A stretch of DNA of 64,000 nt. Source: Cytobacillus oceanisediminis 2691 (GTDB lineage: Bacteria > Bacillota > Bacilli > Bacillales > Cytobacillaceae). The notes below the pieces were generated by a model, which worked only from the letters and a program-made list of their open reading frames with translations, ran no database searches and had not been told where the DNA came from. The stretch covers positions 5,245,501 through 5,309,500 of the forward strand of contig NZ_CP015506.1 of the NCBI RefSeq assembly GCF_000294775.2, given 5' to 3'. Below, piece after piece: positions 1 through 64,000 of this stretch (positions are counted from its first letter, which is position 1; every line of letters begins with the position of its first letter). The translations under genes were made by a program, and so were the position numbers.

Positions 1-411
1 TTCCACATAACGGCGGTGGAAAGCCCAGATTACCGCTACAAGGATCATCAGGGTCACAATTTCCTGGAAAAAGGTGAAGCCAGGATATAATGGTCCAAGC
101 GGCAAATGCGCACCTGGCTTAATTCCCTTGATAATAAAATCGATTGCTCCAAATTGGACAAGAATGAAGCCGTAGAAAAACATCACGTGGATAATTCCGC
201 TTTTCTTATCCTTTAAAAGCTTCTTCTGGCCAAATACGTTGACCCAGATCTTCTCAAGGCGTTCTTTCACCTTGCCGTCAAACTCCACCTTTTTGCCAAG
301 CTTGATATATTCAATCCGCGTCTTCACAACATAGACAAACAGGCTGATGGCGTAAGCGGTTACAAGAAGAAATGCAATTAAGTTGATCCATAATAAACCG
401 TTCATAGACAT
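1..411 (-). CDS. fadF: Fe-S oxidoreductase FadF, N-terminal part (cut by window edge)
   Basis: Reading frame open at the window edge; about 137 N-terminal residues are visible, starting MSMNGLLWIN. It shows hydrophobic segments near residues 5-27 and 75-95 separated by a basic loop with a KLGKKVEFDGKVKERL run. This matches the membrane-anchored start of the heterodisulfide-reductase-like Fe-S proteins that act with acyl-CoA dehydrogenases in fatty acid oxidation (B. subtilis FadF/YwjF). The cysteine-rich part lies outside the window. AAAGGAG precedes two candidate ATGs (411 and 405). The FadR-type operator upstream and the neighbour clsB support the name. Function is from family knowledge. 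Confidence 0.8.
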   Translation of the reverse strand, partial: MSMNGLLWINLIAFLLVTAYAISLFVYVVKTRIEYIKLGKKVEFDGKVKERLEKIWVNVFGQKKLLKDKKSGIIHVMFFYGFILVQFGAIDFIIKGIKPGAHLPLGPLYPGFTFFQEIVTLMILVAVIWAFHRRYVE

Positions 412-478
412 GGTGCTCCTTTCTTCATCTTAGAAAATTTTAAAAACAATATAATTTTCTGAATTTACTCTTACTCCC

Positions 479-506
479 ATTATATTATGAATGAGCATTC
501 AGTCAA
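479..506 (-). promoter_or_regulatory. SigA promoter of fadF overlapped by a FadR-type operator
   Basis: On the minus strand, TTGACT (501-506) and TATAAT (479-484) are separated by 16 nt. The spacer and -35 box carry ATGAATGAGCATTCAGTCAA (plus strand 487-506), close to the B. subtilis FadR operator ATGAATGA-N4-TCATTCAT: the left half is exact, the right half differs at two bases. Placement across the -35 box predicts repression released by long-chain acyl-CoA. Confidence 0.75.
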
Positions 507-660
507 CCATTTTTAGTTAAACTTGTTCGAAAAATTTCATTATTTTCATTTATTAAATTCTTTATAAAGGTGAAAAGTCCTCCCATTTTGGGAGATTCCA
601 TGATAGAAAAAGCTCTGCAGGAAATACTAACAGGAAAATCCTGTCGAGAGGAAGATTGCA

Positions 661-1875
661 TTGACTGTCTGGAATATCATTATGGCCGTTTTACTCGTCA
701 TCTTCTTATGGCTCTATATCGACTTTACATGGGGCCGGAAAAGCCATATGAAAAAGCTTGAGCGGACCGCCTTACCCATCCGGCAGTCTGATATGGAACT
801 ATTTGCAGACGGACCTGCTTTGTTTGATGATTTATTCTCCGAGCTAAGAAGAGCGCAAAAGCACATCCATATTTTATTTTATATTGTGAAGGATGATAAA
901 ATCAGCAAGGAGTTTTTAACCATTTTAAAGGGTAAAGCAAAAGAAGGAGTGGAAGTCCGCCTTTTGCTGGATTGGGCCGGAAGCTTTCCGGTTAAACGAA
1001 AAACCGTTAAGGATCTTAAAAGCAGCGGCATTAAGTTTTCGTTTGCACATGTGCCAAAGCTTCCATTTCTCTTCTATTCTTTCCAGGCCAGGAACCATCG
1101 GAAAATCACCGTTATTGACGGAAAGATCGGTTACAGCGGAGGCTTCAATATTGGCAAAGAATACATCAATCTGGATAAAAAGCTGAGTCCCTGGCGTGAC
1201 TATCATTTGAAATTCCGTGGTGAAGGGGTAGAGGATCTGCAAAGAGAGTTTCTAATCGATTGGTATAAAGCAACAAAGACTGACCTGCTCGCAAACAGAG
1301 TCTATTTTCCTGAGCAGCCTGCAGGAGATTACCGCCATCAGTTCGCATCTTATAAAGGAGCATTTTTAGAAGAAAGCTTCTCCTCCTTAATTCGGAATGC
1401 GAAAAAGAGCATTACGATTGGGACACCCTATTTTATTCCGGGCAAAAGGCTTTTTCAGGATTTAATCCATGCCCTGGAACGCGGGGTAACTGTCAAGATA
1501 CTTGTCCCATGCATTACCGATCATATTCTTGTTAAGGAAGCCTCCTATCTTTACTTAAGAACCTTGATTAAACAAGGAGCTTATGTGTATGAATACAAAA
1601 ATGGCTTTTACCATGCGAAGGCGATCATCATCGATGATGAAATCAGCGATATTGGAACAGCCAATTTTGATAAGCGGAGCCTGTTTTTAAATTATGAAAT
1701 CAATTGCTTTATTTATGACAAAGAGTTCATAAAGCAGATCAGGTCTGTTCTGGACAAAGACATAGACATAGACATAGACAATGCAAAGAGATTGACGCTA
1801 AAAGAATTAAACCGGCTGGACCCTTTACGGACATTCAAGGAAATGCTTGCCCGGTCTGTGGCAAGCTTCCTCTAG
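661..1875 (+). CDS. clsB: Cardiolipin synthase, phospholipase D superfamily (ClsB/YwjE type)
   Basis: 404 residues from a TTG start. One N-terminal membrane segment (about residues 5-22) is followed by two phospholipase D domains. HKD motif 1 is HRKITVID (H146, K148, D153); motif 2 is HAKAIIID (H318, K320, D325), followed by GTANFDKRS. It is expected to join two phosphatidylglycerols into cardiolipin at the membrane. The TTG at 661 follows AGAGGAAG at usable spacing; an ATG at codon 8 is an alternative. Position between fadF and uvsE is as in B. subtilis. A tandem hexamer (gacata) near 1759-1782 encodes a DIDIDID tail. Confidence 0.88.
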   Translation: MTVWNIIMAVLLVIFLWLYIDFTWGRKSHMKKLERTALPIRQSDMELFADGPALFDDLFSELRRAQKHIHILFYIVKDDKISKEFLTILKGKAKEGVEVRLLLDWAGSFPVKRKTVKDLKSSGIKFSFAHVPKLPFLFYSFQARNHRKITVIDGKIGYSGGFNIGKEYINLDKKLSPWRDYHLKFRGEGVEDLQREFLIDWYKATKTDLLANRVYFPEQPAGDYRHQFASYKGAFLEESFSSLIRNAKKSITIGTPYFIPGKRLFQDLIHALERGVTVKILVPCITDHILVKEASYLYLRTLIKQGAYVYEYKNGFYHAKAIIIDDEISDIGTANFDKRSLFLNYEINCFIYDKEFIKQIRSVLDKDIDIDIDNAKRLTLKELNRLDPLRTFKEMLARSVASFL

Positions 1876-2242
1876 GAAAAGCGGAAGCGCCTTGCCCACG
1901 AAGGAACGCAGACAAAGAACGCCACGTCCTGTGGCAACGTCTGCATGACCCCCATCCTCCCAAAAGCTGCCGCTTTTGGTCGTGCGATGATTATGCTGAC
2001 GAAGCCTTCCTTGTCCTGGGGGCCCCAAGCACAAGACGAGCGTCCTGGAAAGGCGTTCTTTGCCTTTTTAGGAGGATTGCCCGAAATGTGGAGGTGACTG
2101 CCCAGGGACGACAGGCATAAGACAGTTCCTGTAAGAAGGCGTTCTTCCTTCTGAAAGGAAATGGCTTATGACCCCGAGTCCCTAGGAGCCGCAACTAGAC
2201 AGGCTTGTGACCTCGAGGGGGTAGGCTGCTTGCGCTAGACAG
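1876..2242 (+). repeat. Compound copy (A) of the GAAAAGCGG...CTAGACAG hairpin repeat
   Basis: Starts at the base after the clsB stop codon and fills the clsB-uvsE gap. Modules in order: a nested hairpin GCAGAC...CCAC/GTGG...GTCTGC (about 1908-1947); a CCAAAAGC/GCTTTTGG hairpin (about 1959-1979); a segment with GGCGTTCTTTGCC; then a segment with CATAAG...CTTATG and GGGAC...GTCCC arms; ending with the family terminus GACCTCGAGGGGGTAGG and CTAGACAG. Short frames crossing it are not believable genes. Confidence 0.85.
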
Positions 2243-2306
2243 CTCTCGAAATACAAAGATTTACATTCTGTTAGATTATAGACCAGCATAAAGAAGGTGC
2301 TGCAAA

Positions 2307-3263
2307 TTGAAAATAAGACTGGGATATGTTTCTCATGCCATCAGCCTGTGGGAGGCATCTCCTGCGAGAACATTGACTTTTACGCGCTATCAGCAATTGC
2401 CTGAGGAAGAAAGGCTGGAAAAGCTGAAGGCCGTCACAGCAGTGAATTTGCAAAATACGTTAAGAATGCTTTATTTTAATATCGCCCATGAAATTCAGCT
2501 ATATCGGCTTTCAAGCTCCATCGTACCTCTGGCCACACATCCGGAGGTTTTATGGGATTTTGTCACACCCTTTAAGGAAAAATGGCTTGAAATTGGTGAA
2601 TTGATTAAAAAACACGGGCTACGCGTCAGCTTTCACCCCAATCAATTCACCCTGTTCACTTCTCCGCGCGACGATGTGACAAGAAATGCAGTCAAAGATA
2701 TGGAATACCATTACCGGATGTTCGAGGCCATGGGGGTTGAAAACGAGAGCTTCATTAATATCCATATTGGCGGGGCTTATGGTGACAAGCTCACGACCAT
2801 CCACCGTTTCCATGAAAATCTCAAGACACTGCCATCTCTTATTAAAAAGCAAATGACACTCGAGAATGATGACAAAACCTATAACGCGGATGAAACTCTC
2901 CTGGCCTGCCAGAAAGAAACCATCCCCCTTGTGTTCGATTATCACCACCATATGGCGAACCTCGGCACCCGCCCGCTGGATGAGCTTCTCCCTGAGATTT
3001 TTCAGACGTGGGAACAAACAGGACTCAAGCCGAAAATCCACATTTCCTCTCCCAAATCAGAAAAAGCCTTCCGGTCCCATGCCGATTATGTTGACATTGA
3101 TTTCATCAGGCCGCTTCTCGATCTGCTGAAAACCTTTAACCGGGATATCGATTTCATGATTGAAGCTAAAGCAAAGGACAAGGCTGCGCTTAAGCTGACA
3201 GAAGATATCAGCAGCATCCGCGGGGTGAAGAGGATTGGCGGCGCGGAGGTAGAATGGAAATAA
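2307..3263 (+). CDS. uvsE: UV DNA damage endonuclease UvsE (UvdE family)
   Basis: 318 residues from a TTG start after GAAGGTG. The family's TIM-barrel signatures are present: [11 protein letters not shown] at the N-terminus, [11 protein letters not shown] near residues 110-120, [11 protein letters not shown] near 150, LENDD near 190 and FDYHHH near 212; their His/Asp/Glu residues bind the metal cluster in this family. It nicks DNA 5' of UV photoproducts, an alternative excision repair pathway in spore formers. Same order clsB-uvsE as in B. subtilis. The stop codon touches repeat copy B. Confidence 0.92.
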
Positions 3264-3386
3264 GAAAAGCGGAGGCGCCTTGCTCACCCCCGACAAGCAC
3301 AAGATGAGCCTCACGGAAAGGCGTTCTTTGCCTTTTTGGGAGGATTGGCTTGTGACCTCGAGGGGGTAGACGCCGCAGCTAGACAG
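3264..3386 (+). repeat. Short copy (B) of the GAAAAGCGG...CTAGACAG hairpin repeat
   Basis: Begins at the base after the uvsE TAA. Contains GCGCC near its 5' end, CACCCCCGACAAGCACAAG, a central hairpin GGAAAGGCGTTCTTTGCC, then GGCTTGTGACCTCGAGGGGG and CTAGACAG. CACAAG pairs with CTTGTG and CCCCC with GGGGG, giving one long nested hairpin. Confidence 0.85.
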
Positions 3387-3421
3387 TTATCTAATTCCGA
3401 AGTTTGTCATTCGTAATGGAA

Positions 3422-3443
3422 GGCGTTCCGCATGCGGAACGCC
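3422..3443. terminator. Palindromic hairpin between convergent uvsE and cdo
   Basis: GGCGTTCCGCA/TGCGGAACGCC is a perfect 22-nt palindrome, followed on the plus strand by CCTTTATTTT. It probably ends uvsE transcription and may work for both directions. Confidence 0.65.
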
Positions 3444-3446
3444 CCT

Positions 3447-3995
3447 TTATTTTAACTGAATCTCCTTCACCTTCTGCCTCTGCTCCTCAGGCCACCAGGC
3501 CCCACAGTCTTCAGAGACTACACAGGCAGCGCACTTTTGAAGGTCGTACACCTTCATACCAGTAATCGGAGGTGAATAAAGATGCAGTGTGACAAGGTTC
3601 TCCCTGCCTGCACTCTTCATTTTGTGCACACCTTTTTTGAGAGCAAAAAAGAAGGAGTCTTTGGACTTTATCTCTGCAAAAAGCTCAATTGGGACGTCTT
3701 CCTTCACTTCAAAAACAGTATTTTCCGCATCTCCATTTAACACTTGAATCCATCCCTTTGAATTTCCATGATCATGCGGGGCGCATTCGATATCTGACCA
3801 GTTCATGACAAGCAGCTCCACTTCTTCACTTTGGTAAAGCAGCTTGCGGTAGTAGGGTTTTCCATCTGCCGGCTGCAAGTGAGGAAGCAACTCCTCAAGT
3901 TTGATATCAAGTGATGCCAAAGCCTTTCTAAGTTCTTCTGCAGAAGGTGATTTCAATGAATCCAAACTGTTTTTAAACCGTTCCTTCAAGGCCAC
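3447..3995 (-). CDS. Cysteine dioxygenase family protein
   Basis: 182 residues from a GTG start 7 nt after GGGGGAG. Cupin fold with the type I cysteine dioxygenase pattern: PHDHGNSKGWIQVLNG near residues 72-87 supplies two metal-binding histidines and GVHKM near 125 the third. Expected reaction: oxidation of L-cysteine to cysteine sulfinate with O2 and non-haem iron. A cysteine-rich CAACVVSEDC segment lies near the C-terminus. It follows the EamA permease gene by 25 nt, so the two are probably co-transcribed, which suggests a role of the permease in sulfur amino acid handling (inference). Confidence 0.82.
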   Translation of the reverse strand: MALKERFKNSLDSLKSPSAEELRKALASLDIKLEELLPHLQPADGKPYYRKLLYQSEEVELLVMNWSDIECAPHDHGNSKGWIQVLNGDAENTVFEVKEDVPIELFAEIKSKDSFFFALKKGVHKMKSAGRENLVTLHLYSPPITGMKVYDLQKCAACVVSEDCGAWWPEEQRQKVKEIQLK

Positions 3996-4020
3996 TAAAC
4001 GACTCCCCCTTTACTGTGGA

Positions 4021-4923
4021 TTATCGTTTCCTCCATGAAAAATATTTCAGCTGACCATTCACCATGATCACTCCTATAATAATTATGATTCCGCCCATAA
4101 AGCTTATGAAGAAAATTTTTTCACGAAGCAATAAAACGGCCGCAATAAAGGTAAATAGCGGCTCCATATAGATAAACATTGATACTTTGGAAGCTTCCAA
4201 AACCTCGAGAGCCTTGGACCAGTACCAGTAGCCAATCCCCGACACAAATATGCCCAGAAACAATATATGAGCCCATTCAGAATCGGATAAAAGATGGAAC
4301 TTCTCCCACCCTCTGTCTCTCATTAAAAAGGGAATGGTCAACACGCATCCAAGCAAACTCATATAAAAAGTGACCACAAGGGAAGGAAGCTTAATTTGCA
4401 GTTTTCTCACCAAAATCGAATATACGGCCCAATTCAGTGTACTTAGGATCATGAGGAAATACCCTATATTTAAAGCAAATCCCAGCGTCTGGCCGCTTCT
4501 CGCTCCTGTTACCATGAGGACCCCGGAAATCGCAGTTATAATGCCCAGCGTCTTAAGAAATGTCAATTTTTCATGGAGAAAAATCATGGAGAGAAGCACG
4601 GTAAAAACAGGTGAAAAAGAAATGATCCACCCCGCAGATGAGGCGTCTATTGTCTTTAGAGCTGATACCTGGATGACCTGATGGATGAAAACGCCGAGTA
4701 CACCGAGAACAATTAAATGGGGAATATAGTTGAGCGGAATCTGGAGCGGATATCTTTTCAAGAGAAGCACAAGGAGCAGAAAAGCTGCCCCGATGGCAAA
4801 CCGGAGCATGATCAATGTATAAGGGTCCAGCTTATCCAAAACAGCTTTTGTGGAAACAAAAGAGACTCCCCAAAAACTGATCGAAATGGTTGCAAAAAAA
4901 GAGGCTGCCAATTGTGGCTTCAT
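4021..4923 (-). CDS. EamA/DMT-family permease
   Basis: 300 residues with about ten hydrophobic helices in two homologous halves, the layout of the drug/metabolite transporter superfamily. FWGVSFVSTKAVLDKLDP near residue 18 is the usual first-repeat signature; the second repeat starts near SILVRKLQIKLPS (about 165). The C-terminus is basic (FSWRKR), as in inner-membrane exporters. Substrate cannot be read from sequence; the operon partner is a cysteine dioxygenase. An AAAGGA lies 11 nt before the ATG. Confidence 0.82.
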   Translation of the reverse strand: MKPQLAASFFATISISFWGVSFVSTKAVLDKLDPYTLIMLRFAIGAAFLLLVLLLKRYPLQIPLNYIPHLIVLGVLGVFIHQVIQVSALKTIDASSAGWIISFSPVFTVLLSMIFLHEKLTFLKTLGIITAISGVLMVTGARSGQTLGFALNIGYFLMILSTLNWAVYSILVRKLQIKLPSLVVTFYMSLLGCVLTIPFLMRDRGWEKFHLLSDSEWAHILFLGIFVSGIGYWYWSKALEVLEASKVSMFIYMEPLFTFIAAVLLLREKIFFISFMGGIIIIIGVIMVNGQLKYFSWRKR

Positions 4924-5029
4924 GGGCGAGCATGTCCTTTCCGGAAGGTTTCTACCATGATATGCTCGTCCCGAAGTAAAATGCTGAGTTTAGTTTGATT
5001 TACTTGCGGATTGTATGCAAAATTTATTA

Positions 5030-5225
5030 ATTTTTTGCTGATTTGCCGGGTTGGCAGACTAATTTTCTGAGGATTAGCCCGTAACTTTTTGGTTTGCTGC
5101 CTGTTTTCGGTTTGTTTGCAGGTTTACCAGGTTTGTTTGCTTTTTTCCTGATTTGTTTGCCAATTTTAGCTATTGTTTGCTGATTTCCCAGGTTTATTTG
5201 CAACATTCCGGATTTATTTGCAAAG
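5030..5225. repeat. Array 1: phased ~20-nt repeats, core GCAAAYAAA (minus strand)
   Basis: The eamA-xapX gap carries TTTRTTTGC on the plus strand starting at 5111, 5132, 5152, 5172 (variant), 5193 and 5213: steps of 21, 20, 20, 21, 20 nt, with unlike sequence between. More degenerate units extend back to about 5030. The 83-codon frame across it (5027-5278) is low-complexity (KPGKPANKPKTG) and not believed to be a gene. Confidence 0.75.
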
Positions 5226-5243
5226 TTCACATTTAGACATAAA

Positions 5244-5270
5244 GGGTGCCCATAACTTACGTGGACACCC
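5244..5270 (-). terminator. Rho-independent terminator of the xapX-type gene
   Basis: Minus-strand hairpin GGGTGTCC...GGGCACCC (one G-U pair) followed by TTTATG, 7 nt past the stop codon at 5278. Confidence 0.7.
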
Positions 5271-5277
5271 TTTTCCA

Positions 5278-5457
5278 TTATCTCAATATTCCCTGCAGCC
5301 AGGGCAGAACCACTTCATATGCTTTAAACCCGAGGTAAATGCCGACTATCCCCATAATGCCAGGCAGTGCGGGCGGTGCGGGTATCGGCAGCTTCATGAA
5401 AGCAAAGACAAATCCGACGAGAAATCCTGTAAGTATGGATAAAAGAACGATTTTCAT
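5278..5457 (-). CDS. XapX domain small membrane protein
   Basis: 59 residues, MKIVLLSILTGFLVG onward, with two hydrophobic helices around a proline-rich PIPAPPALPGIMGI turn, the XapX domain signature. The ATG follows TTAGGAGGATCTC. Function of the family is unknown; members are small integral membrane proteins. It lies 60 nt beyond the argS terminator and has its own terminator, so it is probably monocistronic. Confidence 0.8.
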   Translation of the reverse strand: MKIVLLSILTGFLVGFVFAFMKLPIPAPPALPGIMGIVGIYLGFKAYEVVLPWLQGILR

Positions 5458-5516
5458 GAGATCCTCCTAAAATAACATATGCCTTTAGCTTCCCCTTTTT
5501 CGTCAAAAACATGAAA

Positions 5517-5542
5517 AAGCCGGCACCTATAAGTGCCAGCTT
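5517..5542 (-). terminator. Rho-independent terminator of argS
   Basis: Minus strand AAGCTGGCAC-TTATA-GGTGCCGGCTT followed by TTTTC, just past the argS stop codon. Confidence 0.85.
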
Positions 5543-5548
5543 TGAGTT

Positions 5549-7216
5549 TTACATTTTTTCCGGTGCAGATACGCCGATTAATTTCAGAGCATTCTTCAAG
5601 GTAGTCTGAACGGCTTTGATCAGTGCCAGTCGGGCTTTGGTTCTTTCCGGATTTTCCGCATCCAGTACTTTTTCAGCATTATAGAAGCTGTGGAAAGAAG
5701 AAGCCAGTTCATAAATATAGTTCGTGATTCTGTGCGGCATGCGCTTTTGCGCAGCTTCTCCGACAGCCTGCGGGAATTCGCCGATTTTCTTCAGAACGTC
5801 GATTTCCTTTTCCGCCTGAATCAGGGAGTAATCTGCAGCTTCGGCAGACATGCCCTGCTCTTCACCCTGGCGCAGGATGCTGGAAATACGCGCGTGTGCG
5901 TACTGGGCATAGTAAACAGGGTTTTCATTTGATTGTGAGACAGCCAGATCAAGGTCAAAATCAAGATGCGTATCTGCGCTTCTCATCGCAAAGAAATAGC
6001 GAGTTGCGTCCAGTCCTACTTCTTCCACAAGGTCACGCATCGTTACCGCTTTGCCGGTACGTTTGCTCATCTTCATTTTTTCGCCGTTTTTGTACAAGTG
6101 TACAAGCTGGATGATTTCGACTTCGAGCGCCTCACGGTCATAGCCAAGCGCCTGGATGGCCGCTTTCATGCGCGGAATGTAGCCATGGTGGTCAGCACCC
6201 CAAATGTTGATCAGCTTTTCAAAGCCTCTTTCAAGCTTGTCTTTATGGTAAGCGATATCTGGAGTCAGATATGTGTAAGAGCCGTCATTTTTAATAAGAA
6301 CACGGTCTTTGTCATCACCGAAAGCAGTTGAGCGGAACCAGGTTGCACCCTCTTCTTCGTAGATGTGGCCGTTATCCTTCAATGCCTGAAGGGCTGTGTC
6401 GATTTTGCCATTATTATAAAGAGATGTTTCAGAATACCAAACATCAAATGGCACACGGAAATCTTCCAGATCCTGCTTCAGCTTTGCCATTTCATATTTC
6501 AGGCCGTATTCACGGAAAAAGTCAAAACGCTCTTTTTCATCCGCATGTACATACTTATCGCCATACTCATCAGCCAGCTTTTTGCCGATGCCGATGATGT
6601 CTTCGCCATGGTAGCCGTCAGCCGGCATTTCTTTTTCAAGGCCAAGAGCCTGGAAATATCGCGCTTCAACCGATAGAGCCAGATTGTTAATCTGGTTGCC
6701 GGCATCATTGATATAGTACTCACGGGAAACCTCATAGCCAGCTTTGTCTAAAATGTTGCATAGGGAGTCGCCGACAGCTGCCCCGCGGGCATGTCCAAGA
6801 TGCAAGTCCCCTGTTGGGTTAGCTGAAACAAACTCGACCTGGATCTTCTGGCTGTTTCCAACTGTTGTTTCTCCGTACCGATCTCCTGCTTCCAGAACGG
6901 CAGGAATCAGATCAGTCAAATAAGAATTATTCATGTAAAAATTAATGAAGCCAGGTCCTGCGATTTCAATTTTTTCAATTGAAGCCTTTGAGCTGTCAAA
7001 ATGAGCAATAAGCTCCTCTGCAATCATTCTTGGCGCTTTTTTTGCCACACGTGCTAATTGCATTGCCATATTCGTGGAATAGTCTCCATGAGCCTTTTCC
7101 TTCGGGATTTCCAGAATTACATCAGGAATCTGCTCTTCCGCTGCTAAGCCAGCCTTTACAACCGCATCCTTAATTTCCTGCTTTAATTTGCCTTGCACCT
7201 GCTCAACTATGTTCAT
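5549..7216 (-). CDS. argS: Arginyl-tRNA synthetase
   Basis: 555 residues counted from ATG 7216 ([10 protein letters not shown]), chosen because GAGGAGGAG lies just upstream; an in-frame extension to 7231 lacks a better ribosome site. Class I synthetase: [15 protein letters not shown] (residues 131-145) holds the HIGH-type motif HLGH (139-142) and KMSKR is at 382-386. The N-terminal domain and the C-terminal DALR anticodon-binding region (about 430-555) are both present. Charges tRNA-Arg with arginine using ATP. It overlaps the end of ywiB by 14 nt, as an operon. Confidence 0.96.
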
Positions 7217-7631
7217 TGTTCTCCTCCTCAAACGTAATCGCCAAATGATATGTACCTGCCTGGGATCCCTGCATTTTCAGATCGTATAAAATATCAATCG
7301 AACCTTCACCAGATTCGTGATCATATTGATGGACCATACGCTTTGTCACCGTGCCCATTTCAAACACTCCGTAAGGCGTTTCATAGCTGCCGCGGAGCTT
7401 TTTATTCATTCTAAAAGGGAGCCTCATCTTTACGGCGCCGCTTCGTAAAATCAGTCCGTCTGCATCGGACATTTTTATGATCGTCTTTACTGTTCCCTCT
7501 TCCATTACTTCATCATACTGAAGGAATCGGGCAGAATCTTTTATATAGTATCGGCCAAAAGCAGTCAATTCAAAAGTCTCTTTGCTGCCAAGCTTGCGAA
7601 TATCTGTCTTCACATTAATCTTCACAGGCAT
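7203..7631 (-). CDS. ywiB: DUF1934 beta-barrel protein YwiB
   Basis: 142 residues from ATG 7631 ([13 protein letters not shown]), the same length as I recall for B. subtilis YwiB; upstream TTGs (7664, 7658) have a GGAAG and would add 11 or 9 residues. Contains [23 protein letters not shown], typical of DUF1934. Lipocalin-like fold by family; biochemical role unknown. Directly upstream of and overlapping argS, as in many Bacillus genomes. Confidence 0.85.
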
Positions 7632-7734
7632 TTGTTCCGCTGAGCGACTGGACAACGGCAACACTTCCTTTTCATCATATATAACTATATAAGTATAAAT
7701 ACTCGCTGGGGAAAGTGCAAGAAGGTGACAGAAA

Positions 7735-7857
7735 GAAAAGCGGAAGCGCCTTGCCCACCCCCGACAAGCACAAGACGGGCCTCCCAGAAAGGCGTTCTTT
7801 GCCTTTTTAGGAGGATTGGCTTGTGACCTCGAGGGGGTAGGCGCTGGAGCTAGACAG
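7735..7857 (+). repeat. Short copy (C) of the GAAAAGCGG...CTAGACAG hairpin repeat
   Basis: Lies between ywiB and speB, antisense to both. A canonical copy: GAAAAGCGGAAGCGCC, CCCACCCCCGACAAGC, CACAAG, central GGCGTTCTTTGCC hairpin, CTTGTGACCTCGAGGGGG, GGCGCTGGAG, CTAGACAG. The outer arms GCGCC/GGCGC pair. Confidence 0.88.
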
Positions 7858-7888
7858 TTATCGACGTTCAGTATTTCTTGAATAAAAA

Positions 7889-7910
7889 AACGGAGACCGA
7901 AGTCCCCGTT
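7889..7910 (-). terminator. Rho-independent terminator of the speE-speB operon
   Basis: Minus strand AACGGGGAC-TTCG-GTCTCCGTT followed by TTTTTTATT: a stable stem with a UUCG tetraloop, overlapping the speB stop codon by one base. Confidence 0.88.
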
Positions 7911-8788
7911 TATTTTTTATTAACCCATCCAAGAATCATTTCCCGGATCAGTTTGCTTGCTGTATTGGCTGTTTGTTCAGATGGATCATAGATGGGCGCA
8001 ACCTCGACAAGGTCAGCTCCAACGACTTTAACATCTGAATGGGCAATTTCATGAATAGAAGCAAGAAGCTCTCTTGACGTAATGCCGCCTGCGTCGACTG
8101 TGCCTGTTCCCGGCGCGTGGGCAGGGTCCAGAACATCAATATCAATCGTTACATAGACCGGACGTCCTGCAAGCTTAGGAAGAATATCTTTCAATGGCTT
8201 ATGCACTTCGAATTTTGAAATGTGCATGCCGACTTCCTTCGCCCACTGGAATTCTTCTTTCATGCCGGAACGGATGCCAAAAGAATAGATATTGCCAGGA
8301 CCAATCAAATCAGCTGCTTTGCGGATTGGCGTTGAATGAGATAATGGCTCCCCTTCATAATCCACACGAAGGTCTGTATGGGCGTCCATGTGGATAATCG
8401 CCAAATCCGGATATTTTTTGTACATTGCTTTGATGACAGGCCAGGAAACCAAATGTTCTCCGCCCATGCCAAGCGGAAATTTATCCTCCGCCAGAAGCTG
8501 ATCGATAAACTCCTCAATCATATCGATGCTTTTCTGCGGATTTCCGAATGGCAGCGGAATATCGCCGGCATCATAATATTTTACCTCTTCAAGCTCACGG
8601 TCCAGGTATGGGCTATACTCTTCAAGCCCGATTGACACTTCTCGGATACGGGCAGGGCCGAAACGGGAGCCCGGACGATAGCTGACTGTCCAGTCCATTG
8701 GCATTCCATAAATGACCGCTTCACTTTCCTCATAACTAGGATGGCTTTTAATAAACACATTGCCTGAATAGGCTTCATCAAAACGCAC
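7910..8788 (-). CDS. speB: Agmatinase
   Basis: 292 residues. GTG 8788 (MRFDEAYSGN) is preferred: GAGGG lies 9 nt before it, whereas the ATG at 8797 abuts GAGGG with no spacing. Ureohydrolase motifs binding two manganese ions are all present: MGGEHLVSWP near residue 110, HMDAHTDLR near 135, and IDIDVLDPAHAPGTG near 215. Hydrolyses agmatine to putrescine and urea. Second gene of a speE-speB unit, so putrescine made here is used by SpeE. Confidence 0.93.
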   Translation of the reverse strand: MRFDEAYSGNVFIKSHPSYEESEAVIYGMPMDWTVSYRPGSRFGPARIREVSIGLEEYSPYLDRELEEVKYYDAGDIPLPFGNPQKSIDMIEEFIDQLLAEDKFPLGMGGEHLVSWPVIKAMYKKYPDLAIIHMDAHTDLRVDYEGEPLSHSTPIRKAADLIGPGNIYSFGIRSGMKEEFQWAKEVGMHISKFEVHKPLKDILPKLAGRPVYVTIDIDVLDPAHAPGTGTVDAGGITSRELLASIHEIAHSDVKVVGADLVEVAPIYDPSEQTANTASKLIREMILGWVNKK

Positions 8789-8822
8789 CAAGGTCATCCC
8801 TCACTTTTTATGTATTCAAGAA

Positions 8823-8842
8823 GGCTGCTCTGAAACGCAGCC
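8823..8842 (-). other. Intercistronic hairpin between speE and speB
   Basis: GGCTGC/GCAGCC with an 8-nt loop, in the 60-nt speE-speB gap. There is no U-run after it, so it is more likely a processing or stabilising stem than a full terminator. Confidence 0.5.
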
Positions 8843-8848
8843 TGTCCA

Positions 8849-9676
8849 TTACTTAACTAAATCTGCAACAAATTTAGGCAATACAAATGCCGCTTTATGC
8901 AATTCTTTCGTATAGTATTTTGTTTCGATCTCATGGAAGCGATCTTCGCTTACTTCTAATGGATCGTATTTTTTAGATCCGATTGTGAACGCCCACATGC
9001 CGCTTGGGTAAGTAGGGATATTCGCAGTGTAAAGACGAGTGATTGGGAAAATTTCTTTCACATCGCGCTGTACGTTGCGGATAAGGTCCGCTTTGAACCA
9101 AGGGTTGTCAGACTGGGCCACAAAGATGCCGTCTTCTTTTAAGGCTTTAGAGATTCCAGCATAGAAGCCTTTCGTGAATAGATTTACCGCAGGTCCTACC
9201 GGCTCAGTTGAGTCAACCATGATCACGTCATATTCATTTTCGCTTTCGGCAATGTGCATGAAGCCATCGCCTACCTGCACATCAACGCGAGGGTCATCAA
9301 GCTTGCCTGCAATCTCAGGAAGGAATTTTTTTGAGTACTCAATAACCTTTCCATCGATATCCACAAGAGTCGCCTTTTTCACGCTTGGGTGCTTAAGGAC
9401 TTCACGGATGACGCCGCCGTCACCGCCGCCAACAACAAGAACGTTTTCAGGGTTTGGATGTGTGAACAAAGGAATATGCGCAACCATCTCATGGTAAACA
9501 AACTCATCCTTGATTGAAGTCATAACCATGTCATCAAGAAGAAGCATATTGCCCCACTCTTCTGTTTCCACCATATCAAGCTTCTGGAATTCTGTCTGTT
9601 CTGTATGTAAAGTACGCTTCACCTTCATCGTAATGCCAAAGTTCTCTGTTTGTTTCTCTGTAAACCAAAGTCCCAT
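8849..9676 (-). CDS. speE: Spermidine synthase
   Basis: 275 residues. Polyamine aminopropyltransferase fold: the GGGDGG nucleotide-binding motif in [18 protein letters not shown] (about residues 82-98), [16 protein letters not shown] (about 106), and [10 protein letters not shown] (about 155) with the catalytic aspartate. N-terminal [13 protein letters not shown] is typical of Bacillus SpeE. Transfers aminopropyl from decarboxylated S-adenosylmethionine to putrescine. First gene of the speE-speB operon with a promoter upstream. Confidence 0.95.
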
Positions 9677-9781
9677 TCTTTAATCATTCCTTCCATAAAA
9701 AAATGAATTATCACTAAAGAGCAGCAAAAAGCATTTTCATCTTTTATACTTCCCTAACATGCAAATAACAAACACAGAAAA

Positions 9782-9809
9782 AGTATAGATGAATCTAGCA
9801 AAATTGCAA
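9782..9809 (-). promoter_or_regulatory. SigA-type promoter of speE-speB
   Basis: Minus strand TTGCAA (9804-9809), 16-nt spacer, TATACT (9782-9787). Leaves a leader of about 100 nt before the speE ATG; no riboswitch recognised in it. Confidence 0.6.
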
Positions 9810-9904
9810 GAAAAATTTCGCTAATTAGTAGAGAAAGATGTTTAAAATCGCTCTGTTTTTTCAATACTGAATACATAGAGCACTTATTAGGGAATTATTT
9901 GGAT

Positions 9905-9990
9905 ACCTCGCCGCACTTATCGTTCAACTTTTAATTTAATCGGCCACTTTGGAACCTTTATCGGTCAGTTTTTATCTTTTCGGTCACTTG
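9905..9990. repeat. Array 2: phased ~20-nt repeats, core GACCGATAAA (minus strand)
   Basis: In the divergent speE/pbpG gap, the motif YTATCGGYCA recurs with its CG at 9921, 9941, 9962 and 9981 (steps 20, 21, 19). It lies between the speE promoter and the pbpG start. The rest of this 366-nt gap shows nothing else recognisable. Confidence 0.7.
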
Positions 9991-10042
9991 GCGCTGTATC
10001 AACTTTTCACTATAAAAAACAGATAAATAGGGGGTGCTTGAT

Positions 10043-12112
10043 ATGGAATTAATGACGGATCAGCGTTTTCGAAAAACGATGAAATATTTGCGTGCGGTTC
10101 TCATTATTAGCTTAATAGGAATGGCTTTAGCCGCCGTGATGATCGGAGGCATTCTGGTATATGCCAAAATTTTGGGGCCGCCGCCGCTCGCCGTTCCGCA
10201 ATCGACTTTATTTTTCTCGGATGATGGCACGGTTATCGGTGAAAGCAACAACGGCCAAAAACGCTATTGGGCACCACTCGATGACATCAGCCCGCATTTA
10301 ATTGATGCGACGGTCTCGATAGAGGATAAGAATTTTTTCGAGCACAATGGATTTGATTATAAAAGAATCGCAGGTGCCGCCCTCGCTGATATAAAGGCAA
10401 TGGCCAAAGTTCAGGGTGCCAGCACCATCAGCCAGCAATATGCCCGCAACCTGTTTCTTGAACATGAAAAAACCTGGAAGCGGAAATTGCTTGAGGCCTT
10501 TTATACCATCAGGCTTGAGATGAATTATACGAAAAAGGAAATCCTTGAAGGCTATTTAAATACGATTTATTACGGCAATGGAGCTTACGGCGCACAGGCA
10601 GCAAGCCAGTTCTATTTCGGGAAGGATGCAAGTGAGCTGTCATTAGCTGAGGCTTCCATTTTATCCGGCATCCCTAAGGGTCCTGGCATCTACTCGCCAT
10701 TTGCATCAGCAGAAAAAGCAGATCAGCGTCAGAAAGTGATTCTGCAGACGATGGTGAAGAACGGGCTCATCAGCCAAAAAGACGCAGATCTTGCGGCAGC
10801 AGAAGAGCTTGAGCTGGTTGGCGAGCACATGCACCCAAGATCGAAAACAGCCCCATATTTTCAGGATGCTGTCCGCAATGCTCTTAAAACACAGCTGAAT
10901 CTGGATGACCGTACGATTGAATTGGGCGGATTAAAGGTTTATACCACTTTGAATCTGAAGGAACAGGAAATCGCGGAAGAAACAATAGATAAGCTTATTT
11001 CAAAAGACTCGGAGATTCAGGTCGGAGTTGTTGCCATGAATCCGAAAAACGGGTATGTGAAAGCAATGGTTGGCGGACGTGATTATGAGGCAAGTCCCTT
11101 TAACCGTGCAGTCCAGGCAGTCAGGCAGCCAGGATCGACGATAAAGCCTCTTCTCTATTACGCGGCATTGGAGCAGGGCTTCACCCCTTCCACCCCAATC
11201 CGGAGCGAGCAGACGACTTTTCGGTTTGAAGACGGTACGCCGGACTACACACCGCATAACTTCAACAGCAAGTATGCGGATGACGATATCACAATGGCCC
11301 AGGCCCTTGCTCTATCTGACAATGTCTACGCGGTGAAAACTCATTTATTTTTAGGGGAAGAGACGCTTGTCAATACAGCCAAGAAATTTGGCATTACCTC
11401 TAAGATGGCGAAGGTGCCGTCCCTTGCACTCGGCACATCCGGCATGAGAGTCATTGAGCTTGCCAACGCTTACAGCATGTTCGCCAATGGAGGGAAAAAG
11501 ATCTCCCCGGTACTGATTAAGCGTGTGGAGAACCATAAAGGCGAAGTCATCTACGAGCAGGAGCCATTCCAGATGAAGATTCTGAAGCCTGACCTTGCTT
11601 TCGTTATGACCCACATGATGACAGGTATTTTTGACCGGAAGCTGAACGGTTATGCCCAAGTAACGGGAAGCACAGTCATCAACGATATGACCCGCCCTTA
11701 CGCCGGCAAGTCCGGTTCAACAGAAACAGACAGCTGGATGGCCGGCTTTACACCACAGCTTGTCACAGCGGTATGGACCGGCTATGACAAAGGCCAGGTC
11801 ATTACAAAAACCGTTGATAAAACGTATGCCAAAAACATTTGGATCCGGTTCATGGAGGAAGCCCATAAAGGAAAGCCGGCCAAGGAATTCAAAGCGCCCA
11901 AAGATACAGTCGGCGTCTACATTGATCCATCCAACGGGAAAATTGCCGGGGAAAACTGCCCGGTCAAGCGCCTAACCTACTTCGCAGAAGGCACAGAACC
12001 TGCGGAATATTGTACAGACCACTTGAGCCATAAAGAAGAGAATAAAACTGAGCAGCCGGAAAAGAAGCCTGACACACCTTGGTATAAGAAACTGTTTCGG
12101 TGGGCTTCGTAA
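10043..12112 (+). CDS. pbpG: Class A penicillin-binding protein, PBP2D/PbpG type
   Basis: 689 residues from ATG 10043, six nt after GGGGGTG. One membrane anchor (about 18-42), then a GT51 glycosyltransferase domain (SIEDKNFFEH with catalytic E94; GASTISQQYARNLFLE near 127) and a transpeptidase domain with S365-TI-K368, SDN near 425 and the KSGST motif near 556. Polymerises and cross-links peptidoglycan. Position beside speE-speB matches B. subtilis pbpG (ywhE), which is forespore-expressed; no clear SigF promoter could be read here, so sporulation control is inferred from synteny. Confidence 0.9.
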   Translation: MELMTDQRFRKTMKYLRAVLIISLIGMALAAVMIGGILVYAKILGPPPLAVPQSTLFFSDDGTVIGESNNGQKRYWAPLDDISPHLIDATVSIEDKNFFEHNGFDYKRIAGAALADIKAMAKVQGASTISQQYARNLFLEHEKTWKRKLLEAFYTIRLEMNYTKKEILEGYLNTIYYGNGAYGAQAASQFYFGKDASELSLAEASILSGIPKGPGIYSPFASAEKADQRQKVILQTMVKNGLISQKDADLAAAEELELVGEHMHPRSKTAPYFQDAVRNALKTQLNLDDRTIELGGLKVYTTLNLKEQEIAEETIDKLISKDSEIQVGVVAMNPKNGYVKAMVGGRDYEASPFNRAVQAVRQPGSTIKPLLYYAALEQGFTPSTPIRSEQTTFRFEDGTPDYTPHNFNSKYADDDITMAQALALSDNVYAVKTHLFLGEETLVNTAKKFGITSKMAKVPSLALGTSGMRVIELANAYSMFANGGKKISPVLIKRVENHKGEVIYEQEPFQMKILKPDLAFVMTHMMTGIFDRKLNGYAQVTGSTVINDMTRPYAGKSGSTETDSWMAGFTPQLVTAVWTGYDKGQVITKTVDKTYAKNIWIRFMEEAHKGKPAKEFKAPKDTVGVYIDPSNGKIAGENCPVKRLTYFAEGTEPAEYCTDHLSHKEENKTEQPEKKPDTPWYKKLFRWAS

Positions 12113-12130
12113 CGGTGACCACTTGTAAAA

Positions 12131-12149
12131 CTGGTATAGGTGCCTGTCA
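12131..12149. repeat. Half copy of the GGTGACAGGCACCTATACC inverted repeat
   Basis: TGGTATAGGTGCCTGTCA is identical to the right arm of the hairpin at 20069-20119. Only one arm is present here, just past pbpG. Confidence 0.6.
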
Positions 12150-12163
12150 TTTTAATAAAAGTG

Positions 12164-12195
12164 AAAAACCCCGGGGTCCGAATCCCGGGGTTTTT
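12164..12195 (+). terminator. Rho-independent terminator of pbpG
   Basis: AAAAACCCCGGG...CCCGGGGTTTTT, strong GC stem flanked by A and T runs; may act in both directions. Confidence 0.88.
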
Positions 12196-12323
12196 CGTGT
12201 CCTAGTGCTATATTGTGCCTTCACACTGTTAAATAGTTTACTTTTTTTATTGGAATTGTACAAGTAGTTAGAAAATCACGTCAAAAAAATGTCACAATTT
12301 CGTCACAAAATTAGACTTTTTTT

Positions 12324-12836
12324 CTAAATGGCTTGTAAATCTTTTTTTAGCTGTTCCGCTGATCTTTCCCACATGCCGGCGTCATGGTTTTTCAGGAAAT
12401 CTGCCAGCACTTTTTTGGATTTCTCGTCCATATGATCCACTATGATGTGTCTTTTAATCGATTTATCCATGCGGTTCACATGCTCTGGCAGCGATTTGTA
12501 GCCCCGGCGGATTTCTCTGTCGACCGTCATCTCACATGCAGTAACACCTGCATAATAAGCGCCTCCCTCTTTGCGGTCAATGGTGACCCAAATCAGCCAG
12601 TACGGCTTCCCGTTAGGCACTTCCTCTTTGGTTTTCAAAAACTTGATGCCTTTTTCAACAGGGCTGCGCGCATGCATGGCGCCCACTTCAATAGACGCCT
12701 CACCGGCATCCACATCAATAATAACCGGTGTCACATTATCAAGGCTCAGAGTCCCGACCCCAAAACCGCCATGTCCTTCAGTCGGGTCGCTCTTGATTAT
12801 ATTAAAATCGAGTTTCTTTTTCTTTTTTTCTTCCAT
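12324..12836 (-). CDS. ywhD: YwhD family protein
   Basis: 170 residues from ATG 12836, 8 nt after TAGGAGG. A lysine-rich start (MEEKKKKKLDF) leads into a single globular domain with GHGGFGVGTLSLDNVTPV near residue 20 and HARSPVEKGIKFLK near 55. Recognised as the YwhD family of unknown function; neighbours ywhC and pbpG agree with B. subtilis order. No signal peptide or membrane segment. Confidence 0.85.
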   Translation of the reverse strand: MEEKKKKKLDFNIIKSDPTEGHGGFGVGTLSLDNVTPVIIDVDAGEASIEVGAMHARSPVEKGIKFLKTKEEVPNGKPYWLIWVTIDRKEGGAYYAGVTACEMTVDREIRRGYKSLPEHVNRMDKSIKRHIIVDHMDEKSKKVLADFLKNHDAGMWERSAEQLKKDLQAI

Positions 12837-12873
12837 TTTCAAGTCCTCCTAAGCAAAAATTAGGCTCTTATTA

Positions 12874-13533
12874 TTATGTCATAAATATTTCATAGAAAAA
12901 ATCATTTAGGCCGCTCGCAAGTACCGGCAATACGGTGTTAAATATCGGCTGGATGGTGTATTGATCCAGCGGTGTAATGACAAGAATTAGGAAAATAACG
13001 GAGCCATACGCCTCAAACTGAGTCATTTTCGGGCGAATATGGGCTGGCGCCAAATCTTCAATAATTCTGTAGCCATCAAGCGGCGGAAACGGCAGCAGGT
13101 TGAATACAAACAGCACTAAATTCAGCTGAATAAAGATATTCAGGAAATCTGCCACAAACGCTGGAAATGAAGCTGCGAGTCCAGTTCCGGCAAGAGCATA
13201 CCAGATGAAAAAACCCAGGACAGCCATCACCAGATTGGATATCGGTCCCGCAATTGAAACAGATATCCCGGCAAGCTTCGGATTTTTGAAAAAGAAGCGG
13301 TTGACCGGTACCGGCCTGGCCCATCCGAAACCGGCAATAAAAATCAGGATTGTTCCAATCGGATCCAGATGCTGCATGGGATTTAGGGTTAATCTGCCCT
13401 GATTTTTTGCAGTGGGATCTCCAAACTTATAAGCCACATAGGCATGGGCAAATTCATGGACCGTAAAGGCAATCATCAATGTTACCGCGACATAGGGAAT
13501 CTCCCTGAGAGAAAACGCCAAAAATTGTTCCAA
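12874..13533 (-). CDS. ywhC: Site-2 protease family membrane metallopeptidase YwhC
   Basis: 219 residues, about five to six hydrophobic segments. The zinc motif H26-E-F-A-H30 sits in the first helix (IAFTVHEFAHAYVAYKFGD), and NLLPFPPLDGYRI near residue 145 is the second M50 signature carrying the aspartate ligand. Predicted intramembrane zinc protease; substrate unknown. Start ATG at 13533; downstream neighbour of ywhD on the same strand with a 37-nt gap. Confidence 0.88.
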   Translation of the reverse strand: MEQFLAFSLREIPYVAVTLMIAFTVHEFAHAYVAYKFGDPTAKNQGRLTLNPMQHLDPIGTILIFIAGFGWARPVPVNRFFFKNPKLAGISVSIAGPISNLVMAVLGFFIWYALAGTGLAASFPAFVADFLNIFIQLNLVLFVFNLLPFPPLDGYRIIEDLAPAHIRPKMTQFEAYGSVIFLILVITPLDQYTIQPIFNTVLPVLASGLNDFFYEIFMT

Positions 13534-13713
13534 ATGCCAAAACTCCCTCTCCTGCCGGCTGAAAAGCCAGGCTTTATTTATACATACTATGTAGGAAAAG
13601 CCGATGCTATTTACCTAAAAGTATACATGAACGCCTGAGCAAAGGGAATCAGGCTTGCACATTGCGAGAAAAAGTGGAAAAATACAAGCATAAATAGTGA
13701 GGAGGAAAAGAAA

Positions 13714-13899
13714 ATGCCATACGTAACCGTTAAAATGCTTGAAGGCCGCACTGAAGAACAGAAAAAAGCGCTCGCTGAAAAAGTAACAGCTGCCGTAAGC
13801 GAAACGACTGGAGCCCCTGAAGATAAAATCGTCGTATTTATCGAAGAAATGTCCAAAAATCACTATGCTGTCGGCGGAAAACGCTTAAGCGATCAGTAG
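13714..13899 (+). CDS. ywhB: 4-oxalocrotonate tautomerase family enzyme YwhB
   Basis: 61 residues, MPYVTVKMLEGRTEEQK. After removal of Met the N-terminal proline (P2) is the catalytic base of this superfamily; the arginine at position 12 is near the expected active site. AGGAGG lies just before the ATG. A small hexameric tautomerase by family; natural substrate in Bacillus unknown. Confidence 0.9.
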   Translation: MPYVTVKMLEGRTEEQKKALAEKVTAAVSETTGAPEDKIVVFIEEMSKNHYAVGGKRLSDQ

Positions 13900-13914
13900 A
13901 ATTGCGTAAAGAAG

Positions 13915-13938
13915 GCAGTTTTCCATTACGGAAGCTGC
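13915..13938 (+). terminator. Rho-independent terminator of ywhB
   Basis: GGCAGTTTTCC / GGAAGCTGCTT stem followed by TTTTTTAT. Confidence 0.75.
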
Positions 13939-13949
13939 TTTTTTATGGT

Positions 13950-14108
13950 TTTTTGCATAATGAGAGGTTTTACTTGCGGATAAAGAAATTTATTTGTATA
14001 TAGACCGATTTTACTTTCGCATAAAAAATCTTATTTGCACATAGTATGATTTTACTTTCGCATAAAAAAATTCCGTGCGGATAACCTGATTTATGTGCGG
14101 TAAGACTT
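13950..14108. repeat. Array 3: phased ~20-nt repeats, core TTNYGCGGATAA (plus strand)
   Basis: Between convergent ywhB and ywgA. The terminal ATAA/ATAG/TAAG of each unit falls at 13980, 14000, 14021, 14041, 14062, 14081 and 14101: steps 20, 21, 20, 21, 19, 20. A less regular unit precedes at 13957. Alternate units are more similar (TTTACTTTCGCATAA twice), suggesting a two-unit duplication. Confidence 0.85.
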
Positions 14109-14135
14109 TTTCAGCAAAAAAGAAGAGCCAGGCGC

Positions 14136-14645
14136 TTAATGCAGCCCGGCTTTTTCTCTTAAGCTTCCAATATATTGATACGCCTGTTCCACTTCTTCAT
14201 CCGTGTAGCGCTGTTTGCTTTTTAGGGTAAAGACTTTTTCTTTCACTTCTTCTTTTGGGAGGTCATTAAAATAAAGGACCGTTGAGACGAGTTCAAGGAA
14301 TCTTGCATTCTGGCCGTTCATATCAAGCAGGCAGTCCTGCAGGCTGGGCATTTCGACTGCATTAATGTCCAGAAATTCCTTGCCGGTTTCAGTAAGGGTG
14401 TATCGATACTGGTAATAGCCGCCCTTTTTTTCCTTTACTTCGTTTAAAAATCCCATGTTGCAGAGTTCTTCGACCCTTAGTGTCAATTCTTCCGAATATG
14501 GCCCGTAAAAGTGAAATTGAAATCTTTCCTGAAAGGGAAATGCGATGTTTTTGGCGATATATATCATTTTCTGCAGCTTTTTCCGTCCCACGATTTCTTC
14601 AGAGACTGCAATGGCATGCATTAGTTTAGCGTGATCCTTTAACAA
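14136..14645 (-). CDS. ywgA: YwgA family protein
   Basis: 169 residues from a TTG start after AGGAGATG. Mainly helical with a winged-helix-like middle (MGFLNEVKEKKGGYYQYRYTLTETGKEFL), which resembles a DNA-binding wing but is unproven. Recognised as YwgA from sequence and its neighbour ywfO. Function unknown in the family. Gap of 58 nt after ywfO suggests co-transcription. Confidence 0.8.
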   Translation of the reverse strand: MLKDHAKLMHAIAVSEEIVGRKKLQKMIYIAKNIAFPFQERFQFHFYGPYSEELTLRVEELCNMGFLNEVKEKKGGYYQYRYTLTETGKEFLDINAVEMPSLQDCLLDMNGQNARFLELVSTVLYFNDLPKEEVKEKVFTLKSKQRYTDEEVEQAYQYIGSLREKAGLH

Positions 14646-14703
14646 AGCTCTTCATCTCCTACTCCGTTTTTTCCCGTATCTATAGAAAACCAATTATGTA
14701 GTT

Positions 14704-16005
14704 TTAATCGATTTCCAGCAGCGTTCTAATCTGTTTTTTAATGTTTGGCTTTTTGCTGTCGTCTGCAATAAAATCAGCCGGATAGTAAAGCTTATGATCA
14801 GTGCGTCGTTTCCCGGAAATGGCATCCACGATCTCCGATTCGCGGGAAAGCTCGCGAATATCCCCATTTTTCAGCAGCAAATGGATCGGCAATCTTTCTT
14901 CTTCCTCGCCAGGACGGTAAAAATCATAAGGCAAATCAGATGAAGAATCGACGACCAGATAATATTCCGGATCGATGCCTGCCTTTTTGAACAAAGCCGA
15001 CAGCTCCGCCAGCTTCTTGTACTCTTTCGCCGGGTCGAATTCCACATATTTATATAAATTCCGGTCCATAAATCGGCAGCAGAGATCTTTCAGTATCGGA
15101 TCTTCTTCCTCCTGCCACATCTGAAAATAATAAAGAATAATAGCTTCATCGAGCTTTATATAATCTTCAAGAGTGATTTCACCATTGAATAAAGAATAAA
15201 AATGGATTGGATCATATTTAAACCTGTATTTCTGTTCATGCAAATCTTTCGCGCGATGAAGGATTTTGGTCAGGATCACCTCGGCACTGCGTGTAACCGG
15301 GTGGAAATACACCTGCCAATACATCTGATACCGGCTCATAATGTAATCCTCAACGGCATGCATCCCGCTCTGTTTGATCACGACCTGGTCTTCCCGCGGC
15401 CTCATGACACGCAGGATCCGCTCCATGTCAAAGTGGCCATAACTGACACCCGTAAAGTAAGCATCCCTCTGCAGATAATCCATCCGGTCCGCATCAATCT
15501 GGCTGGAAATCAGGCTGACGACCAGCTTATTTTTAGAAGTTTTGGCAATCACATCTGCCACTTTCTGAGGAAAATCGGCACTTACCCTGGTGAGCACCTG
15601 ATGGACCTCGGTATCGCCGAGAATGATTGCCCTCGTATAATGTTCATGATCGAGGTCGAATACTTTTTCGAAGGAGTGTGAGAACGGGCCGTGTCCCAAA
15701 TCATGGAGAAGTGCCGCGCATAAGGTCAGGATGCGGTCTTCTTCATCCCATTCCGGCCTGCCCAAAAAGACGTCATCGGAAATGCGCCGCACAATCTCGT
15801 AAACTCCGAGCGAGTGGTTAAAGCGGCTATGCTCAGCACCATGGAAGGTTAAATAAGTTGTCCCGAGCTGCTTAATTCTTCTAAGACGCTGAAACTCTTT
15901 TGTCCCGATTAAATCCCAGATTACTCTGTCTCTTACGTGTATGTAACGATGAACGGGATCTTTAAATACTTTTTCCTCACTTAACTTTTCCGCTGAATAT
16001 GCCAT
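14704..16005 (-). CDS. ywfO: HD-domain phosphohydrolase YwfO
   Basis: 433 residues after GGAGGGTACGGA. HD superfamily metal site: the first His lies in HSRFNHSLGVYEI (about residue 59), the HD pair in ALLHDLGHGPFSHSFE (about 101), and the last Asp in DADRMDYLQRDAYFTG (about 170). Family members resemble dNTP triphosphohydrolases and hydrolyse nucleotides; the exact substrate here is unknown. Adjacent ywgA and rsfA agree with B. subtilis. Confidence 0.87.
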   Translation of the reverse strand: MAYSAEKLSEEKVFKDPVHRYIHVRDRVIWDLIGTKEFQRLRRIKQLGTTYLTFHGAEHSRFNHSLGVYEIVRRISDDVFLGRPEWDEEDRILTLCAALLHDLGHGPFSHSFEKVFDLDHEHYTRAIILGDTEVHQVLTRVSADFPQKVADVIAKTSKNKLVVSLISSQIDADRMDYLQRDAYFTGVSYGHFDMERILRVMRPREDQVVIKQSGMHAVEDYIMSRYQMYWQVYFHPVTRSAEVILTKILHRAKDLHEQKYRFKYDPIHFYSLFNGEITLEDYIKLDEAIILYYFQMWQEEEDPILKDLCCRFMDRNLYKYVEFDPAKEYKKLAELSALFKKAGIDPEYYLVVDSSSDLPYDFYRPGEEEERLPIHLLLKNGDIRELSRESEIVDAISGKRRTDHKLYYPADFIADDSKKPNIKKQIRTLLEID

Positions 16006-16258
16006 TCCGTACCCTCCGCTTTTCCTGTGTCCACGAGTTCCAAACCTGCTGTTCCCATTTTCTGGCGTATACCTATTATATCCCGATCACGGTGTCAATT
16101 CATCACAAAATTCTTTGTTTTTCATGGCTGTTCGACAGAAACCGCAATACAGCAATCATCTTCCCTGGAAATATTTTTCGACTTTTCTAAAAACGAATAT
16201 TGCCTCCTAAGTCTATTTACCAATCGAAGCTCAATCATAAACTCAGGCAAAAAATAAA

Positions 16259-16286
16259 ATCACCTCAGGACAGGAGTCAGGGTGAT
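16259..16286 (-). terminator. Rho-independent terminator of the DUF1450 gene
   Basis: Minus strand ATCACCCTGA...TGAGGTGAT followed by TTTATTTTTT, two nt past the stop codon. Confidence 0.8.
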
Positions 16287-16288
16287 CT

Positions 16289-16513
16289 TTATTTTTTCAG
16301 CTTTTTATTAATTTTCTCCATCAATTCCTCTTCCGTCAGTGCGGCAAGGGGACGGTTATTGACGAAAGCAAATGTTTTTTTGCGGCCTGGCCCGCAATAG
16401 GACTGGCAGCCGACATCAATTTTTGCTTCAGGATCTATTTCTTTTAATCGCGGTATTAATGTCTTCAGATTTACAGCCTGACAATCGTCGCAAACACGAA
16501 ATTCGTTTGCCAT
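16289..16513 (-). CDS. DUF1450 small cysteine-containing protein
   Basis: 74 residues. CDDC (C8, C11) and GCQSYCGPG (C36, C40) spacing is typical of DUF1450 (YuzB-like, thioredoxin-fold ferredoxin resemblance), followed by [24 protein letters not shown]. Possible metal or Fe-S binding is inferred from the cysteines only. AAAGGG precedes the ATG. Confidence 0.75.
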
Positions 16514-16894
16514 TTTATTACAACCCTTTCTGCGGTCAATCTTTTATATTATGCGCTCCCCGTTCCGGGAGCTTTAACAGCGCATGGCGCGCCTCGTCAT
16601 CTTCTTCGTTAAAGCATATCCGCTGCAAAGCATTCCTATTCAGATAAAAAGGACTGCCCTGCCAACTGCTACAGGCTATTTTAAAACTTATCCAGCTCTA
16701 TTGCAAGCTGTAATCATTAACTTGGGTGGTGAATCTTAGTAATCTTCACAAAACCGCCATACGTATCTAGCGAAAAATAAAATTTTAAAAAAATCTACTA
16801 TCCTTTTAATCACCTTTGTATAAAATCTGCCAAGTTTGTCCATCCTTTAACTAAGGCAACAGCAAAAAGTAATAATTTAGGGAGTTGAGGTTAC
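16514..16894. other. Gene-free stretch between divergent DUF1450 and rsfA
   Basis: 381 nt. Holds one small GC hairpin GCTCCC-N6-GGGAGC (16555-16572) and an AT-rich segment before rsfA that must contain its promoter, but no SigA, SigE or SigF element was convincing. No coding signal seen. Confidence 0.5.
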
Positions 16895-17647
16895 ATGAAA
16901 ATACGTCAGGACGCTTGGACAGATGAAAACGATTTATTGCTGGCAGAAACTGTTTTGCGGCATGTGAGGGAAGGCAGCACTCAGTTAAACGCTTTTGAGG
17001 AAGTTGGGGACAAGCTGAACCGCACATCTGCGGCATGCGGATTCCGCTGGAACGCTGTAGTGAGGCACCAGTATGAAAAAGCACTTCAATTAGCCAAGAA
17101 ACAGCGCAAGCAGAGACAAAGAATGCTAGGAAAGGATCAGGGCGGCAAAAAGAAACTCTTATACTCTCCGCCGGTTCCAACTATGCAGGAGGTTGAAGCA
17201 GCGCCAATTAAGACAAATGCGGTCCTACCGCCATCACCGGCAGATTTTTACGAAGAGCGCACAGAGGATGAATCGCATATCCAAACAGAGACGGTCTCAT
17301 CCTTCACCTATTCAGAGCCGGTTTATACTGCGCCTGCACAGCTGGATATGGATACCGTTATCACATACTTGCAAACATTGAATCATTCAGGCATTCAGCT
17401 TGATATACTAAAGAGTGAGAATGAAAGATTGAAGCGGGAAAATGCCGATCTCAGAAGCCGAAATGAAGAGCTTGAAGGCAAAATCGGCGAATTGGAGCAG
17501 AATACGGTAACCATTCAGGAAGATTACGAGACACTGATGAAAATCATGAACAGAGCCCGCAATTTTGTTCTGTTTGATGAAGAAGAAAGGCCGGCATCCA
17601 AGTTTAAAATGGACCGCAACGGCAATTTGGAAAGAGTAGCTGAATAA
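16895..17647 (+). CDS. rsfA: RsfA-type prespore-specific transcription regulator
   Basis: 250 residues. N-terminal Myb/SANT-like DNA-binding region: [20 protein letters not shown] with tryptophans at 8 and about 49 ([17 protein letters not shown]). A flexible proline-rich middle leads to a coiled coil (about residues 165-215, leucine/glutamate-rich [18 protein letters not shown]) and a conserved FVLFDEEE tail. RsfA in B. subtilis modulates SigF-dependent forespore genes. Position between ywfO and lipL agrees with B. subtilis (ywfN). Confidence 0.88.
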
Positions 17648-17690
17648 GAAAAACTAAAAGCGCCTTGCCCGCCCAAGGGTGCAGGCGCTG
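17648..17690 (+). repeat. Minimal copy (D) of the hairpin repeat
   Basis: Directly after the rsfA TAA: GAAAAACTAAAAGCGCC, CTTGCCCGCC, CAAGGGTGCAGGCGCTG. Only the outer arms (AGCGCC/GGCGCT) remain; the inner hairpins are absent. Confidence 0.65.
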
Positions 17691-17763
17691 AAAATTCTAA
17701 AACAAAAAAGGTGTTCCCGGCAGCGGGAGCAGGAGAAAATGGCAGCAATTCCTTTCAAGGAGG

Positions 17764-17788
17764 GCCGCAGATCGTTTATGACTGCGGC
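17764..17788 (+). terminator. Rho-independent terminator of rsfA
   Basis: GCCGCAG...CTGCGGC followed by TCTTCTTTTATTT, about 115 nt past the rsfA stop codon. Confidence 0.75.
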
Positions 17789-17799
17789 TCTTCTTTTAT

Positions 17800-18648
17800 T
17801 TATTCGCTGCCAAGTACTTTCTCATTCCGTTCTATCACACGGCGGTAATAGGCTTCAAACAGGCCTGCTTCCACATTTGTCAGCTGCCCTGCATAAAGGC
17901 GGCCTGCTTTCTTTTTCAATGACTGCAAAAAGCGGAGCATCACATCCTGTACCGTCAGCTCTGTACCCAGCAATTCCGATAGTGATGCCATCACAGCCGG
18001 CTGAATTTCAGGGTACTGGAACTTTGTCTGTTCTTCTTTTTTAGCAAGAGAATAGAATTTGCCAATCAAATCGGCCCGCTCACTTCCGCTGCCATCCACG
18101 CACAGATAGATCTGGACCGCCACGCCATTGCGGAGGCGCCTTTGCGAGATGCCGGCAAACTTTTGTCCCCCGATGCTTAAATCATAGCTTCCCGGGCAAT
18201 AGGAGCCGACAATTTCACGCGCTTCTATTTGTATATGAAAATCGAAAAACATCTCTTGGATGAGCATCCACATCGCATCATATCCGCGGTTTATATCAAT
18301 TCCCTTTTCACTTTCAGGAAAAATCAGCGAAATATTCAGGACCCCTTGATCCAGGACAACTGCCAGGCCGCCGGAATTTCGTACAATCACTTCGTACCCC
18401 TGGCTCTTTAAAAACTGGATGCCTTCAGTTAAAAAAGGCAGCTTCGTATCCTGGATTCCAAGCACAATGGTATTATGGTGAACCCATGTCCTCGCGGTCG
18501 CAGGCGCCTCACCCGATCCGACAGAAGCACATAGTGTATCGTCCATCCCGAAAGAGTGCAGGGCATTTAAGTGGATGCCTGCAGCAGACTGGTCAATAAC
18601 CCTCCATTCTTCCTGAAACAGCAAGTCTTGTAGCGAATTCATCTTCAT
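17800..18648 (-). CDS. lipL: Octanoyl-[GcvH]:protein N-octanoyltransferase LipL
   Basis: 282 residues; ATG 18648 follows AAAGGGGATCAA, with a second ATG two codons later. Biotin/lipoate ligase fold: [22 protein letters not shown] near residues 87-107 and [19 protein letters not shown] with catalytic C151 (C149 from the second ATG) and the lysine of GGQKFAG. Moves octanoyl from GcvH to E2 subunits during lipoate assembly. Between rsfA and pta as in B. subtilis (ywfL). Confidence 0.92.
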
Positions 18649-18671
18649 TTGATCCCCTTTTGCCGATATTC

Positions 18672-18795
18672 GAGTTAATCGGCAGAATTTATCTATTTAA
18701 CGGCCAAATCAGCTGGTTTATCAGCCTAAGTTATAGTTTTATCGGCCAAATATGGCATTTTAGCGGCCAAACTTGAGCCTTTATCGGCCAAAGGC
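18672..18795. repeat. Array 4: 21-nt phased repeats, core TTTGGCCGATAAA (minus strand)
   Basis: Between pta and lipL. The plus-strand CGG (CAG once) of WTMGGCCAAA falls at 18680, 18701, 18722, 18743, 18764 and 18785: five exact 21-nt steps. About 8 nt between cores vary freely. Confidence 0.88.
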
Positions 18796-18820
18796 CCATA
18801 ACAGATACATTATAGCAAAA

Positions 18821-18844
18821 AAGCCAGTCACAAGGGACCGGCTT
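18821..18844 (-). terminator. Rho-independent terminator of pta
   Basis: Minus strand AAGCCGGTC-CCTTGT-GACTGGCTT followed by TTTTGC. Confidence 0.85.
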
Positions 18845-18857
18845 CTAAGCTCCTGTA

Positions 18858-19835
18858 TTATTGATGTAAAGCTTGAGCTGCAGTAATTAAAGCAAGCTTG
18901 TAAACGTCTTCCTCGTTGCAGCCGCGGGACAGGTCATTAACCGGACGGTTCAAGCCTTGAAGGATTGGTCCCACTGCCTCGAAGTTTCCTAGGCGCTGGG
19001 CAATTTTGTAGCCGATGTTTCCGGCTTCCAGGCTAGGGAAAACAAATACATTTGCATCTCCCTGGATTGGTGAATCCGGAGCTTTTTTCTCAGCTACCGA
19101 TGGAACGAATGCCGAATCAAACTGGAATTCCCCATCGATGATTAAAAGCGGATCGCGAACTTTAGCTGCTTCAAGTGCCGCCGCAACTTTTTCCGTTTCA
19201 GGTGACTTGGCAGAGCCCTTTGTTGAGAAGCTCAGCATGGCCACACGCGGTTCGATATCGAACATTCTGGCTGTTTTCGAGCTTTCAATCGCGATTTCCG
19301 CCAGGTCCTGGCTGTCCGGTGAGATGTTGATGGCACAATCGGCAAAAACATATTTCTCATCGTCACGGACCATGATGAATACACCAGATGTTTTGCGCAC
19401 GCCTTCTTTTGTTTTAATGATTTGAAGAGCCGGGCGCACTGTGTCAGCTGTTGAATGGGCAGCACCGCTCACAAGGCCGTCTGCTTTGTTCGCATAGACA
19501 AGCATGGTTCCAAAATAGTTTTCATCAAGAAGGATCCTGCGTGCATCTTCTTCTGTCGCTTTGCCTTTGCGTCTTTCAACAAATGCAGCCACAAGCTCAT
19601 CCATCATTAAAAAGTTATTTGGGTCATAAATTTCAGCTGATTCCAGGCTGATATCCATGTCTTTTGCTTTTGCTTCAATTTCTGCGATGTTTCCAATAAG
19701 GATCGGAGTGATGATTTTTTCCGCAGCCAATCTTCCTGCAGCCGCTAAAATACGCTCATCCTGTCCTTCCGGAAAAACGATTCTTAAATTCTGCGCTGTT
19801 ACTTTTTCTTTCAATACTGTGAATAAATCACTCAT
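18858..19835 (-). CDS. pta: Phosphate acetyltransferase
   Basis: 325 residues, the usual length of the short Bacillus Pta. RIVFPEGQDERILAAAGRL near residue 18 opens the domain; SGAAHSTADTVRPALQIIKT (about 119-138) and the C-terminal FPSLEAGNIGYKIAQRLG with GLNRPVNDLSRGC (about 265-305) are the family signatures. Interconverts acetyl-CoA and acetyl phosphate in overflow metabolism. Monocistronic, with its own promoter, cre site and terminator. Next to lipL and hemQ as in B. subtilis. Confidence 0.96.
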   Translation of the reverse strand: MSDLFTVLKEKVTAQNLRIVFPEGQDERILAAAGRLAAEKIITPILIGNIAEIEAKAKDMDISLESAEIYDPNNFLMMDELVAAFVERRKGKATEEDARRILLDENYFGTMLVYANKADGLVSGAAHSTADTVRPALQIIKTKEGVRKTSGVFIMVRDDEKYVFADCAINISPDSQDLAEIAIESSKTARMFDIEPRVAMLSFSTKGSAKSPETEKVAAALEAAKVRDPLLIIDGEFQFDSAFVPSVAEKKAPDSPIQGDANVFVFPSLEAGNIGYKIAQRLGNFEAVGPILQGLNRPVNDLSRGCNEEDVYKLALITAAQALHQ

Positions 19836-19900
19836 GCTAATTCCTCCTACGGCACTAAATTTCCGTTCAATTCAATAGAAATTCTCCTATATACTCCCTT

Positions 19901-19955
19901 AGAATACTCCTCATCCTAAGAATTTCAAGGAGTTCACATACTGTTAGCGTTTACA
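19901..19955 (-). promoter_or_regulatory. pta promoter with upstream CcpA cre site
   Basis: Minus strand TTGAAA (19923-19928), 16-nt spacer, TATTCT (19901-19906). Upstream, minus strand TGTAAACGCTAACA (19942-19955) matches the cre consensus TGWAANCGNTNWCA at every position. Its centre lies about 54-55 bp before the expected start site, the position from which CcpA activates pta in B. subtilis. Confidence 0.75.
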
Positions 19956-20068
19956 ACAAAAAAGTTTTTGTTTTCGGTAAATTTCCAATAATAAATATCC
20001 TTCTTACAGTCCACCTTTATACCTTTTTTAAGATATCCATAATCCCCTCTTTGTAAACGGGAATTTGC

Positions 20069-20119
20069 GGTGACAGACACCTATGCCAGTTCGGCAAATT
20101 GGTATAGGTGCCTGTCACC
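20069..20119. repeat. 20-bp-arm inverted repeat GGTGACAG(A/G)CACCTAT(G/A)CCA
   Basis: Arms 20069-20088 and 20100-20119 pair over 20 bp with only two wobble pairs around an 11-nt loop. It lies upstream of hemQ, too far from any stop codon to be an obvious terminator. One arm recurs at 12131. The rest of the 383-nt pta-hemQ gap holds the pta promoter and the AT-rich hemQ leader. Confidence 0.7.
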
Positions 20120-20218
20120 CTGCTGAATTCCAACATTTCAAGTTTTGTACACATGTTAATTGGAGAAACTATGTTATAGTAATGATGAGAATTTTAGTAC
20201 ATATTAGGAGTGATTATA

Positions 20219-20962
20219 ATGAGTGAAGCAGCAGTAACGCTTGATGGCTGGTATTGTTTACATGACTTCCGCACAGTTGATTGGACAACTTGGAAAATGG
20301 TTCCCAGCGAAGAGCGTCAGGCAGCGATCCACGAATTTATGGCCCTAGTGGACAAGTGGAATACAACACAAAGCGGGAAAAACGGCAGCCATGCCCTTTA
20401 TACAATTGTCGGCCAAAAAGCTGATTTTATGATGATGATCTTAAGGCCTACAATGGAAGAGCTAAATGAAATTGAAAACGAATTCAACAAAACTAAGTTA
20501 GCTGAATTCACGATTCCTGCTCATTCATATGTTTCTGTTGTCGAGCTGAGCAACTACCTGCCGGCAGGAGAAGATCCTTACCAGAATCCTCAGATCCTGG
20601 CACGCCTTTACCCAGAACTTCCGAAAGCAAAGCATGTCTGCTTCTATCCGATGGACAAGCGCCGCCAGGGCAATGACAACTGGTACATGCTTCCGATGGA
20701 AGACCGCCGCAATATGATGCGCAGCCACGGCATGATCGGGCGCCAGTATGCAGGAAAGGTAAAGCAGATCATCACAGGTTCAGTCGGCTTCGACGATTAC
20801 GAATGGGGCGTTACCCTCTTCTCTGATGATGTTCTTCAGTTTAAAAAGCTTGTTTATGAAATGCGCTTCGATGAAGTCAGTGCCCGCTACGGTGAATTCG
20901 GCTCCTTCTTCGTTGGCAACATCCTTGAAGAGGACAAGGTTGAAAAATTCCTTCACGTATAA
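20219..20962 (+). CDS. hemQ: Coproheme decarboxylase HemQ
   Basis: 247 residues from ATG 20219, 8 nt after AGGAG. Chlorite-dismutase-like fold. Y143 (in [10 protein letters not shown]) is the expected catalytic tyrosine and H170 (in [15 protein letters not shown]) the proximal haem ligand of Gram-positive HemQ. Performs the last step of the coproporphyrin-dependent haem pathway, turning coproheme into protoheme with peroxide. Position beside pta matches B. subtilis ywfI. Confidence 0.95.
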
Positions 20963-20969
20963 TGTTTAA

Positions 20970-20993
20970 AACTCCCGGCTTCTGCTGGGAGTT
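20970..20993 (+). terminator. Rho-independent terminator of hemQ
   Basis: AACTCCC...GGGAGTT followed by TTTCTTTTT, eight nt past the stop codon. Confidence 0.88.
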
Positions 20994-21049
20994 TTTCTTT
21001 TTCCGGAGGTCATAAAAAAACATGCCTCTACATAGTAATGAAATAGTGA

Positions 21050-21082
21050 GTTTCTCTTATACCTAGGCAATTCTCTTATCCG
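21050..21082. repeat. Array 10: two-unit phased repeat, core GCGGATAAGAGAA (minus strand)
   Basis: TTCTCTTAT occurs at 21052 and 21071 (19 nt apart), the second followed by CCGC. It resembles a short relic of the GCGGATAA arrays. Confidence 0.45.
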
Positions 21083-21115
21083 CAGCATCATGGCTTATTA
21101 AAGAGAGGTGAAGAG

Positions 21116-21525
21116 ATTGGAGTTATCCCTTACACCGAGGAAGATGTTAAGCTCCTCGGCCGGCTCATGCGTGCGATGGGAAGCACGGCATGCTGATGGT
21201 TGGGAATGTGAGGGGTTAACCATGTCCGGGGTGAATGTCTGGGCCTTCAAGGATACCTGCTCCATCAGGAGAATGGTCTATCAGAACCCAAGCGGGATTG
21301 AAGCCAACCAAAAAGGCAATTTTTATCAAGGTGCGCGGCAGTGAGATTGACCTCGCCCGCAAAGTAATAAGCGGTCACCAACACTACTCTGCCAGCAGTG
21401 CATTATGGTTCTTTCGGCCACAAGGCAGCTGCCCGGCCCAATGGTACAGCCAAGGGAATGCCGGACGGTTTAAAGCCCATTGCTTTTATAAATCTACCCC
21501 GCAGGACTGTCCGACAGTCTACTAG
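21116..21525 (+). pseudogene. cwlJ: Decayed spore cortex-lytic hydrolase CwlJ
   Basis: Pieces of a CwlJ-like protein appear in order but in three frames: GVIPYTEEDVKLLGRLMRA (from 21119), GKHGMLMVGNV (from 21178), VNHVRGECLG, FKDTCSIRRMVYQNPSG and IEANQKGNFYQ, then SEIDLARKVISGH to the end with ALWFFRPQGSCPAQWY and GRFKAHCFYKSTPQDCPTVY. Between RA and GKHGM only two bases remain where family members have an acidic AEAEGE-like stretch with the catalytic glutamate (net loss about 13 nt). At least three more indels follow (about 21210, 21240, 21335). The codon where a start is expected reads ATT after AGAGAGGTG. gerQ follows, as in cwlJ-gerQ operons of related bacilli. Confidence 0.85.
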
Positions 21526-21571
21526 CAATGCGGATAGAAATGGCTGATTTTAATTTTAGGAGGGAAAAAAA

Positions 21572-22090
21572 TTGAGTCAATCAAATTATGGTCAATACCC
21601 TTTTTATGGTTACCAGCAGCAGCGTTACACGGATGGCACCCAAATGCCTCAGAACTTTCAGGGCCAGCCGCAGGGTCAGCCGCAGTTCCAGCCCGTTCAA
21701 ACAGGCGGAACAGTTCCGGGTACGAGCTCGGGCGGGATGTTTCCAGGTGCAGGCGCCGGCGGCGGTATGGGTGCCCCTTCAGCTGCTCCTTCTATTCCAG
21801 GCATGCTCCCGCTTGAACAATCCTACATCGAAAATATTCTTCGCCTGAACAGAGGAAAACTCGCGACTGTTTATGCAACATTCGAAAACAATACGGAATG
21901 GAACGCCAAAATATTTAAAGGCATCATTGAAGCGGCCGGACGGGATCACTTGATACTGAGCGATCCGCAAACAGGCCAACGTATCCTCCTTCCAATGATC
22001 TACTTAGACTATGTAACATTTGATGAAGAAATAGAATATGAATATCCGTTTGGCGGAGGGCAAGGAATGTCGCAATATTCGCCGAGGTAA
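21572..22090 (+). CDS. gerQ: Spore coat protein GerQ
   Basis: 172 residues from a TTG start after TTTAGGAGGG. The N-terminal 85 residues are rich in Gln, Gly and Pro (FQGQPQGQPQFQPVQ; GAGAGGGMGAP), followed by the conserved domain from LPLEQSYIENILRLNRGKLA to the end. GerQ is a coat protein cross-linked through lysines by transglutaminase and needed to place CwlJ in the spore. Here its usual partner gene upstream is decayed, so another CwlJ copy may exist elsewhere. Followed by a terminator shared with ywdK. Confidence 0.93.
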   Translation: MSQSNYGQYPFYGYQQQRYTDGTQMPQNFQGQPQGQPQFQPVQTGGTVPGTSSGGMFPGAGAGGGMGAPSAAPSIPGMLPLEQSYIENILRLNRGKLATVYATFENNTEWNAKIFKGIIEAAGRDHLILSDPQTGQRILLPMIYLDYVTFDEEIEYEYPFGGGQGMSQYSPR

Positions 22091-22095
22091 TGAAA

Positions 22096-22126
22096 AAAGG
22101 AGCTTTGACCCCGTCAAAGCTCCTTT
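22096..22126. terminator. Bidirectional terminator between gerQ and ywdK
   Basis: AAAGGAGCTTTGAC-CCC-GTCAAAGCTCCTTT, a perfect 14-bp stem with A/T-rich flanks, between convergent genes. Confidence 0.9.
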
Positions 22127-22130
22127 CCTA

Positions 22131-22502
22131 TTATAAATATTTTACCGCCGCAATGATCAGCAGCACCCAAGCCGCAAGGAAAGAGACTCCGCCAAGCGGG
22201 GTGATGGCACCCAACACGCTGATTTTTGTTAATGTTAAAACATATAAGCTTCCTGAGAAAAGGATAATGCCGATCAGCATCAGCCAGCCTGACCAGGATA
22301 ATAAAGATGTCGCCGGCAATTTGCCAAGCAGGACGCCAATAATCAAAAGGCCTGTTGCGTGGAACATCTGGTAGGTTACACCTGTTTTCCATATCTCCAA
22401 ATACTTCGGCTCCACTTTCCCCTCAAGCCCATGCGCTCCGAACGCACCTAATGCAACTGCTAAAAAAGCATTAATGGCTCCAATTATAATAAATAGCTTC
22501 AT
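22131..22502 (-). CDS. ywdK: DUF423 membrane protein YwdK
   Basis: 123 residues from ATG 22502, 9 nt after AGAGGTG; an upstream GTG (22514) would add four residues. Four hydrophobic helices; LGAFGAHGLEGKV near residue 20 and TGVTYQMFHATGLL near 42 are the DUF423 signature. Integral membrane protein of unknown function. 26 nt after ywdI, likely one unit. Confidence 0.87.
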   Translation of the reverse strand: MKLFIIIGAINAFLAVALGAFGAHGLEGKVEPKYLEIWKTGVTYQMFHATGLLIIGVLLGKLPATSLLSWSGWLMLIGIILFSGSLYVLTLTKISVLGAITPLGGVSFLAAWVLLIIAAVKYL

Positions 22503-22528
22503 AATCCCCTGCACCTCTTATCGTTTTA

Positions 22529-22804
22529 TTAAAAATCGAATAATGAATCGCCGTTTGCCTCATCTTCCATCTGCATTTTCTTTGGCTGCAGACCCGCTGG
22601 CTGAGCCGCAGGCGGTGCATTGTATGTATGGCTAATAGAAGCAACAGCAGACACACTTCCTGTATCCGACTCTTCCAAAACCAGCTCGCATAATGACTTG
22701 ATCGCCTGCACTCTTTCTCTTATTCTGGCGTCTGAAGAGCTGCTTTTTGCTTCCAGCAATTCCTTTTCCATCTTCCCTAAAAGCTTCTGAACAGAGATAT
22801 TCAT
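22529..22804 (-). CDS. ywdI: YwdI family protein (DUF5327)
   Basis: 91 residues. Helical N-terminus MNISVQKLLGKMEKELLEAK, a conserved VQAIKSLCELVLEE, then a disordered Pro/Gln segment and an acidic end (EDEANGDSLFDF). Function unknown; identified by similarity of the N-terminal helices and its place between ywdK and ung. Confidence 0.8.
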   Translation of the reverse strand: MNISVQKLLGKMEKELLEAKSSSSDARIRERVQAIKSLCELVLEESDTGSVSAVASISHTYNAPPAAQPAGLQPKKMQMEDEANGDSLFDF

Positions 22805-22825
22805 TCTCTACACCTCTTTCTGTAA

Positions 22826-22888
22826 AAAAAGCATAAGCGCCTTGCCACCCTCTACCCTCAAGTGTCAGGCTGCTTCTGCTAGACAATT
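22826..22888 (+). repeat. Reduced copy (E) of the hairpin repeat
   Basis: AAAAAAGCATAAGCGCCTTG, CCACCCTCTACCC, then GGCTGCTTCTGCTAGACA. The central hairpins are missing. It sits 20 nt upstream of the ywdI start. Confidence 0.7.
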
Positions 22889-23037
22889 CCTGAAGTCCAA
22901 AAAAAGTATACATTCTTTTTAAAAAATCGCCAATGTTACCGGCCATATAAAGTTTATCAGTTTTCCTTTTCAAAACGCAAACAAGGATGGCCAGATGCCC
23001 GGAAAACTCCGAGAGAGGGCATCCGCCTGGTTTTAAA

Positions 23038-23100
23038 GAAAAGCGGACGCGCCTTTTGCCCACCCCCAACCCTGGAGGGGGTAGGCGCTGAGCTAGACAG
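23038..23100 (+). repeat. Reduced copy (F) of the hairpin repeat
   Basis: GAAAAGCGGACGCGCC, CCCACCCCCAACCC, then GGAGGGGGTAGGCGCTGAG and CTAGACAG. The inner CACAAG/CTTGTG modules are deleted, leaving CCCCC/GGGGG and GCGCC/GGCGC arms. Confidence 0.8.
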
Positions 23101-23260
23101 GGTAAACTGAAAACCCCTGCAGCCTTTTGGATAGTACCGGTCCCAGTAACACAGAATTATTTGCATTTTAAACAAGCCATTTTCTGTGAACTCATTTTCC
23201 TTTCCCTTCTCGAACATGCATATTTCGAGCACTTCTCTTATTCTCTTACACGAAACGGTA

Positions 23261-23276
23261 TGTTTCACGTGAAACA
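23261..23276. other. parS site for ParB (Spo0J)
   Basis: TGTTTCACGTGAAACA, a perfect 16-bp palindrome matching the bacterial parS consensus TGTTNCACGTGAAACA. Lies 12 nt beyond the ung stop codon. It is a loading site for ParB and, through it, SMC; in B. subtilis such sites cluster in the origin half of the chromosome. Confidence 0.95.
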
Positions 23277-23288
23277 TGACGAAAAGAA

Positions 23289-23966
23289 TCAGAGATCATG
23301 AATCTGCCAGTCAATGGGCTCCTCCCCAAGCTCTTGTAATATCTCATTCGTTCTTGAAAATGGCCTGCTGCCAAAGAACCCTTTTCTTGCCGAAAATGGA
23401 CTTGGATGCGGCGATTTTACTATATAGTGTTTAGAAGCATCAATCAGCACTTCTTTTTCCTGAGCCGGTTTGCCCCATAAAATAAAAACCACGGGCTTTT
23501 CCCTCTCATTCAGTTTTTGTATAACGGTGTCGGTGAAAGTTTCCCATCCTTTCCCCTTATGCGAGTGCGCCTGCCCTTTGCGGACGGTCAGAACGGTATT
23601 TAAGAGCAGCACTCCTTCTCGGGCCCATTTTAATAGATAGCCATTGTTTGGCACCTCGAAGCCCAGGTCATCCTGCATTTCCTTGAATATATTTTTCAGC
23701 GAAGGAGGCAGCTTTACATCAGGCTGTACCGAAAAGCTCAATCCATGTGCCTGCCCCAGCCCATGATAAGGATCCTGCCCCAATATAACTGCCTTTGCGT
23801 CTTTATAAGCTGTATATTGGAGCGAATTGAAAATATCCTCCTGCCTCGGATAAATAGTTTGCTCCTCATATTCTTTTTTTAAAAATTCACGAAGATGGAG
23901 ATAATAAGGTTTCTCGAATTCCTCTGCCAAAATCTCCTGCCAGTCATTTCTTAAGATACGCTTCAT
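23289..23966 (-). CDS. ung: Uracil-DNA glycosylase
   Basis: 225 residues. Family 1 UDG: the water-activating motif GQDPYHG (D65), LLNTVLTVR near 121 and [17 protein letters not shown] near 185 for DNA intercalation. Removes uracil from DNA as the first step of base excision repair. Same neighbours (ywdI, ywdK) as in B. subtilis. Confidence 0.96.
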
Positions 23967-24053
23967 CTGCCAACTCTCCCTCCTCTTATTTGAAAGGTCC
24001 TATTCTTAATACCCATTGGTTATCATGGCATAATCTTTCATTCTTGCATACAT

Positions 24054-24078
24054 GTTTAAAATTTTTTAGAACGGATAT
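24054..24078 (+). promoter_or_regulatory. SigB-type promoter
   Basis: GTTTAA (24054-24059), 13-nt spacer, GGATAT (24073-24078). The -35 is an exact match and the -10 is one base off the SigB consensus GTTTAA-N12-14-GGGTAT. The start site would be about 65 nt before the stress gene. Confidence 0.65.
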
Positions 24079-24149
24079 GTAATAAATATAACGGCAGGAC
24101 ATGCTGCCATTTAAATAAATCTGCAAATCTTTTAAGGAGGATGTTATAT

Positions 24150-24479
24150 ATGTATAAAATTGAAGTTGTTGAAAATGGCGTACAGGCTACAGATACGATT
24201 GGAATGCTGCAAAGCCAGGGATTTAATAAGGAAAACATCTATATTTTCGCACATGACAAGGATCGCTCAGAGCACCTTTCTGACGCGACGGATACAGGCG
24301 AAGTCGGCATGAAGGAGCAGGGCCTACTCGATTCTGTCGGCAACGTGTTCAAAAAACGCGGAGATGAGCTTCGTACAAAATTCGAATCTGTTGGTTTAAC
24401 GACGGTAGAAGCAGAACAATATGAAAAAGTATTGGATGAAGGCAAGTTAGTTATTGTAGGTACAGACGAAGTAAAATAA
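24150..24479 (+). CDS. General stress protein, YflT-like domain
   Basis: 109 residues from ATG 24150; AAGGAGG ends 9 nt before it, whereas the ATG at 24141 touches it. YKIEVVENGVQATDTIGMLQSQGF at the start, with the pattern of the heat-induced YflT family: a ferredoxin-like alpha/beta fold binding nothing obvious. B. subtilis YflT is under SigB, in agreement with the promoter found here. The molecular role is unknown. Repeat copy G begins 3 nt after the stop. Confidence 0.8.
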   Translation: MYKIEVVENGVQATDTIGMLQSQGFNKENIYIFAHDKDRSEHLSDATDTGEVGMKEQGLLDSVGNVFKKRGDELRTKFESVGLTTVEAEQYEKVLDEGKLVIVGTDEVK

Positions 24480-24482
24480 TTT

Positions 24483-24608
24483 GAAAAGCGGAGGCGCCTT
24501 GCCCTTCCCCGATAAGCACAAGCCAAGCCTCAAGGAAAGTCGTCCTTTGCCTTTTTGAGAGGCTTAGCTTGTGACCTCGAGGGGGTAGGCGCTGGAGCAG
24601 CTAGACAG
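24483..24608 (+). repeat. Short copy (G) of the hairpin repeat
   Basis: GAAAAGCGGAGGCGCC, CCCTTCCCCGATAAGC, CACAAG, then CCTCAAGGAAAG...CTTTTTGAGAGG, GCTTGTGACCTCGAGGGGG, GGCGCTGGAG, CTAGACAG. Here the inner stem reads CTCAA/TTGAG instead of CTCCC/GGGAG of other copies: both sides changed together. Confidence 0.88.
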
Positions 24609-24612
24609 TATG

Positions 24613-24643
24613 AAAAAGCGATGAAAATTTTTCATCGCTTTTT
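24613..24643. terminator. Bidirectional terminator
   Basis: AAAAAGCGATGAAAA / TTTTCATCGCTTTTT between the stress gene with its repeat and the convergent membrane protein gene. Confidence 0.85.
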
Positions 24644-24651
24644 TTATGCCC

Positions 24652-25050
24652 TTAAAACATCCAAACCCATAGCCCAATCAGCAGAGCCGGGTATAGCACA
24701 TACCACCAGACTCTGGTTATATTGACTTTTGACAGGATGAAAAAAACCAGTTCAGGCAGCACAATCAAACCAGCCTGAACCCAGATGAAAGTGCTAAAAT
24801 GCTCCGGTGCTGTAATGCCTTCCCCTGTCGCCCAGTCCCCGCTATTGAATAAAAAATAGAAAAAGTTCAGGAATGGGAGAATGATAGCGAAAAGAATCCG
24901 GCTTATATGCACGATTAGATCTGCAGGCCGCTTGGTTTTATACATAGGGGTAACCGGAATGATAAAGCTGTAAAGGATCAGGACCATCCCTATAAAATTG
25001 ACCAGCAGCTGGTCAAACAAATAGCCGAAAAAATACATGAATGTAATCAT
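24652..25050 (-). CDS. Membrane protein of unknown function
   Basis: 132 residues with four hydrophobic segments (about 10-30, 48-68, 88-106, 112-131). No family recognised. AGAGGTTAATA precedes the ATG. It is not part of the B. subtilis order in this region. It has a good terminator and appears intact. Confidence 0.65.
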   Translation of the reverse strand: MITFMYFFGYLFDQLLVNFIGMVLILYSFIIPVTPMYKTKRPADLIVHISRILFAIILPFLNFFYFLFNSGDWATGEGITAPEHFSTFIWVQAGLIVLPELVFFILSKVNITRVWWYVLYPALLIGLWVWMF

Positions 25051-25230
25051 TATTAACCTCTTCTGTCTTTTTGTCTTTATTTTACAAAAAAGGAAGGGGC
25101 TTATATATAATGAAAAAGCACTAGTTTATCGGACTCTTACTGACCGTAAAGGCCCGACAGCAGGAAAATGACATAAAACGCCACGTCCTGCGGGCCCCAA
25201 CTAACAGAACCCCACTGATTGAAGTTCACT

Positions 25231-26250
25231 TTAACCCATAATCCGCTGATAAATGGACTTCGCCTGCGCTAAATCCTTTGTGCCATGAATAAGGGCGCGT
25301 CCGTCTTTAAAGAGGACAAGGCGCTGCTCCTCCATTTCGATGGAAAGCAGATACGGATTGCCTTTCACCTGGTAGCCAAGTGCTTTCAGCTGCCGTGCGA
25401 TTTCAGCGAATTCGATTTCCTGCTCCTTTGGCGGGCGGATCTGAACAGTGTCCCTTCCGCAGAGAACAGTGGATTTCATCATATTTTCCGGCCGCAGATA
25501 AGGATATGTTCTTTCTGTTCCGCAAGATAAGCAGCCTTCATCCTTCGCTTTTGACACCTTCATGCTGGTGTACTGGTTTCGCCATAAATCAAAACTGACC
25601 ATAGCGGTACGCACGGCTTCCCAGTCCTCAGCCAGAATTTTCAGCGCTTCAGCTGCCTGATGGGCGACGACCATTTGCACAGCTGGGGCAATGATTCCTC
25701 CGGTGTCACAGGTCATCCCCTGGATCGGAATCTTTTTCAGCAGGCAATTCATGCATGGCGTTTTCCCGGGAATGATTGTCATGCTCATGCCAAAGCTGCC
25801 GACACAGGCTCCATAAATCCATGGAATATTAAATTTTTGAGAGATATCATTAATGGTCATCCTGGTTTCAAAGTTATCGGTCGAATCCAGGATCAGATCC
25901 ACCCCTTCAGCAAGCTCTTCCAGCTTTTCCGGAGTAGCATCGCCAATAATCGAGCGGATTTCGACCTCGCTATTAATTTGCTTTAGCCGTTTTTCTGCTG
26001 CAGCCGCTTTTGGCATTTTATCTAAGGCGTCGCTTTCTGCAAAAAGCTGCTGGCGCTGCAGGTTGCTTTCCTCGACATAATCCCGGTCAATGATCGTCAG
26101 TTTGGCGGCACCTGAACGCGCCATCAATTCCGCATTTCCCGAGCCAAGAGCGCCGGCACCGACTATGAGCACATGCTTGGAGCGGATTTTTTCCTGCCCC
26201 ACTTTTCCAATAGGCGGAAACAAAGCCTGGCGAGAATACCTTTCAGACAA
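25231..26250 (-). CDS. moeB: ThiF/MoeB-family adenylyltransferase (MoeB)
   Basis: 339 residues from TTG 26250, which follows GAGAGGAGGGGG; longer in-frame starts lack one and run toward moaD. E1-like fold: HVLIVGAGALGSGNAELMARSGA (Rossmann loop near residue 31), DRDYVEESNLQRQQLF (about 57), and paired cysteines PCMNC (about 174) and GCLSC (about 243) for zinc. A C-terminal region of 80 residues follows the core. Adenylates the C-terminal Gly-Gly of MoaD for molybdopterin synthesis. Last gene of mobA-moaE-moaD-moeB; thiamine-pathway ThiF remains an alternative, less likely by context. Confidence 0.85.
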   Translation of the reverse strand: MSERYSRQALFPPIGKVGQEKIRSKHVLIVGAGALGSGNAELMARSGAAKLTIIDRDYVEESNLQRQQLFAESDALDKMPKAAAAEKRLKQINSEVEIRSIIGDATPEKLEELAEGVDLILDSTDNFETRMTINDISQKFNIPWIYGACVGSFGMSMTIIPGKTPCMNCLLKKIPIQGMTCDTGGIIAPAVQMVVAHQAAEALKILAEDWEAVRTAMVSFDLWRNQYTSMKVSKAKDEGCLSCGTERTYPYLRPENMMKSTVLCGRDTVQIRPPKEQEIEFAEIARQLKALGYQVKGNPYLLSIEMEEQRLVLFKDGRALIHGTKDLAQAKSIYQRIMG

Positions 26251-26278
26251 TGCGCCCCCTCCTCTCTTGAAGCTGCCA

Positions 26279-26509
26279 TTACCCTCCGCTGACTGGAGGG
26301 ATAAAGGCGATTGTATCTCCGTCCTGAATGACTTCATCATCAGAAGCAAACTCTTCATTCACGGCTGCCATGACTGAATCAAGCTTCAGCCCGTAATTTT
26401 CCTCAAGCATCTGTTTCAGTTCAGAGATTGTTTTGCCGCTGACATCCTTTGTCAAAGACTCTTCTCCAACACGGTCCCGCAAATGGGCAAAAAACATAAT
26501 TTTATTCAT
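26279..26509 (-). CDS. moaD: Molybdopterin synthase small subunit MoaD
   Basis: 76 residues from ATG 26509 (MNKIMFFAHLRDRVG), ending PPVSGG: the terminal diglycine becomes a thiocarboxylate and delivers sulfur. Ubiquitin-like fold. Its start overlaps the end of moaE by 8 nt, indicating translational coupling. Confidence 0.93.
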   Translation of the reverse strand: MNKIMFFAHLRDRVGEESLTKDVSGKTISELKQMLEENYGLKLDSVMAAVNEEFASDDEVIQDGDTIAFIPPVSGG

Positions 26510-26966
26510 GTAAATCCTTCTCCTCCGGTTTTCCTTTTGGGTATGCCACTGTTTCCAGCTGATTGCCGATCCATTCTTCGCCATCTTCCCAATGTTCCTT
26601 TTTCCAAATCGGCACAATTTCTTTAATTCTTTCAATCGCATAGCGGTTTGCTTCATAAGCATCCGCACGGTGTGGAGTGGAAACGGCAATGACGACCGCT
26701 ACATCGGTGATATCCAGCTTGCCTGTCCGGTGGGTAATTGCCACTTCTGCCCCGTTCCAGCGCTCTTTTATCTCGGTTCCGATCTGCTCCAGTTTTTTCA
26801 CAGCCATTGATTCATATGCTTCATATATTAAGTAAAGTGTTTTTTTTCCATGTGTCAGCTCGCGGACGGTTCCGATAAAGGTCGTAATCGCTCCCGCTTC
26901 CCGCTGCACCACTTTATCGATCACACTTTGGATATCGATCGGATCTTTAGAAATCTCAAAATTCAT
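26502..26966 (-). CDS. moaE: Molybdopterin synthase large subunit MoaE
   Basis: 154 residues from ATG 26966 after AGAGGTGATTCC. GAITTFIGTVRELTHGK near residue 25, LIYEAYESMA near 49, HRTGKLDITDVAVVIAVS near 81 and HRADAYEANRYAIERIKE near 101, then PIWKKE near 122 with the catalytic lysine. Binds precursor Z and converts it to molybdopterin with MoaD-thiocarboxylate. Confidence 0.94.
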   Translation of the reverse strand: MNFEISKDPIDIQSVIDKVVQREAGAITTFIGTVRELTHGKKTLYLIYEAYESMAVKKLEQIGTEIKERWNGAEVAITHRTGKLDITDVAVVIAVSTPHRADAYEANRYAIERIKEIVPIWKKEHWEDGEEWIGNQLETVAYPKGKPEEKDLHE

Positions 26967-27028
26967 GGAATCACCTCTTTTTATTTGATTTTGACATAGA
27001 CAGAGCCGGAATGGAAATGAATGCATTC

Positions 27029-27631
27029 TTATTTTGAGGCATCTTCGGCCAGTTTCAGTGCCTGCCGGTATTCATCAGGACGGTTCATGTTAAAAAAGTG
27101 CGCATCCCTATATAAAAACCCCATATTCTTAAGCTCTTCATCTTTTATGATTCTGCTATCTATTTCCTGCAGAAATTGGCGGATCCGCAGCTTATTTTCT
27201 CTCAATGCCAGCTCTGCTGCATCTTTTGCATCCTTTCGGTAAGCGGCAAAAAGCGGGTGAAGCTGCCCTCCGATTTCAAGTACGGATGCCTGATGCTGAT
27301 CCAGCTGTTCAAGAAGAAGCCTGGCAAGCTCCCCGGATATGAATGGCATATCACAGGCCACAATCAGATTTTTTTGGGTCCTGGATTCAGACAGGCCGGC
27401 CTGGATTCCAGCCAGTGGCCCTTTTTCTTTCCAGCGGTCGCTCACAAGGGGAAGGCCGAGAAACTGATAATCTTCCTGTTTATTGGCTACGATGATGACA
27501 TTGGGCAATATAGAAGACAGCTGATCGGCGATTCGTTCAATTACCGTTTTGCCGCCTATTTTCAGCAGGGCTTTATTCTCCCCCATCCGGCTTGAATGCC
27601 CTCCTGCCAAAATGATGCCTGTACTGCTCAT
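27029..27631 (-). CDS. mobA: Molybdenum cofactor guanylyltransferase MobA
   Basis: 200 residues from ATG 27631, after GGTGAGG. Nucleotidyltransferase fold: GIILAGGHSSRMGENKALL at the N-terminus (GTP binding) and VACDMPFISGELA near residue 92 with the metal aspartate. Links GMP to molybdopterin, giving the MGD form used by nitrate reductase/formate dehydrogenase-type enzymes. 62 nt upstream of moaE; moeA, moaA, moaB and moaC are not in the window. Confidence 0.9.
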   Translation of the reverse strand: MSSTGIILAGGHSSRMGENKALLKIGGKTVIERIADQLSSILPNVIIVANKQEDYQFLGLPLVSDRWKEKGPLAGIQAGLSESRTQKNLIVACDMPFISGELARLLLEQLDQHQASVLEIGGQLHPLFAAYRKDAKDAAELALRENKLRIRQFLQEIDSRIIKDEELKNMGFLYRDAHFFNMNRPDEYRQALKLAEDASK

Positions 27632-27764
27632 TTTCCTCACCGTCTTTCAATGTATCTTATCGTTATCCTTTTATTTTACCATCTATTCCGGCCTGTTTCT
27701 TATACGAAGGCCGCTGGAGTTGGCAATATTGTGACGTTCAGCAGGATTTTTTTCTGAAGTTAAT

Positions 27765-27862
27765 TTATGTGCGGATAGACGAAGTTTATGAGCGGATAAA
27801 TTTTTTTACGTGCGGATAAGCGTGATTTATGTGTGCATAGCCTTTTTTATGTGCGTTCAAGT
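27765..27862. repeat. Array 5: phased ~20-nt repeats, core TTTATGTGCGGATAA (plus strand)
   Basis: Between divergent mobA and pdxK. Unit ends (ATAG/ATAA) at 27775, 27796, 27816, 27837 and a decayed one at 27856: steps 21, 20, 21, 19. Several units read ATG-NGC-GGA-TAR, which would be three-codon frames if transcribed. Confidence 0.82.
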
Positions 27863-27925
27863 GATGTGCATCGTATTTTTGCCTAAAGGAGCGGTTAACT
27901 TAATGCTATCTGCAGTCCGTTATAG

Positions 27926-27954
27926 TTTTTACCTTTTTCAATTATTGTTATAAT
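27926..27954 (+). promoter_or_regulatory. Probable SigA promoter of pdxK
   Basis: TATAAT (27949-27954) with a weak -35 TTTTTA (27926-27931) at 17-nt spacing, about 40 nt before the start codon. Confidence 0.45.
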
Positions 27955-27991
27955 TAGAAAAAGATATCCAGCAGTACTTCAAGGAGGAACT

Positions 27992-28825
27992 ATGCATATG
28001 ACGATGAAAAAAGTAATGACCATTGCCGGTTCAGATACGAGCGGCGGCGCGGGAATTCAGGCAGACCTTAAGACATTCCAGGAGCTTGGCGTTTACGGGA
28101 TGACTGCGCTGACTACCATTGTGACGATGGATCCTAAAAATAACTGGAGCCACAACGTGTTCCCGATCTCTACAGATATTCTGGAAACACAGATCGAAAC
28201 GATCATATCTACAGGTATTGATGCGATGAAAACAGGCATGCTAGGTTCTGAAGAAGTGATTAAAATTGCGGCAAAGACCATTAAAGAAAACAGCCTGGAT
28301 CATGTTGTCATCGACCCGGTCATGGTCTGCAAAGGTGAAGATGAGCCGATTCATCCTGAATTGAACGAAGCATTAAGAGATTTGCTTGTGCCGCTTGCAA
28401 CAGTGGTAACACCAAATTTATTTGAAGCATGGCAGCTGGCTAAAACAGGTCCAATCAAAACTGTGGAGGACATGAAAGAAGCGGCTGTCAAAATTCATGA
28501 ACTTGGTGCGAAGTATGTATTAATCAAGGGCGGCAGCAAGCTTCAGCACGAAAAAGCCGTTGACCTTCTATATGATGGACAAGAGTTCACTCTTTATGAA
28601 AGCGAACGCGTTGAAACGACTTACACTCATGGCGCAGGCTGCACCTACTCTTCTGCAATCACAGCAGAAATCGCGAAAGGCAAACCTGTCAAAGAAGCGG
28701 TTCAAACAGCGAAGGATTTCATCACTGCCGCCATCAACCATGGCTTTAAGCTAAATGAGTATGTTGGCCCTACGATGCCTGGTGCTTACCGCAAATATAG
28801 CGCAGGCAGTCTTGATTCAGAATAA
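27992..28825 (+). CDS. pdxK: Pyridoxine kinase (PdxK/ThiD-like, YwdB)
   Basis: 277 residues from ATG 27992; AAGGAGG lies 4 nt before it and 10 nt before a second ATG at 27998. Ribokinase-fold HMP/pyridoxine kinase: TIAGSDTSGGAGIQADLKTF at the start, GMTALTTIVTMDP near 35, DPVMVCKGEDEP near 109, and the anion-hole motif YTHGAGCTYSSAI near 212. This sequence resembles B. subtilis PdxK (formerly ThiD/YwdB) more than the thiamine-operon ThiD. Phosphorylates pyridoxine/pyridoxal. Ends with its own terminator. Confidence 0.88.
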   Translation: MHMTMKKVMTIAGSDTSGGAGIQADLKTFQELGVYGMTALTTIVTMDPKNNWSHNVFPISTDILETQIETIISTGIDAMKTGMLGSEEVIKIAAKTIKENSLDHVVIDPVMVCKGEDEPIHPELNEALRDLLVPLATVVTPNLFEAWQLAKTGPIKTVEDMKEAAVKIHELGAKYVLIKGGSKLQHEKAVDLLYDGQEFTLYESERVETTYTHGAGCTYSSAITAEIAKGKPVKEAVQTAKDFITAAINHGFKLNEYVGPTMPGAYRKYSAGSLDSE

Positions 28826-28833
28826 GCATGGTG

Positions 28834-28859
28834 AAACAGAGTCCGAGGGGGCTCTGTTT
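28834..28859 (+). terminator. Rho-independent terminator of pdxK
   Basis: AAACAGAGTCC-GAG-GGGGCTCTGTTTTTT hairpin with T-run. Confidence 0.88.
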
Positions 28860-28877
28860 TTTGCAATTGGCAATTCA

Positions 28878-28990
28878 CCCGATAAAACGGGGATTTAGCG
28901 GATATATTGATTTTTTCGCGGATAAAATTAAATTTCCGCGGTTATATTTGTTTTTTCGCGGATAATATAACAATTTCGCGGTTATATCTT
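28878..28990. repeat. Array 6: exact 20-nt phased repeats, core TTTCGCGGATAAA (plus strand)
   Basis: After the pdxK terminator. GATAAA/GATATA/GTTATA/GATAAT cores begin at 28881, 28901, 28921, 28941, 28961 and 28981: five exact 20-nt steps. GCGGATA and GCGGTTATA alternate in the later units. Confidence 0.9.
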
Positions 28991-29106
28991 TTTAGCACCC
29001 TTTCTGAGATTACTTTTTCGCTTTTCATTTCTTTTTTTAGTAAGATAAACATATAAATACCGTCTCAAACGAATATATGAAGATAAAACGGAAGGGGGAC
29101 TATAGA

Positions 29107-29454
29107 GTGGAACCAGCAGTGAAAGAACACGTGCAAAAAGAGATTGACCGCCTTGCCAATAAAGAGGTCTTTATTCATCTGGAAACAACAAATGGAGCGT
29201 ATGCTTCCCATTTTGATGAAAGCTTCTTTTCTTCAGGCGCCTATATCCGCAATGCCAAATTGGTTTATGAGCATGGAAAAATCACCGGAAAAGGCCCTTA
29301 CCGGGTTGGATTGAAAATGAATTTTGGCTGGGTGTATGCTGAAGGAATTACCCACTTTGAAGTCGATAAAGAAGACAGGCTCCTTTTAGCCGGCCACGAT
29401 TTCAGCGGCAAGCTTGCAGTCGCCCTGCAAATTAGTGAAAATCCTTTTGAATAA
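29107..29454 (+). CDS. yojF: YojF family protein (DUF1806)
   Basis: 115 residues from GTG 29107 (MEPAVKEHVQKEID), 7 nt after AAGGGGGA; the in-frame ATG at 29077 has no ribosome site. IHLETTNGAYASHFDESFFSSGAYIRN near residue 25 and YRVGLKMNFGWVYAEGITH near 67 define the family. Function unknown; it is paired with bshB2 as in B. subtilis yojF-yojG, which suggests a link to bacillithiol. Confidence 0.87.
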   Translation: MEPAVKEHVQKEIDRLANKEVFIHLETTNGAYASHFDESFFSSGAYIRNAKLVYEHGKITGKGPYRVGLKMNFGWVYAEGITHFEVDKEDRLLLAGHDFSGKLAVALQISENPFE

Positions 29455-29494
29455 ATAGGGGCTCAGAGGACATCAAATGGAAAGGAGCACGACC

Positions 29495-30163
29495 ATGATG
29501 GAAAAGGAAAGACATGTACTCGTCATCTTCCCTCATCCGGACGATGAAGCATTTGGCGTTTCAGGAACGATTTCCTTACATATCGATAACGGCACACCTG
29601 TCACCTACGCATGCCTGACGCTTGGAGAAATGGGGCGCAATATGGGTAATCCCCCTTTTGCCACCAGGGAAACTCTGCCGAAAATCCGCAAAGAAGAGCT
29701 GGAGGAAGCAGCCAGGGTTCTGGGCATCCAGGACTTAAGAATGCTGGGGTACCGGGATAAAACCGTGGAGTTTGAGGATGAAGAAAAGCTCGCGAACAGA
29801 CTAGGAGTCATCATCGGTGAGACAAACCCTTCCCTCATCATCACGTTCTATCCGGGATACGCTGTGCACCCGGATCATGACGCAACAGGCGCCGCTGTGA
29901 TCCGTGCGGTAAAAGAGCTGCCTGCTGACAAGCGTCCGAAGGTTCACTGTGTCGCATTCTCCAATAACTGTGAGGAAGAAATCGGCCAGGCGGATATTGT
30001 CAATGACGTCAGTGCGGTTGCAGACCGGAAAGTTGCAGCGATCAAGGCACATGCCTCACAGACACAGCTGATGGCAGCGAATATGGAAGAAAGCATTAAA
30101 AAGCAAGAGCCTGAAGTATTGGCCAGAATGTATAAAGAACGTTTTTGGACCTATAAATTCTAA
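29495..30163 (+). CDS. bshB2: Bacillithiol biosynthesis deacetylase BshB2
   Basis: 222 residues from ATG 29495 after AAAGGAG. LmbE/PIG-L fold with the zinc motif PHPDDE (H14, D16-D17) and HPDHDATG near residue 125 with the third ligand. Removes acetyl from GlcNAc-malate (and possibly bacillithiol S-conjugates) in the low-molecular-weight thiol pathway. 40 nt after yojF, same operon. Confidence 0.9.
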   Translation: MMEKERHVLVIFPHPDDEAFGVSGTISLHIDNGTPVTYACLTLGEMGRNMGNPPFATRETLPKIRKEELEEAARVLGIQDLRMLGYRDKTVEFEDEEKLANRLGVIIGETNPSLIITFYPGYAVHPDHDATGAAVIRAVKELPADKRPKVHCVAFSNNCEEEIGQADIVNDVSAVADRKVAAIKAHASQTQLMAANMEESIKKQEPEVLARMYKERFWTYKF

Positions 30164-30174
30164 AGATAGAGCAC

Positions 30175-30197
30175 GCCGCCTCTGGTTTCAGAGCGGC
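30175..30197 (+). terminator. Rho-independent terminator of yojF-bshB2
   Basis: GCCGCCTCTG-GTT-TCAGAGCGGC then TTTTTAG. Confidence 0.85.
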
Positions 30198-30282
30198 TTT
30201 TTAGTGTTTGTTTTTTCTGAATATTAACTACTTTCTGCCCATGAGCTTTCCCTATTATGATGTTAGAATTTCCTTAAGTATC

Positions 30283-30322
30283 TGCAAGCGATTTCATTTG
30301 CTTCTTGGTGCAATCGCTTGCA
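30283..30322. promoter_or_regulatory. LacI/CcpA-type operator pair upstream of the amylase gene
   Basis: TGCAAGCGATTTCA (30283-30296; cre consensus with one mismatch) and TGCAATCGCTTGCA (30309-30322) form an 11-bp inverted repeat TGCAAGCGATT/AATCGCTTGCA, centres 26 bp apart. The second contains GCAANCGNTTGC, shared with the operator before the alpha-glucosidase gene at 52354. Confidence 0.65.
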
Positions 30323-30369
30323 CTACACCCTTACACACTTTAGCTAACCAATTATAGGGAGGGAATTTT

Positions 30370-33300
30370 ATGGACAAATATAGGAAAGCTGGCATCTTGA
30401 TCATGCTCCTAAGCCTGATTCTCAGTTTATTCACAGGAATTCACCCGCATTCATCCTCTGCCAGCACAGGCGAAAGTCCAGTAATAGACGGGAGTCAAGT
30501 TACTTTCTCCTATCAGGGAGAAGCTCAGCAGGTCCGGGTCGCCGGCAGTTTTACCGGCTGGCAAGATGGAGCATTGGCAATGACGAAAGGCGAAAACAAT
30601 ATATGGTCAAAGACTATTCATTTATCACCTGGAGTCTATGAATATAAATTTATTCTGGATGACGGCAATTGGATTGCCGATCCGGCAAATAGCAAGACTG
30701 GTAACGGAAACAGCTTACTGGCTATTAGCGGATTAACGACTGAAATGCCTGCTGATGCTGTAAAAGATACCCTGATTCCTCTTTCAGCCAAATTAGTACA
30801 TAGCAACGGCACTATCGAAGATGTGCAGCCAGCCTGGAGATTAAAAACTGAAGCAAATGGCGTTGAGGTGAAAAATAATCAGCTGGCAATCTCCAATTCT
30901 GCTGAAGCAGGAAGCGTAACTGTCATTGGCGAATTCAATGGCTATACACTGGAGCATAGCTTCAGCATTATCGGTCAGATGAATAGCTATACAATAAACT
31001 ACTGGCGCGATGACGGTGAGCAATTCAATTGGGATTTATGGGCATGGGAGGACGGAAAAAATGGCAAGGCTTACCCATTTACAAACCGGACAGAAGGATT
31101 TGCCCAAGCTGAGATTTCTGTTCCTTCGAGTAAAATCCATGTCATTCCCCGTCCCGGAAACTGGGATACTCAGGATGTTTCCAGAACCATCACCATGCCT
31201 GATGGCCAAAATGAGGCAGAAGTATGGCTCGCTGAGGGCGACCAAACCGTTTATTACTCAAAAGAGGAATTTGACGATCGGAATGCTGGAGATAACCGTC
31301 GTTTTATTGAGTTTACGTATGTAAGAGACAATCACGATTATGAAGGCTGGAACATTTGGACCTGGCAGACTGGCTTAAAGGATGGGCAGGCAGATTTTAC
31401 CGAAGTCAATGACAAGGGGGCTGTTGCATTGATTGAAATTGGCCAGCAGAGTGAGCAAATGGGATTTGTGCTTCGCAAAGGAACAGGCTGGGATCAAAAG
31501 GATCCTTATGGAGCCGACCGCTATATTAAAACAGGGAATGACAAGTACACCAAGGTTATTGTCAAAAGCGGCCAGAGTGAATTCTATCAGGTCCCTTCTA
31601 TTACGGGTCCTCTTCTAAACAATGGCAGTCTTACTCTTTATTTTAGAGATCCGGCGCTGTTCAAACAGGGAAAAATGGATTCGATTGAAAAGGTTCAGGC
31701 AAAGTTGAATGGACAGATTTATGATATGCAGTATTCCCTTAAGGAAGAACGTTTCTTTGTGACGATTGATCACTTAAAAGAAGGCACATACGAGTACTCT
31801 TTCCTTGTTACTAGAGATGGAGAGACTTCTGAAATAAAAGATCCTTTTAATGAAAAGTCATCCATCACCTATAAAAACCCAGCAGCAGAGATCAGAACTG
31901 ACGTGAGTCCAAATAAAGTTTCATACAATGAAAATGCCGTTTTGTCTATTGAAACAATACTTTCAGATCCTGAGGTATCTATTAAAGAAGCTTACGCAGA
32001 CCTATCTGCTATCGGCGGAAGCAGCAAAGTCAGTATTGACCCGGCATTAAATGCACACACCATTTCCATTGATCAATCTGTAACGGCAGGCATTAAGAAG
32101 CTGCCGATCACAGTGATTGATGAATATGGGAATTTTCATGCGGGAGAAGCTTCCGTTGAAGTCAAAACCCGCACCTTCAGCGGCAAAAAGGATGATTTTG
32201 ATTGGGATGAAGCACGCATTTACTTTATGCTGACAGACCGCTTCAACAATGGAGATTCTACCAACGATGATCCAAACCATTCAAATTATGATACGTCCCA
32301 TCTGGAAACCTATCATGGCGGGGATTTCCAGGGTGTGATTGAAAGACTGGATTATCTCGAGGACCTTGGCATTAACACGATTTGGATTACACCGATCGTC
32401 GACAACATCAATTGGGACCTGCGCCATGATAAAGATGGAAACCAATATGGCTATCATGGCTACTGGGCAAAGGATTTTACAAAATTGGATGAGCATCTTG
32501 GGGACATTAAGACATTCCAGGAACTTTTGGAAAAAGCGCATGACCGCGGCATAAAAGTGATGGTGGATGTGGTACTGAACCATACCGGATATGGATTAAA
32601 GGAAAACGATCCCTCCATTGGGCTTGGAATTCCCAACTTCCCTTCTGATGCTGACCGCGAGCGCTTTGCCGGCATGCTGCGGGATGGAGGAAATGATACC
32701 ATCCGCGGCGAGCTGGCCGGATTGCCTGATTTTAAAACTGAGGAAGAAGAGGTCCGCAGACAAATTATTGACTGGCAGACAGACTGGCTTGAAAAAGCAA
32801 GAACAGACCGCGGGGATACGATTGACTACTTCCGTGTGGATACCGTTAAGCACGTGGAGCATACAACCTGGAAAGCATTTAAAAATGCCCTGACTGAAAT
32901 CAGGCCTGACTTTAAAATCATCGGAGAATATTACGGCGGCCACATCGATGAACATGGAGGCTTTCTGAACAGCGGCGAAATGGATTCCATCCTCGATTTT
33001 GATTTTAAACATACCGCTGCTGATTTCATTAACGGCAAAATCGACGCAGCTGAAGCAAAATTGCAGGCTCGAAATGATAAGCTCTCAAATACGGCAGCTC
33101 TTGGCCAATTCTTAAGCAGCCATGATGAAGACGGCTTCCTGATCACAAGTGCGGGCAATGATTGGGGCAAAATGAAAATCGCATCTGCCCTCCAAATAAC
33201 AGCAAAGGGACAGCCAGTTATCTATTATGGGGAAGAAATCGGCCTTTCCGGCAAACATGCAGGAGATATGGATAAAGGAGAATTTAATGAAAACCGCTAT

Positions 33301-33666
33301 GACTTTGACTGGTCCCTAATCGGAAATGACATGCACAAGCACTACCAGAAGCTCCTTAACATCCGGAAAGATTACTCGGCAGTGTTTTCAAAAGGTACAC
33401 GCGAAAAGCTCGCAGGCAGAGACGCTAATGGGTATTTAGTCTTTAACCGCTCCTATAACGGCATAAATGCTGTTGTAGGCATAAACACTATGACGGATAA
33501 AAAGAAAGTAACAGTAAAGGTCCCATTTGCCGCCGGCAGCAAGGTCATTGACCAATATTCCGGAAAGAAATATTCAGTGGACAAAAATCAGCAGATTAAA
33601 GTCAAACTGCCCGGCAGAAATGAGGGCGGTACGGTCATTCTAGTTTTGGATGAAAAAAGGGATTAA
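30370..33666 (+). CDS. Secreted multidomain alpha-amylase/pullulanase-type GH13 enzyme
   Basis: 1098 residues after AGGGAGGG. A signal peptide (basic start, hydrophobic 9-24, cleavage near 32) is followed by a CBM48-like module (about 42-115), a linker, two CBM41-like starch-binding modules (YTINYWRDDGEQFNWDLWAW near 212; FTYVRDNHDYEGWNIWTWQ near 318), further beta domains, and a GH13 barrel from about 610. Catalytic residues D824 (DYFRVDTVKH), E853 (IIGEYYG) and D919 (SSHDEDG) are all present. No LPXTG anchor. Expected to hydrolyse extracellular starch/glycogen-type glucans; alpha-1,4 versus alpha-1,6 preference cannot be told here. Confidence 0.9.
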   Translation: MDKYRKAGILIMLLSLILSLFTGIHPHSSSASTGESPVIDGSQVTFSYQGEAQQVRVAGSFTGWQDGALAMTKGENNIWSKTIHLSPGVYEYKFILDDGNWIADPANSKTGNGNSLLAISGLTTEMPADAVKDTLIPLSAKLVHSNGTIEDVQPAWRLKTEANGVEVKNNQLAISNSAEAGSVTVIGEFNGYTLEHSFSIIGQMNSYTINYWRDDGEQFNWDLWAWEDGKNGKAYPFTNRTEGFAQAEISVPSSKIHVIPRPGNWDTQDVSRTITMPDGQNEAEVWLAEGDQTVYYSKEEFDDRNAGDNRRFIEFTYVRDNHDYEGWNIWTWQTGLKDGQADFTEVNDKGAVALIEIGQQSEQMGFVLRKGTGWDQKDPYGADRYIKTGNDKYTKVIVKSGQSEFYQVPSITGPLLNNGSLTLYFRDPALFKQGKMDSIEKVQAKLNGQIYDMQYSLKEERFFVTIDHLKEGTYEYSFLVTRDGETSEIKDPFNEKSSITYKNPAAEIRTDVSPNKVSYNENAVLSIETILSDPEVSIKEAYADLSAIGGSSKVSIDPALNAHTISIDQSVTAGIKKLPITVIDEYGNFHAGEASVEVKTRTFSGKKDDFDWDEARIYFMLTDRFNNGDSTNDDPNHSNYDTSHLETYHGGDFQGVIERLDYLEDLGINTIWITPIVDNINWDLRHDKDGNQYGYHGYWAKDFTKLDEHLGDIKTFQELLEKAHDRGIKVMVDVVLNHTGYGLKENDPSIGLGIPNFPSDADRERFAGMLRDGGNDTIRGELAGLPDFKTEEEEVRRQIIDWQTDWLEKARTDRGDTIDYFRVDTVKHVEHTTWKAFKNALTEIRPDFKIIGEYYGGHIDEHGGFLNSGEMDSILDFDFKHTAADFINGKIDAAEAKLQARNDKLSNTAALGQFLSSHDEDGFLITSAGNDWGKMKIASALQITAKGQPVIYYGEEIGLSGKHAGDMDKGEFNENRYDFDWSLIGNDMHKHYQKLLNIRKDYSAVFSKGTREKLAGRDANGYLVFNRSYNGINAVVGINTMTDKKKVTVKVPFAAGSKVIDQYSGKKYSVDKNQQIKVKLPGRNEGGTVILVLDEKRD

Positions 33667-33672
33667 TAAAGT

Positions 33673-33703
33673 CAGGGAGCCTCTCTAATGGAGAGGCTCC
33701 CTG
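33673..33703 (+). terminator. Rho-independent terminator of the amylase gene
   Basis: CAGGGAGCCTCTC / GAGAGGCTCCCTG stem then TTTTACTG. Confidence 0.88.
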
Positions 33704-33777
33704 TTTTACTGTTTAGCTCAAGGTACGACGAAAACCGTTAAAGGTGTGGGGGATAGTCAAGGCGCCTTGCGCTTTGC

Positions 33778-34212
33778 TTATTTCTCCATCATTTCCTTCA
33801 AATACTGAAGCTGGCTTCCATCTTCCCGCTTCACAATATTCACGATGAAACGCTTCGTTAATTTGGCGACAAGGCCGCTGGTTTTAACGTTTGCTTCCAT
33901 CTCCACCTGCGTTCCTTCTTCTATTTCATGAAAATCATATTTATATTCTGTTATCAGTCCATTTGCATTGCTGCGGGTGGTATAGGTTCTGTCTTGTTCA
34001 AAATCAATAATTTCAATATCTGCACTGATTTTTTTCCCTCTGACCATACGGGTTTCGATGAACCTTGTTCCTTTTCCGATCTCGCCCTCGGTCTGTTTTT
34101 CCACGTTCACAACAAACGGCATGAGTTCAGGGACATTTTCCATTTTAATCATATAATCGAATACTTCATGTACAGGTTTATTGATAATCTCACTGGAACG
34201 AAAATCAGCCAT
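33778..34212 (-). CDS. SRPBCC (START-like) family protein
   Basis: 144 residues from ATG 34212 after GAGGTGCAAAGC. Starts MADFRSSEIINKPVHEVFDYM, has GKGTRFIETRMVRGKKISADI near residue 45 and a C-terminal amphipathic helix (LTKRFIVNIVKRED). Polyketide-cyclase/START-type hydrophobic-ligand pocket; ligand unknown. A large palindrome lies in its leader (34225-34247). Confidence 0.75.
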   Translation of the reverse strand: MADFRSSEIINKPVHEVFDYMIKMENVPELMPFVVNVEKQTEGEIGKGTRFIETRMVRGKKISADIEIIDFEQDRTYTTRSNANGLITEYKYDFHEIEEGTQVEMEANVKTSGLVAKLTKRFIVNIVKREDGSQLQYLKEMMEK

Positions 34213-34224
34213 GCTTTGCACCTC

Positions 34225-34253
34225 AGAGTCATAGAGTCTATGACTCTATTATA
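34225..34253 (-). promoter_or_regulatory. -10 box and 23-nt palindrome before the SRPBCC gene
   Basis: Minus strand TATAAT (34248-34253), then AGAGTCATAGA-C-TCTATGACTCT (34225-34247), a perfect palindrome with 11-bp arms ending at the ribosome site GAGG. No good -35 was found. It may be an operator or an mRNA leader hairpin. Confidence 0.6.
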
Positions 34254-34277
34254 TAACAAAAAAGCCGGGCTGACTAA

Positions 34278-34386
34278 GAAAAGCGGAAGTGCGAACACAG
34301 ACTGAGAACGCCATATCCTTCCAAAGGCTTGCACTTTTAGTCGTGCGATGATAAAGCTGCCGGAGCATCCTTGTGGAGCAAGACAG
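34278..34386 (+). repeat. Degenerate copy (J) of the long hairpin repeat
   Basis: GAAAAGCGGAAGTGCG, then eroded modules matching those of copies A and H (ACACAGACTGAGAACGCCA; CTTTTAGTCGTGCGATGAT) and the terminus GCAAGACAGTTCTCG. Confidence 0.7.
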
Positions 34387-34431
34387 TTCTCGAATTTCAT
34401 ATATGTTCTCACCTTAAAAAGCAACTCGCCC

Positions 34432-35154
34432 TTACAGCCTCTGATGGTAAAGGGAGCAGAATTTGCACCAGTCCACAATGACGATTTTTCTGCCTGTAAT
34501 TTCGATGATTCCTTCTTTTTTCAGTCTGGAAAAAACCCGGCTGACACTTTCCCGGGATGTTCCGACAAGGGTGGAGAATTCCTGGACGGTTATGGGAAGC
34601 TCAAGATGCATCCGATTACAGTGGTTAGCGCCGAATTTTTCCGCGAGCCTTTCCAATGTCCGGACAGTTTTCGAGTACACATCAAGCAGGGCGATGTCCC
34701 TCAGAATAGAGGTCATATCACGCAGCGATTCACTCATATAGCGGATAATCTGAACAGCCATTTCCGGTGAATACAGAAGCTCCTGTTCCAGATCATCCGT
34801 GTTCAGAAAGTAGATTTCACCATCCTGCACCATTGTACCCGTCGCAGGATAGGTTTGGCCCGTCTGGTTAAAAAGGTTGGCTTCTGCAAAAATCTCGCCT
34901 TTTTTCTTAATGCAGACAATCAGTTCGTTGCCATGTTCATCCTGTTTCGTCAGCTTCACAATGCCGGAATGAACAAAGTAAACTCCTTTGGCGACATCAT
35001 ATTCAGACATAATTCTTTCGCCCTTCAAATAAGCTTTCTTAATAATTCGTTTATCGATCAGCTGTATGGATTCACTGGGGAGCTCTTTAAAAATTTCAAT
35101 CTTGCCTAAAAATTCATCGATCAACGGTCTATGATCCTGCTTTTCATTTTCCAT
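34432..35154 (-). CDS. Crp/Fnr family transcription regulator
   Basis: 240 residues from ATG 35154, six nt after GGGGG. A cyclic-nucleotide-binding-type domain (about 15-125), dimer helix (about 130-160) and a winged HTH, ITVQEFSTLVGTSRESVSRVFSRLKKEG (about 187-215). The C-terminus carries VDWCKFCSLY with a CxxC pair, recalling the C-terminal Fe-S cysteines of B. subtilis Fnr, but a third cysteine is not evident. Could sense oxygen or redox; not provable from sequence. Divergent from the ABC exporter operon. Confidence 0.8.
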   Translation of the reverse strand: MENEKQDHRPLIDEFLGKIEIFKELPSESIQLIDKRIIKKAYLKGERIMSEYDVAKGVYFVHSGIVKLTKQDEHGNELIVCIKKKGEIFAEANLFNQTGQTYPATGTMVQDGEIYFLNTDDLEQELLYSPEMAVQIIRYMSESLRDMTSILRDIALLDVYSKTVRTLERLAEKFGANHCNRMHLELPITVQEFSTLVGTSRESVSRVFSRLKKEGIIEITGRKIVIVDWCKFCSLYHQRL

Positions 35155-35270
35155 TCCCATCCCCCGCTTTTACATTTCTATTAGAATATTTTAGCTAAGA
35201 TGGGTTTAGGAAGAAGTGACTTAACTCACAAAAGCCTGCTCATTGCTTGAAATTCCATTTGTCGAAATTA

Positions 35271-35336
35271 ATGAGTGATTACTCACTTTACAAATAGACT
35301 GTTTTCCCTTTATGATTGGTGTGAGTGATTACTCAC
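35271..35336 (+). promoter_or_regulatory. Promoter of the ABC-tetR operon flanked by twin TetR-type operators
   Basis: Two near-identical palindromes, ATGAGTGATTACTCAC (35271-35286) and GTGAGTGATTACTCAC (35321-35336), with centres 50 bp apart. Between them TTTACA (35287-35292), an 18-nt spacer and TATGAT (35311-35316) form a promoter. The downstream operator covers the start site, so the TetR protein encoded at the end of the operon probably represses its own operon. Confidence 0.75.
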
Positions 35337-35361
35337 TTTCTAGTTGAAAAGGAGTGAACCA

Positions 35362-36087
35362 ATGAAAAATTCAATTGTTTCCATCCAAAATGTATCCAAG
35401 ACTTATGGAAAGCACCAGGTTTTAAAAGGCATTAACCTTGAAATTTACGAGGGTGAAATTTTTGGCCTGCTCGGCCCATCTGGAGCCGGCAAGACGACGC
35501 TTGTTAAACAACTGGCAGGACTGGAGGTGCCAACACAGGGGGAAAACCATATTTTCAGCGAAAAAATGCCCCAGCTGGATTTGATCAAACGAATTGGCTA
35601 TATGGCACAATCTGACGCTCTATATACTGACTTAACAGCAAAGGAAAATCTTGATTTTTTTGCAGCGCTGTATGGATTAAAAGGAAAAGAAAAAAAGCAG
35701 CGGATGAATGAGGTAATGGAAATTGTTTCGTTAACTGACCATCTCGGCAAGCTGGTTTCCGATTATTCAGGGGGTATGAAAAGAAGACTTTCCCTTGCCA
35801 TTTCCCTTCTGCATAGCCCTGGTCTCCTCATACTGGATGAACCTACTGTAGGAATCGATCCTGTCCTCAGAAAAAGCATCTGGGAATCTTTTAAAAGTCT
35901 GAAGGAAAACGGAACGACTATCCTGGTGACGACTCATGTTATGGATGAAGCTGGAAAGTGTGACAGACTTGGCATGATTAGAGACGGACAGCTCATTGCA
36001 GCTGGAACACCGGAAGAATTGATGCAGCAGACCAGCTCTGCCAATATTGAAGATGCCTTCCTGGCATATGGAGGTGCGCAAGTATGA
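35362..36087 (+). CDS. ABC transporter ATP-binding protein
   Basis: 241 residues from ATG 35362 after AAAGGAG. Walker A GLLGPSGAGKTTLVKQL (about residue 37), Q-loop YMAQSDALYT (about 82), signature DYSGGMKRRLSLA (about 134), Walker B LLILDEPTVGID (about 156) and the switch histidine in TTHVMDEA. Drug- or lipid-exporter subclass (DrrA/CcmA-like). ATGA overlap with the permease start. Confidence 0.9.
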   Translation: MKNSIVSIQNVSKTYGKHQVLKGINLEIYEGEIFGLLGPSGAGKTTLVKQLAGLEVPTQGENHIFSEKMPQLDLIKRIGYMAQSDALYTDLTAKENLDFFAALYGLKGKEKKQRMNEVMEIVSLTDHLGKLVSDYSGGMKRRLSLAISLLHSPGLLILDEPTVGIDPVLRKSIWESFKSLKENGTTILVTTHVMDEAGKCDRLGMIRDGQLIAAGTPEELMQQTSSANIEDAFLAYGGAQV

Positions 36088-37112
36088 GGATTATGGCCCT
36101 GGTTATACGGATACTCCGCCAGATTGTAAGAGATAAACGGACGATGGCTCTATTGATCTTCGCTCCTATCCTGGTCCTGACTATGCTTCACCTTGTGTTT
36201 AACGGAGATGAATATACGCCTGAAATTGGCCTCATTGATATCTCTGAAAAACTGGAATCTCAGCTTAACCTGGAAGATGCTAAACTCAAACACTATGATA
36301 CGGAGAAGCTGGCAGAAAATGACCTATCAGACAAGAAGCTGGATGCGTATCTGGTGTTTGATCAGATGCCGCCATCAGTGGTTCTGGAAGGAAGCGATCC
36401 AAGTGTAAACGGAGCTGTGATGAAATGGGTTCAGGATGCACTGAAGCCTATACAGCAAAATGGAGAGAATCAGGAGATAAAGATCGATTATTTATTCGGC
36501 TCGGACGACATGGGGCAGTTTGATTATTTCGGGCCGGTGCTGCTGGGATTCTTTGTCTTTTTCTTTGTATTCCTGATTGCCGGTGTTTCCTTTTTGAGAG
36601 AAAGAACAACCGGTACACTTGAGCGGCTCTTGACCAGTCCTCTCCGGAAATGGGAAATCGTTACGGGATATATCATGGGATTTGGGTTATTCACCATGAT
36701 CCAGGCTGCCATCATCGCCTGGTATGCAATCTATGTGCTTGGCATGCTGATGGAAGGGTCTTTTGGCTATGTCCTGCTCATTACACTGCTTCTTTCGCTG
36801 ACAGCATTGACTCTGGGAATCCTGCTGTCTTCCTTTGCCAATAATGAGCTGCAGATGATTCAATTTATACCGCTTATTGTGGTTCCCCAGATCTTTTTCT
36901 CGGGGTTATTCAATCTGGAGACCATATCAGAGTGGCTCAGCTGGATCGGTCCTTTTACGCCTTTATATTACGCGGCTGAAGCATTAAGAAATGTAATGGT
37001 GAGAGGATTTGGATGGGAAATGATTTATAAAGATCTGCTTATGCTGCTCGCTTTCTCATTGCTCTTTATGTTTCTGAATATCGCTGCTTTAAGACGGTAC
37101 CGGAAAATTTAA
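36084..37112 (+). CDS. ABC-2 type permease
   Basis: 342 residues. One N-terminal helix (about 18-36), a large extracellular domain, then five helices from about residue 150 (YFGPVLLGFFVFFFVFLIAG; FLRERTTGTLERLLTSPLRK loop typical of ABC2_membrane_3/DrrB-like permeases). Partner of the overlapping ATPase gene. Likely exports a toxic amphipathic compound; substrate unknown. Confidence 0.88.
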   Translation: MRIMALVIRILRQIVRDKRTMALLIFAPILVLTMLHLVFNGDEYTPEIGLIDISEKLESQLNLEDAKLKHYDTEKLAENDLSDKKLDAYLVFDQMPPSVVLEGSDPSVNGAVMKWVQDALKPIQQNGENQEIKIDYLFGSDDMGQFDYFGPVLLGFFVFFFVFLIAGVSFLRERTTGTLERLLTSPLRKWEIVTGYIMGFGLFTMIQAAIIAWYAIYVLGMLMEGSFGYVLLITLLLSLTALTLGILLSSFANNELQMIQFIPLIVVPQIFFSGLFNLETISEWLSWIGPFTPLYYAAEALRNVMVRGFGWEMIYKDLLMLLAFSLLFMFLNIAALRRYRKI

Positions 37113-37180
37113 AATTTCTTTTTGCATTTTCATTCCTTTATAATAAAGGCATAGATTTTGAACGTATAAAGGAGTTAACC

Positions 37181-37831
37181 ATGCCAGAGCAGGATTCCAT
37201 TTTAGAAGGATTATTTCAGGAAGAAGAAAGACTTACGGAGAAGCAGAAGAAAATTATCATGGCTGCGATTGAATCGTTTTCCGAAAAAGGCTATGCAGCC
37301 ACTTCGACAAGTGAAATCGCCAAGAAGGCAGGAGTAGCCGAAGGAACCATCTTCAGACACTATAAAACAAAAAAGGATTTACTGATGGGGATTGTTTCCC
37401 CGATGATGGCGAAGCTGATTGCTCCCTTTGTCATCAAGGATCTATACAAAGTAATTAATCATAAATACGAACACTTTGAAGATTTTTTAAGAGCCATGAT
37501 GGAAAACCGGATAGCGTTTCTGAAAAACAATATGCCTCTTATTAGGATCCTGATTCAGGAAATTCCGTTTCACCCTGAACTCAAGGAACAGTTTAAAGAG
37601 CATATCGCGATTAAAGTATTTGAACGCTTTGTTACTTTGGCTGAATATTATCAGAAAAAAGGCCAGATTATTGGTATTCCAGCCTATAGTGTAGTCAGAA
37701 TGACCTTTACATCGATATTTGGCTTTTTAATCGCGAGGTATTTAATATTGCCTGAAGCCGATTGGGATGATGAAAAGGAAATCGAGCTGACCATTCAATT
37801 CATCATGCATGGACTTTCTGCTAAAGACTAA
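37181..37831 (+). CDS. TetR/AcrR family regulator
   Basis: 216 residues. N-terminal HTH: IIMAAIESFSEKGYAATSTSEIAKKAGVAEGTIFRHYKTKKDLL (about 25-70) is the standard TetR DNA-binding pattern; the rest is a helical ligand/dimer domain. Last gene of the ABC operon, 68 nt after the permease. It probably binds the twin TGAGTGATTACTCA operators at 35271 and 35321. Confidence 0.88.
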   Translation: MPEQDSILEGLFQEEERLTEKQKKIIMAAIESFSEKGYAATSTSEIAKKAGVAEGTIFRHYKTKKDLLMGIVSPMMAKLIAPFVIKDLYKVINHKYEHFEDFLRAMMENRIAFLKNNMPLIRILIQEIPFHPELKEQFKEHIAIKVFERFVTLAEYYQKKGQIIGIPAYSVVRMTFTSIFGFLIARYLILPEADWDDEKEIELTIQFIMHGLSAKD

Positions 37832-37855
37832 AGCCTGGCACAGCTGCCAGGCTTT
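37830..37855. terminator. Bidirectional terminator
   Basis: AAAGCCTGGCA-CAGC-TGCCAGGCTTT between the convergent tetR and sugar dehydrogenase genes. Confidence 0.88.
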
Positions 37856-38941
37856 TTATATATCCGAAAGCGGAATTTGATAGAGTTTGTCATCTTTATC
37901 AAGCGGATTGCCGCGTCCGTCCGTATTGTTGCTGATAAAATATAGCACATCCCCTTCAATAAAGACGTCCCGGATTCTTCCTAAGTTAGAAACAATTTTC
38001 CTGACGTTCTTTGTTTCCAGATCAAACTCAAGAACGGCACTGCCTCTTAAAGCGGCAGTGTAAAGCTTGCCTTTATAATAGGCCACCCCGGACGGAGCCC
38101 AGGTTTCGTCATCACCTGAGGTAAATAGCGGTGATTCCATTCCTTCCTTCTTTTCGGTCCCTTTTATGACGGGCCATCCGTAATTTTTACCGGGAAGGAT
38201 CTTATTGATTTCATCATTGGCCGATGGGCCGTGCTCACTTTCATATAAAGTTCCATCCTCAGCCCATGCCAGCCCCTGCGGATTGCGGTGGCCGTAACTA
38301 TAAACATAGGATCCGCTGAAAGGATTATCCCCCGGTACGCTCCCATCCAGATTCATTCTTAGGATTTTTCCTCCCAGAGAATTCACATCCTGAGCAATTT
38401 CAGGATCAGTGGCAGCATCGCCTGCAGTAGCATAAAGCTTTCCGTCAGGGCCAATTTCAAGCCTGCCGCCGTGGTGGAACTGCCCGCTCGGGATTTTATC
38501 GAGCAAAAGCCTCTCCTCTTTCCACGTTCCCTCTTGAAGCCCAAGGGTCACTATACGATTAAACTGACCTGAGGTGTTTTCATAGGTGTAATAGGCATAT
38601 GCTTCATTTGATTGTGAAAAATCAGGTGCCAGCACAAATCCAAGCAATCCAGCTTCGGAAGCAGTAGAAAGTTTTTTCGCAAGTTCAACTTTTTGACGTT
38701 CTTTCTTGCCATCCTCTACTTTTACGATGCTGCCCTGCCTTTCCGTCATGTAAAAGGTTTCGCCTGTTTTGGCAATGGACCAGGGAATATCAAGCTCATC
38801 CGCCAGTATTTCCGGCTCTTCACCGGCAGGAAGGCTTGCCTCCTGATCCTCGACTTGTTTCCCGCTATTATTCCCGCCGGTACTTGAGCATCCAGCCAGC
38901 AGGCCAAAAACCAGTAACCCTGCACCTAACACCTTTTTCAT
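37856..38941 (-). CDS. PQQ-dependent sugar dehydrogenase-like lipoprotein
   Basis: 361 residues. Lipoprotein signal with lipobox LLAGC (C18), then a low-complexity linker and a six-bladed propeller of the soluble aldose/glucose dehydrogenase family: GLLGFVLAPDFSQSNEAYAYY near 99, HHGGRLEIGPDGKLYATAGD near 155, YGHRNPQGLAWAEDGTLYESEHGP near 215 and GKNYGWPVI near 251. Expected to oxidise aldoses with PQQ outside the membrane, though many Bacillus relatives lack PQQ synthesis, so cofactor supply is uncertain. Confidence 0.85.
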   Translation of the reverse strand: MKKVLGAGLLVFGLLAGCSSTGGNNSGKQVEDQEASLPAGEEPEILADELDIPWSIAKTGETFYMTERQGSIVKVEDGKKERQKVELAKKLSTASEAGLLGFVLAPDFSQSNEAYAYYTYENTSGQFNRIVTLGLQEGTWKEERLLLDKIPSGQFHHGGRLEIGPDGKLYATAGDAATDPEIAQDVNSLGGKILRMNLDGSVPGDNPFSGSYVYSYGHRNPQGLAWAEDGTLYESEHGPSANDEINKILPGKNYGWPVIKGTEKKEGMESPLFTSGDDETWAPSGVAYYKGKLYTAALRGSAVLEFDLETKNVRKIVSNLGRIRDVFIEGDVLYFISNNTDGRGNPLDKDDKLYQIPLSDI

Positions 38942-38965
38942 CCAGCTTTCATCCCCCTTGAAATT

Positions 38966-39823
38966 TTACTTCAGGACTTCCCGGATTGCCTTGGCTACAC
39001 CGCTGTCTTCATTTGCAGATGTCACCGCATCACATTGTGCTTTAATGATGTCATCGGCATTTCCCATGGCAACGGATCTTCCTGCACGTTTGAACATAGA
39101 CAAATCATTATAATTATCGCCAATTGCCATTGTTTCCAGAAGTGAAATGCCTCTTTCTTTTACAAAAGCTTCAAGAGCAATCCCCTTTTGGGCGTTCACA
39201 CTTGTCAGCTCCAGATTCTCATCCCCTGATGAACTTACAGCCATGCCTTCAAGCTTAAGCAAGTCTTCTTTGGCGGATACGAGAAAATCCGGTTCGAATG
39301 AGAAGGCCAGCAGCTTGTATATTTGGTGCTCGTCACTGTTGAAAAGCTCGTCATAGCTGTTCACTTTTCGCACCAGCCCTTTTATAAAGCGTTCTTCCGC
39401 AGCTTTTGTCACTTCGTCAATATCCGCTTCTGGATTTCCGCTTAAAAAGATGTCGACAATGATGGAGACGCCGCGGTCTTCATCAATGGTGTATGTACCC
39501 TGGTTTGTGTATACCTCGAAATAAACGTTGTTCTGTACAAGGATATAGGCAGCTTTTTTAGCCAGGTCCTTATCGAGCGGATTGGAGGATACAACTTTTC
39601 CATCTGCAGCTCTCACTTCTGCCCCGTTTGCGCAAATAATCGGGCAGGAGATGCCGGCTTCATCGAGGACGAAGCTTGCTTCGAAGTAGGAGCGCCCGGT
39701 TGCGATGACTACTTCGACTCCTTTTTCCTGTGCTGTTTTAATGGCTTCGATATTTTCAGGCGTGATTTTCTGTGTGGCGGTTAAAAGCGTGCCGTCCATA
39801 TCACTTGCAATGCATTTGATCAT
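38966..39823 (-). CDS. Cof-type HAD-IIB sugar phosphatase
   Basis: 285 residues from ATG 39823 after GAAGGTG. HAD motif I IASDMDGTLL (D8 nucleophile), motif II VIATGRSY (about 39), the conserved lysine in NAQKGIALE (about 206) and motif IV AIGDNYNDLSMFKRAG (about 228). Haloacid-dehalogenase phosphatase with an IIB cap, likely acting on sugar phosphates or flavin/pyridoxal phosphates. Separated from the lipoprotein gene by 24 nt. Confidence 0.88.
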   Translation of the reverse strand: MIKCIASDMDGTLLTATQKITPENIEAIKTAQEKGVEVVIATGRSYFEASFVLDEAGISCPIICANGAEVRAADGKVVSSNPLDKDLAKKAAYILVQNNVYFEVYTNQGTYTIDEDRGVSIIVDIFLSGNPEADIDEVTKAAEERFIKGLVRKVNSYDELFNSDEHQIYKLLAFSFEPDFLVSAKEDLLKLEGMAVSSSGDENLELTSVNAQKGIALEAFVKERGISLLETMAIGDNYNDLSMFKRAGRSVAMGNADDIIKAQCDAVTSANEDSGVAKAIREVLK

Positions 39824-39959
39824 TATAATTTCACCTTCTGGCTGTAGTATTTTTACTGAAAAACTTATTTGCCATTCTATCATGTTCTTAGGGTTATTTT
39901 AAATAATTGCACTTCCCTGAAAAACTCTCTTACTTATTTTAGTTTATGTATGCTGCCCG

Positions 39960-40110
39960 TTAATTTCCGCTGCGGGCCCCCAGCAAACCCTCGGGGAGGA
40001 ACGAGAGCCTCCTCCGCAGGACATTGATTATGCTTCCTCGGCTAAGCATAGCACGAAGGAAATGCGTCAGCATTTGCGAGGATCAAGAGTCCTCCACTGC
40101 AATCAACTCA
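39960..40110. repeat. Remnant of a second dispersed intergenic repeat
   Basis: TTAATTTCCGCTGCGGGCCC ... GAGAGCCTCCTC ... CACTGCAATCAACTCAGTGC. I recognise this wording (CCGCTGCGGGC, GAGCCTCCTC, CAATCAACT) as a common degenerate intergenic element of Bacillaceae; this copy is eroded. The surrounding 39824-40144 holds nothing else recognisable. Confidence 0.5.
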
Positions 40111-40144
40111 GTGCTCCTAATTTAAATGATAAAAACCTAAGAGT

Positions 40145-40807
40145 CTAACCAATATACTTACTCCCCTCCCTAATGCTCAGCCTGGCAAGTGTGTTTGATT
40201 CAATAAACCTTTTAACTGATTCAGGGTTTGTTTTGGAGTATTCCCTGAGCGCCCAGCCGATGGCTTTTTGGATGAAGAATTCTTTGCTGTCATTGTTTAG
40301 CATAATATAGCGGTATAGCAGGTCTTCGTTTGTGCTGGTTTTGTATTTCAGCTGAAATAGGATGGCGGCCCTGCGGAGCCACATATTTTCGCTGGTCGCC
40401 CATCCCTCTATTTTTTCGGGGATTACTTCTGGATTTTTGGCCGCGATGGCGCCTGCTGGGTGGGCGGCAAGCATATCGACGGTATCCCACCAGGATTTCG
40501 TTGTGATCAGCTTTTCAACTAATGAGAGATGACTTTTGTCCAGTTTCCTTGTGAATTTCCCGATGTAGTCAAGGGCGGCAGCCTGGTATTCACGCTCTTC
40601 CAGATCCCATAAGGCTTCCACAAAATCCGGATTAAATTCCTGCTTCAGAAGGCCTGTCTCATTAAAATATTCCTTTAAAAGAGCTCTTCGTTCAGGCGCC
40701 TTAATTCCAAGAAAAGGAAAGTGGTCTTTAAGATAGCTTTGCATGGGGATTGCTTTTTCTATGTCTCTATTTTCCTCAAAAAGCTTTATTAATAATCGAA
40801 TATCCAT
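40145..40807 (-). CDS. DNA alkylation repair enzyme AlkD
   Basis: 220 residues of HEAT-like helical repeats. The DNA-facing residues of B. cereus AlkD are kept: SWWDTVDMLAAHP (Trp and Asp, about 105-115) and MWLRRAAILFQLKYK (Arg, about 145). Excises N3- and N7-alkylated purines without base flipping. AAAAAGGAG precedes the ATG. Confidence 0.9.
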   Translation of the reverse strand: MDIRLLIKLFEENRDIEKAIPMQSYLKDHFPFLGIKAPERRALLKEYFNETGLLKQEFNPDFVEALWDLEEREYQAAALDYIGKFTRKLDKSHLSLVEKLITTKSWWDTVDMLAAHPAGAIAAKNPEVIPEKIEGWATSENMWLRRAAILFQLKYKTSTNEDLLYRYIMLNNDSKEFFIQKAIGWALREYSKTNPESVKRFIESNTLARLSIREGSKYIG

Positions 40808-40840
40808 CTGAACACTCCTTTTTGCATCAACTTGGGGTTA

Positions 40841-40932
40841 TGCTTCCCTATCCGAGTCCGGGTTCGGACTCGCTCTTCCCGATTTCTCCTTTTCCTGTCC
40901 GAAGAAGCCCGGTTCGGACTCACAGGGAAGCA
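40841..40932. repeat. 92-bp inverted-repeat element with four GAGTCCG/CGGACTC boxes
   Basis: Outer arms TGCTTCCCT (40841-40849) and AGGGAAGCA (40924-40932); inside, a perfect hairpin CGAGTCCG-GGTT-CGGACTCG (40853-40872) and further GTCCGAAGAAGCCCGGTTCGGACTC. It lies between the alkD start and the GNAT stop (both minus strand). Confidence 0.65.
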
Positions 40933-40950
40933 CCGGGTTCAGTTAATTTA

Positions 40951-41439
40951 TCATTCCACATTCACCAACTGCCCTACACATTCTTCTCCATCTTCCATTC
41001 TCGAGGTCTCGTCAACATTAAGCTGATAATAGCGGTACACCTTCTTCCAAAAGCGGATAGCAGGCTCATTTCGTTTTAACTGCTCTATATAGTAGGTTCC
41101 CTTATATTCGCTGAACAATAGATCAATCGCTGTTTGCCCCACGTTTTTCCCTCTGAACGAGTTATACAGGAAAAAGTCATTGATGCAGTAATCTGCTTTT
41201 CTTAAAAAGGGTGCACGCAAAAGCAGCAGGAATCCTGCCAGTTTGCCATCAGCTTTAATGAGGTAAGGTTCTATGCCTTCTTTGTCCCAGATTAATGAAA
41301 AGGCGTCAAATTCGAATGTGCCTTCTTCATTTATCTCCAATGCATCAGTGTATTTTGTTAAATCGTGCAGATAGAAAGCATACATGTTTCTTACGATATC
41401 CCGGTCTTTCCATTCAGCTTTCACTATTTTAACGTCCAT
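40951..41439 (-). CDS. GNAT family acetyltransferase
   Basis: 162 residues. The acetyl-CoA loop is NDFFLYNSFRGKNVGQTAIDLLF (about 90-112, RGKNVG) and the C-terminal NEPAIRFWKKVYRYY (about 125-139) is the usual GNAT motif B. N-acetyltransferase with unknown substrate. Start ATG after AAAGGAGACAGGAGAT. Confidence 0.83.
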   Translation of the reverse strand: MDVKIVKAEWKDRDIVRNMYAFYLHDLTKYTDALEINEEGTFEFDAFSLIWDKEGIEPYLIKADGKLAGFLLLLRAPFLRKADYCINDFFLYNSFRGKNVGQTAIDLLFSEYKGTYYIEQLKRNEPAIRFWKKVYRYYQLNVDETSRMEDGEECVGQLVNVE

Positions 41440-41580
41440 ATCTCCTGTCTCCTTTCGATGTTTACTCTCCTAATTTAAGTGGCAGAAGCCTTTTAGACAA
41501 CAATTATGTCAGAAAAGAAGGAATAGATCGAATTTTACAGAAAATATAATAGGTTAATAATTAAAATTGGGGGTTGCATC

Positions 41581-42900
41581 ATGAAAGTACTGGTATCTTT
41601 CTTTAACCGCATTATGCAGCGGTATTTGCCTGATCCATTTTTATTTGTCATTATCCTAACCTTCGTTGTTTTTGGATTAGGTTTGATTTTCACAGATAAT
41701 GGACCTTACCAAATGGTTCAGCATTGGGGAAATGGTTTTTGGGGCCTGCTGACTTTTTCCATGCAGATGGTGCTGGTTTTAGTCACTGGACACGTGCTGG
41801 CCAGCAGCACGATCTTTAAAAAAGGATTAGGTGCACTGGCATCATTAGCCAAGTCACCAGGCCAGGCTATCCTTATTGTGTCATTCGTATCGATGATTGC
41901 AAGCTTAATTAACTGGGGATTTGGCCTCGTGATTGGCGCCTTATTTGCTAAAGAGCTTGCCAAAAAAGTAAAAAATGTGGATTATCGCCTGTTGATTGCA
42001 AGCGCTTACGCCGGCTTCGTTGTCTGGCACGGAGGAATTTCAGGTTCGATTCCATTGACCATTGCTACACCTGGACACTTCTCTGAAGAGATGATTGGCG
42101 TCATCTCTACTGACCAGACCATCTTTGCCGGATTCAATATTTTCATTGTTGTCGCACTATTGTTGGTTTTGCCTTTTGTAAACCGTTTTATGATGCCGTC
42201 GAAAGAAGAGACCATTGTGGTCGATCCTGCTCTTCTTCAAGAAGACATCCAGGCAGCTTCAATTGAAAAAGAGGCGATGACACCTGCTGAACGCCTGGAA
42301 AACAGCCGTCTGATTTCCCTGCTTGCCGGAATTTTTGGTCTTGTTTTCTTATTTTATTATTTCGCTGCAAAGGGGTTTAACCTGAACCTTGATATCGTAA
42401 ATTTCCTATTCCTGTTCCTCGGCATCCTTTTCCATGGAACACCTAAAAGGTTCCTCGAAGCTGTCCTCAATGCAGTGAAAGGGGCTAGCGGAATCATTAT
42501 TCAGTTCCCGTTTTATGCCGGAATCATGGGCATGATGACTGCCTCAGGACTTGCTGCAGTTATGTCTGAAGCGTTTGTCAGCATTTCGAATGATTACACA
42601 TTCCATTTCTTCGCGTTTTTAAGCGCGGGGCTTGTGAACTTCTTTGTTCCTTCAGGAGGAGGCCAGTGGGCGGTTCAGGCTCCGATTATGCTTGAAGCGG
42701 CTCAGTCAATGGGTGCCTCCATCCCTAAAACAGCCATGGCTGTCGCATGGGGTGATGCCTGGACCAACTTAATTCAGCCTTTCTGGGCCCTTCCGGCGCT
42801 CGCCATTGCAGGACTCAAAGCAAAGGACATCATGGGATTCTGTGTTCTGACTCTGCTGGTCAGCGGGGTGATTATTTCAATAGGGTTTTTATTTTTCTAA
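41581..42900 (+). CDS. Short-chain fatty acid transporter, AtoE family
   Basis: 439 residues with about twelve hydrophobic helices. N-terminal FNRIMQRYLPDPFLFVIILT and the central GFVVWHGGISGSIPLTIATPGH (about 145-165) plus NFFVPSGGGQWAVQAPIML (about 357) are family signatures (TIGR00366/AtoE). Predicted uptake of acetoacetate or short-chain fatty acids by proton symport. GGGGGTTGCATC precedes the ATG. Monocistronic with a terminator. Confidence 0.87.
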   Translation: MKVLVSFFNRIMQRYLPDPFLFVIILTFVVFGLGLIFTDNGPYQMVQHWGNGFWGLLTFSMQMVLVLVTGHVLASSTIFKKGLGALASLAKSPGQAILIVSFVSMIASLINWGFGLVIGALFAKELAKKVKNVDYRLLIASAYAGFVVWHGGISGSIPLTIATPGHFSEEMIGVISTDQTIFAGFNIFIVVALLLVLPFVNRFMMPSKEETIVVDPALLQEDIQAASIEKEAMTPAERLENSRLISLLAGIFGLVFLFYYFAAKGFNLNLDIVNFLFLFLGILFHGTPKRFLEAVLNAVKGASGIIIQFPFYAGIMGMMTASGLAAVMSEAFVSISNDYTFHFFAFLSAGLVNFFVPSGGGQWAVQAPIMLEAAQSMGASIPKTAMAVAWGDAWTNLIQPFWALPALAIAGLKAKDIMGFCVLTLLVSGVIISIGFLFF

Positions 42901-42904
42901 AGTC

Positions 42905-42930
42905 AAGAGCATGGCATCCGCCATGCTCTT
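42905..42930 (+). terminator. Rho-independent terminator of the AtoE-type gene
   Basis: AAGAGCATGGC-ATCC-GCCATGCTCTT then CTATTATG. Confidence 0.8.
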
Positions 42931-42968
42931 CTATTATGAGATAATGTGTATTATCTTAATTTAGATAA

Positions 42969-43213
42969 CTGTCTAGCTCCAGCGCCTGCCCCCTTGGGGT
43001 CACAAGCCAATCCTCTCAGAAAGGCAAAGAACTCCTTTCCGTGAGGCCTGTCTTAGGCTTGAGGCCCGCAGGACAAGGAAGGCTTCTTCAGCATAATCAT
43101 CGCACGACCAAAAGCGGCAGCTTTTGGGAGGATGCGGGTCATGCAGACGTTGCCACAGGACGTGGCGAGATCTTAGTCTGCGTTCCTTCGTGGGAATGGC
43201 GCTTCCGCTTTTC
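42969..43213 (-). repeat. Long copy (H) of the hairpin repeat, minus orientation
   Basis: Reads CTAGACAG ... GAAAAGCGGAAGCGCC on the minus strand in reverse, i.e. its GAAAAGCGG end abuts the stop codon of the small minus-strand gene at 43214. Contains the AACGCAGAC...CCACGTCCTGTGG...GTCTGC and CCAAAAGC/GCTTTTGG modules seen in copy A, plus the terminal CACAAG/CTTGTG arms. Confidence 0.85.
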
Positions 43214-43408
43214 TCATGACATTCCATTATGATGATCATTTTTCATGTTATGCATATAAGACTCGATATAAGCTCTCTCTGACTCAGATACATGCTTTTC
43301 ATTTTCTTCAGGGTCAAAATCGTCAATTCCATGCTTTTTATGCCACCAGTCCACAAACATTCCCGCTCCCAGCAATACTGCACAAAAGCCCAGCAAATAT
43401 AGAATCAA
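43214..43408 (-). CDS. Small membrane-anchored protein of unknown function
   Basis: 64 residues from TTG 43408, 8 nt after GAGAGG. One N-terminal helix (ILYLLGFCAVLLGAGMFV) followed by a hydrophilic tail rich in His, Asp and Glu (DDFDPEENEKHVSESER). No family recognised. The stop codon touches repeat copy H. Confidence 0.6.
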   Translation of the reverse strand: MILYLLGFCAVLLGAGMFVDWWHKKHGIDDFDPEENEKHVSESERAYIESYMHNMKNDHHNGMS

Positions 43409-43488
43409 TTTGATCACCTCTCTATAGTATATCAATTTTTCAGAAAATATTGATATATTAGCCGAGCCTATTTTTAGGTAGGTGCAAT

Positions 43489-44496
43489 TTATACTTTGAC
43501 CGTTTCAGGCAGCTCCTGATAGCCCTCCTGATAAATGCGGCTGATGATGGATTCGATTGCAGGCTCTTCCACAGTTAAATCTTTGATATTATGTGTTTCA
43601 GTAATTTGGGCAATTAATTCCGAGGCGGACACTTCATCCCGGTTAAATCGGATCCAGAAGCGGCTTGCTTCTTCTTTAAACACCTCACGGCCCTTAAGCT
43701 GGAGGCTGTGAGATGATTCCTCCAGGTCAACGATGAGTGTCCTCGTTTTGCCAAAACGCTCTTTTACCACTGCGATTTCCCCGTCGTAAACCTTTTGCCC
43801 ATGGTCAATGAGAATCATCCGCTCACAAAGTTTTTCGATATCCTCCATATCATGTGTGGTTAAAATGACGGTGATTTTGCGCTCATTATTAATCTCTTTA
43901 ATAAATGTCCTCATTTTCTCCTTAGCGATGACATCCAGGCCAATCGTCGGTTCATCAAGAAATAGGATTGGCGGGTCATGCAGCAGGGATGCGGCAATAT
44001 CAGCTCTCATCCTTTGCCCAAGAGACAGCTGGCGGACCGGAGTATTCAAGAATTCATCCAGCCCCAATATCTCTGTAAAGGTGTCCATGTTTTCCTTATA
44101 CCGTTTAGCCGAAACCTGATAGATTTCCTTCAGCAGCTCAAACGATTCGATTGTAGGAAGATCCCACCAAAGCTGTGTTCTCTGGCCGAATACCACTCCG
44201 ATATTCTTGGCATTTTCCTGCCTGTTTTCATAGGGAATGATGCCGTTTACCGTTACACTCCCTGAGCTTGGGACAAGAATGCCCGTAAGCATTTTGATGG
44301 TGGTGGATTTTCCGGCACCATTCGGTCCGATATAGCCGACCATTTCCCCTTCTCCGATCGAAAAGCTGATATCCTTCACTGCTTCCTTCTTAATATGTTC
44401 TCTTTTCACCAGGCTCTTCACAGCGCCGAGAAAGCCTGTCTCCCTCTTGGCAATCATAAAGTCCTTCATCAAATGTTCAACCTCTATAATCGGCAA
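43489..44496 (-). CDS. ABC transporter ATP-binding protein
   Basis: 335 residues from a TTG start after GGAGGG. Walker A YIGPNGAGKSTTIKML (about 53), signature RQLSLGQRMRADIAASLL (about 158), Walker B ILFLDEPTIGLD (about 178) and TTHDMEDIEKL. The C-terminal 90 residues form the extra regulatory domain usual for ATPases that pair with PF06182-type permeases. Last gene of a permease-permease-ATPase operon, 21 nt after the second permease. Confidence 0.9.
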   Translation of the reverse strand: MPIIEVEHLMKDFMIAKRETGFLGAVKSLVKREHIKKEAVKDISFSIGEGEMVGYIGPNGAGKSTTIKMLTGILVPSSGSVTVNGIIPYENRQENAKNIGVVFGQRTQLWWDLPTIESFELLKEIYQVSAKRYKENMDTFTEILGLDEFLNTPVRQLSLGQRMRADIAASLLHDPPILFLDEPTIGLDVIAKEKMRTFIKEINNERKITVILTTHDMEDIEKLCERMILIDHGQKVYDGEIAVVKERFGKTRTLIVDLEESSHSLQLKGREVFKEEASRFWIRFNRDEVSASELIAQITETHNIKDLTVEEPAIESIISRIYQEGYQELPETVKV

Positions 44497-44517
44497 TTCC
44501 AGCCCTCCTAAACTATG

Positions 44518-45324
44518 TCATGAACCTGTACTCTTATACCTCTTTAAACCGAGCATCCAAATATAATAGGCTATGGCAAAAAAAACGATGCCGACAAGCG
44601 GCGAATAATACCCAATATTCTCAGGGAAAAATGGCGTTTCCTTTTCCAGAAGCACAGCCGCGGGAAAGTAATTCACAAAGCCGAATGGAACGACAAAAGC
44701 GGTAAACCATTGGACGGCTTTCGGATAGATGACCAGAGGATAATTGGTCAGATTTCGGGCCGGATACATGGCCACCCAGTAAAATTGCTCCGATTTTGTC
44801 GTCCAGAAAGCGAGGGCAGATATCATGACAAGCAGACCACCCTGGATGAGGATTCCCCCAACCACGGATAACAGCAGAAACAAACTTTTCCCGATGGTCC
44901 AATCCAGCTGCAGCTCAAAGCTGACCCAAATAAAAATGCCGATGCTGAAGATGAACTGTCCAAAAGATGCAACGTCAAACTTCATCGCCATGAAATGAAA
45001 AAATGGATTGATCGGCCTGACAAGGAAGCGGTCAAATGTGCCGTTTAAGATGTAGGTATCCAACCCCCTGAAATGAAAAAAGAGAATGATGCAGAATCCC
45101 CAGGATAAAACAGCGACAGCAAATAGAAACAGCATCTCGTAAAAGGTCCATGAGCCCAGTTCCTGAAACTGATAAAGCATGATCCACATCGTGACAGCAG
45201 TGCCTGTATAAGATGTGATCAGCCCGACAATCCTCATGACAAAGGCAAACCGGTACTGCAGCTGGGCCCTTACACCTGCGGAGATGAGCTTGAAATACAA
45301 ATCCAAATATTTTAAAACACTCAC
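44518..45324 (-). CDS. ABC-2 family permease (PF06182 type)
   Basis: 268 residues from GTG 45324, 7 nt after GGGGG that lies in the end of the upstream gene. Six hydrophobic helices; LFFHFRGLDTYILNGTFDRFLVRPINPFF loop (about 78-107) is the family hallmark. Three nt separate it from the paired permease gene. Forms the exporter pore with it; substrate unknown. Confidence 0.86.
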   Translation of the reverse strand: MSVLKYLDLYFKLISAGVRAQLQYRFAFVMRIVGLITSYTGTAVTMWIMLYQFQELGSWTFYEMLFLFAVAVLSWGFCIILFFHFRGLDTYILNGTFDRFLVRPINPFFHFMAMKFDVASFGQFIFSIGIFIWVSFELQLDWTIGKSLFLLLSVVGGILIQGGLLVMISALAFWTTKSEQFYWVAMYPARNLTNYPLVIYPKAVQWFTAFVVPFGFVNYFPAAVLLEKETPFFPENIGYYSPLVGIVFFAIAYYIWMLGLKRYKSTGS

Positions 45325-45327
45325 ACT

Positions 45328-46131
45328 CTATCCCCCCTGTACCACTACTTTTTGGGATGCGCGATTCCAGACAAACCTTAATAACAGATAACTGGCTGCA
45401 GCCCAAAATAATTGGACACCCAGGGAAAGCAGGATTTCAATTCCAGAGATTCTGCCTATAAAAATCGCATTTGGTATGTAATAGATCCCCTGAAACGGCA
45501 AGTAAAGCGCCATCTTTTCCAGCCAGCCCGGAAAAAACCACAGAGGAATGACTGACCCCGAAAGAAGGGACATGGCAAAGTAAAAGACATCGACAATCCC
45601 GCCTGTTTCAACGAGAAAAAAGGAAAGCAGCCCAAAAGACATTTCAATGCAATAGCGGATCAGGAATCCAATAAAAGCGGATACGATGAACAAAGCCCAA
45701 GTCTCCCAGCTAGAGGGCAATGTCAAATCCATAAAAATGAACATGACTGTATATAAAGGGAGCAGCGCTGTCAGTATGTAAAAGGCCACACTGCCAAAAT
45801 CGGCAAAAAGATAGCGGAGCGGCACATCAAACGGCCTCATTAATTCCAGGGAAATATCTCCGGTCCGGACCTTCTCCTGGATTTCCCACAGCGGGGTGCC
45901 CGCCCCATTTACTCCAGATAAAAATTGGCTGACCACAATATATGTCAGCATGGACTCAAAGCTGACGCCGCCAGCTTCTTCCCTTCCGGCATATAAAGCA
46001 GTCCAAATTGAACCCCACATCAGCAGAAAAATAAGATTTGAGCCAAGCCGCGACCATACATCAAATCGATAAACGGCTGATCGAAGAAAGGCCTTCTTTG
46101 TGAAGGTCCAATATAACCGAAACCTGAACAT
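45328..46131 (-). CDS. ABC-2 family permease (PF06182 type)
   Basis: 267 residues from ATG 46131 after AGGTG; a GTG two codons upstream is an alternative. Six hydrophobic helices, with GTPLWEIQEKVRTGDISLELMRPFDVPLRYLF loop (about 75-107) matching its partner. First gene of the three-gene exporter operon. Confidence 0.86.
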   Translation of the reverse strand: MFRFRLYWTFTKKAFLRSAVYRFDVWSRLGSNLIFLLMWGSIWTALYAGREEAGGVSFESMLTYIVVSQFLSGVNGAGTPLWEIQEKVRTGDISLELMRPFDVPLRYLFADFGSVAFYILTALLPLYTVMFIFMDLTLPSSWETWALFIVSAFIGFLIRYCIEMSFGLLSFFLVETGGIVDVFYFAMSLLSGSVIPLWFFPGWLEKMALYLPFQGIYYIPNAIFIGRISGIEILLSLGVQLFWAAASYLLLRFVWNRASQKVVVQGG

Positions 46132-46321
46132 CCGCACACCTGCTTTTTGATTTTTTTGATTATTTCATATTTTAACATAATATGGGATCTTAAAAATATG
46201 TTTGTTTTAGAAGTTTAAAAAGAAGGGAAACAGTGGAATTTAAGAGAAAGGGTTGGCTTTTTCAGGGGTTATGAATTAAAATAACATTTGGTTTATAAAT
46301 ATAAGAAAAAGGTGAATGATA

Positions 46322-47680
46322 TTGTTTGATGCATCCAGAAAGAAGCATTCTTCTTCAGATCTAATAAAATTTCTCATACCTTCTTTAATTGGAATCAGCT
46401 TATTCATGGTTCCGATCAAATATCAAGGGGATATTACAATTCCTATAGCCATATTTTCAGGCTGGATCCAAAACCTGCTCGCAGACTATCTTCCTGAAAT
46501 TATGACCTTTATTATTGTCATTACACTTTTGGGTACATTGCTGGCCAAATTCGCTAAGCCCGCTTTTATCGAAAAAAGCCCTTTTTTCAAGAACCTATTT
46601 GACGTTCCCTACATCTGGGCTGCAGCGAGATTTATAGGCGCTGTTTTTGCAGTTATTACCCTTTTTCAAATCGGTCCTGAACAGATCTGGTCTGAAAACA
46701 CAGGCGGACTTCTCCTAAATGACCTTCTGCCGATCCTGTTCTCGGTCTTTTTATTTGCCGGGCTGTTCCTGCCTTTGCTGCTGAACTTCGGATTGCTTGA
46801 ATTCTTTGGCGCACTTTTAACAAAAATCATGCGTCCTGTATTTAAGCTGCCTGGAAGGTCATCGATTGACTGTGTGGCATCCTGGCTTGGCGATGGGACC
46901 ATTGGTGTTCTTCTAACCAGCAAACAGTATGAAGAAGGCTATTATACGAAAAGGGAAGCGGCCATTATTGGCACAACCTTTTCCGTCGTATCCATTACCT
47001 TCAGCCTTGTTGTTATTTCACAGGTGAATCTTGGCCATATGTTTGTGCCTTTTTACCTGACCATTACAGCAGCGGGATTCCTTTGCGCCATTATCAGCCC
47101 TAGAATCTGGCCCCTGTCCAGAAAGCCTGATACGTATTATAACGGCCAGGAATCCGAGCTTGATGAGAGCATCCCTGAAGGACACACATCAGCAAGCTGG
47201 GGACTCCAGCAGGCTGTTGCCAAAGCAAGCACAAATCAGAGCTTGAAAGCCTTCTTCCAGGATGGCGCCAAAAACATTCTGGATATGTGGATGGGTGTAG
47301 CCCCGATTGTCATGGCTTTGGGAACCTTGGCTCTGATTATCGCGGAGTATACTCCTGTTTTTGCTTATTTAGGAATGCCATTCATTCCATTGCTTGAATT
47401 GATGCAGGTACCGGAAGCAAAAGCCGCTTCGGAAACACTTGTGGTCGGATTTGCTGATATGTTCTTGCCTTCCGTTATCGGTGCAGGCATCGAAAGCGAA
47501 ATGACACGATTTATCGTAGCTTCAGTATCCGTTACCCAGCTGATTTATATGTCAGAGGTGGGCGGACTTCTGCTTGGCTCTAAAATCCCTGTAACATTAT
47601 GGGACCTGATTATTATCTTTATCCAAAGAACGCTTATTACTTTGCCGGTGATTGTGCTGGCTGCTCATATTCTTTTCTAA
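46322..47680 (+). CDS. YjiH family permease (nucleoside-recognition/Gate domain)
   Basis: 452 residues from TTG 46322, 7 nt after AAGGTG; the ATG two codons earlier sits too close to it. About ten to eleven hydrophobic helices, with FLIPSLIGISLFMVPIKYQGDITIP at the start and a Gate domain containing SWLGDGTIGVLLTSKQYEEGYYTKREA (about 188-214). YjiH-like proteins are integral membrane proteins with no proven substrate. Confidence 0.82.
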   Translation: MFDASRKKHSSSDLIKFLIPSLIGISLFMVPIKYQGDITIPIAIFSGWIQNLLADYLPEIMTFIIVITLLGTLLAKFAKPAFIEKSPFFKNLFDVPYIWAAARFIGAVFAVITLFQIGPEQIWSENTGGLLLNDLLPILFSVFLFAGLFLPLLLNFGLLEFFGALLTKIMRPVFKLPGRSSIDCVASWLGDGTIGVLLTSKQYEEGYYTKREAAIIGTTFSVVSITFSLVVISQVNLGHMFVPFYLTITAAGFLCAIISPRIWPLSRKPDTYYNGQESELDESIPEGHTSASWGLQQAVAKASTNQSLKAFFQDGAKNILDMWMGVAPIVMALGTLALIIAEYTPVFAYLGMPFIPLLELMQVPEAKAASETLVVGFADMFLPSVIGAGIESEMTRFIVASVSVTQLIYMSEVGGLLLGSKIPVTLWDLIIIFIQRTLITLPVIVLAAHILF

Positions 47681-47710
47681 ATGGTTTTCCATTGGGTTAA
47701 TACTGAAAGC

Positions 47711-47780
47711 CTGATATGACGGGAAGTGACCGATATATCAACATTTTAACCGATAACATTAGAAACCCGGCCGATTAACA
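47711..47780. repeat. Array 7: phased ~20-nt repeats, core ACCGATAA (plus strand)
   Basis: After yjiH. GATATG, GATATA, GATAAC and GATTAA begin at 47713, 47732, 47752 and 47773: steps 19, 20, 21. Confidence 0.7.
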
Positions 47781-47827
47781 AGGTGCAGCGGCTGCTATCA
47801 GTGTAGCAAGCGCTGATTTCTACAGAT

Positions 47828-47858
47828 AAAAGAGGTATCCTGAAGCGGATACCTCTTT
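47828..47858. terminator. Bidirectional terminator
   Basis: AAAAGAGGTATCC-TGAAGC-GGATACCTCTTTTT between convergent yjiH and the Gly-rich gene. Confidence 0.88.
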
Positions 47859-47876
47859 TTTATTAGCTTCTTTAAT

Positions 47877-48344
47877 TTAAAAACATTGGAAAGAACGAAT
47901 TCTTCTCAAGTCTGTTCCATAATACGTCCAGCGCCAGTTTCTCCAGCGCCAGCCGGCTACAGATGTTCTGCCGACAAAGGTCGGGAAGAACCAGAAGCTG
48001 TTTCCATTTTGCAGCCATATAAACGTATTGCGGAATAAGCAGCCTCTTATGGCACCGGGATCAACAGCAAACGTGCTTACCTGCTGCATCTGTGGTGTGA
48101 AGCTTGGCGGCGGCCCTGATGGCGGTCCATCCTGACCTCCGGGGCCTCCTCCGCCACCTGGAGGCCCAAATCCACCACCAGGACCACCTGGAGGCGGTCC
48201 TGGCGGGAATCCTGGAATATTAAACCCGCCGCCCGGAAATCCCGGAATGGTGAATCCACCGCCTGATCCTCCGCCAGGAAAAATGCGTCCATGTTCATTC
48301 TGGTCATACATATATGGATAAAACGGATAATTTGTAAAATCCAT
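47877..48344 (-). CDS. Gly/Pro-rich protein with conserved aromatic C-terminus
   Basis: 155 residues. N-terminus MDFTNYPFYPYMYDQNEHGR, then about 60 residues of G/P/F repeats (PGFPGGGFNIPGFPPGPPP, PGGGGGPGGQDGPP), and a conserved-looking end with IRGCLFRNTFIWLQNGNSFWFFPTF and many Trp/Arg/Tyr. No signal peptide. Looks like a spore-surface or coat-type structural protein, but this is inference from composition. 17 nt downstream of the twin P-loop ATPase, so co-transcribed. Confidence 0.7.
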   Translation of the reverse strand: MDFTNYPFYPYMYDQNEHGRIFPGGGSGGGFTIPGFPGGGFNIPGFPPGPPPGGPGGGFGPPGGGGGPGGQDGPPSGPPPSFTPQMQQVSTFAVDPGAIRGCLFRNTFIWLQNGNSFWFFPTFVGRTSVAGWRWRNWRWTYYGTDLRRIRSFQCF

Positions 48345-48361
48345 TGTGTGTGGTCTCCCTT

Positions 48362-49471
48362 CTATTCCCTTATTGAAACTTTCTCTGAAATCAGCAGCAG
48401 CTCAGAGCGGACCTTCTCTTTGATCCGGTCAACTACTGCAAAGTCCATGGCGCTTACATAGATGTTTTCCAGCGTGTCCCGCTGGGTTTTGGCCCGTGCC
48501 AGATAGGATATGGCTTCGGTCATTTTATTTTTATAACGGGTGCTGATATCCTTTAGCTGTTCAGCGTAAATTTCATCTGTGCCTGAATTGATCGTAATTT
48601 CATACATGTCGACGATTTCATCTCCATCACGATCCGGAAAATACTCATGCGGCGCCGTGCTGTCAAAAATAGCGAGGCCCAGCTCGCGAACGATGATCAT
48701 ATCCAGGCTGTGCGGATCGAACCCGCAATGATAGATTTCAATATCAAATCCGCGGCTTTCAGCTTCTGCTGCCAGCTTCTTAAGCATCGTTGACTTGCCG
48801 GAACCCGGACGCCCTTTAATGAAGTACCTTTTTTGAATATCCTCCGTAAGATTCGGCACGAAATCCACCGCTCCAATCGGAGTGGCTGCCCCTAAATAAC
48901 GATGTTTCACAGATGGAGTTTTGTTCAATTTTGCATTTCCATAGAAGACGGAGATCAGCTTCTTGGTCAATTCATCCGCCTTCTGGAAATTCATATTTTC
49001 TATATAGATTTTCTCCCATTCATCATGGATTCTCAGTGCTTCGGCAAATGTGTCATAGGCCGCTGCAAAGGAATTGCTGATCTGACCAGACAGTAAAGTT
49101 ATTTCTTCTCTTTTCGCAGCCAGCGCCCTTGAATCCCAAGCTTCTCCGAGATTAATATATTCTTCGACGGCTCCGGGTGCTTTCGGTTCAATCACATGCG
49201 GCGCTGTTCCGTCGACAATGCCTGCTTTTAAAGAAGGAATGATCACGCCATCGATTGATTGACTGTCAGATGAGCAATAAATGTATTCAAGGTCATAGCC
49301 CTTTTCGGACAGTTCCGCTCCGATTGCTTTCATCAGTGATGATTTGCCTGTTCCTGGGCCGCCTTTTAAAATGAATAAGCGATCAAGCCCCTGCAGGTTC
49401 GATTCGAATAGATTGTGGAACCCCCGGGCTGTATTCCCGCCGGCGAAGTATTTCAGTATTTTCCCAGCCAT
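48362..49471 (-). CDS. Twin P-loop ATPase (PRK06851-like)
   Basis: 369 residues with two Walker A loops: GGPGTGKSS (37-45) and GRPGSGKST (220-228). Each is followed by parallel sequence: YDLEYIYCSSDSQSIDGVIIP...IVDGTAPH and FDIEIYHCGFDPHSLDMIIV...IFDSTAPHE, so the gene is an internal duplication. Cytosolic, no membrane segment. The family occurs in spore formers; its function is not known to me. Forms an operon with the Gly/Pro-rich gene. Confidence 0.82.
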   Translation of the reverse strand: MAGKILKYFAGGNTARGFHNLFESNLQGLDRLFILKGGPGTGKSSLMKAIGAELSEKGYDLEYIYCSSDSQSIDGVIIPSLKAGIVDGTAPHVIEPKAPGAVEEYINLGEAWDSRALAAKREEITLLSGQISNSFAAAYDTFAEALRIHDEWEKIYIENMNFQKADELTKKLISVFYGNAKLNKTPSVKHRYLGAATPIGAVDFVPNLTEDIQKRYFIKGRPGSGKSTMLKKLAAEAESRGFDIEIYHCGFDPHSLDMIIVRELGLAIFDSTAPHEYFPDRDGDEIVDMYEITINSGTDEIYAEQLKDISTRYKNKMTEAISYLARAKTQRDTLENIYVSAMDFAVVDRIKEKVRSELLLISEKVSIRE

Positions 49472-49545
49472 TCTTACACTTCCTTTCGAAATGCATTTTC
49501 ACCTTACAGTATGCAAAGGGAGCAGGATGGGTGAAAGCCTATTTA

Positions 49546-49974
49546 GAAAAGCGGAAGCGCCTTGCCCACGAAGGAACGCAGACTAAGAACGCCACGTCCT
49601 GTGGCAACGTCTGCATGACCCCCATCCGGGGCCCCAAGCACAAGACGAGCCTCCCGAAAAGGCGTTCTTTGCCTTTTTGGGAGGATTGCCCGAAATGAGG
49701 AGGCGACTGCCCAGGGACGACAGGCATAAGACAGTTCCTGCAAGAAGGCGTTCTTCCTTCTGAAAGGAAACGGCTTATGACCCCGAGTCCCTAGGAGCCG
49801 AAACAAGACAAACCGAAATGTGTAGGCGACTGCTCAGGGACGACAAGCATAAGACGAGCCCTGCAAGAAGGTGTTTTTTCCTTCTGAAAGGGAATGGCTT
49901 ATGTCTCGAGTCCCTAGGAGCCTCAACAAGACAAGCTTGTGACCTCGAGGGGGTAGGCTGCTTGCGCTAGACAA
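49546..49974 (+). repeat. Longest compound copy (I) of the hairpin repeat
   Basis: 429 nt. Order: GAAAAGCGGAAGCGCC; AACGCAGAC...CCACGTCCTGTGG...GTCTGC; a CTCCCGAAAAGGC/GCCTTTTTGGGAG hairpin; then two tandem modules with AGGGACGACA(G/A)GCATAAG ... GGCTTATG ... GAGTCCCTAGGAGCC; then CTTGTGACCTCGAGGGGG and CTAGACAATTATCG. Compared with copy A it lacks the CCAAAAGC hairpin and has an extra CATAAG module. Frames through it are repeat-derived. Confidence 0.88.
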
Positions 49975-50013
49975 TTATCGACGTTCAAAATTTTATACTT
50001 TTTTCGTTAAAAA

Positions 50014-50046
50014 AAGAGTGCCGAATCATGATGATCCAGCACTCTT
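50014..50046 (-). terminator. Rho-independent terminator of ybaK
   Basis: Minus strand AAGAGTGCTGGATCATC / ATGATTCGGCACTCTT followed by TTTTTAACG. Confidence 0.83.
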
Positions 50047-50054
50047 CACTTTAA

Positions 50055-50531
50055 TTATTTAATTAAATCCGCAAGTTCAGCTCCGATGGCCTTCTGCAAT
50101 TCTTCCGCTTTGAGCTCCATCTGCATGCCAATTTTGCCTCCGCTGACAATAATCAGATCAAGTCCCGCTGCCTTTGCATCAACGAAAGAGGGATACTGCT
50201 TCTTCATACCGACGGGGGAGCAGCCGCCGCGGATGTAGCCGGTCAGCTTCTGGATATCTTTGACCGGAATCATTTCCACTTTCTTTTCGCCGGCTGCTTT
50301 AGCGGCTTTTTTCAAATCAAGCTCTTCTGCCACCGGAATGATAAAAACATAGATCTGCTTGCTGTGGCCTTGAGCAACTAGAGTTTTATAGACAGCTTCA
50401 GGATCTTTGCCAATCTTCGCTGCAACCGAAACCCCATCGATTTTGCCGTCCTGGTTGTCATATGTAATCAGTTCGTAATCCACTTTCTGAGCATCCAGCA
50501 TACGCATCGCGTTTGTTTTACCCTTTGCCAT
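50055..50531 (-). CDS. ybaK: Cys-tRNA(Pro)/Cys-tRNA(Cys) deacylase YbaK
   Basis: 158 residues from ATG 50531, 8 nt after GGAGG. MAKGKTNAMRMLDAQKVDYEL at the start, VYKTLVAQG near 44 with the conserved lysine, GGCSPVGMKKQYPSFVD near 101 and IIVSGGKIGMQMEL near 127. Trans-editing enzyme that removes cysteine mischarged on tRNA-Pro. Monocistronic. Confidence 0.9.
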   Translation of the reverse strand: MAKGKTNAMRMLDAQKVDYELITYDNQDGKIDGVSVAAKIGKDPEAVYKTLVAQGHSKQIYVFIIPVAEELDLKKAAKAAGEKKVEMIPVKDIQKLTGYIRGGCSPVGMKKQYPSFVDAKAAGLDLIIVSGGKIGMQMELKAEELQKAIGAELADLIK

Positions 50532-50608
50532 TGCCTGCGCCTCCATTGGTTATTTTTCTCATTTTAGCATTTTAGGATAAATTTCAAAAAGGATCAGACT
50601 TATAAAAA

Positions 50609-50635
50609 AGCAGGACCCCTAAAAGGAATCCTGCT
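50609..50635 (-). terminator. Rho-independent terminator of the alpha-glucosidase gene
   Basis: Minus strand AGCAGGATTCC-TTTT-AGGGGTCCTGCT then TTTTTAT, just past the stop codon. Confidence 0.85.
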
Positions 50636-50643
50636 AACAAAGT

Positions 50644-52305
50644 TTATCTCAATCGATAAACACGGACTTCATAAGGCTTAAGCATAATTGAATCCGAATC
50701 TTCATGCGTATCAACCGGATAGTTATTCAATAAAAGCTGATCATTAGAAAGCTTAAATTCAGCTTCAAAAGATGCTTCCTCTGTTGAAAGATTCGTGATG
50801 ACGACTACCTTGTCATCATCTGATGTACGGGTATAGGCATAGATTTGCTTATCTTCTTCAAGAAGCAGATCGTATTGGCCATAGGTGAAGACTTCATTTT
50901 CTTTTTTCAATCGAATCATTTTTTTATAGAACGAAAGGATGGATTCCTGGTCCTGCGATTGGACTTCCACATTGATTTCCTTATAGTTCGGGTTGACCTT
51001 CATCCATGGCTGTCCTGTTGTGAATCCTGCGTTGTCCCTGGAAGACCACTGCATAGGCGTACGGCTGTTATCGCGGGAAGAGGCCCAGATGATATCCATG
51101 ATTTCCTGATGGGACATGCCTTCCTCTTTTTTAAGGCGGTACAGGTTTTTCACGGCTACGTCATCATAATCGTCAATGGATGGGAATTGGACATTGGTCA
51201 TGCCGATTTCCTGTCCCTGATAAATGAATGGCGTTCCCTGCATCAGGAAGTACATGGCACCCATGGATGTCGCGCTCTGGTGCCAGTATTCCTCATCATT
51301 TCCCCATGTTGAAACGACACGGGGCTTATCATGATTTTCGATAAATAAAGCGTTCCAGCCATCAGCTTCCAGACCTTTCTGCCAGCGGGTAAGAACTTTT
51401 TTCAGCTCGACAATATCAACCTCTGGATTGGTTTCTGCATCCCAAAGGCCAAGGTGTTCAAATTGAAAAATCATATCCATTTTACCCTGTTCCTCACCGA
51501 CCCAAAGATCGGCTTCATCCACGGTAACACCGTTTGCTTCGCCCACTGTCATCACATCATAGTTCGCATATGTGCGATCTTTAAATTCCTTTAAAAATTC
51601 GTGAATGCCTTCCTGGTTCATATGCATATCGAAGGAAGAAACATACTTTTGCTTTTTTGGGTTCGGCATATCAGGCAGGCCGGCACGCTTTTTGATATGG
51701 CTGATGGCATCAATCCGGAAACCGTCGATTCCCTTATCCAGCCACCAGTTCACCGTATCATATAAAGCCTCACGGACTTCTTTGTTCTCCCAGTTTAAAT
51801 CAGGCTGCTTCGTAGAAAAAACGTGCAGGAAATACTGTTCAGTCTTCTCATCATATTCCCATGCTGACCCGCCAAAAATGCTTTCCCAGTTATTCGGTTC
51901 CTTGCCATTCTTTCCGTCTCTCCAAATATACCAGTCCCTCTTCGGGTTCTCCTTGGATGAACGGGATTCGATGAACCATTGATGTTCGTCACTTGTATGG
52001 TTCAAGACAAGATCAAGAATCAGCTTCATATCGCGCTTATGGACTTCATCCATCAGCTGATTGAAATCCTCCATGGAACCGAAGTCTTCCATGATATCCT
52101 GGTAATCTGAAATATCATAGCCATTATCGTCATTAGGGGATTTGTACATTGGGCAAATCCAGATGACATCGATCCCCAATCCTTTAATATAATCAAGCCG
52201 CTGAATGATTCCCTGAAGATCACCAATTCCATCTCCGTTTGAATCCTGGAAACTGCGCGGATAAATTTGATATCCTACTGCTTCTTTCCACCAAACCTTC
52301 TTCAT
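50644..52305 (-). CDS. malL: GH13 alpha-glucosidase (MalL/oligo-1,6-glucosidase family)
   Basis: 553 residues, no signal peptide, cytoplasmic. GH13_31 layout: QIYPRSFQDSNGDGIGDLQG at 13-32, LDLVLNHTSDEHQW at 97-110, GFRIDAISHI with nucleophile D199, TVGEANG with acid/base E256 and IENHDKPR with D326. Residue 200 is Ala (FRIDAIS); family knowledge links Ala here to alpha-1,4 and Val to alpha-1,6 preference, so maltase-like action is more likely. Trehalose-6-phosphate hydrolase is a less likely alternative. Upstream operators suggest maltodextrin-type control. Confidence 0.88.
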   Translation of the reverse strand: MKKVWWKEAVGYQIYPRSFQDSNGDGIGDLQGIIQRLDYIKGLGIDVIWICPMYKSPNDDNGYDISDYQDIMEDFGSMEDFNQLMDEVHKRDMKLILDLVLNHTSDEHQWFIESRSSKENPKRDWYIWRDGKNGKEPNNWESIFGGSAWEYDEKTEQYFLHVFSTKQPDLNWENKEVREALYDTVNWWLDKGIDGFRIDAISHIKKRAGLPDMPNPKKQKYVSSFDMHMNQEGIHEFLKEFKDRTYANYDVMTVGEANGVTVDEADLWVGEEQGKMDMIFQFEHLGLWDAETNPEVDIVELKKVLTRWQKGLEADGWNALFIENHDKPRVVSTWGNDEEYWHQSATSMGAMYFLMQGTPFIYQGQEIGMTNVQFPSIDDYDDVAVKNLYRLKKEEGMSHQEIMDIIWASSRDNSRTPMQWSSRDNAGFTTGQPWMKVNPNYKEINVEVQSQDQESILSFYKKMIRLKKENEVFTYGQYDLLLEEDKQIYAYTRTSDDDKVVVITNLSTEEASFEAEFKLSNDQLLLNNYPVDTHEDSDSIMLKPYEVRVYRLR

Positions 52306-52353
52306 ATTAACACCCTCAATTTATATAAATTTCTTTTTCAATCATCGCGGTGC

Positions 52354-52437
52354 GCAAACGTTTGCATTAAGCGGTATAAAAAAAAGCTGCCTGCTTTTAA
52401 GCATTTGCATACTACTACAGTAAGTGTAACGCTTACA
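52354..52437 (-). promoter_or_regulatory. Operator and cre-like site before malL
   Basis: GCAAACGTTTGC (52354-52365), a perfect 12-bp LacI-family palindrome, about 50 nt before the start codon. Farther upstream a 13-nt cre-like TGTAACGCTTACA (52425-52437), one base short of the 14-nt cre, overlaps a promoter-like minus-strand TTGAAA-17 nt-TACACT. Confidence 0.6.
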
Positions 52438-52486
52438 ATTGGATTTTTCAATACCCTTTTTCATGATAAAATCCTGCTAACAATTT

Positions 52487-52517
52487 AGAAGCCGCAGCTT
52501 TTTGGACTGCGGCTTCT
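52487..52517 (-). terminator. Hairpin terminator after the HExxH protein gene
   Basis: AGAAGCCGCAG / CTGCGGCTTCT with a 9-nt loop; the U-tract after it on the minus strand (AAATTGTT) is weak. Confidence 0.6.
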
Positions 52518-52526
52518 CCTATATTA

Positions 52527-52979
52527 TCAGGCTGGCTCCACTTGAAGCTGTTCCCGGTATGGTTTTAACGAATGATAGATAATTTTCTGCATGAAGGCTT
52601 TATCCATATCCGGCAGAAGCTTTTCAGCAAATGCCCATGCATTTTCCTCAATTTTCAATGCTGTGAGGCATCGTTCCTGCTCTGTTATGCAGGAATCAAG
52701 GTAATTGGCCAATTCCTCCAGCTCTGTATCTTCAGCATGACCAAGCTCATGAGCAAACACAACAGTGAAATAATCCAAAAAGCGATCAGCAGAAGAAAAG
52801 AGCTGCTGGCATTGTTTCATAATCTCTTCCATATAAAGCGTTATGGTATGTGTTCCCATGCTGTACTTTCCGCCAGCTATACGATTTCCCGGAAAATGAT
52901 TCTCTAATTTAATCTTTGCCAGACTCCCCGATCTCTCCAATAACTCCCGAACGACTAGATCCAAGCTTTCTTTCTTCAA
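52527..52979 (-). CDS. Small putative zinc metallopeptidase (HExxH) of unknown family
   Basis: 150 residues from TTG 52979, six nt after AAAGGTG; the ATG three codons earlier abuts the ribosome site. FTVVFAHELGHAEDTELEEL (about 71-90) has a gluzincin-type H77-E78-x-x-H81 motif with acidic residues after it. Preceded by TITLYMEEI, a beta strand as expected before such a motif. No signal peptide, so a cytosolic protease or a degenerate fold; ImmA/IrrE-like enzymes are the closest idea (inference). Confidence 0.6.
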   Translation of the reverse strand: MKKESLDLVVRELLERSGSLAKIKLENHFPGNRIAGGKYSMGTHTITLYMEEIMKQCQQLFSSADRFLDYFTVVFAHELGHAEDTELEELANYLDSCITEQERCLTALKIEENAWAFAEKLLPDMDKAFMQKIIYHSLKPYREQLQVEPA

Positions 52980-53087
52980 TGCATACACCTTTCTCTATTT
53001 AATAGCTTATAGGCTATTATATGAGAAAAGAGCTCAGAAATAAACCAAATATTTACCCTTTAAATTCTATATTCAAACCAGTTCAGG

Positions 53088-53990
53088 TTAATTTTTGTCC
53101 TGCAGCAGCGATTTATGAATCCAAATGGCAGCCTGTGAACCCTCCCCCATTGCAATGGTTACTTGTTCTGAATGGGCTGCCACATCTCCAGCTGCCCAAA
53201 CATTTTTGACACTTGTCATTTTCGAGCGGGGATCTGTCAGGATATGCTTATTTTCAAGGCGCTCTGCTCTGAGCTGCTTTGCCAGGTCAGACTTTACTTC
53301 GTTTCCTCCAAAGGCAATAAACCCTCTATCACCTGTGATTTTTTTACCATTTTCAAGCTGTACACCGTTGAATTTTTCGTCGTCTGCAAGTACCTTACAT
53401 ATAGATTCCTCAAGGTATTCAATCTTTTTTTCTTTCAATTTCTCCAATAATTTCTGATCTGCCGGCTTTTTTTCATGGTTGATGAAAACAAGATCATTTG
53501 TCCAATAAGACAATGTTAATGCCATATTTGCTCCGGCATTTCCAGAGCCGAGCACAATGGTGCGTTTATCCTTTACCTCATATCCGTCGCAGTCAGGACA
53601 GACATAGACAGAAATGCCGAGACAAGGCATTAATTCGGGGAAGGGCGGCATCCGGTCCATAATACCCGTTGCAAGTAAAATCCGTTTTCCCACATATTTA
53701 TTGCCCTTTTGGGATGAAACCTCAAATCCTCCATCTGTCTTTTCTGCGTGCTCCACTTTTTCATTAACAAACTTCACTCCAAGGCTTTCTGCGTGCTTCT
53801 TCCCAATCTCCCGGAGTTCAGGGCCGCTCACGCCATCCGGATAGCCTAAGATATTATGATAGCTTTTGCATATCGTGGAGCGCCCATCATTGGAATCAAG
53901 CACCAGCACCTTATGTTTATATCTGCCCAGCTGAATGGCAGCCTGCAGTCCCGCAATACCTCCTCCAACAATCAGGCAATCATAATTCAA
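53088..53990 (-). CDS. Thioredoxin-reductase-like FAD/NAD(P) oxidoreductase
   Basis: 300 residues from TTG 53990, 8 nt after AAGGAGG. FAD motif CLIVGGGIAGLQAAIQLGRY (5-24), redox-type CPDCDGYE (about 131) where TrxB has CATCDG, NAD(P) motif VLGSGNAGANMA (about 147) and the C-terminal VWAAGDVAAHSEQV (about 267). Lacks nothing obvious of the class; electron acceptor unknown (thioredoxin, ferredoxin or bacillithiol-linked). Confidence 0.85.
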   Translation of the reverse strand: MNYDCLIVGGGIAGLQAAIQLGRYKHKVLVLDSNDGRSTICKSYHNILGYPDGVSGPELREIGKKHAESLGVKFVNEKVEHAEKTDGGFEVSSQKGNKYVGKRILLATGIMDRMPPFPELMPCLGISVYVCPDCDGYEVKDKRTIVLGSGNAGANMALTLSYWTNDLVFINHEKKPADQKLLEKLKEKKIEYLEESICKVLADDEKFNGVQLENGKKITGDRGFIAFGGNEVKSDLAKQLRAERLENKHILTDPRSKMTSVKNVWAAGDVAAHSEQVTIAMGEGSQAAIWIHKSLLQDKN

Positions 53991-54067
53991 TTGAAATTCC
54001 TCCTTTTCGTTCCAAGATAAGCTATAGTTGTAAACTACCCAGAAAATCCTTTTCTAAATACAAAAAA

Positions 54068-54093
54068 GGAGAGTTTCATCACTGAAACTCTCC
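54068..54093 (-). terminator. Rho-independent terminator of the partition operon
   Basis: Minus strand GGAGAGTTTCA-GTGA-TGAAACTCTCC followed by TTTTTTG, just past the stop codon at 54100. Confidence 0.88.
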
Positions 54094-54099
54094 CCAAGC

Positions 54100-54702
54100 T
54101 TATTTATTCATATGTGCAAGAAAGCCGCCAAGAAGAGTATCCAGGTCTTCTTCGCTTTCCTCTTCAGTTTGACCTTCTGCATTTTCTTCCTGTTCCTGTT
54201 TAGCTTTATCCCAATCAAAGTCAAGCAAATCATCTTCAATATCGGTCAGTTCAACTTCAGAAAGTTCGTCTTCTTCTAAAGCTGCAGCTGCCGAATCATA
54301 CTGACTCACTGAATGCCTCGACTCCTCCTGCAGATAAAGAGCTTCATCAATATCAGAAGATCGGCTGTTCAAAGAAGCCAGCAGGGAAGTTGCACGTACG
54401 GGATCCGTAATCAGCTGATAAAGGATGCTGCCGAGCAATGCTTCTGAGTGCTCATGCTTTAGCCAGTCGCGCTGGATTTTGCTTAACCCCTTGGGAAGGG
54501 GAATGGTAATAGTTTCCCGGTCTTTTGATTGAGAGCTGCTGACTCCCTGCATCACAAACTCTGCAATCTTACTGGAAAAATTCCGTTTTTCGGTTTCCTT
54601 GAGCTTTTGCAGATGCTTCAAAATATGATCAGGTGTGTCAGATGGCACCCGAAAGGATACGGATTGTCCTCTCTTAATTTCAGAAGAGGAAGCTTTACTC
54701 AT
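54100..54702 (-). CDS. Partition adaptor-like protein (ParR-like, RHH plus acidic tail)
   Basis: 200 residues. N-terminal VSFRVPSDTPDHILKHLQKLKE...FSSKIAEFVMQGV (about 15-55) has the strand-helix-helix pattern of ribbon-helix-helix DNA-binding proteins. The middle (about 62-115) is helical; residues 135-200 are very acidic (ALEEDELSEVELTDIEDDLLDFDWD...), ending LLGGFLAHMNK. ParR-type adaptors bind the centromere through an RHH domain and the filament through the C-terminus, so the layout fits; no direct family match was recognised. Eleven nt after the actin-like gene. Confidence 0.65.
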   Translation of the reverse strand: MSKASSSEIKRGQSVSFRVPSDTPDHILKHLQKLKETEKRNFSSKIAEFVMQGVSSSQSKDRETITIPLPKGLSKIQRDWLKHEHSEALLGSILYQLITDPVRATSLLASLNSRSSDIDEALYLQEESRHSVSQYDSAAAALEEDELSEVELTDIEDDLLDFDWDKAKQEQEENAEGQTEEESEEDLDTLLGGFLAHMNK

Positions 54703-54713
54703 GAAAAATCACC

Positions 54714-55895
54714 CTAGTTGGCTTTAACAGGTTTTTTATCCTGGTCCGCCTTGTCTTTATTCGTTCTTCTTGAAAAATCAGAGATCAGCTTGTAATAAGC
54801 ATTGGCCATCATCCAGATGCTTTCTTTTTCATCCTCAAAGAAGTCAATGTTATAGCCATCCAGATTGTTATTTAATGTTTTCAGATAATCTTTTAAAACA
54901 ATAGAGCCGCCGCCGACAAAGTAGCAGATTTCCGTCTGGGAGTTTTTCTGCCAAACGTTGCGGAGTAGGCGATACTGCTTCTTAGCCAGATCAAGCAAAA
55001 TTCGGTCTGTAATATCATGTACGCTTGTCCGGCTTCCTTTTACCATAATATGATTGCGGTCATTCTTTTTCGTGATGATTTCCACGACATCCCGGCGGCT
55101 GTCGAGTTCAACGCCATGTTTCGAACGAATCTCCTCACGGATGGATTCAAGAGCTTCAGATACCCCAAGGTTGAAGCCCTGCGCTTTGTCATCATCAACA
55201 TTGCGGTTTTTAATGACAGCAATATCCGTTGATAGTCCGCCGATATCCTGAATTAAAATACGCTTATCAATTAAATCCTTATTGATGATATTTAAGTTGT
55301 TGTCCATTACAAGGTTGATATAAGCAGCAAAGCCTTCAGGATATACCTTAATTTCATCAAACTTGATATTTACTTTTTGCCCCTGGTACTTCGGTGTCAC
55401 AAGGAACTCAACCTGATGGACAGAGCCCAGCAATTTGGAACGGTAGCCCGCATCCTTGCCTTCCTTTACTTCACGAAGAGGAAGTCCTGTTCCCAGTGTG
55501 TAGTTTGCATCAATCACATTCCCGGACTTTTTAAAGCCTGTGGAACCATCTTTCTGCACAGCATCCAATGCCAAAGCAGAGAATAGCATGACTAATGTCT
55601 GATCTTCTTCGGATTTGCTGCTGCCCGGATCTAATTCAGTAGCGTTATCGCTTTTCGTTGCCAGGTGCCCCACACGATAAATCGCATTGTTTTCTTTCAG
55701 GGCAGGGGAGTGGACTCTGATATGTATGCCTTCAAGCGGATTTTTGCTGTCAAGTTCTTCTATCCCGATAACCGGGCGGTCCTCAACATCTCTCGCAATC
55801 ACATTCGGTATATTTAATTCTGAATCCAGTTTTCCAAAGATTGCTTTAATAGAATCGTTTCCTACGTCAACTGCTGCAATTCTTGAATTCGTCAA
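54714..55895 (-). CDS. Actin-like ATPase, ParM/StbA/Alp type
   Basis: 393 residues from TTG 55895, 9 nt after AAAGGA; an ATG six codons upstream has a poor ribosome site. Actin fold: phosphate-1 AAVDVGNDSIK (7-17, D10), phosphate-2 QDIGGLSTDIAV (about 216-227, D217 and D224) and the adenosine loop YFVGGGSIVLKDYL (about 325). It carries ParM-like FNLGVSEALESIREEI after phosphate-2. Filament-forming ATPase expected to move DNA bound through the adaptor gene downstream. Upstream repeats complete a parC-parM-parR layout. The basic C-terminus (RRTNKDKADQDKK) is extra. Confidence 0.8.
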   Translation of the reverse strand: MTNSRIAAVDVGNDSIKAIFGKLDSELNIPNVIARDVEDRPVIGIEELDSKNPLEGIHIRVHSPALKENNAIYRVGHLATKSDNATELDPGSSKSEEDQTLVMLFSALALDAVQKDGSTGFKKSGNVIDANYTLGTGLPLREVKEGKDAGYRSKLLGSVHQVEFLVTPKYQGQKVNIKFDEIKVYPEGFAAYINLVMDNNLNIINKDLIDKRILIQDIGGLSTDIAVIKNRNVDDDKAQGFNLGVSEALESIREEIRSKHGVELDSRRDVVEIITKKNDRNHIMVKGSRTSVHDITDRILLDLAKKQYRLLRNVWQKNSQTEICYFVGGGSIVLKDYLKTLNNNLDGYNIDFFEDEKESIWMMANAYYKLISDFSRRTNKDKADQDKKPVKAN

Positions 55896-55983
55896 ATCAT
55901 TCAATCCTTTCATTCTCAAATATAGAGCTATTGTTTTAAGAGTAATTCAGATTGAGAGATTAATCAATGTAAGGAAATAAAAA

Positions 55984-56169
55984 GTAATCAAAGCGTAAAG
56001 ACGTAAACAAATTGTAAACTTATACCTACATTGTATACACTTTCCGTATACAAGTAAACAATATTGAACACATCCTTACACACCAACATGTACACGCGTT
56101 TGTATACTTGTTTACATTTTTGAATACAACTGTAAACAATATCGCATACTTGTATTCATTTTTGTTTAC
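55984..56169. repeat. Centromere-like phased repeats (parC candidate)
   Basis: At least twelve GTAAAC/GTATAC/GTTTAC-type hexamers at about 55984, 55995, 56003, 56014, 56033, 56046, 56054, 56090, 56102, 56110, 56122, 56132, 56144, 56152 and 56164. Steps are mostly 8 or 10-13, often alternating 8 and 12, i.e. about 20 nt per pair. A 14-mer GTATACAAGTAAAC (56046) recurs inverted as GTATACTTGTTTAC (56102). The block covers the region upstream of the actin-like gene and would hold its promoter and the partition site. The remaining 56170-56362 is AT-rich leader of the next gene. Confidence 0.75.
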
Positions 56170-56362
56170 AACCAAGTTTATTTGGTGTTTTTCCTGAAAT
56201 TTGATAGTTTAAGAGATAAAATAATATCCTGCTTGTCTCTAACAAAAATGAAATAAAATAGATAATATTAAAAAATTTAGAAAATATATTAAATTTGTCT
56301 ACTTTCTAGAAAAAAATTCCTATAAAATAGAGGTATAACAACAGGCAAAGGAGTACAGAAAG

Positions 56363-57631
56363 ATGCAAGGCTCCAGAATATTTATGGTTTCGCTTTTTAT
56401 TGTTTCACTTTTTACAGCTCTGATCTCGGACGGGATCATTGTCGAGAGCTCTTCATATATAAAAGCACTCTTCATATACTTGCTGTTTTCCTGCTTGTAT
56501 CACCATTTGCGGATTATCAGCAGAAACGGAAATACGTCCATCGATTATGGAATTAATTACAGTCTCTCCATTGGGCTTTTTACAGGGCCATTAGGTTTAT
56601 TTATATTTGAAGTCATCTATCGATTTAGTGTTTATTTATATAAGAAACAAACAAAAACAGACGATCCGGATGAATTTTTCCATACGTTTTATAACATTGG
56701 CTCCTTTGTGATGAGCAACTCTATTGCATTCTATTTATTCAATCTGCTGTATCCCCTCTTTCAGGATGCGGCATTCGGCTTTTGGATAATCATGCTTATT
56801 CTGATTACCGTAACATCCATGCTTTCAGACATCTTCCTGGTTACCGTGTTTAAATTGACAGGAGACATAAAAACGAAGCAGGAAGCGATTGATTTTATCA
56901 AAACAAGAAGTGTACTGGATATGGGGAAGATTGCCTTTACTAATGGTCTTTTGCTGTTATTTCTTAATGAGGGCAAATGGGAGATGCTCATAAGTCTGTT
57001 TATACTTAATTATCTTGTCAGCCGTTCCTTTCTGTCGAAATCACAGATGCTGCAGAATAAAATCGAACGCGATAAATTTGAGCAGATGGCCTATACCGAC
57101 TTCCTTACTGGTGTTTTTAACCGTGCTTATATGGATAAAAAAATGACGGAACTTAATCAATCGGCGGAACACATCGCGATTGTAGTGGCAGATATCGACA
57201 AGTTCAAAAGGATTAATGATAGCTATAACCACGCCGTGGGCGATCAGGCAATCAGGCACTTTGCCGACTCATTGAAGAGCTATCTTTCCAAAGATGATTA
57301 CTTGTTCAGAAGCGGCGGAGAGGAATTTACCATAATAATGAGATTCAGGTCATATGAAGAATGCTTGAATTTAGCTCAGAAGATACGCAAAGGCATTGAA
57401 AACAGCACATTTCATGCCGATTTTAAAGACCAGTCCATTTCTCTATCCTACACAGCATCCTTTGGCCTCTTTTACTATAAAGTGAACAAGCTCCTTTCTA
57501 TTGAAAAAGCCTATGTTTACGCAGACCAGCTCCTTCTGCAGTCTAAGGACATGGGAAAAAACAGGCTATCCTCCAGGGAAGAATCAATTCATCAGCATAG
57601 CCCTAAAGAAGCAGTACTTACAAACGCATAA
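56363..57631 (+). CDS. Membrane diguanylate cyclase (GGDEF domain)
   Basis: 422 residues. Six hydrophobic segments in the first 220 residues form a membrane sensor; then FEQMAYTDFLTGVFNRAYMD (about 240) starts the GGDEF domain with ADIDKFKRINDSYNHAVGDQ and the active motif RSGGEEFTI. The position nine residues before the GG is Ser, so the RxxD inhibitory site is absent. Predicted to make cyclic di-GMP from two GTP. Divergent from the partition operon, no sign of co-transcription. AAAGGAGTACAG precedes the ATG. Confidence 0.88.
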   Translation: MQGSRIFMVSLFIVSLFTALISDGIIVESSSYIKALFIYLLFSCLYHHLRIISRNGNTSIDYGINYSLSIGLFTGPLGLFIFEVIYRFSVYLYKKQTKTDDPDEFFHTFYNIGSFVMSNSIAFYLFNLLYPLFQDAAFGFWIIMLILITVTSMLSDIFLVTVFKLTGDIKTKQEAIDFIKTRSVLDMGKIAFTNGLLLLFLNEGKWEMLISLFILNYLVSRSFLSKSQMLQNKIERDKFEQMAYTDFLTGVFNRAYMDKKMTELNQSAEHIAIVVADIDKFKRINDSYNHAVGDQAIRHFADSLKSYLSKDDYLFRSGGEEFTIIMRFRSYEECLNLAQKIRKGIENSTFHADFKDQSISLSYTASFGLFYYKVNKLLSIEKAYVYADQLLLQSKDMGKNRLSSREESIHQHSPKEAVLTNA

Positions 57632-57644
57632 GGATATTTGCAGC

Positions 57645-57664
57645 AGCCGCCGGTTTGAGCGGCT
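57645..57664 (+). terminator. Rho-independent terminator of the diguanylate cyclase gene
   Basis: AGCCGC-CGGTTTGA-GCGGCT then TTTTTTT. Confidence 0.85.
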
Positions 57665-57811
57665 TTTTTTTATGGGAATAATACCTCTGTTTTTAGATAA
57701 GTTTTAATACTGTTATTATTCTGAAAAAACGTTCTTTTGTTTAAATCTCTGGAAAAATCTATTTATTCCGCCTAAAAAGTCAATAATAACCATCGTTACA
57801 TAAAATTTTTT

Positions 57812-57841
57812 TTGACAATTAGGAACTATGAAAGATATTAT
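57812..57841 (+). promoter_or_regulatory. SigA promoter of the peptide transporter gene
   Basis: TTGACA (57812-57817), 18-nt spacer, TATTAT (57836-57841), followed by AAAAGGAGGATGAAAC and ATG 57867. Confidence 0.75.
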
Positions 57842-57866
57842 AGAATAGCTAAAAGGAGGATGAAAC

Positions 57867-59360
57867 ATGTCAGATTTTAATAGGCAGAAAATTGTTGAAA
57901 GTGTGCCTCAAAAAGGTTTCTTTGGACATCCTAAAGGCTTGTTCACACTTTTCTTCACTGAATTTTGGGAGCGCTTTTCTTATTATGGAATGAGAGCGAT
58001 CCTTGTATTCTATATGTATTATGAGGTTTCAAAAGGCGGTTTAGGCCTGGATGAGCCGACAGCTTTAGCTATCATGTCCATTTATGGGTCATTGGTGTAT
58101 ATGTCAGGAATCATCGGCGGATGGATAGCCGACAGATTGCTCGGAACCTCCAGAGCTGTATTCTATGGCGGAATTTTAATCATGCTCGGCCATATTGCCC
58201 TTTCTATTCCTGGCAGCCTGGCTATGTTCTTTGTTTCCATGGTGCTGATCGTATTAGGTACTGGATTATTGAAGCCAAATGTATCAAGCGTGGTTGGGGA
58301 TATTTACAGCCCGGAAGATAACCGCCGCGATGCAGGTTTCAGTATTTTCTATATGGGTATCAACCTTGGCGGATTCCTTGCGCCTTTAATTGTCGGAACA
58401 GTTGGAATGGATTATAATTTCCACCTAGGTTTCGCCATTGCTGCCGTTGGTATGTTCTTTGGCTTATTAGTGTTTGTTTTTACGAAAAAGAAAAATCTTG
58501 GATTAGCAGGAACTTATGTATCTAATCCATTATCAGCAGATGAAAAAGGTAAGGTTTATACAAGAATTGGCCTTGGTGCTGCTGTTGTTGCCATTTTAGT
58601 GGCAGTCGGCATCCCAACTGGTCTTTTAACATTTGATTCGTTTATTGCCCTTGTTGGTGTTCTTGGTATTGGGCTTCCGATTATTTACTTTACTGTAATG
58701 TACCGCAGCCCGAAAACAACAGAAGTGGAACGCTCACGCATCATTGCTTATATTCCATTATTCATTGCATCTGTTATGTTCTGGGCTATCCAGGAGCAGG
58801 GTTCAACGATTCTTGCGAATTATGCGGACAAGCGTACCCAGCTTGACTTTATGGGTCTTGATATTTCACCGGCATGGTTCCAGTCTCTTAACCCATTGTT
58901 CATCATTTTCTTTGCGCCAGTATTTGCCTGGCTATGGGTGAAGCTTGGCGACCGCCAGCCTTCAGTGCCGCAGAAGTTCTCCCTGGGTCTATTATTCGCC
59001 GGTTTATCTTTCCTTGTGATTCTGCTGCCAGCATACCTTGGGGGAACAGATTCTCTTGTAAGTCCATTATGGCTGGTTCTTAGCTACTTTATTGTTGTTC
59101 TTGGTGAGCTTTGCTTATCTCCAGTCGGACTTTCAGCCACAACAAAATTAGCGCCTGCTGCTTTCTCGGCGCAAACGATGAGCCTTTGGTTCCTATCAAA
59201 TGCGGCCGCACAGGCAATCAATGCACAGATTGTTAAGTTCTATTCACCAGAAACAGAAATGACTTATTTCGGTGTAATTGGTGCAGCTGCGATCGTGCTA
59301 TCCATTATCCTATTCATGTTGAGTCCTAAGATTCAAGGATATATGAAGGGTGTACGTTAA
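57867..59360 (+). CDS. POT/PTR-family di- and tripeptide transporter (DtpT-like)
   Basis: 497 residues with about fourteen hydrophobic helices. The proton-coupling signature FFTEFWERFSYYGMRAILVFYM (about 30-51) contains the ExxERFxYYG motif. GGWIADRLLG near 85 and GFSIFYMGINLGGFLAPL (about 152) are further POT signatures. Takes up di-/tripeptides with protons. Monocistronic. Confidence 0.93.
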   Translation: MSDFNRQKIVESVPQKGFFGHPKGLFTLFFTEFWERFSYYGMRAILVFYMYYEVSKGGLGLDEPTALAIMSIYGSLVYMSGIIGGWIADRLLGTSRAVFYGGILIMLGHIALSIPGSLAMFFVSMVLIVLGTGLLKPNVSSVVGDIYSPEDNRRDAGFSIFYMGINLGGFLAPLIVGTVGMDYNFHLGFAIAAVGMFFGLLVFVFTKKKNLGLAGTYVSNPLSADEKGKVYTRIGLGAAVVAILVAVGIPTGLLTFDSFIALVGVLGIGLPIIYFTVMYRSPKTTEVERSRIIAYIPLFIASVMFWAIQEQGSTILANYADKRTQLDFMGLDISPAWFQSLNPLFIIFFAPVFAWLWVKLGDRQPSVPQKFSLGLLFAGLSFLVILLPAYLGGTDSLVSPLWLVLSYFIVVLGELCLSPVGLSATTKLAPAAFSAQTMSLWFLSNAAAQAINAQIVKFYSPETEMTYFGVIGAAAIVLSIILFMLSPKIQGYMKGVR

Positions 59361-59372
59361 TAGAAAAGCGGA

Positions 59373-59400
59373 AGCCAGAAGAGTGTATGCTCTTCTGGCT
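59373..59400 (+). terminator. Rho-independent terminator of the peptide transporter gene
   Basis: AGCCAGAAGAG-TGTATG-CTCTTCTGGCT then TTTTTTAG. The 10 nt before it (GAAAAGCGGA) equal the 5' end of the hairpin repeat family. Confidence 0.88.
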
Positions 59401-59416
59401 TTTTTTAGTATCTTCT

Positions 59417-59492
59417 CGGCCGGTAAATTCGTCAGTTTGGCCGGTATTTCTTTCAAATCGGCCGGTAAATGTTCTATTTGGGCCGGTAAACA
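59417..59492. repeat. Array 8: 21-nt phased repeats, core GGCCGGTAAA (plus strand)
   Basis: GGTAAA or GGTATT begin at 59422, 59443, 59464 and 59485: three exact 21-nt steps. Lies between the convergent transporter and cupin genes. Confidence 0.85.
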
Positions 59493-59499
59493 GCAGTCT

Positions 59500-60000
59500 T
59501 CATTCTTTCCACTCTTCAAGCATCGGCCCCTCATCACCATAGACAGGATCAGTCTGAGGAACAGGGACATTTTTGATTTCTGCCAGTGCTTGTACACGAT
59601 CTGATGGGTCTTTTTTCTTCATATTCGGGCTTGTTCCGCCAGGATAGGCACCTACGACTTCGAAGTCCGGACTGCTTTCCGCATTCTTATGCCCTGTCCC
59701 TGCCGGGAGGAGAATAACATCGCCCTGATGGAGGTCAAGGCGCTCGCCCTGGTCACCGCCGATGAGGACGGTTGCTTGTCCTGCTTTGACACCCAGTACT
59801 TCATGAGTATTGCTGTGATAATGATGGTAATCATATACCCCGCCCGTCCAGCTGCCGGTCCATTGATGTCTGTTAAAAGCCGCCTCTATTTCATCAGGCT
59901 GCTCCTTAAAAACGGCCTTGTAGATGATAACAGGAAGGTCCGGATTGTTGGGTATTTGTCCATCATCCGCCAGCTGAAATGTTTGGGTTTGGCTATTCAA
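59500..60000 (-). CDS. Cupin domain protein
   Basis: 166 residues from a TTG start after AAGGAGAGG. Cupin motif 1 YHHYHSNTHEVLGVKAGQATV (about 60) and motif 2 GDVILLPAGTGHKNAES (about 94) with the usual His/Glu metal ligands. Similar to uncharacterised YjlB-type cupins. Ligand and activity unknown. 24 nt after ypfJ, likely co-transcribed. Confidence 0.8.
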   Translation of the reverse strand: MNSQTQTFQLADDGQIPNNPDLPVIIYKAVFKEQPDEIEAAFNRHQWTGSWTGGVYDYHHYHSNTHEVLGVKAGQATVLIGGDQGERLDLHQGDVILLPAGTGHKNAESSPDFEVVGAYPGGTSPNMKKKDPSDRVQALAEIKNVPVPQTDPVYGDEGPMLEEWKE

Positions 60001-60024
60001 GTGAACCTCTCCTTTCGTATTGCT

Positions 60025-60870
60025 TCAATTTCTTTGTTTAAACGTGTCTCCGCCTTTGATGGTTCCGTTTTGGAATCCTTTGTAGAACCATGACTTTCTT
60101 TGTTCTGACGTTCCATGGGTAAAGCTTTCCGGCACTACATAGCCCTGCGCCCGTTTTTGAAGGGTGTCGTCCCCTACTGCCGTTGCAGCATTCAGGGCTT
60201 CTTCCAGATCGCCTTCCTCTAAATATCCCATTCCCTGTGCATGGTTGGCCCAAACGCCTGAATAATAATCGGCCTGCAATTCAAAACGGACAAGATACTG
60301 ATTAAACTTTTCTTCACTCATTCTCTGACGAAGCGGCATGATTTCCTCAGTCGTTCCAAGCAGGGTCTGCACATGGTGCCCTACCTCATGGGCTATGACA
60401 TAGGCCATGGCAAAATCGCCAGGAGCCTGGAACTTTCTTTGCAGTTCTTCGTAAAAGCTTAAATCAATATACAATTTTTGGTCGCCCGGACAATAAAAAG
60501 GCCCAACGGAAGAGGACGCTGCCCCGCATGCAGACTGTACGCTGCCTGAATATAAAACAAGGGTCGGCTCCTCATATTGCAATCCCTGTTCTTCGAATAT
60601 TTCCGTCCAGACTTCCTCTGTATCCGCAAGCACAACAGAGACAAAATCAGCAAGCTCTTTTTCCTGTTCTGATTCTTCATACGGTACAGCTGTGCCAGAG
60701 TCTGTTCCGGCCATATTGCCTAAAAGCTCTCCCGGATCACCGCCGAGGAAGGTAAATATCAATAAAATAATAATTCCGCCGAGGCCGCCGCCAATCAGGG
60801 TTTTTCCCCCTCCGCCCATGCCTCTTCGGTCTTCTACATTAGAACTCGCTCTTCTGCCTTTCCACTTCAT
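60025..60870 (-). CDS. YpfJ-family neutral zinc metallopeptidase
   Basis: 281 residues. Basic N-terminus, one membrane helix (about 24-42), then the conserved domain with ADTEEVWTEIFEEQGLQYE, GPFYCPGDQKLYID and the zinc site YVIAHEVGHHVQTLLG (about 157-172), plus ELQADYYSGVWA (about 195-206) as the likely further ligand region. Membrane-anchored with the protease outside; substrate unknown. First gene of a two-gene unit with the cupin. Confidence 0.88.
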   Translation of the reverse strand: MKWKGRRASSNVEDRRGMGGGGKTLIGGGLGGIIILLIFTFLGGDPGELLGNMAGTDSGTAVPYEESEQEKELADFVSVVLADTEEVWTEIFEEQGLQYEEPTLVLYSGSVQSACGAASSSVGPFYCPGDQKLYIDLSFYEELQRKFQAPGDFAMAYVIAHEVGHHVQTLLGTTEEIMPLRQRMSEEKFNQYLVRFELQADYYSGVWANHAQGMGYLEEGDLEEALNAATAVGDDTLQKRAQGYVVPESFTHGTSEQRKSWFYKGFQNGTIKGGDTFKQRN

Positions 60871-60962
60871 GATTCAGCCTCCTACTGAAACGCCATTTAT
60901 CATTCATTTCATTAGTGTATACCCGAATTGAAGGGATTTATTAACTTAGCAGAATTAAAAAT

Positions 60963-60987
60963 AGGTGCCTGCTGCAAACAGGCACCT
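60963..60987 (-). terminator. Terminator of the broken FAD oxidoreductase gene
   Basis: Minus strand AGGTGCCTG-TTTGCAG-CAGGCACCT then ATTTTTAATT. Confidence 0.8.
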
Positions 60988-60996
60988 TTACCCTTA

Positions 60997-62083
60997 TTAT
61001 TTTTCTATCGCGCCAGCCGGATCATAGAGGTCCAGGTCAATATCCACCTCTTGCCCGAGAGCAAGCTTGGCAAGCTGGGCACCCAGAAACGGCCCTGCGG
61101 TCAGCCCTGAGGCTCCAAGTCCATTTGATATGTAAAGACCCTTTATGCCCGGAATTTGGCCGATAATGGGCAAGAAACCGGGTGTATAGGGACGGAAGCC
61201 CACACGTGCTTCTGTGAACGTTCCATCAGACAATCCAGGGGCTATTGCTAGCGCTTTTTCAAAAATTTCATTTAGGCCGCCAGCTGTCACCCTTAGATCA
61301 TAGCCTATATTATCTTCATGGGTGGCACCAACGACGATGCGGCCGCCTTCAAAAGCCAGAATGTATTGGTTGTTTGGCGGCATCACAACAGGCCATTTGC
61401 CCGTTTCCTCCTCTTCAAGCTGAAGATGGACAATCTGCGCTTTTTGCGGCTTTACATCCAATTGAATACCAAGCGGCTTCAAAAGCTCACCAGCCCACGC
61501 GCCAGCTGCTGCGATGACACTATCTGCTTCATATTGCTTTCCGCCGGCTTTTACAGCTGTGACCCTGTCTCCTTGGCACAAAAGTTCAGCAGAGTCATGA
61601 ACCAATACAGCACCATGTTTTTCTGCTGCCCGCAGCAGGGCGTCCCTTAATTCCCGGCCGTTGACGCGCGCCGCTCCGCTTACATGTACAGAGGCATATT
61701 CCTTTGATAAAGGCGGAAACAGCTCCAATGTCTGGTCTGGAGATAATGGTGTAATCTCTCCCACTTCAGGTGCATCACCGCGTCTTGTTGCTGCACGTTC
61801 TTCCATTTTTTCAAGCTTTACAGGGTCGGTATGAAGGCTGACGGCTCCTACCTTCTGATAGCCCGTCTTCGTCTCTCCGTCCTTTTCAAGCTCCCGGATT
61901 AATGTTTGATAATAGGCCGCTCCCCCTTTGGCCAGCGCGTACCACGCCTTATTCCGCCGCTGCGTCTGTTGCCTGCCCCGGGTCTTTGCGGTCGATAACG
62001 GTGACATTTGCACCTGCCTTAGCCAAATGGTAGGCTGCAGAGGCCCCCAGGATTCCTGCACCAATGATGATATGACTTTTCAT
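60997..62083 (-). pseudogene. FAD-dependent oxidoreductase (glycine-oxidase/DadA-like), frameshifted
   Basis: From ATG 62083 (after AAGGAG) comes MKSHIIIGAGILGASAAYHL, the FAD-binding Rossmann motif, to GQATDAAAE and a stop at 61949. The protein continues in another frame from about 61960 with RRNKAWYALAKGGAAYYQTLI to the end, including GLYISNGLGASGLTAGPFLG and the C-terminal DAO domain. The break sits at CCGCCGCTGC (61954-61963; GCAGCGGCGG on the coding strand), which reads as Ala-Ala-Ala in frame 1 and Gln-Arg-Arg in frame 2. This suggests a deletion between two copies of that 10-mer, probably about 32 nt judging by my memory of the family (AAAGI-CPW-LSQRRNKAW). The product is probably inactive unless frameshifting occurs. 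Confidence 0.82.
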
Positions 62084-62179
62084 AATGACTCCTTTTTGCG
62101 ATCTAGTTTGCCACTTATTTTACAAGAGTTTGGGGCAGTGCACAAAATAATCATGGCAGACGCGTATTCATATTTGCAC

Positions 62180-62297
62180 GGTGATATTGCTGGAAAGCTG
62201 CTGGGGCGCGGGGTGACCGATAAAGTGGTATTTTGACCGATATCGGCCGATATATATAAAATCTGACTGATATACCTGGCACAGCGGCCTGATAAGT
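62180..62297. repeat. Array 9: irregular GATA repeats, core GACCGATA (plus strand)
   Basis: GATATT, GATAAA, GATATC, GATATA, GATATA and GATAAG at 62183, 62219, 62239, 62249, 62269 and 62291. Steps of 20 (twice), about 22 and a half step of 10, so phased but more eroded than the other arrays. No gene seen in 62084-62413. Confidence 0.55.
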
Positions 62298-62379
62298 TAA
62301 TTTCCCCCTGTATCTGATCCAGCAATTGAAAAATTCCTTTCTGACAGCTATCCAGCAACTATTTCCATATAAAAAAACC

Positions 62380-62406
62380 GCATGACAGGCATAAAACCCA
62401 TCATGC
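62380..62406 (-). terminator. Rho-independent terminator of the SASP gene
   Basis: Minus strand GCATGATGGG...CCTGTCATGC then GGTTTTTTT. Confidence 0.75.
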
Positions 62407-62413
62407 AGCTTCA

Positions 62414-62605
62414 TTAAAATGGCTTATTCGGTTCATAGGTCGGCTGCTGGTTTTGTGCCTGATACTGCTGGCTTTTGGCTGCCGCGTCCTGGACATTTTC
62501 TTCAAGGGCAAATTCTGTGTCCATTCCTTTTTTGAATTGGTCCGCCTGGTTTTGGGCGGCTACGACCTGCTGCTCTTCTGTTACTTTATTCGGCTGCTTT
62601 GGCAT
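62414..62605 (-). CDS. Gamma-type small acid-soluble spore protein-like
   Basis: 63 residues rich in Gln, Asn, Ala (MPKQPNKVTEEQQVVAAQN; DTEFALEENVQDAAAKSQQY). The QNQ...TEFA...Q pattern matches gamma-type SASP (SspE) repeats but with one unit and an unusual N-terminus. Spore amino-acid reserve by family. GGAGAGATAGGA before the ATG. It lies between metabolic genes on the same strand with its own terminator. Confidence 0.6.
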   Translation of the reverse strand: MPKQPNKVTEEQQVVAAQNQADQFKKGMDTEFALEENVQDAAAKSQQYQAQNQQPTYEPNKPF

Positions 62606-62673
62606 TCCTATCTCTCCTTTATTTTAGAAGTATAGCTATAGATTTTCCAAAGCTGCAGGCACTATTCACCTTT

Positions 62674-63651
62674 TTACAGGTCTACCTTAGTTCCGATGCC
62701 TTCAAGAATTGCTTTTTCATAAACGGCTGCAGCCACAGCGAGGTCAAAGTAGGCAATGCCGACTGATTTAAAAAAGGTAATCTCTTCATCGTTTTCTCTG
62801 CCTGCGATCACTCCGGCTGATAATTGTCCGAGTTCGCCGTGAAGGTTCGAGAAGCTCCAGATGCCTTCTCTGGCAGGAATAATGAAATCACCTGCTTCCT
62901 CTTTGACCCCTTCCAAGGTATCTGCGACGATTTTAGAGCTTCGCAGCAGTGTTTCTGCGTCGACTTCCTGCATATGCGGAAGATAGGAGCCTACCCCGTT
63001 AATATGCGTACCCGGCCGGAGGGCCTTGCCTGTGAACACGGGCTTTTCCGAGCGGGTGCTGCAGATAACAATATCCGCCCGGGAAACAGCTTCATCGGCA
63101 TTTTCCAAGATGATCACCGGACCATTGAATTCATGAAATTTCGCAGAAAATTCTTGTGCCTTTGCAGCCGTCCGGTTGTAGAGTAAGATTTCCTCTATTT
63201 CACGGACCTCCAAAACGGCCTGCAGCTGCTCTTCAGCCATTGCCCCGCACCCGATCACAGCCACAGATCTTGCCGATTTTTTTGCCAGATGCTTAGTGGC
63301 AATCCCGCTCACGGCCCCGGTCCGGAGCCTTGTCAGGTAAGAGGCATTCATGCATGCGAGATGCTCTCCATTATCTGTATCGCTTAGCAAAATGACTCCT
63401 TGTGTCGTTTTTTTGCCGATCGCAGGGTTCTCAGGAAAAATGGTGACCACCTTCACAGCCGTTTTGCCAATTGGCGGCATGGCACTCGGCATATAAAGGG
63501 CAGATGCCTGTTTCTCCGGAAAGTCCAGGACGGTTCTATGGGGATTCTGGATTTTCCCTTCCAGATGATGTACCAGGGCATTTTCCAGATCTTTAATGGC
63601 TGATTCCATCGTATAGATGGATTTGATTTCTTTTTCAGATAATAAAAGCAT
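62674..63651 (-). CDS. Ornithine cyclodeaminase/mu-crystallin family enzyme
   Basis: 325 residues from ATG 63651 after AGAAAGG. NAD-binding motif [19 protein letters not shown] (about 128), preceded by [22 protein letters not shown] (about 101-122) with the conserved Arg-Thr-Gly-Ala core, and [15 protein letters not shown] (about 217). Family includes ornithine cyclodeaminase, alanine dehydrogenase and ketimine reductases; exact substrate unclear. 13 nt after the MFS gene; the broken FAD oxidoreductase nearby suggests an amino-acid catabolic cluster (inference). Confidence 0.82.
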
Positions 63652-63664
63652 GAAATCTACCTTT

Positions 63665-64000
63665 CTAAGCTTTTTGGTCGGTTTGTCCGAAGCCTGTATG
63701 GAATGCATCATCTCCTGGAAGATCAGAATCAAGGTCCTGATTGCTTCGGTCACGGACGGATGAAATCGCAATCAAAGAGATGGCAGCTGCAAGCATGATG
63801 TATAACGCTACAGGAACATAGGAATTGTCATACGCATTCAGCAGGGCAGTTGCAACGAGAGGAGCGGTTCCTCCTGCCAGAGCGGCTCCTATTTGATAGC
63901 CCAGTGTGATGCCGGTATAGCGGACATTCGACTTAAATATTTCTGAAAACATAGTCCCAAGTACAGCGGTAATTGGAGCCCAGATGATCCCGAGACCCAA
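63665..64000 (-). CDS. MFS transporter, C-terminal part (cut by window edge)
   Basis: 111 residues visible up to the edge: WAPITAVLGTMFSEIFKSNVRYTGITLGYQIGAALAGGTAPLVAT resembles metabolite:H+ symporters (MHS family) with its R-TG---GY motif, then a last helix near ALYIMLAAAISLIAI and a polar tail. Likely co-transcribed with and supplying substrate to the cyclodeaminase-family enzyme. Substrate unknown. Confidence 0.8.
   Translation of the reverse strand: MGLGIIWAPITAVLGTMFSEIFKSNVRYTGITLGYQIGAALAGGTAPLVATALLNAYDNSYVPVALYIMLAAAISLIAISSVRDRSNQDLDSDLPGDDAFHTGFGQTDQKA

What the first reader, a model, noticed from the sequence alone, without database searches (positions are those of the whole stretch)
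4990..62297. Family of intergenic arrays with a strict 20-21 nt period and a GATAAA-like core
Ten gaps in this window (about 5030, 9905, 13950, 18672, 21050, 27765, 28878, 47711, 59417, 62180) hold 2-8 degenerate repeats whose cores recur at 19-22, mostly 20 or 21 nt. Core flavours: GCGGATAA, GGCCGATAAA, GACCGATAAA, GGCCGGTAAA, GCAAAYAAA. Two helical turns per unit would place every core on one DNA face. They occur in convergent, divergent and tandem gaps, so they are not tied to one gene type. I do not know a described element of this kind (known CRISPR, REP or BOX elements do not fit).
Basis: partly seen in the sequence, partly recalled or inferred. Interest (0 to 1): 0.75.

Follow-up and report, generated by a model that had tools for sequence, protein, structure and literature searches.

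The report
Helically phased intergenic repeat arrays, Bacillaceae
Soil Bacillaceae carry many scattered non-coding DNA elements made of short sites spaced two turns of the helix apart, often six in a row, which look like docking platforms for an unknown DNA-binding factor.

Summary
Intergenic DNA of this Cytobacillus window has sharp repeat peaks at lags 20-21 and 40-42 that dinucleotide shuffles lack. Of base periods 12-39 scanned, 20-21 nt gives by far the most arrays. Six of ten claimed gaps stand alone; three more (13950, 47711, 62180) are weak or decayed here but clear in sister species; 21050 is not supported.

They are not one motif. They form dispersed families (GACCGATA, GGCCGGTA, TGCGSATA; CGCCAATA in Mesobacillus; others), each at several unlinked loci. 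Anatomy: 8-nt cores in units of 20 or 21 nt, six units as the usual count in two of four families tested, family-specific leaders, and A/T-tracts phased near 10-10.5 bp in three of four. Units come and go whole; some arrays are missing in sister species. Spacers diverge 2.3 times faster than cores.

Best reading: a DNA-level platform for a helically phased protein assembly, spread like other bacterial interspersed repeats. The protein and the means of spread are inferred, not shown. Eight searches of open-access papers found no description.

The parts
5088..5224 (-). array, GCAAAYAAA family, 7 units chained
   Evidence: score 28; G005 32, G006 34; G001 holds a 42-nt dimer in three copies here
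9917..9986 (-). array, GGTC/GGCC-CGATAA type, 4 units, in a divergent gap
   Evidence: score 10; absent at this site in all five relatives aligned
13962..14108 (+). array, TGCGSATA family, partly eroded, behind a terminator in a convergent gap
   Evidence: score 9 here; 24, 18, 26 in G005, G006, G009
18675..18789 (-). array, GGCCGATAAA family, 6 units of 21 nt
   Evidence: score 24; orthologues with one to two fewer units in G005, G006, G009
27764..27860 (+). array, TGCGSATA family, 5 units chained, last unit TTTATGTGCGTTCA, in a divergent gap
   Evidence: score 20; orthologue in G005; same terminal unit in 4 of 10 family members
28885..28990 (+). array, TTCGCGGATA family, units of 20 nt
   Evidence: score 23; fewer units in G005, G006 and others, full length in G009
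47728..47776 (+). decayed GACCGATA-type array, three cores left
   Evidence: not called in G000; score 17 in G005; absent in G009, G001, G003
59416..59489 (+). array, GGCCGGTA family, 4 units of 21 nt, behind a terminator in a convergent gap
   Evidence: score 18; 5 units in G006 and G001; absent in G003
62215..62272 (+). decayed GACCGATA-family array, four cores left, irregular spacing
   Evidence: score 6 here, 22 in G006 and G009, 6 cores in G005; absent in G001 and G003

Best explanation
Members of several dispersed families of non-coding DNA elements. SHOWN: units of 20 or 21 nt with an 8-nt core shared within a family; six units as the usual count in two of four families tested (about 123 bp), 3-9 in the others; family-specific leader or terminal unit in many copies; A/T-tracts phased near one helical turn in three of four families; gain and loss in whole units; several loci per family per genome; enrichment between convergent genes. 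INFERRED: each element is a DNA-level platform. Phased A/T-tracts curve the DNA, and a DNA-binding factor, probably a different or diverged one for each family, occupies the cores on one helix face every two turns and builds a nucleoprotein assembly in the space behind genes (nucleoid architecture, or a topological or transcriptional boundary). Co-evolution with that factor would keep cores uniform within a family, let an array change core as a whole, and let a family decay where the factor is lost. The protein, its effect and the means of dispersal are not identified.
For: By far the most arrays at one period although sequences are unrelated. Six units in 14 of 20 Mesobacillus G044 arrays and 10 of 14 GACCGATA arrays of G005. 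Leader inverted repeat AACTGGAAA...TTTCCAGTT before 19 of 20 G044 arrays; 8 nt before the first core within two changes of CGCGAAGT in 10 of 14 G005 arrays, against 0.3% of nearby positions. A/T-tract power at 10-10.5 bp above within-spacer shuffles, best z 22, 11 and 32 in three families. Divergence 65/848 in cores against 194/1077 in spacers. Both strand orientations occur relative to genes in Cytobacillus, and mean RNA folding z is between -1.3 and +0.8 in three of four families, so a DNA-level role is favoured. CCGRTA pairs: 98 in G005 against 9 in the reversed control, 51 against 19 in G001, 11 against 14 in G003, as expected if a family depends on a lineage-specific factor.
Against: No binding protein known. 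Cores (7.7%) are hardly more conserved than flanks (9.1%). The TGCGSATA family phases its A/T-tracts at 20.5, not 10.5 bp, and folds somewhat better than shuffles as sense RNA (mean z -2.0). GGCCGGTA and TGCGSATA arrays vary from 3 to 9 strict units. Part of the core uniformity follows from searching for the core. The six-unit counts come from arrays found by exact core pairs, which favours intact ones. Origin-side enrichment exceeds the Bacillaceae-1 control in one of three genomes only. In G044 a gene points into the leader in 16 of 20 arrays, which could hint at a role in transcripts.
Confidence: 0.42

Rival explanations
1. Selfish interspersed repeats: non-autonomous elements copied by a transposase or recombinase acting in trans and tolerated behind genes. 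The cores are the binding sites of that enzyme; there is no benefit to the host.
For: Several unlinked copies per family with shared leaders and spacer patterns; presence/absence between sister species; depletion in divergent gaps, where promoters lie; lineage-specific families.
Against: No terminal inverted repeats bounding both ends, target duplications or clean empty sites were seen by eye. REP-type transposase genes (PF01797) are absent from G005 and G001, which are rich in arrays, and no array lies in the about 3.3-kb loci around the five PF01797 hits found. One period and phased A/T-tracts across unrelated families are not expected of unrelated elements.
Confidence: 0.3
2. RNA-level element: arrays are transcribed and act as multi-hairpin or multi-site RNAs, for instance protein sponges or 3'-end stabilisers.
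For: TGCGSATA sense mean fold z -2.0; GGCCGGTA spacer ends covary, 139 complementary pairs against 113 expected at the best of five offsets; a gene points into the leader in 16 of 20 G044 arrays.
Against: Mean fold z between -1.3 and +0.8 on either strand in the other three families; both orientations in tandem gaps (25 same, 19 opposite); 20-nt and 21-nt units mix as helical phasing, not hairpin geometry, would predict.
Confidence: 0.1
3. Topoisomerase-wrapping sites: about 123 bp of phased bendable DNA behind convergent genes binds gyrase and absorbs supercoils, as proposed for E. coli BIMEs (recalled).
For: Length, A/T phasing at 10-10.5 bp in three families and convergent-gap enrichment, 18 of 57 against 113 of 829.
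Against: Gyrase is shared, so family-specific invariant cores and family decay are unexplained; no central cleavage-site-like feature was identified; never tested here.
Confidence: 0.08
4. Ordinary minisatellites: slippage made them and nothing selects them.
For: Whole-unit and dimer duplications are visible, for instance the 42-nt dimer in G001 and repeats inside L187 and L234.
Against: Does not explain one period for unrelated sequences, the usual count of six, shared leaders at unlinked loci, or spacers diverging faster than cores.
Confidence: 0.05

Closest known systems
REP/BIME elements and their RAYT transposases
   Same: Short dispersed intergenic repeats in many copies, clustered with regular spacing, often downstream of genes (abstracts of PMC2817692 and PMC3733652 in listings; passages of PMC3733652).
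   Different: REPs are 20-40 bp palindromes tagged GTAG or CGTC; here all cores of an array face one way, cores are 8 nt, and PF01797 is absent from two array-rich genomes.
BOX elements of Streptococcus pneumoniae (recalled)
   Same: Modular dispersed repeat whose middle module is repeated in tandem.
   Different: boxB units are about 45 nt (recalled), not two helical turns; sequences were not compared here.
Bacillaceae-1 RNA (RF01690) and the 52-nt Bacillaceae repeat
   Same: Dispersed intergenic elements in the same genomes.
   Different: Neither has the 20-21 nt period; Rfam at gathering thresholds marks no array in the window.
Plasmid iterons and Tn7/Mu-type transposon end sites (recalled)
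   Same: Tandem sites spaced about 20-22 bp, bound on one DNA face.
   Different: Here many copies along a chromosome; I did not search systematically for initiator or transposase genes beside them.
Close direct repeats, pattern class 8n4g24 (PMC4060949, passages)
   Same: An 8-mer repeated four or more times with gaps up to 24 nt would count these arrays.
   Different: In the passages seen the class is tallied by phylum and growth temperature; no element, period or family is named.

Membership tests
REP/BIME with RAYT | palindromic unit forming a stem-loop | tested here: not met
   mean fold z between -1.3 and +0.8 in three families; TGCGSATA sense -2.0; leader inverted repeat only in the Mesobacillus family
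REP/BIME with RAYT | Y1 transposase (PF01797) in the genome, flanked by the repeats | tested here: not met
   absent in G005 and G001; one hit each in G000, G003, G042, G044, G047, none with an array in its locus
CRISPR | direct repeats of roughly 21-48 nt with longer unique spacers (recalled) | tested here: not met
   core about 8 nt, spacer 12-13 nt, spacers partly shared between loci
CRISPR | cas genes nearby | not tested
   no cas search was made
BOX | fixed outer modules around a variable inner repeat | tested here: inconclusive
   5' leader in 19 of 20 G044 and 10 of 14 G005 arrays; no conserved 3' module seen by eye in those families; terminal unit in 4 of 10 TGCGSATA arrays
ordinary minisatellite | spacer and core diverge alike, any period | tested here: not met
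noc/racA-type chromosome-position sites | excess on the origin side beyond other repeats | tested here: inconclusive
   25/29, 12/12, 23/27 arrays against 33/47, 25/45, 21/32 Bacillaceae-1 matches; Fisher p 0.17, 0.005, 0.13; origin placed by inference in G001 and G005
gyrase wrapping site | bound and cleaved by gyrase | not testable with these tools
   needs ChIP or Topo-Seq

The most novel reading that the evidence does not exclude
A previously undescribed class of chromosomal DNA element in Bacillales: intrinsically curved DNA carrying about six phased sites of a lineage-specific factor, in many copies behind genes, whose recognition cores change family by family. It would be a bacterial analogue of a co-evolving satellite and satellite-binding protein, serving nucleoid architecture.
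Probability: 0.3. Interest if true: 0.9.

Novelty: new variant of a known kind. Interest (0 to 1): 0.72.

Why it matters
Known bacterial intergenic repeats are mostly palindromes or insertion remnants. Here unrelated sequences in several genera obey one physical rule, two helical turns per unit and often six units. That points to a shared protein architecture and makes a direct question: pull down what binds, and ask whether nucleoid folding or crosstalk between convergent genes changes when arrays are removed. A change of core with retained spacing would be a natural record of a binding specificity changing in evolution.

Tried and rejected
One transcription-factor operator: rejected, since cores differ by family and genus. 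RNA hairpin array: tested by folding and by strand orientation, not supported in three of four families. REP/RAYT: rejected. Noc/RacA-like origin bias: inconclusive after the Bacillaceae-1 control. Target-duplication or empty-site evidence for insertion: looked for by eye; no clean case. Replication-strand orientation: both strands in both arms, by inspection. The lag-52 signal is a different repeat and was set aside.

Literature: eight searches of the open-access library (two of them held no paper) showed no description of such arrays in the listings; two papers were seen as passages only, the others as listings. Most subscription journals are not covered.

Limits of counts: the 70 arrays include orthologues and, by eye, about seven T-rich or operator-like hits (L010, L058, L060, L078, L091, L139:2456, L140:12795). 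The 57 arrays of the gap-type count are 58 minus one at a locus edge and still hold some orthologues; the background of 829 gaps comes from the window and L002-L101, most of them around one gene, with genes called by a simple ORF rule. Array positions were read by me after leaving out matches that looked coding or isolated; the G005 and G001 lists cover CCGRTA-type families only. Stretches were chosen near expected sites, so they are no random sample. The E. coli stretch held only 2,995 non-ORF nt and says little.
Full report
ORGANISM. The window is G000:C1:5245501-5309500 in a 5.46-Mb contig. Its pyridoxine-kinase gene (27992-28825) is 97-99% identical at the protein level to eight records, among them Cytobacillus oceanisediminis and C. 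firmus. From GC skew and gene strand in 20 samples the replication origin lies near position 0 and the terminus near 2.5 Mb.

THE OBSERVATION. Intergenic autocorrelation peaks at lags 20, 21, 40, 41 and 42 (z 9-15 against 100 dinucleotide shuffles), with smaller rises at 33, 43, 50, 54 and 63; coding DNA shows no comparable peak. A chain detector that links similar 10-mers at lags 19-22 or 40-43 finds 10 arrays at score >=10 in 66 kb of own-genome non-ORF DNA, against 0.1 in shuffles, and 3 in 396 kb of coding DNA. Moving it through base periods 12-39 over 314 kb of non-ORF DNA gives 70 arrays at 20-21, shoulders beside it, 14-18 at 25-27 (attributed to the 52-nt repeat seen), harmonics at 38-40, and 0-3 elsewhere. 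Six of the ten claimed gaps pass alone, three more pass in sister species, 21050 fails.

NOT ONE MOTIF BUT FAMILIES. In 29 of 80 loci around pyridoxine-kinase relatives an array scores >=10 (a stricter detector gave 18 of 80), with many different cores, for example TTCGCCAATAAA, TTCGCTATAAA, GGATCATT, TTTTTGCAA, AATAGCCATAAC, TATTCGCG. Within a genome a core recurs at unlinked loci. In G000, core pairs at this spacing number 17 (CCGATA), 17 (GCGGATA-GCGSATA) and 14 (GCCGGTA), against 3, 0 and 0 for the reversed control; some of the CCGATA and GCGGATA pairs lie in ORFs. CCGRTA pairs: G000 44 against 10 control, G005 98 against 9, G001 51 against 19, G003 11 against 14. In G044 (the genome of L071, titled Mesobacillus selenatarsenatis SF-1) CGCCAATA pairs number 125 against 0, and 5 of 12 genomes tested carry such pairs, all with 0 control matches. 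Three of 15 sampled genomes from other families of the order also carry arrays: L293 GTTTATGCGY, L297 GTTCRNTTAA, L299 TTGTCCGAAG, in 47,150 non-ORF nt.

ANATOMY. Of twenty G044 arrays fetched, 14 have exactly six units, three seven, two three and one five; 19 of 20 are preceded by the inverted repeat AACTGGAAA...TTTCCAGTT or a near variant. Of fourteen GACCGATA arrays of G005, ten have six units; the 8 nt before the first core are CGCGAAGT exactly in 4 and within two changes in 10, against 0.3% of nearby positions. GGCCGGTA arrays have 3-9 and TGCGSATA arrays 3-6 strict units; 4 of 10 TGCGSATA arrays end in TTTATGTGCGTTYA. Cores carry 1.8-2.0 bits per base and spacers 0.6-1.1, partly because cores were the search key. 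Spacers often come in two alternating classes, which gives lags of 20,21,20,21; in GGCCGGTA arrays they are AAT-N5-ATT and TTT-N5-AAA, with 139 complementary end pairs against 113 expected at the best of five offsets, over 68 spacers. A/T-tracts peak at 10-10.5 bp in three families (best z 22, 11, 32) but at 20.5 bp in TGCGSATA (z 19). RNA folding is unremarkable in three families; TGCGSATA sense strands fold better than shuffles (mean z -2.0, ten arrays).

EVOLUTION. Orthologous gaps in G005, G006, G009, G001 and G003 show whole-unit differences of about 20, 21 and 40-42 nt; the 9917 array is only in G000, 47711 is missing in G009, G001 and G003, 59416 in G003, and 62180 in G001 and G003. Of 20 G005 elements examined, 14 had an orthologous G000 site in the DNA held; by eye, the GACCGATA elements among them are mostly contracted or eroded in G000, and one site (L256/L186) carries GGCCGWTAAA in G005 but mostly CCGGTA cores in G000 with spacers that look homologous. 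At another conserved neighbourhood two pairs of Mesobacillus-like loci carry TTCGCTATAAA (L064, L068) and TTCGCCAATAAA (L067, L071) arrays at similar positions. Pooled over six genome pairs and 25 array comparisons that passed a flank-identity filter, divergence is 65/848 in cores, 194/1077 in spacers and 169/1853 in flanks; a less filtered count gave cores below spacers in all six comparisons, with small contrasts in two.

LOCATION. Of 57 arrays in four families, 18 lie in convergent and 7 in divergent gaps, against 113 and 248 of 829 background gaps (p 8e-4 and 4e-3). In Cytobacillus and mixed loci, tandem gaps hold arrays in both orientations (25 same, 19 opposite, of 76 placed); in G044 a gene points into the leader in 16 of 20 (p 0.012 against one half). 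Arrays favour the origin half of the chromosome (25/29, 12/12, 23/27), but so does the Bacillaceae-1 control (33/47, 25/45, 21/32), and the excess is significant in one of three genomes.

MECHANISM. One period for unrelated sequences, a usual count in two families, shared cores, faster spacers, phased A/T-tracts and no consistent RNA structure argue for a DNA-level assembly on one helix face. Which factor binds and what it does is inference. Shared leaders and copy number argue that the elements also spread, or once spread, as interspersed repeats; no transposase link or clean insertion was found.

NOVELTY. Bacterial interspersed repeats are a known kind. REP/BIME was tested and not met; BOX is the nearest in layout (recalled). 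A published survey counts a pattern class that would include such arrays without naming an element in the passages I saw (PMC4060949). Eight open-library searches showed no description.

Noticed in passing
window 1897-1958 +, 43117-43192 -, 49567-49632 +: Three Bacillaceae-1 RNA copies (RF01690); 47, 32 and 45 matches in G000, G005 and G001.
   Followed up: partly
noncoding DNA of many related loci, e.g. L023 and L028 upstream of pyridoxine kinase: A separate dispersed repeat with a strong lag-52 signal.
   Followed up: no
window 49690-49934: A 123-nt tandem duplication, 86% matches.
   Followed up: no
G001 region 62456 and the same gap in G003 and G009: An operator-like array of GTATAC/GTAAAC boxes, symmetric and unlike the element families.
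   Followed up: no
L204, L209, L229: Arrays of CGCCAATAGAACC-type units of 21 nt without the AACTGG leader: the same core in a different family context; the genome was not told for these loci.
   Followed up: no
L293, L297, L299 (other families of the order): Strong 20-21 nt arrays with other cores, one of 12 chained units, so the phenomenon is wider than Bacillaceae sensu stricto.
   Followed up: partly
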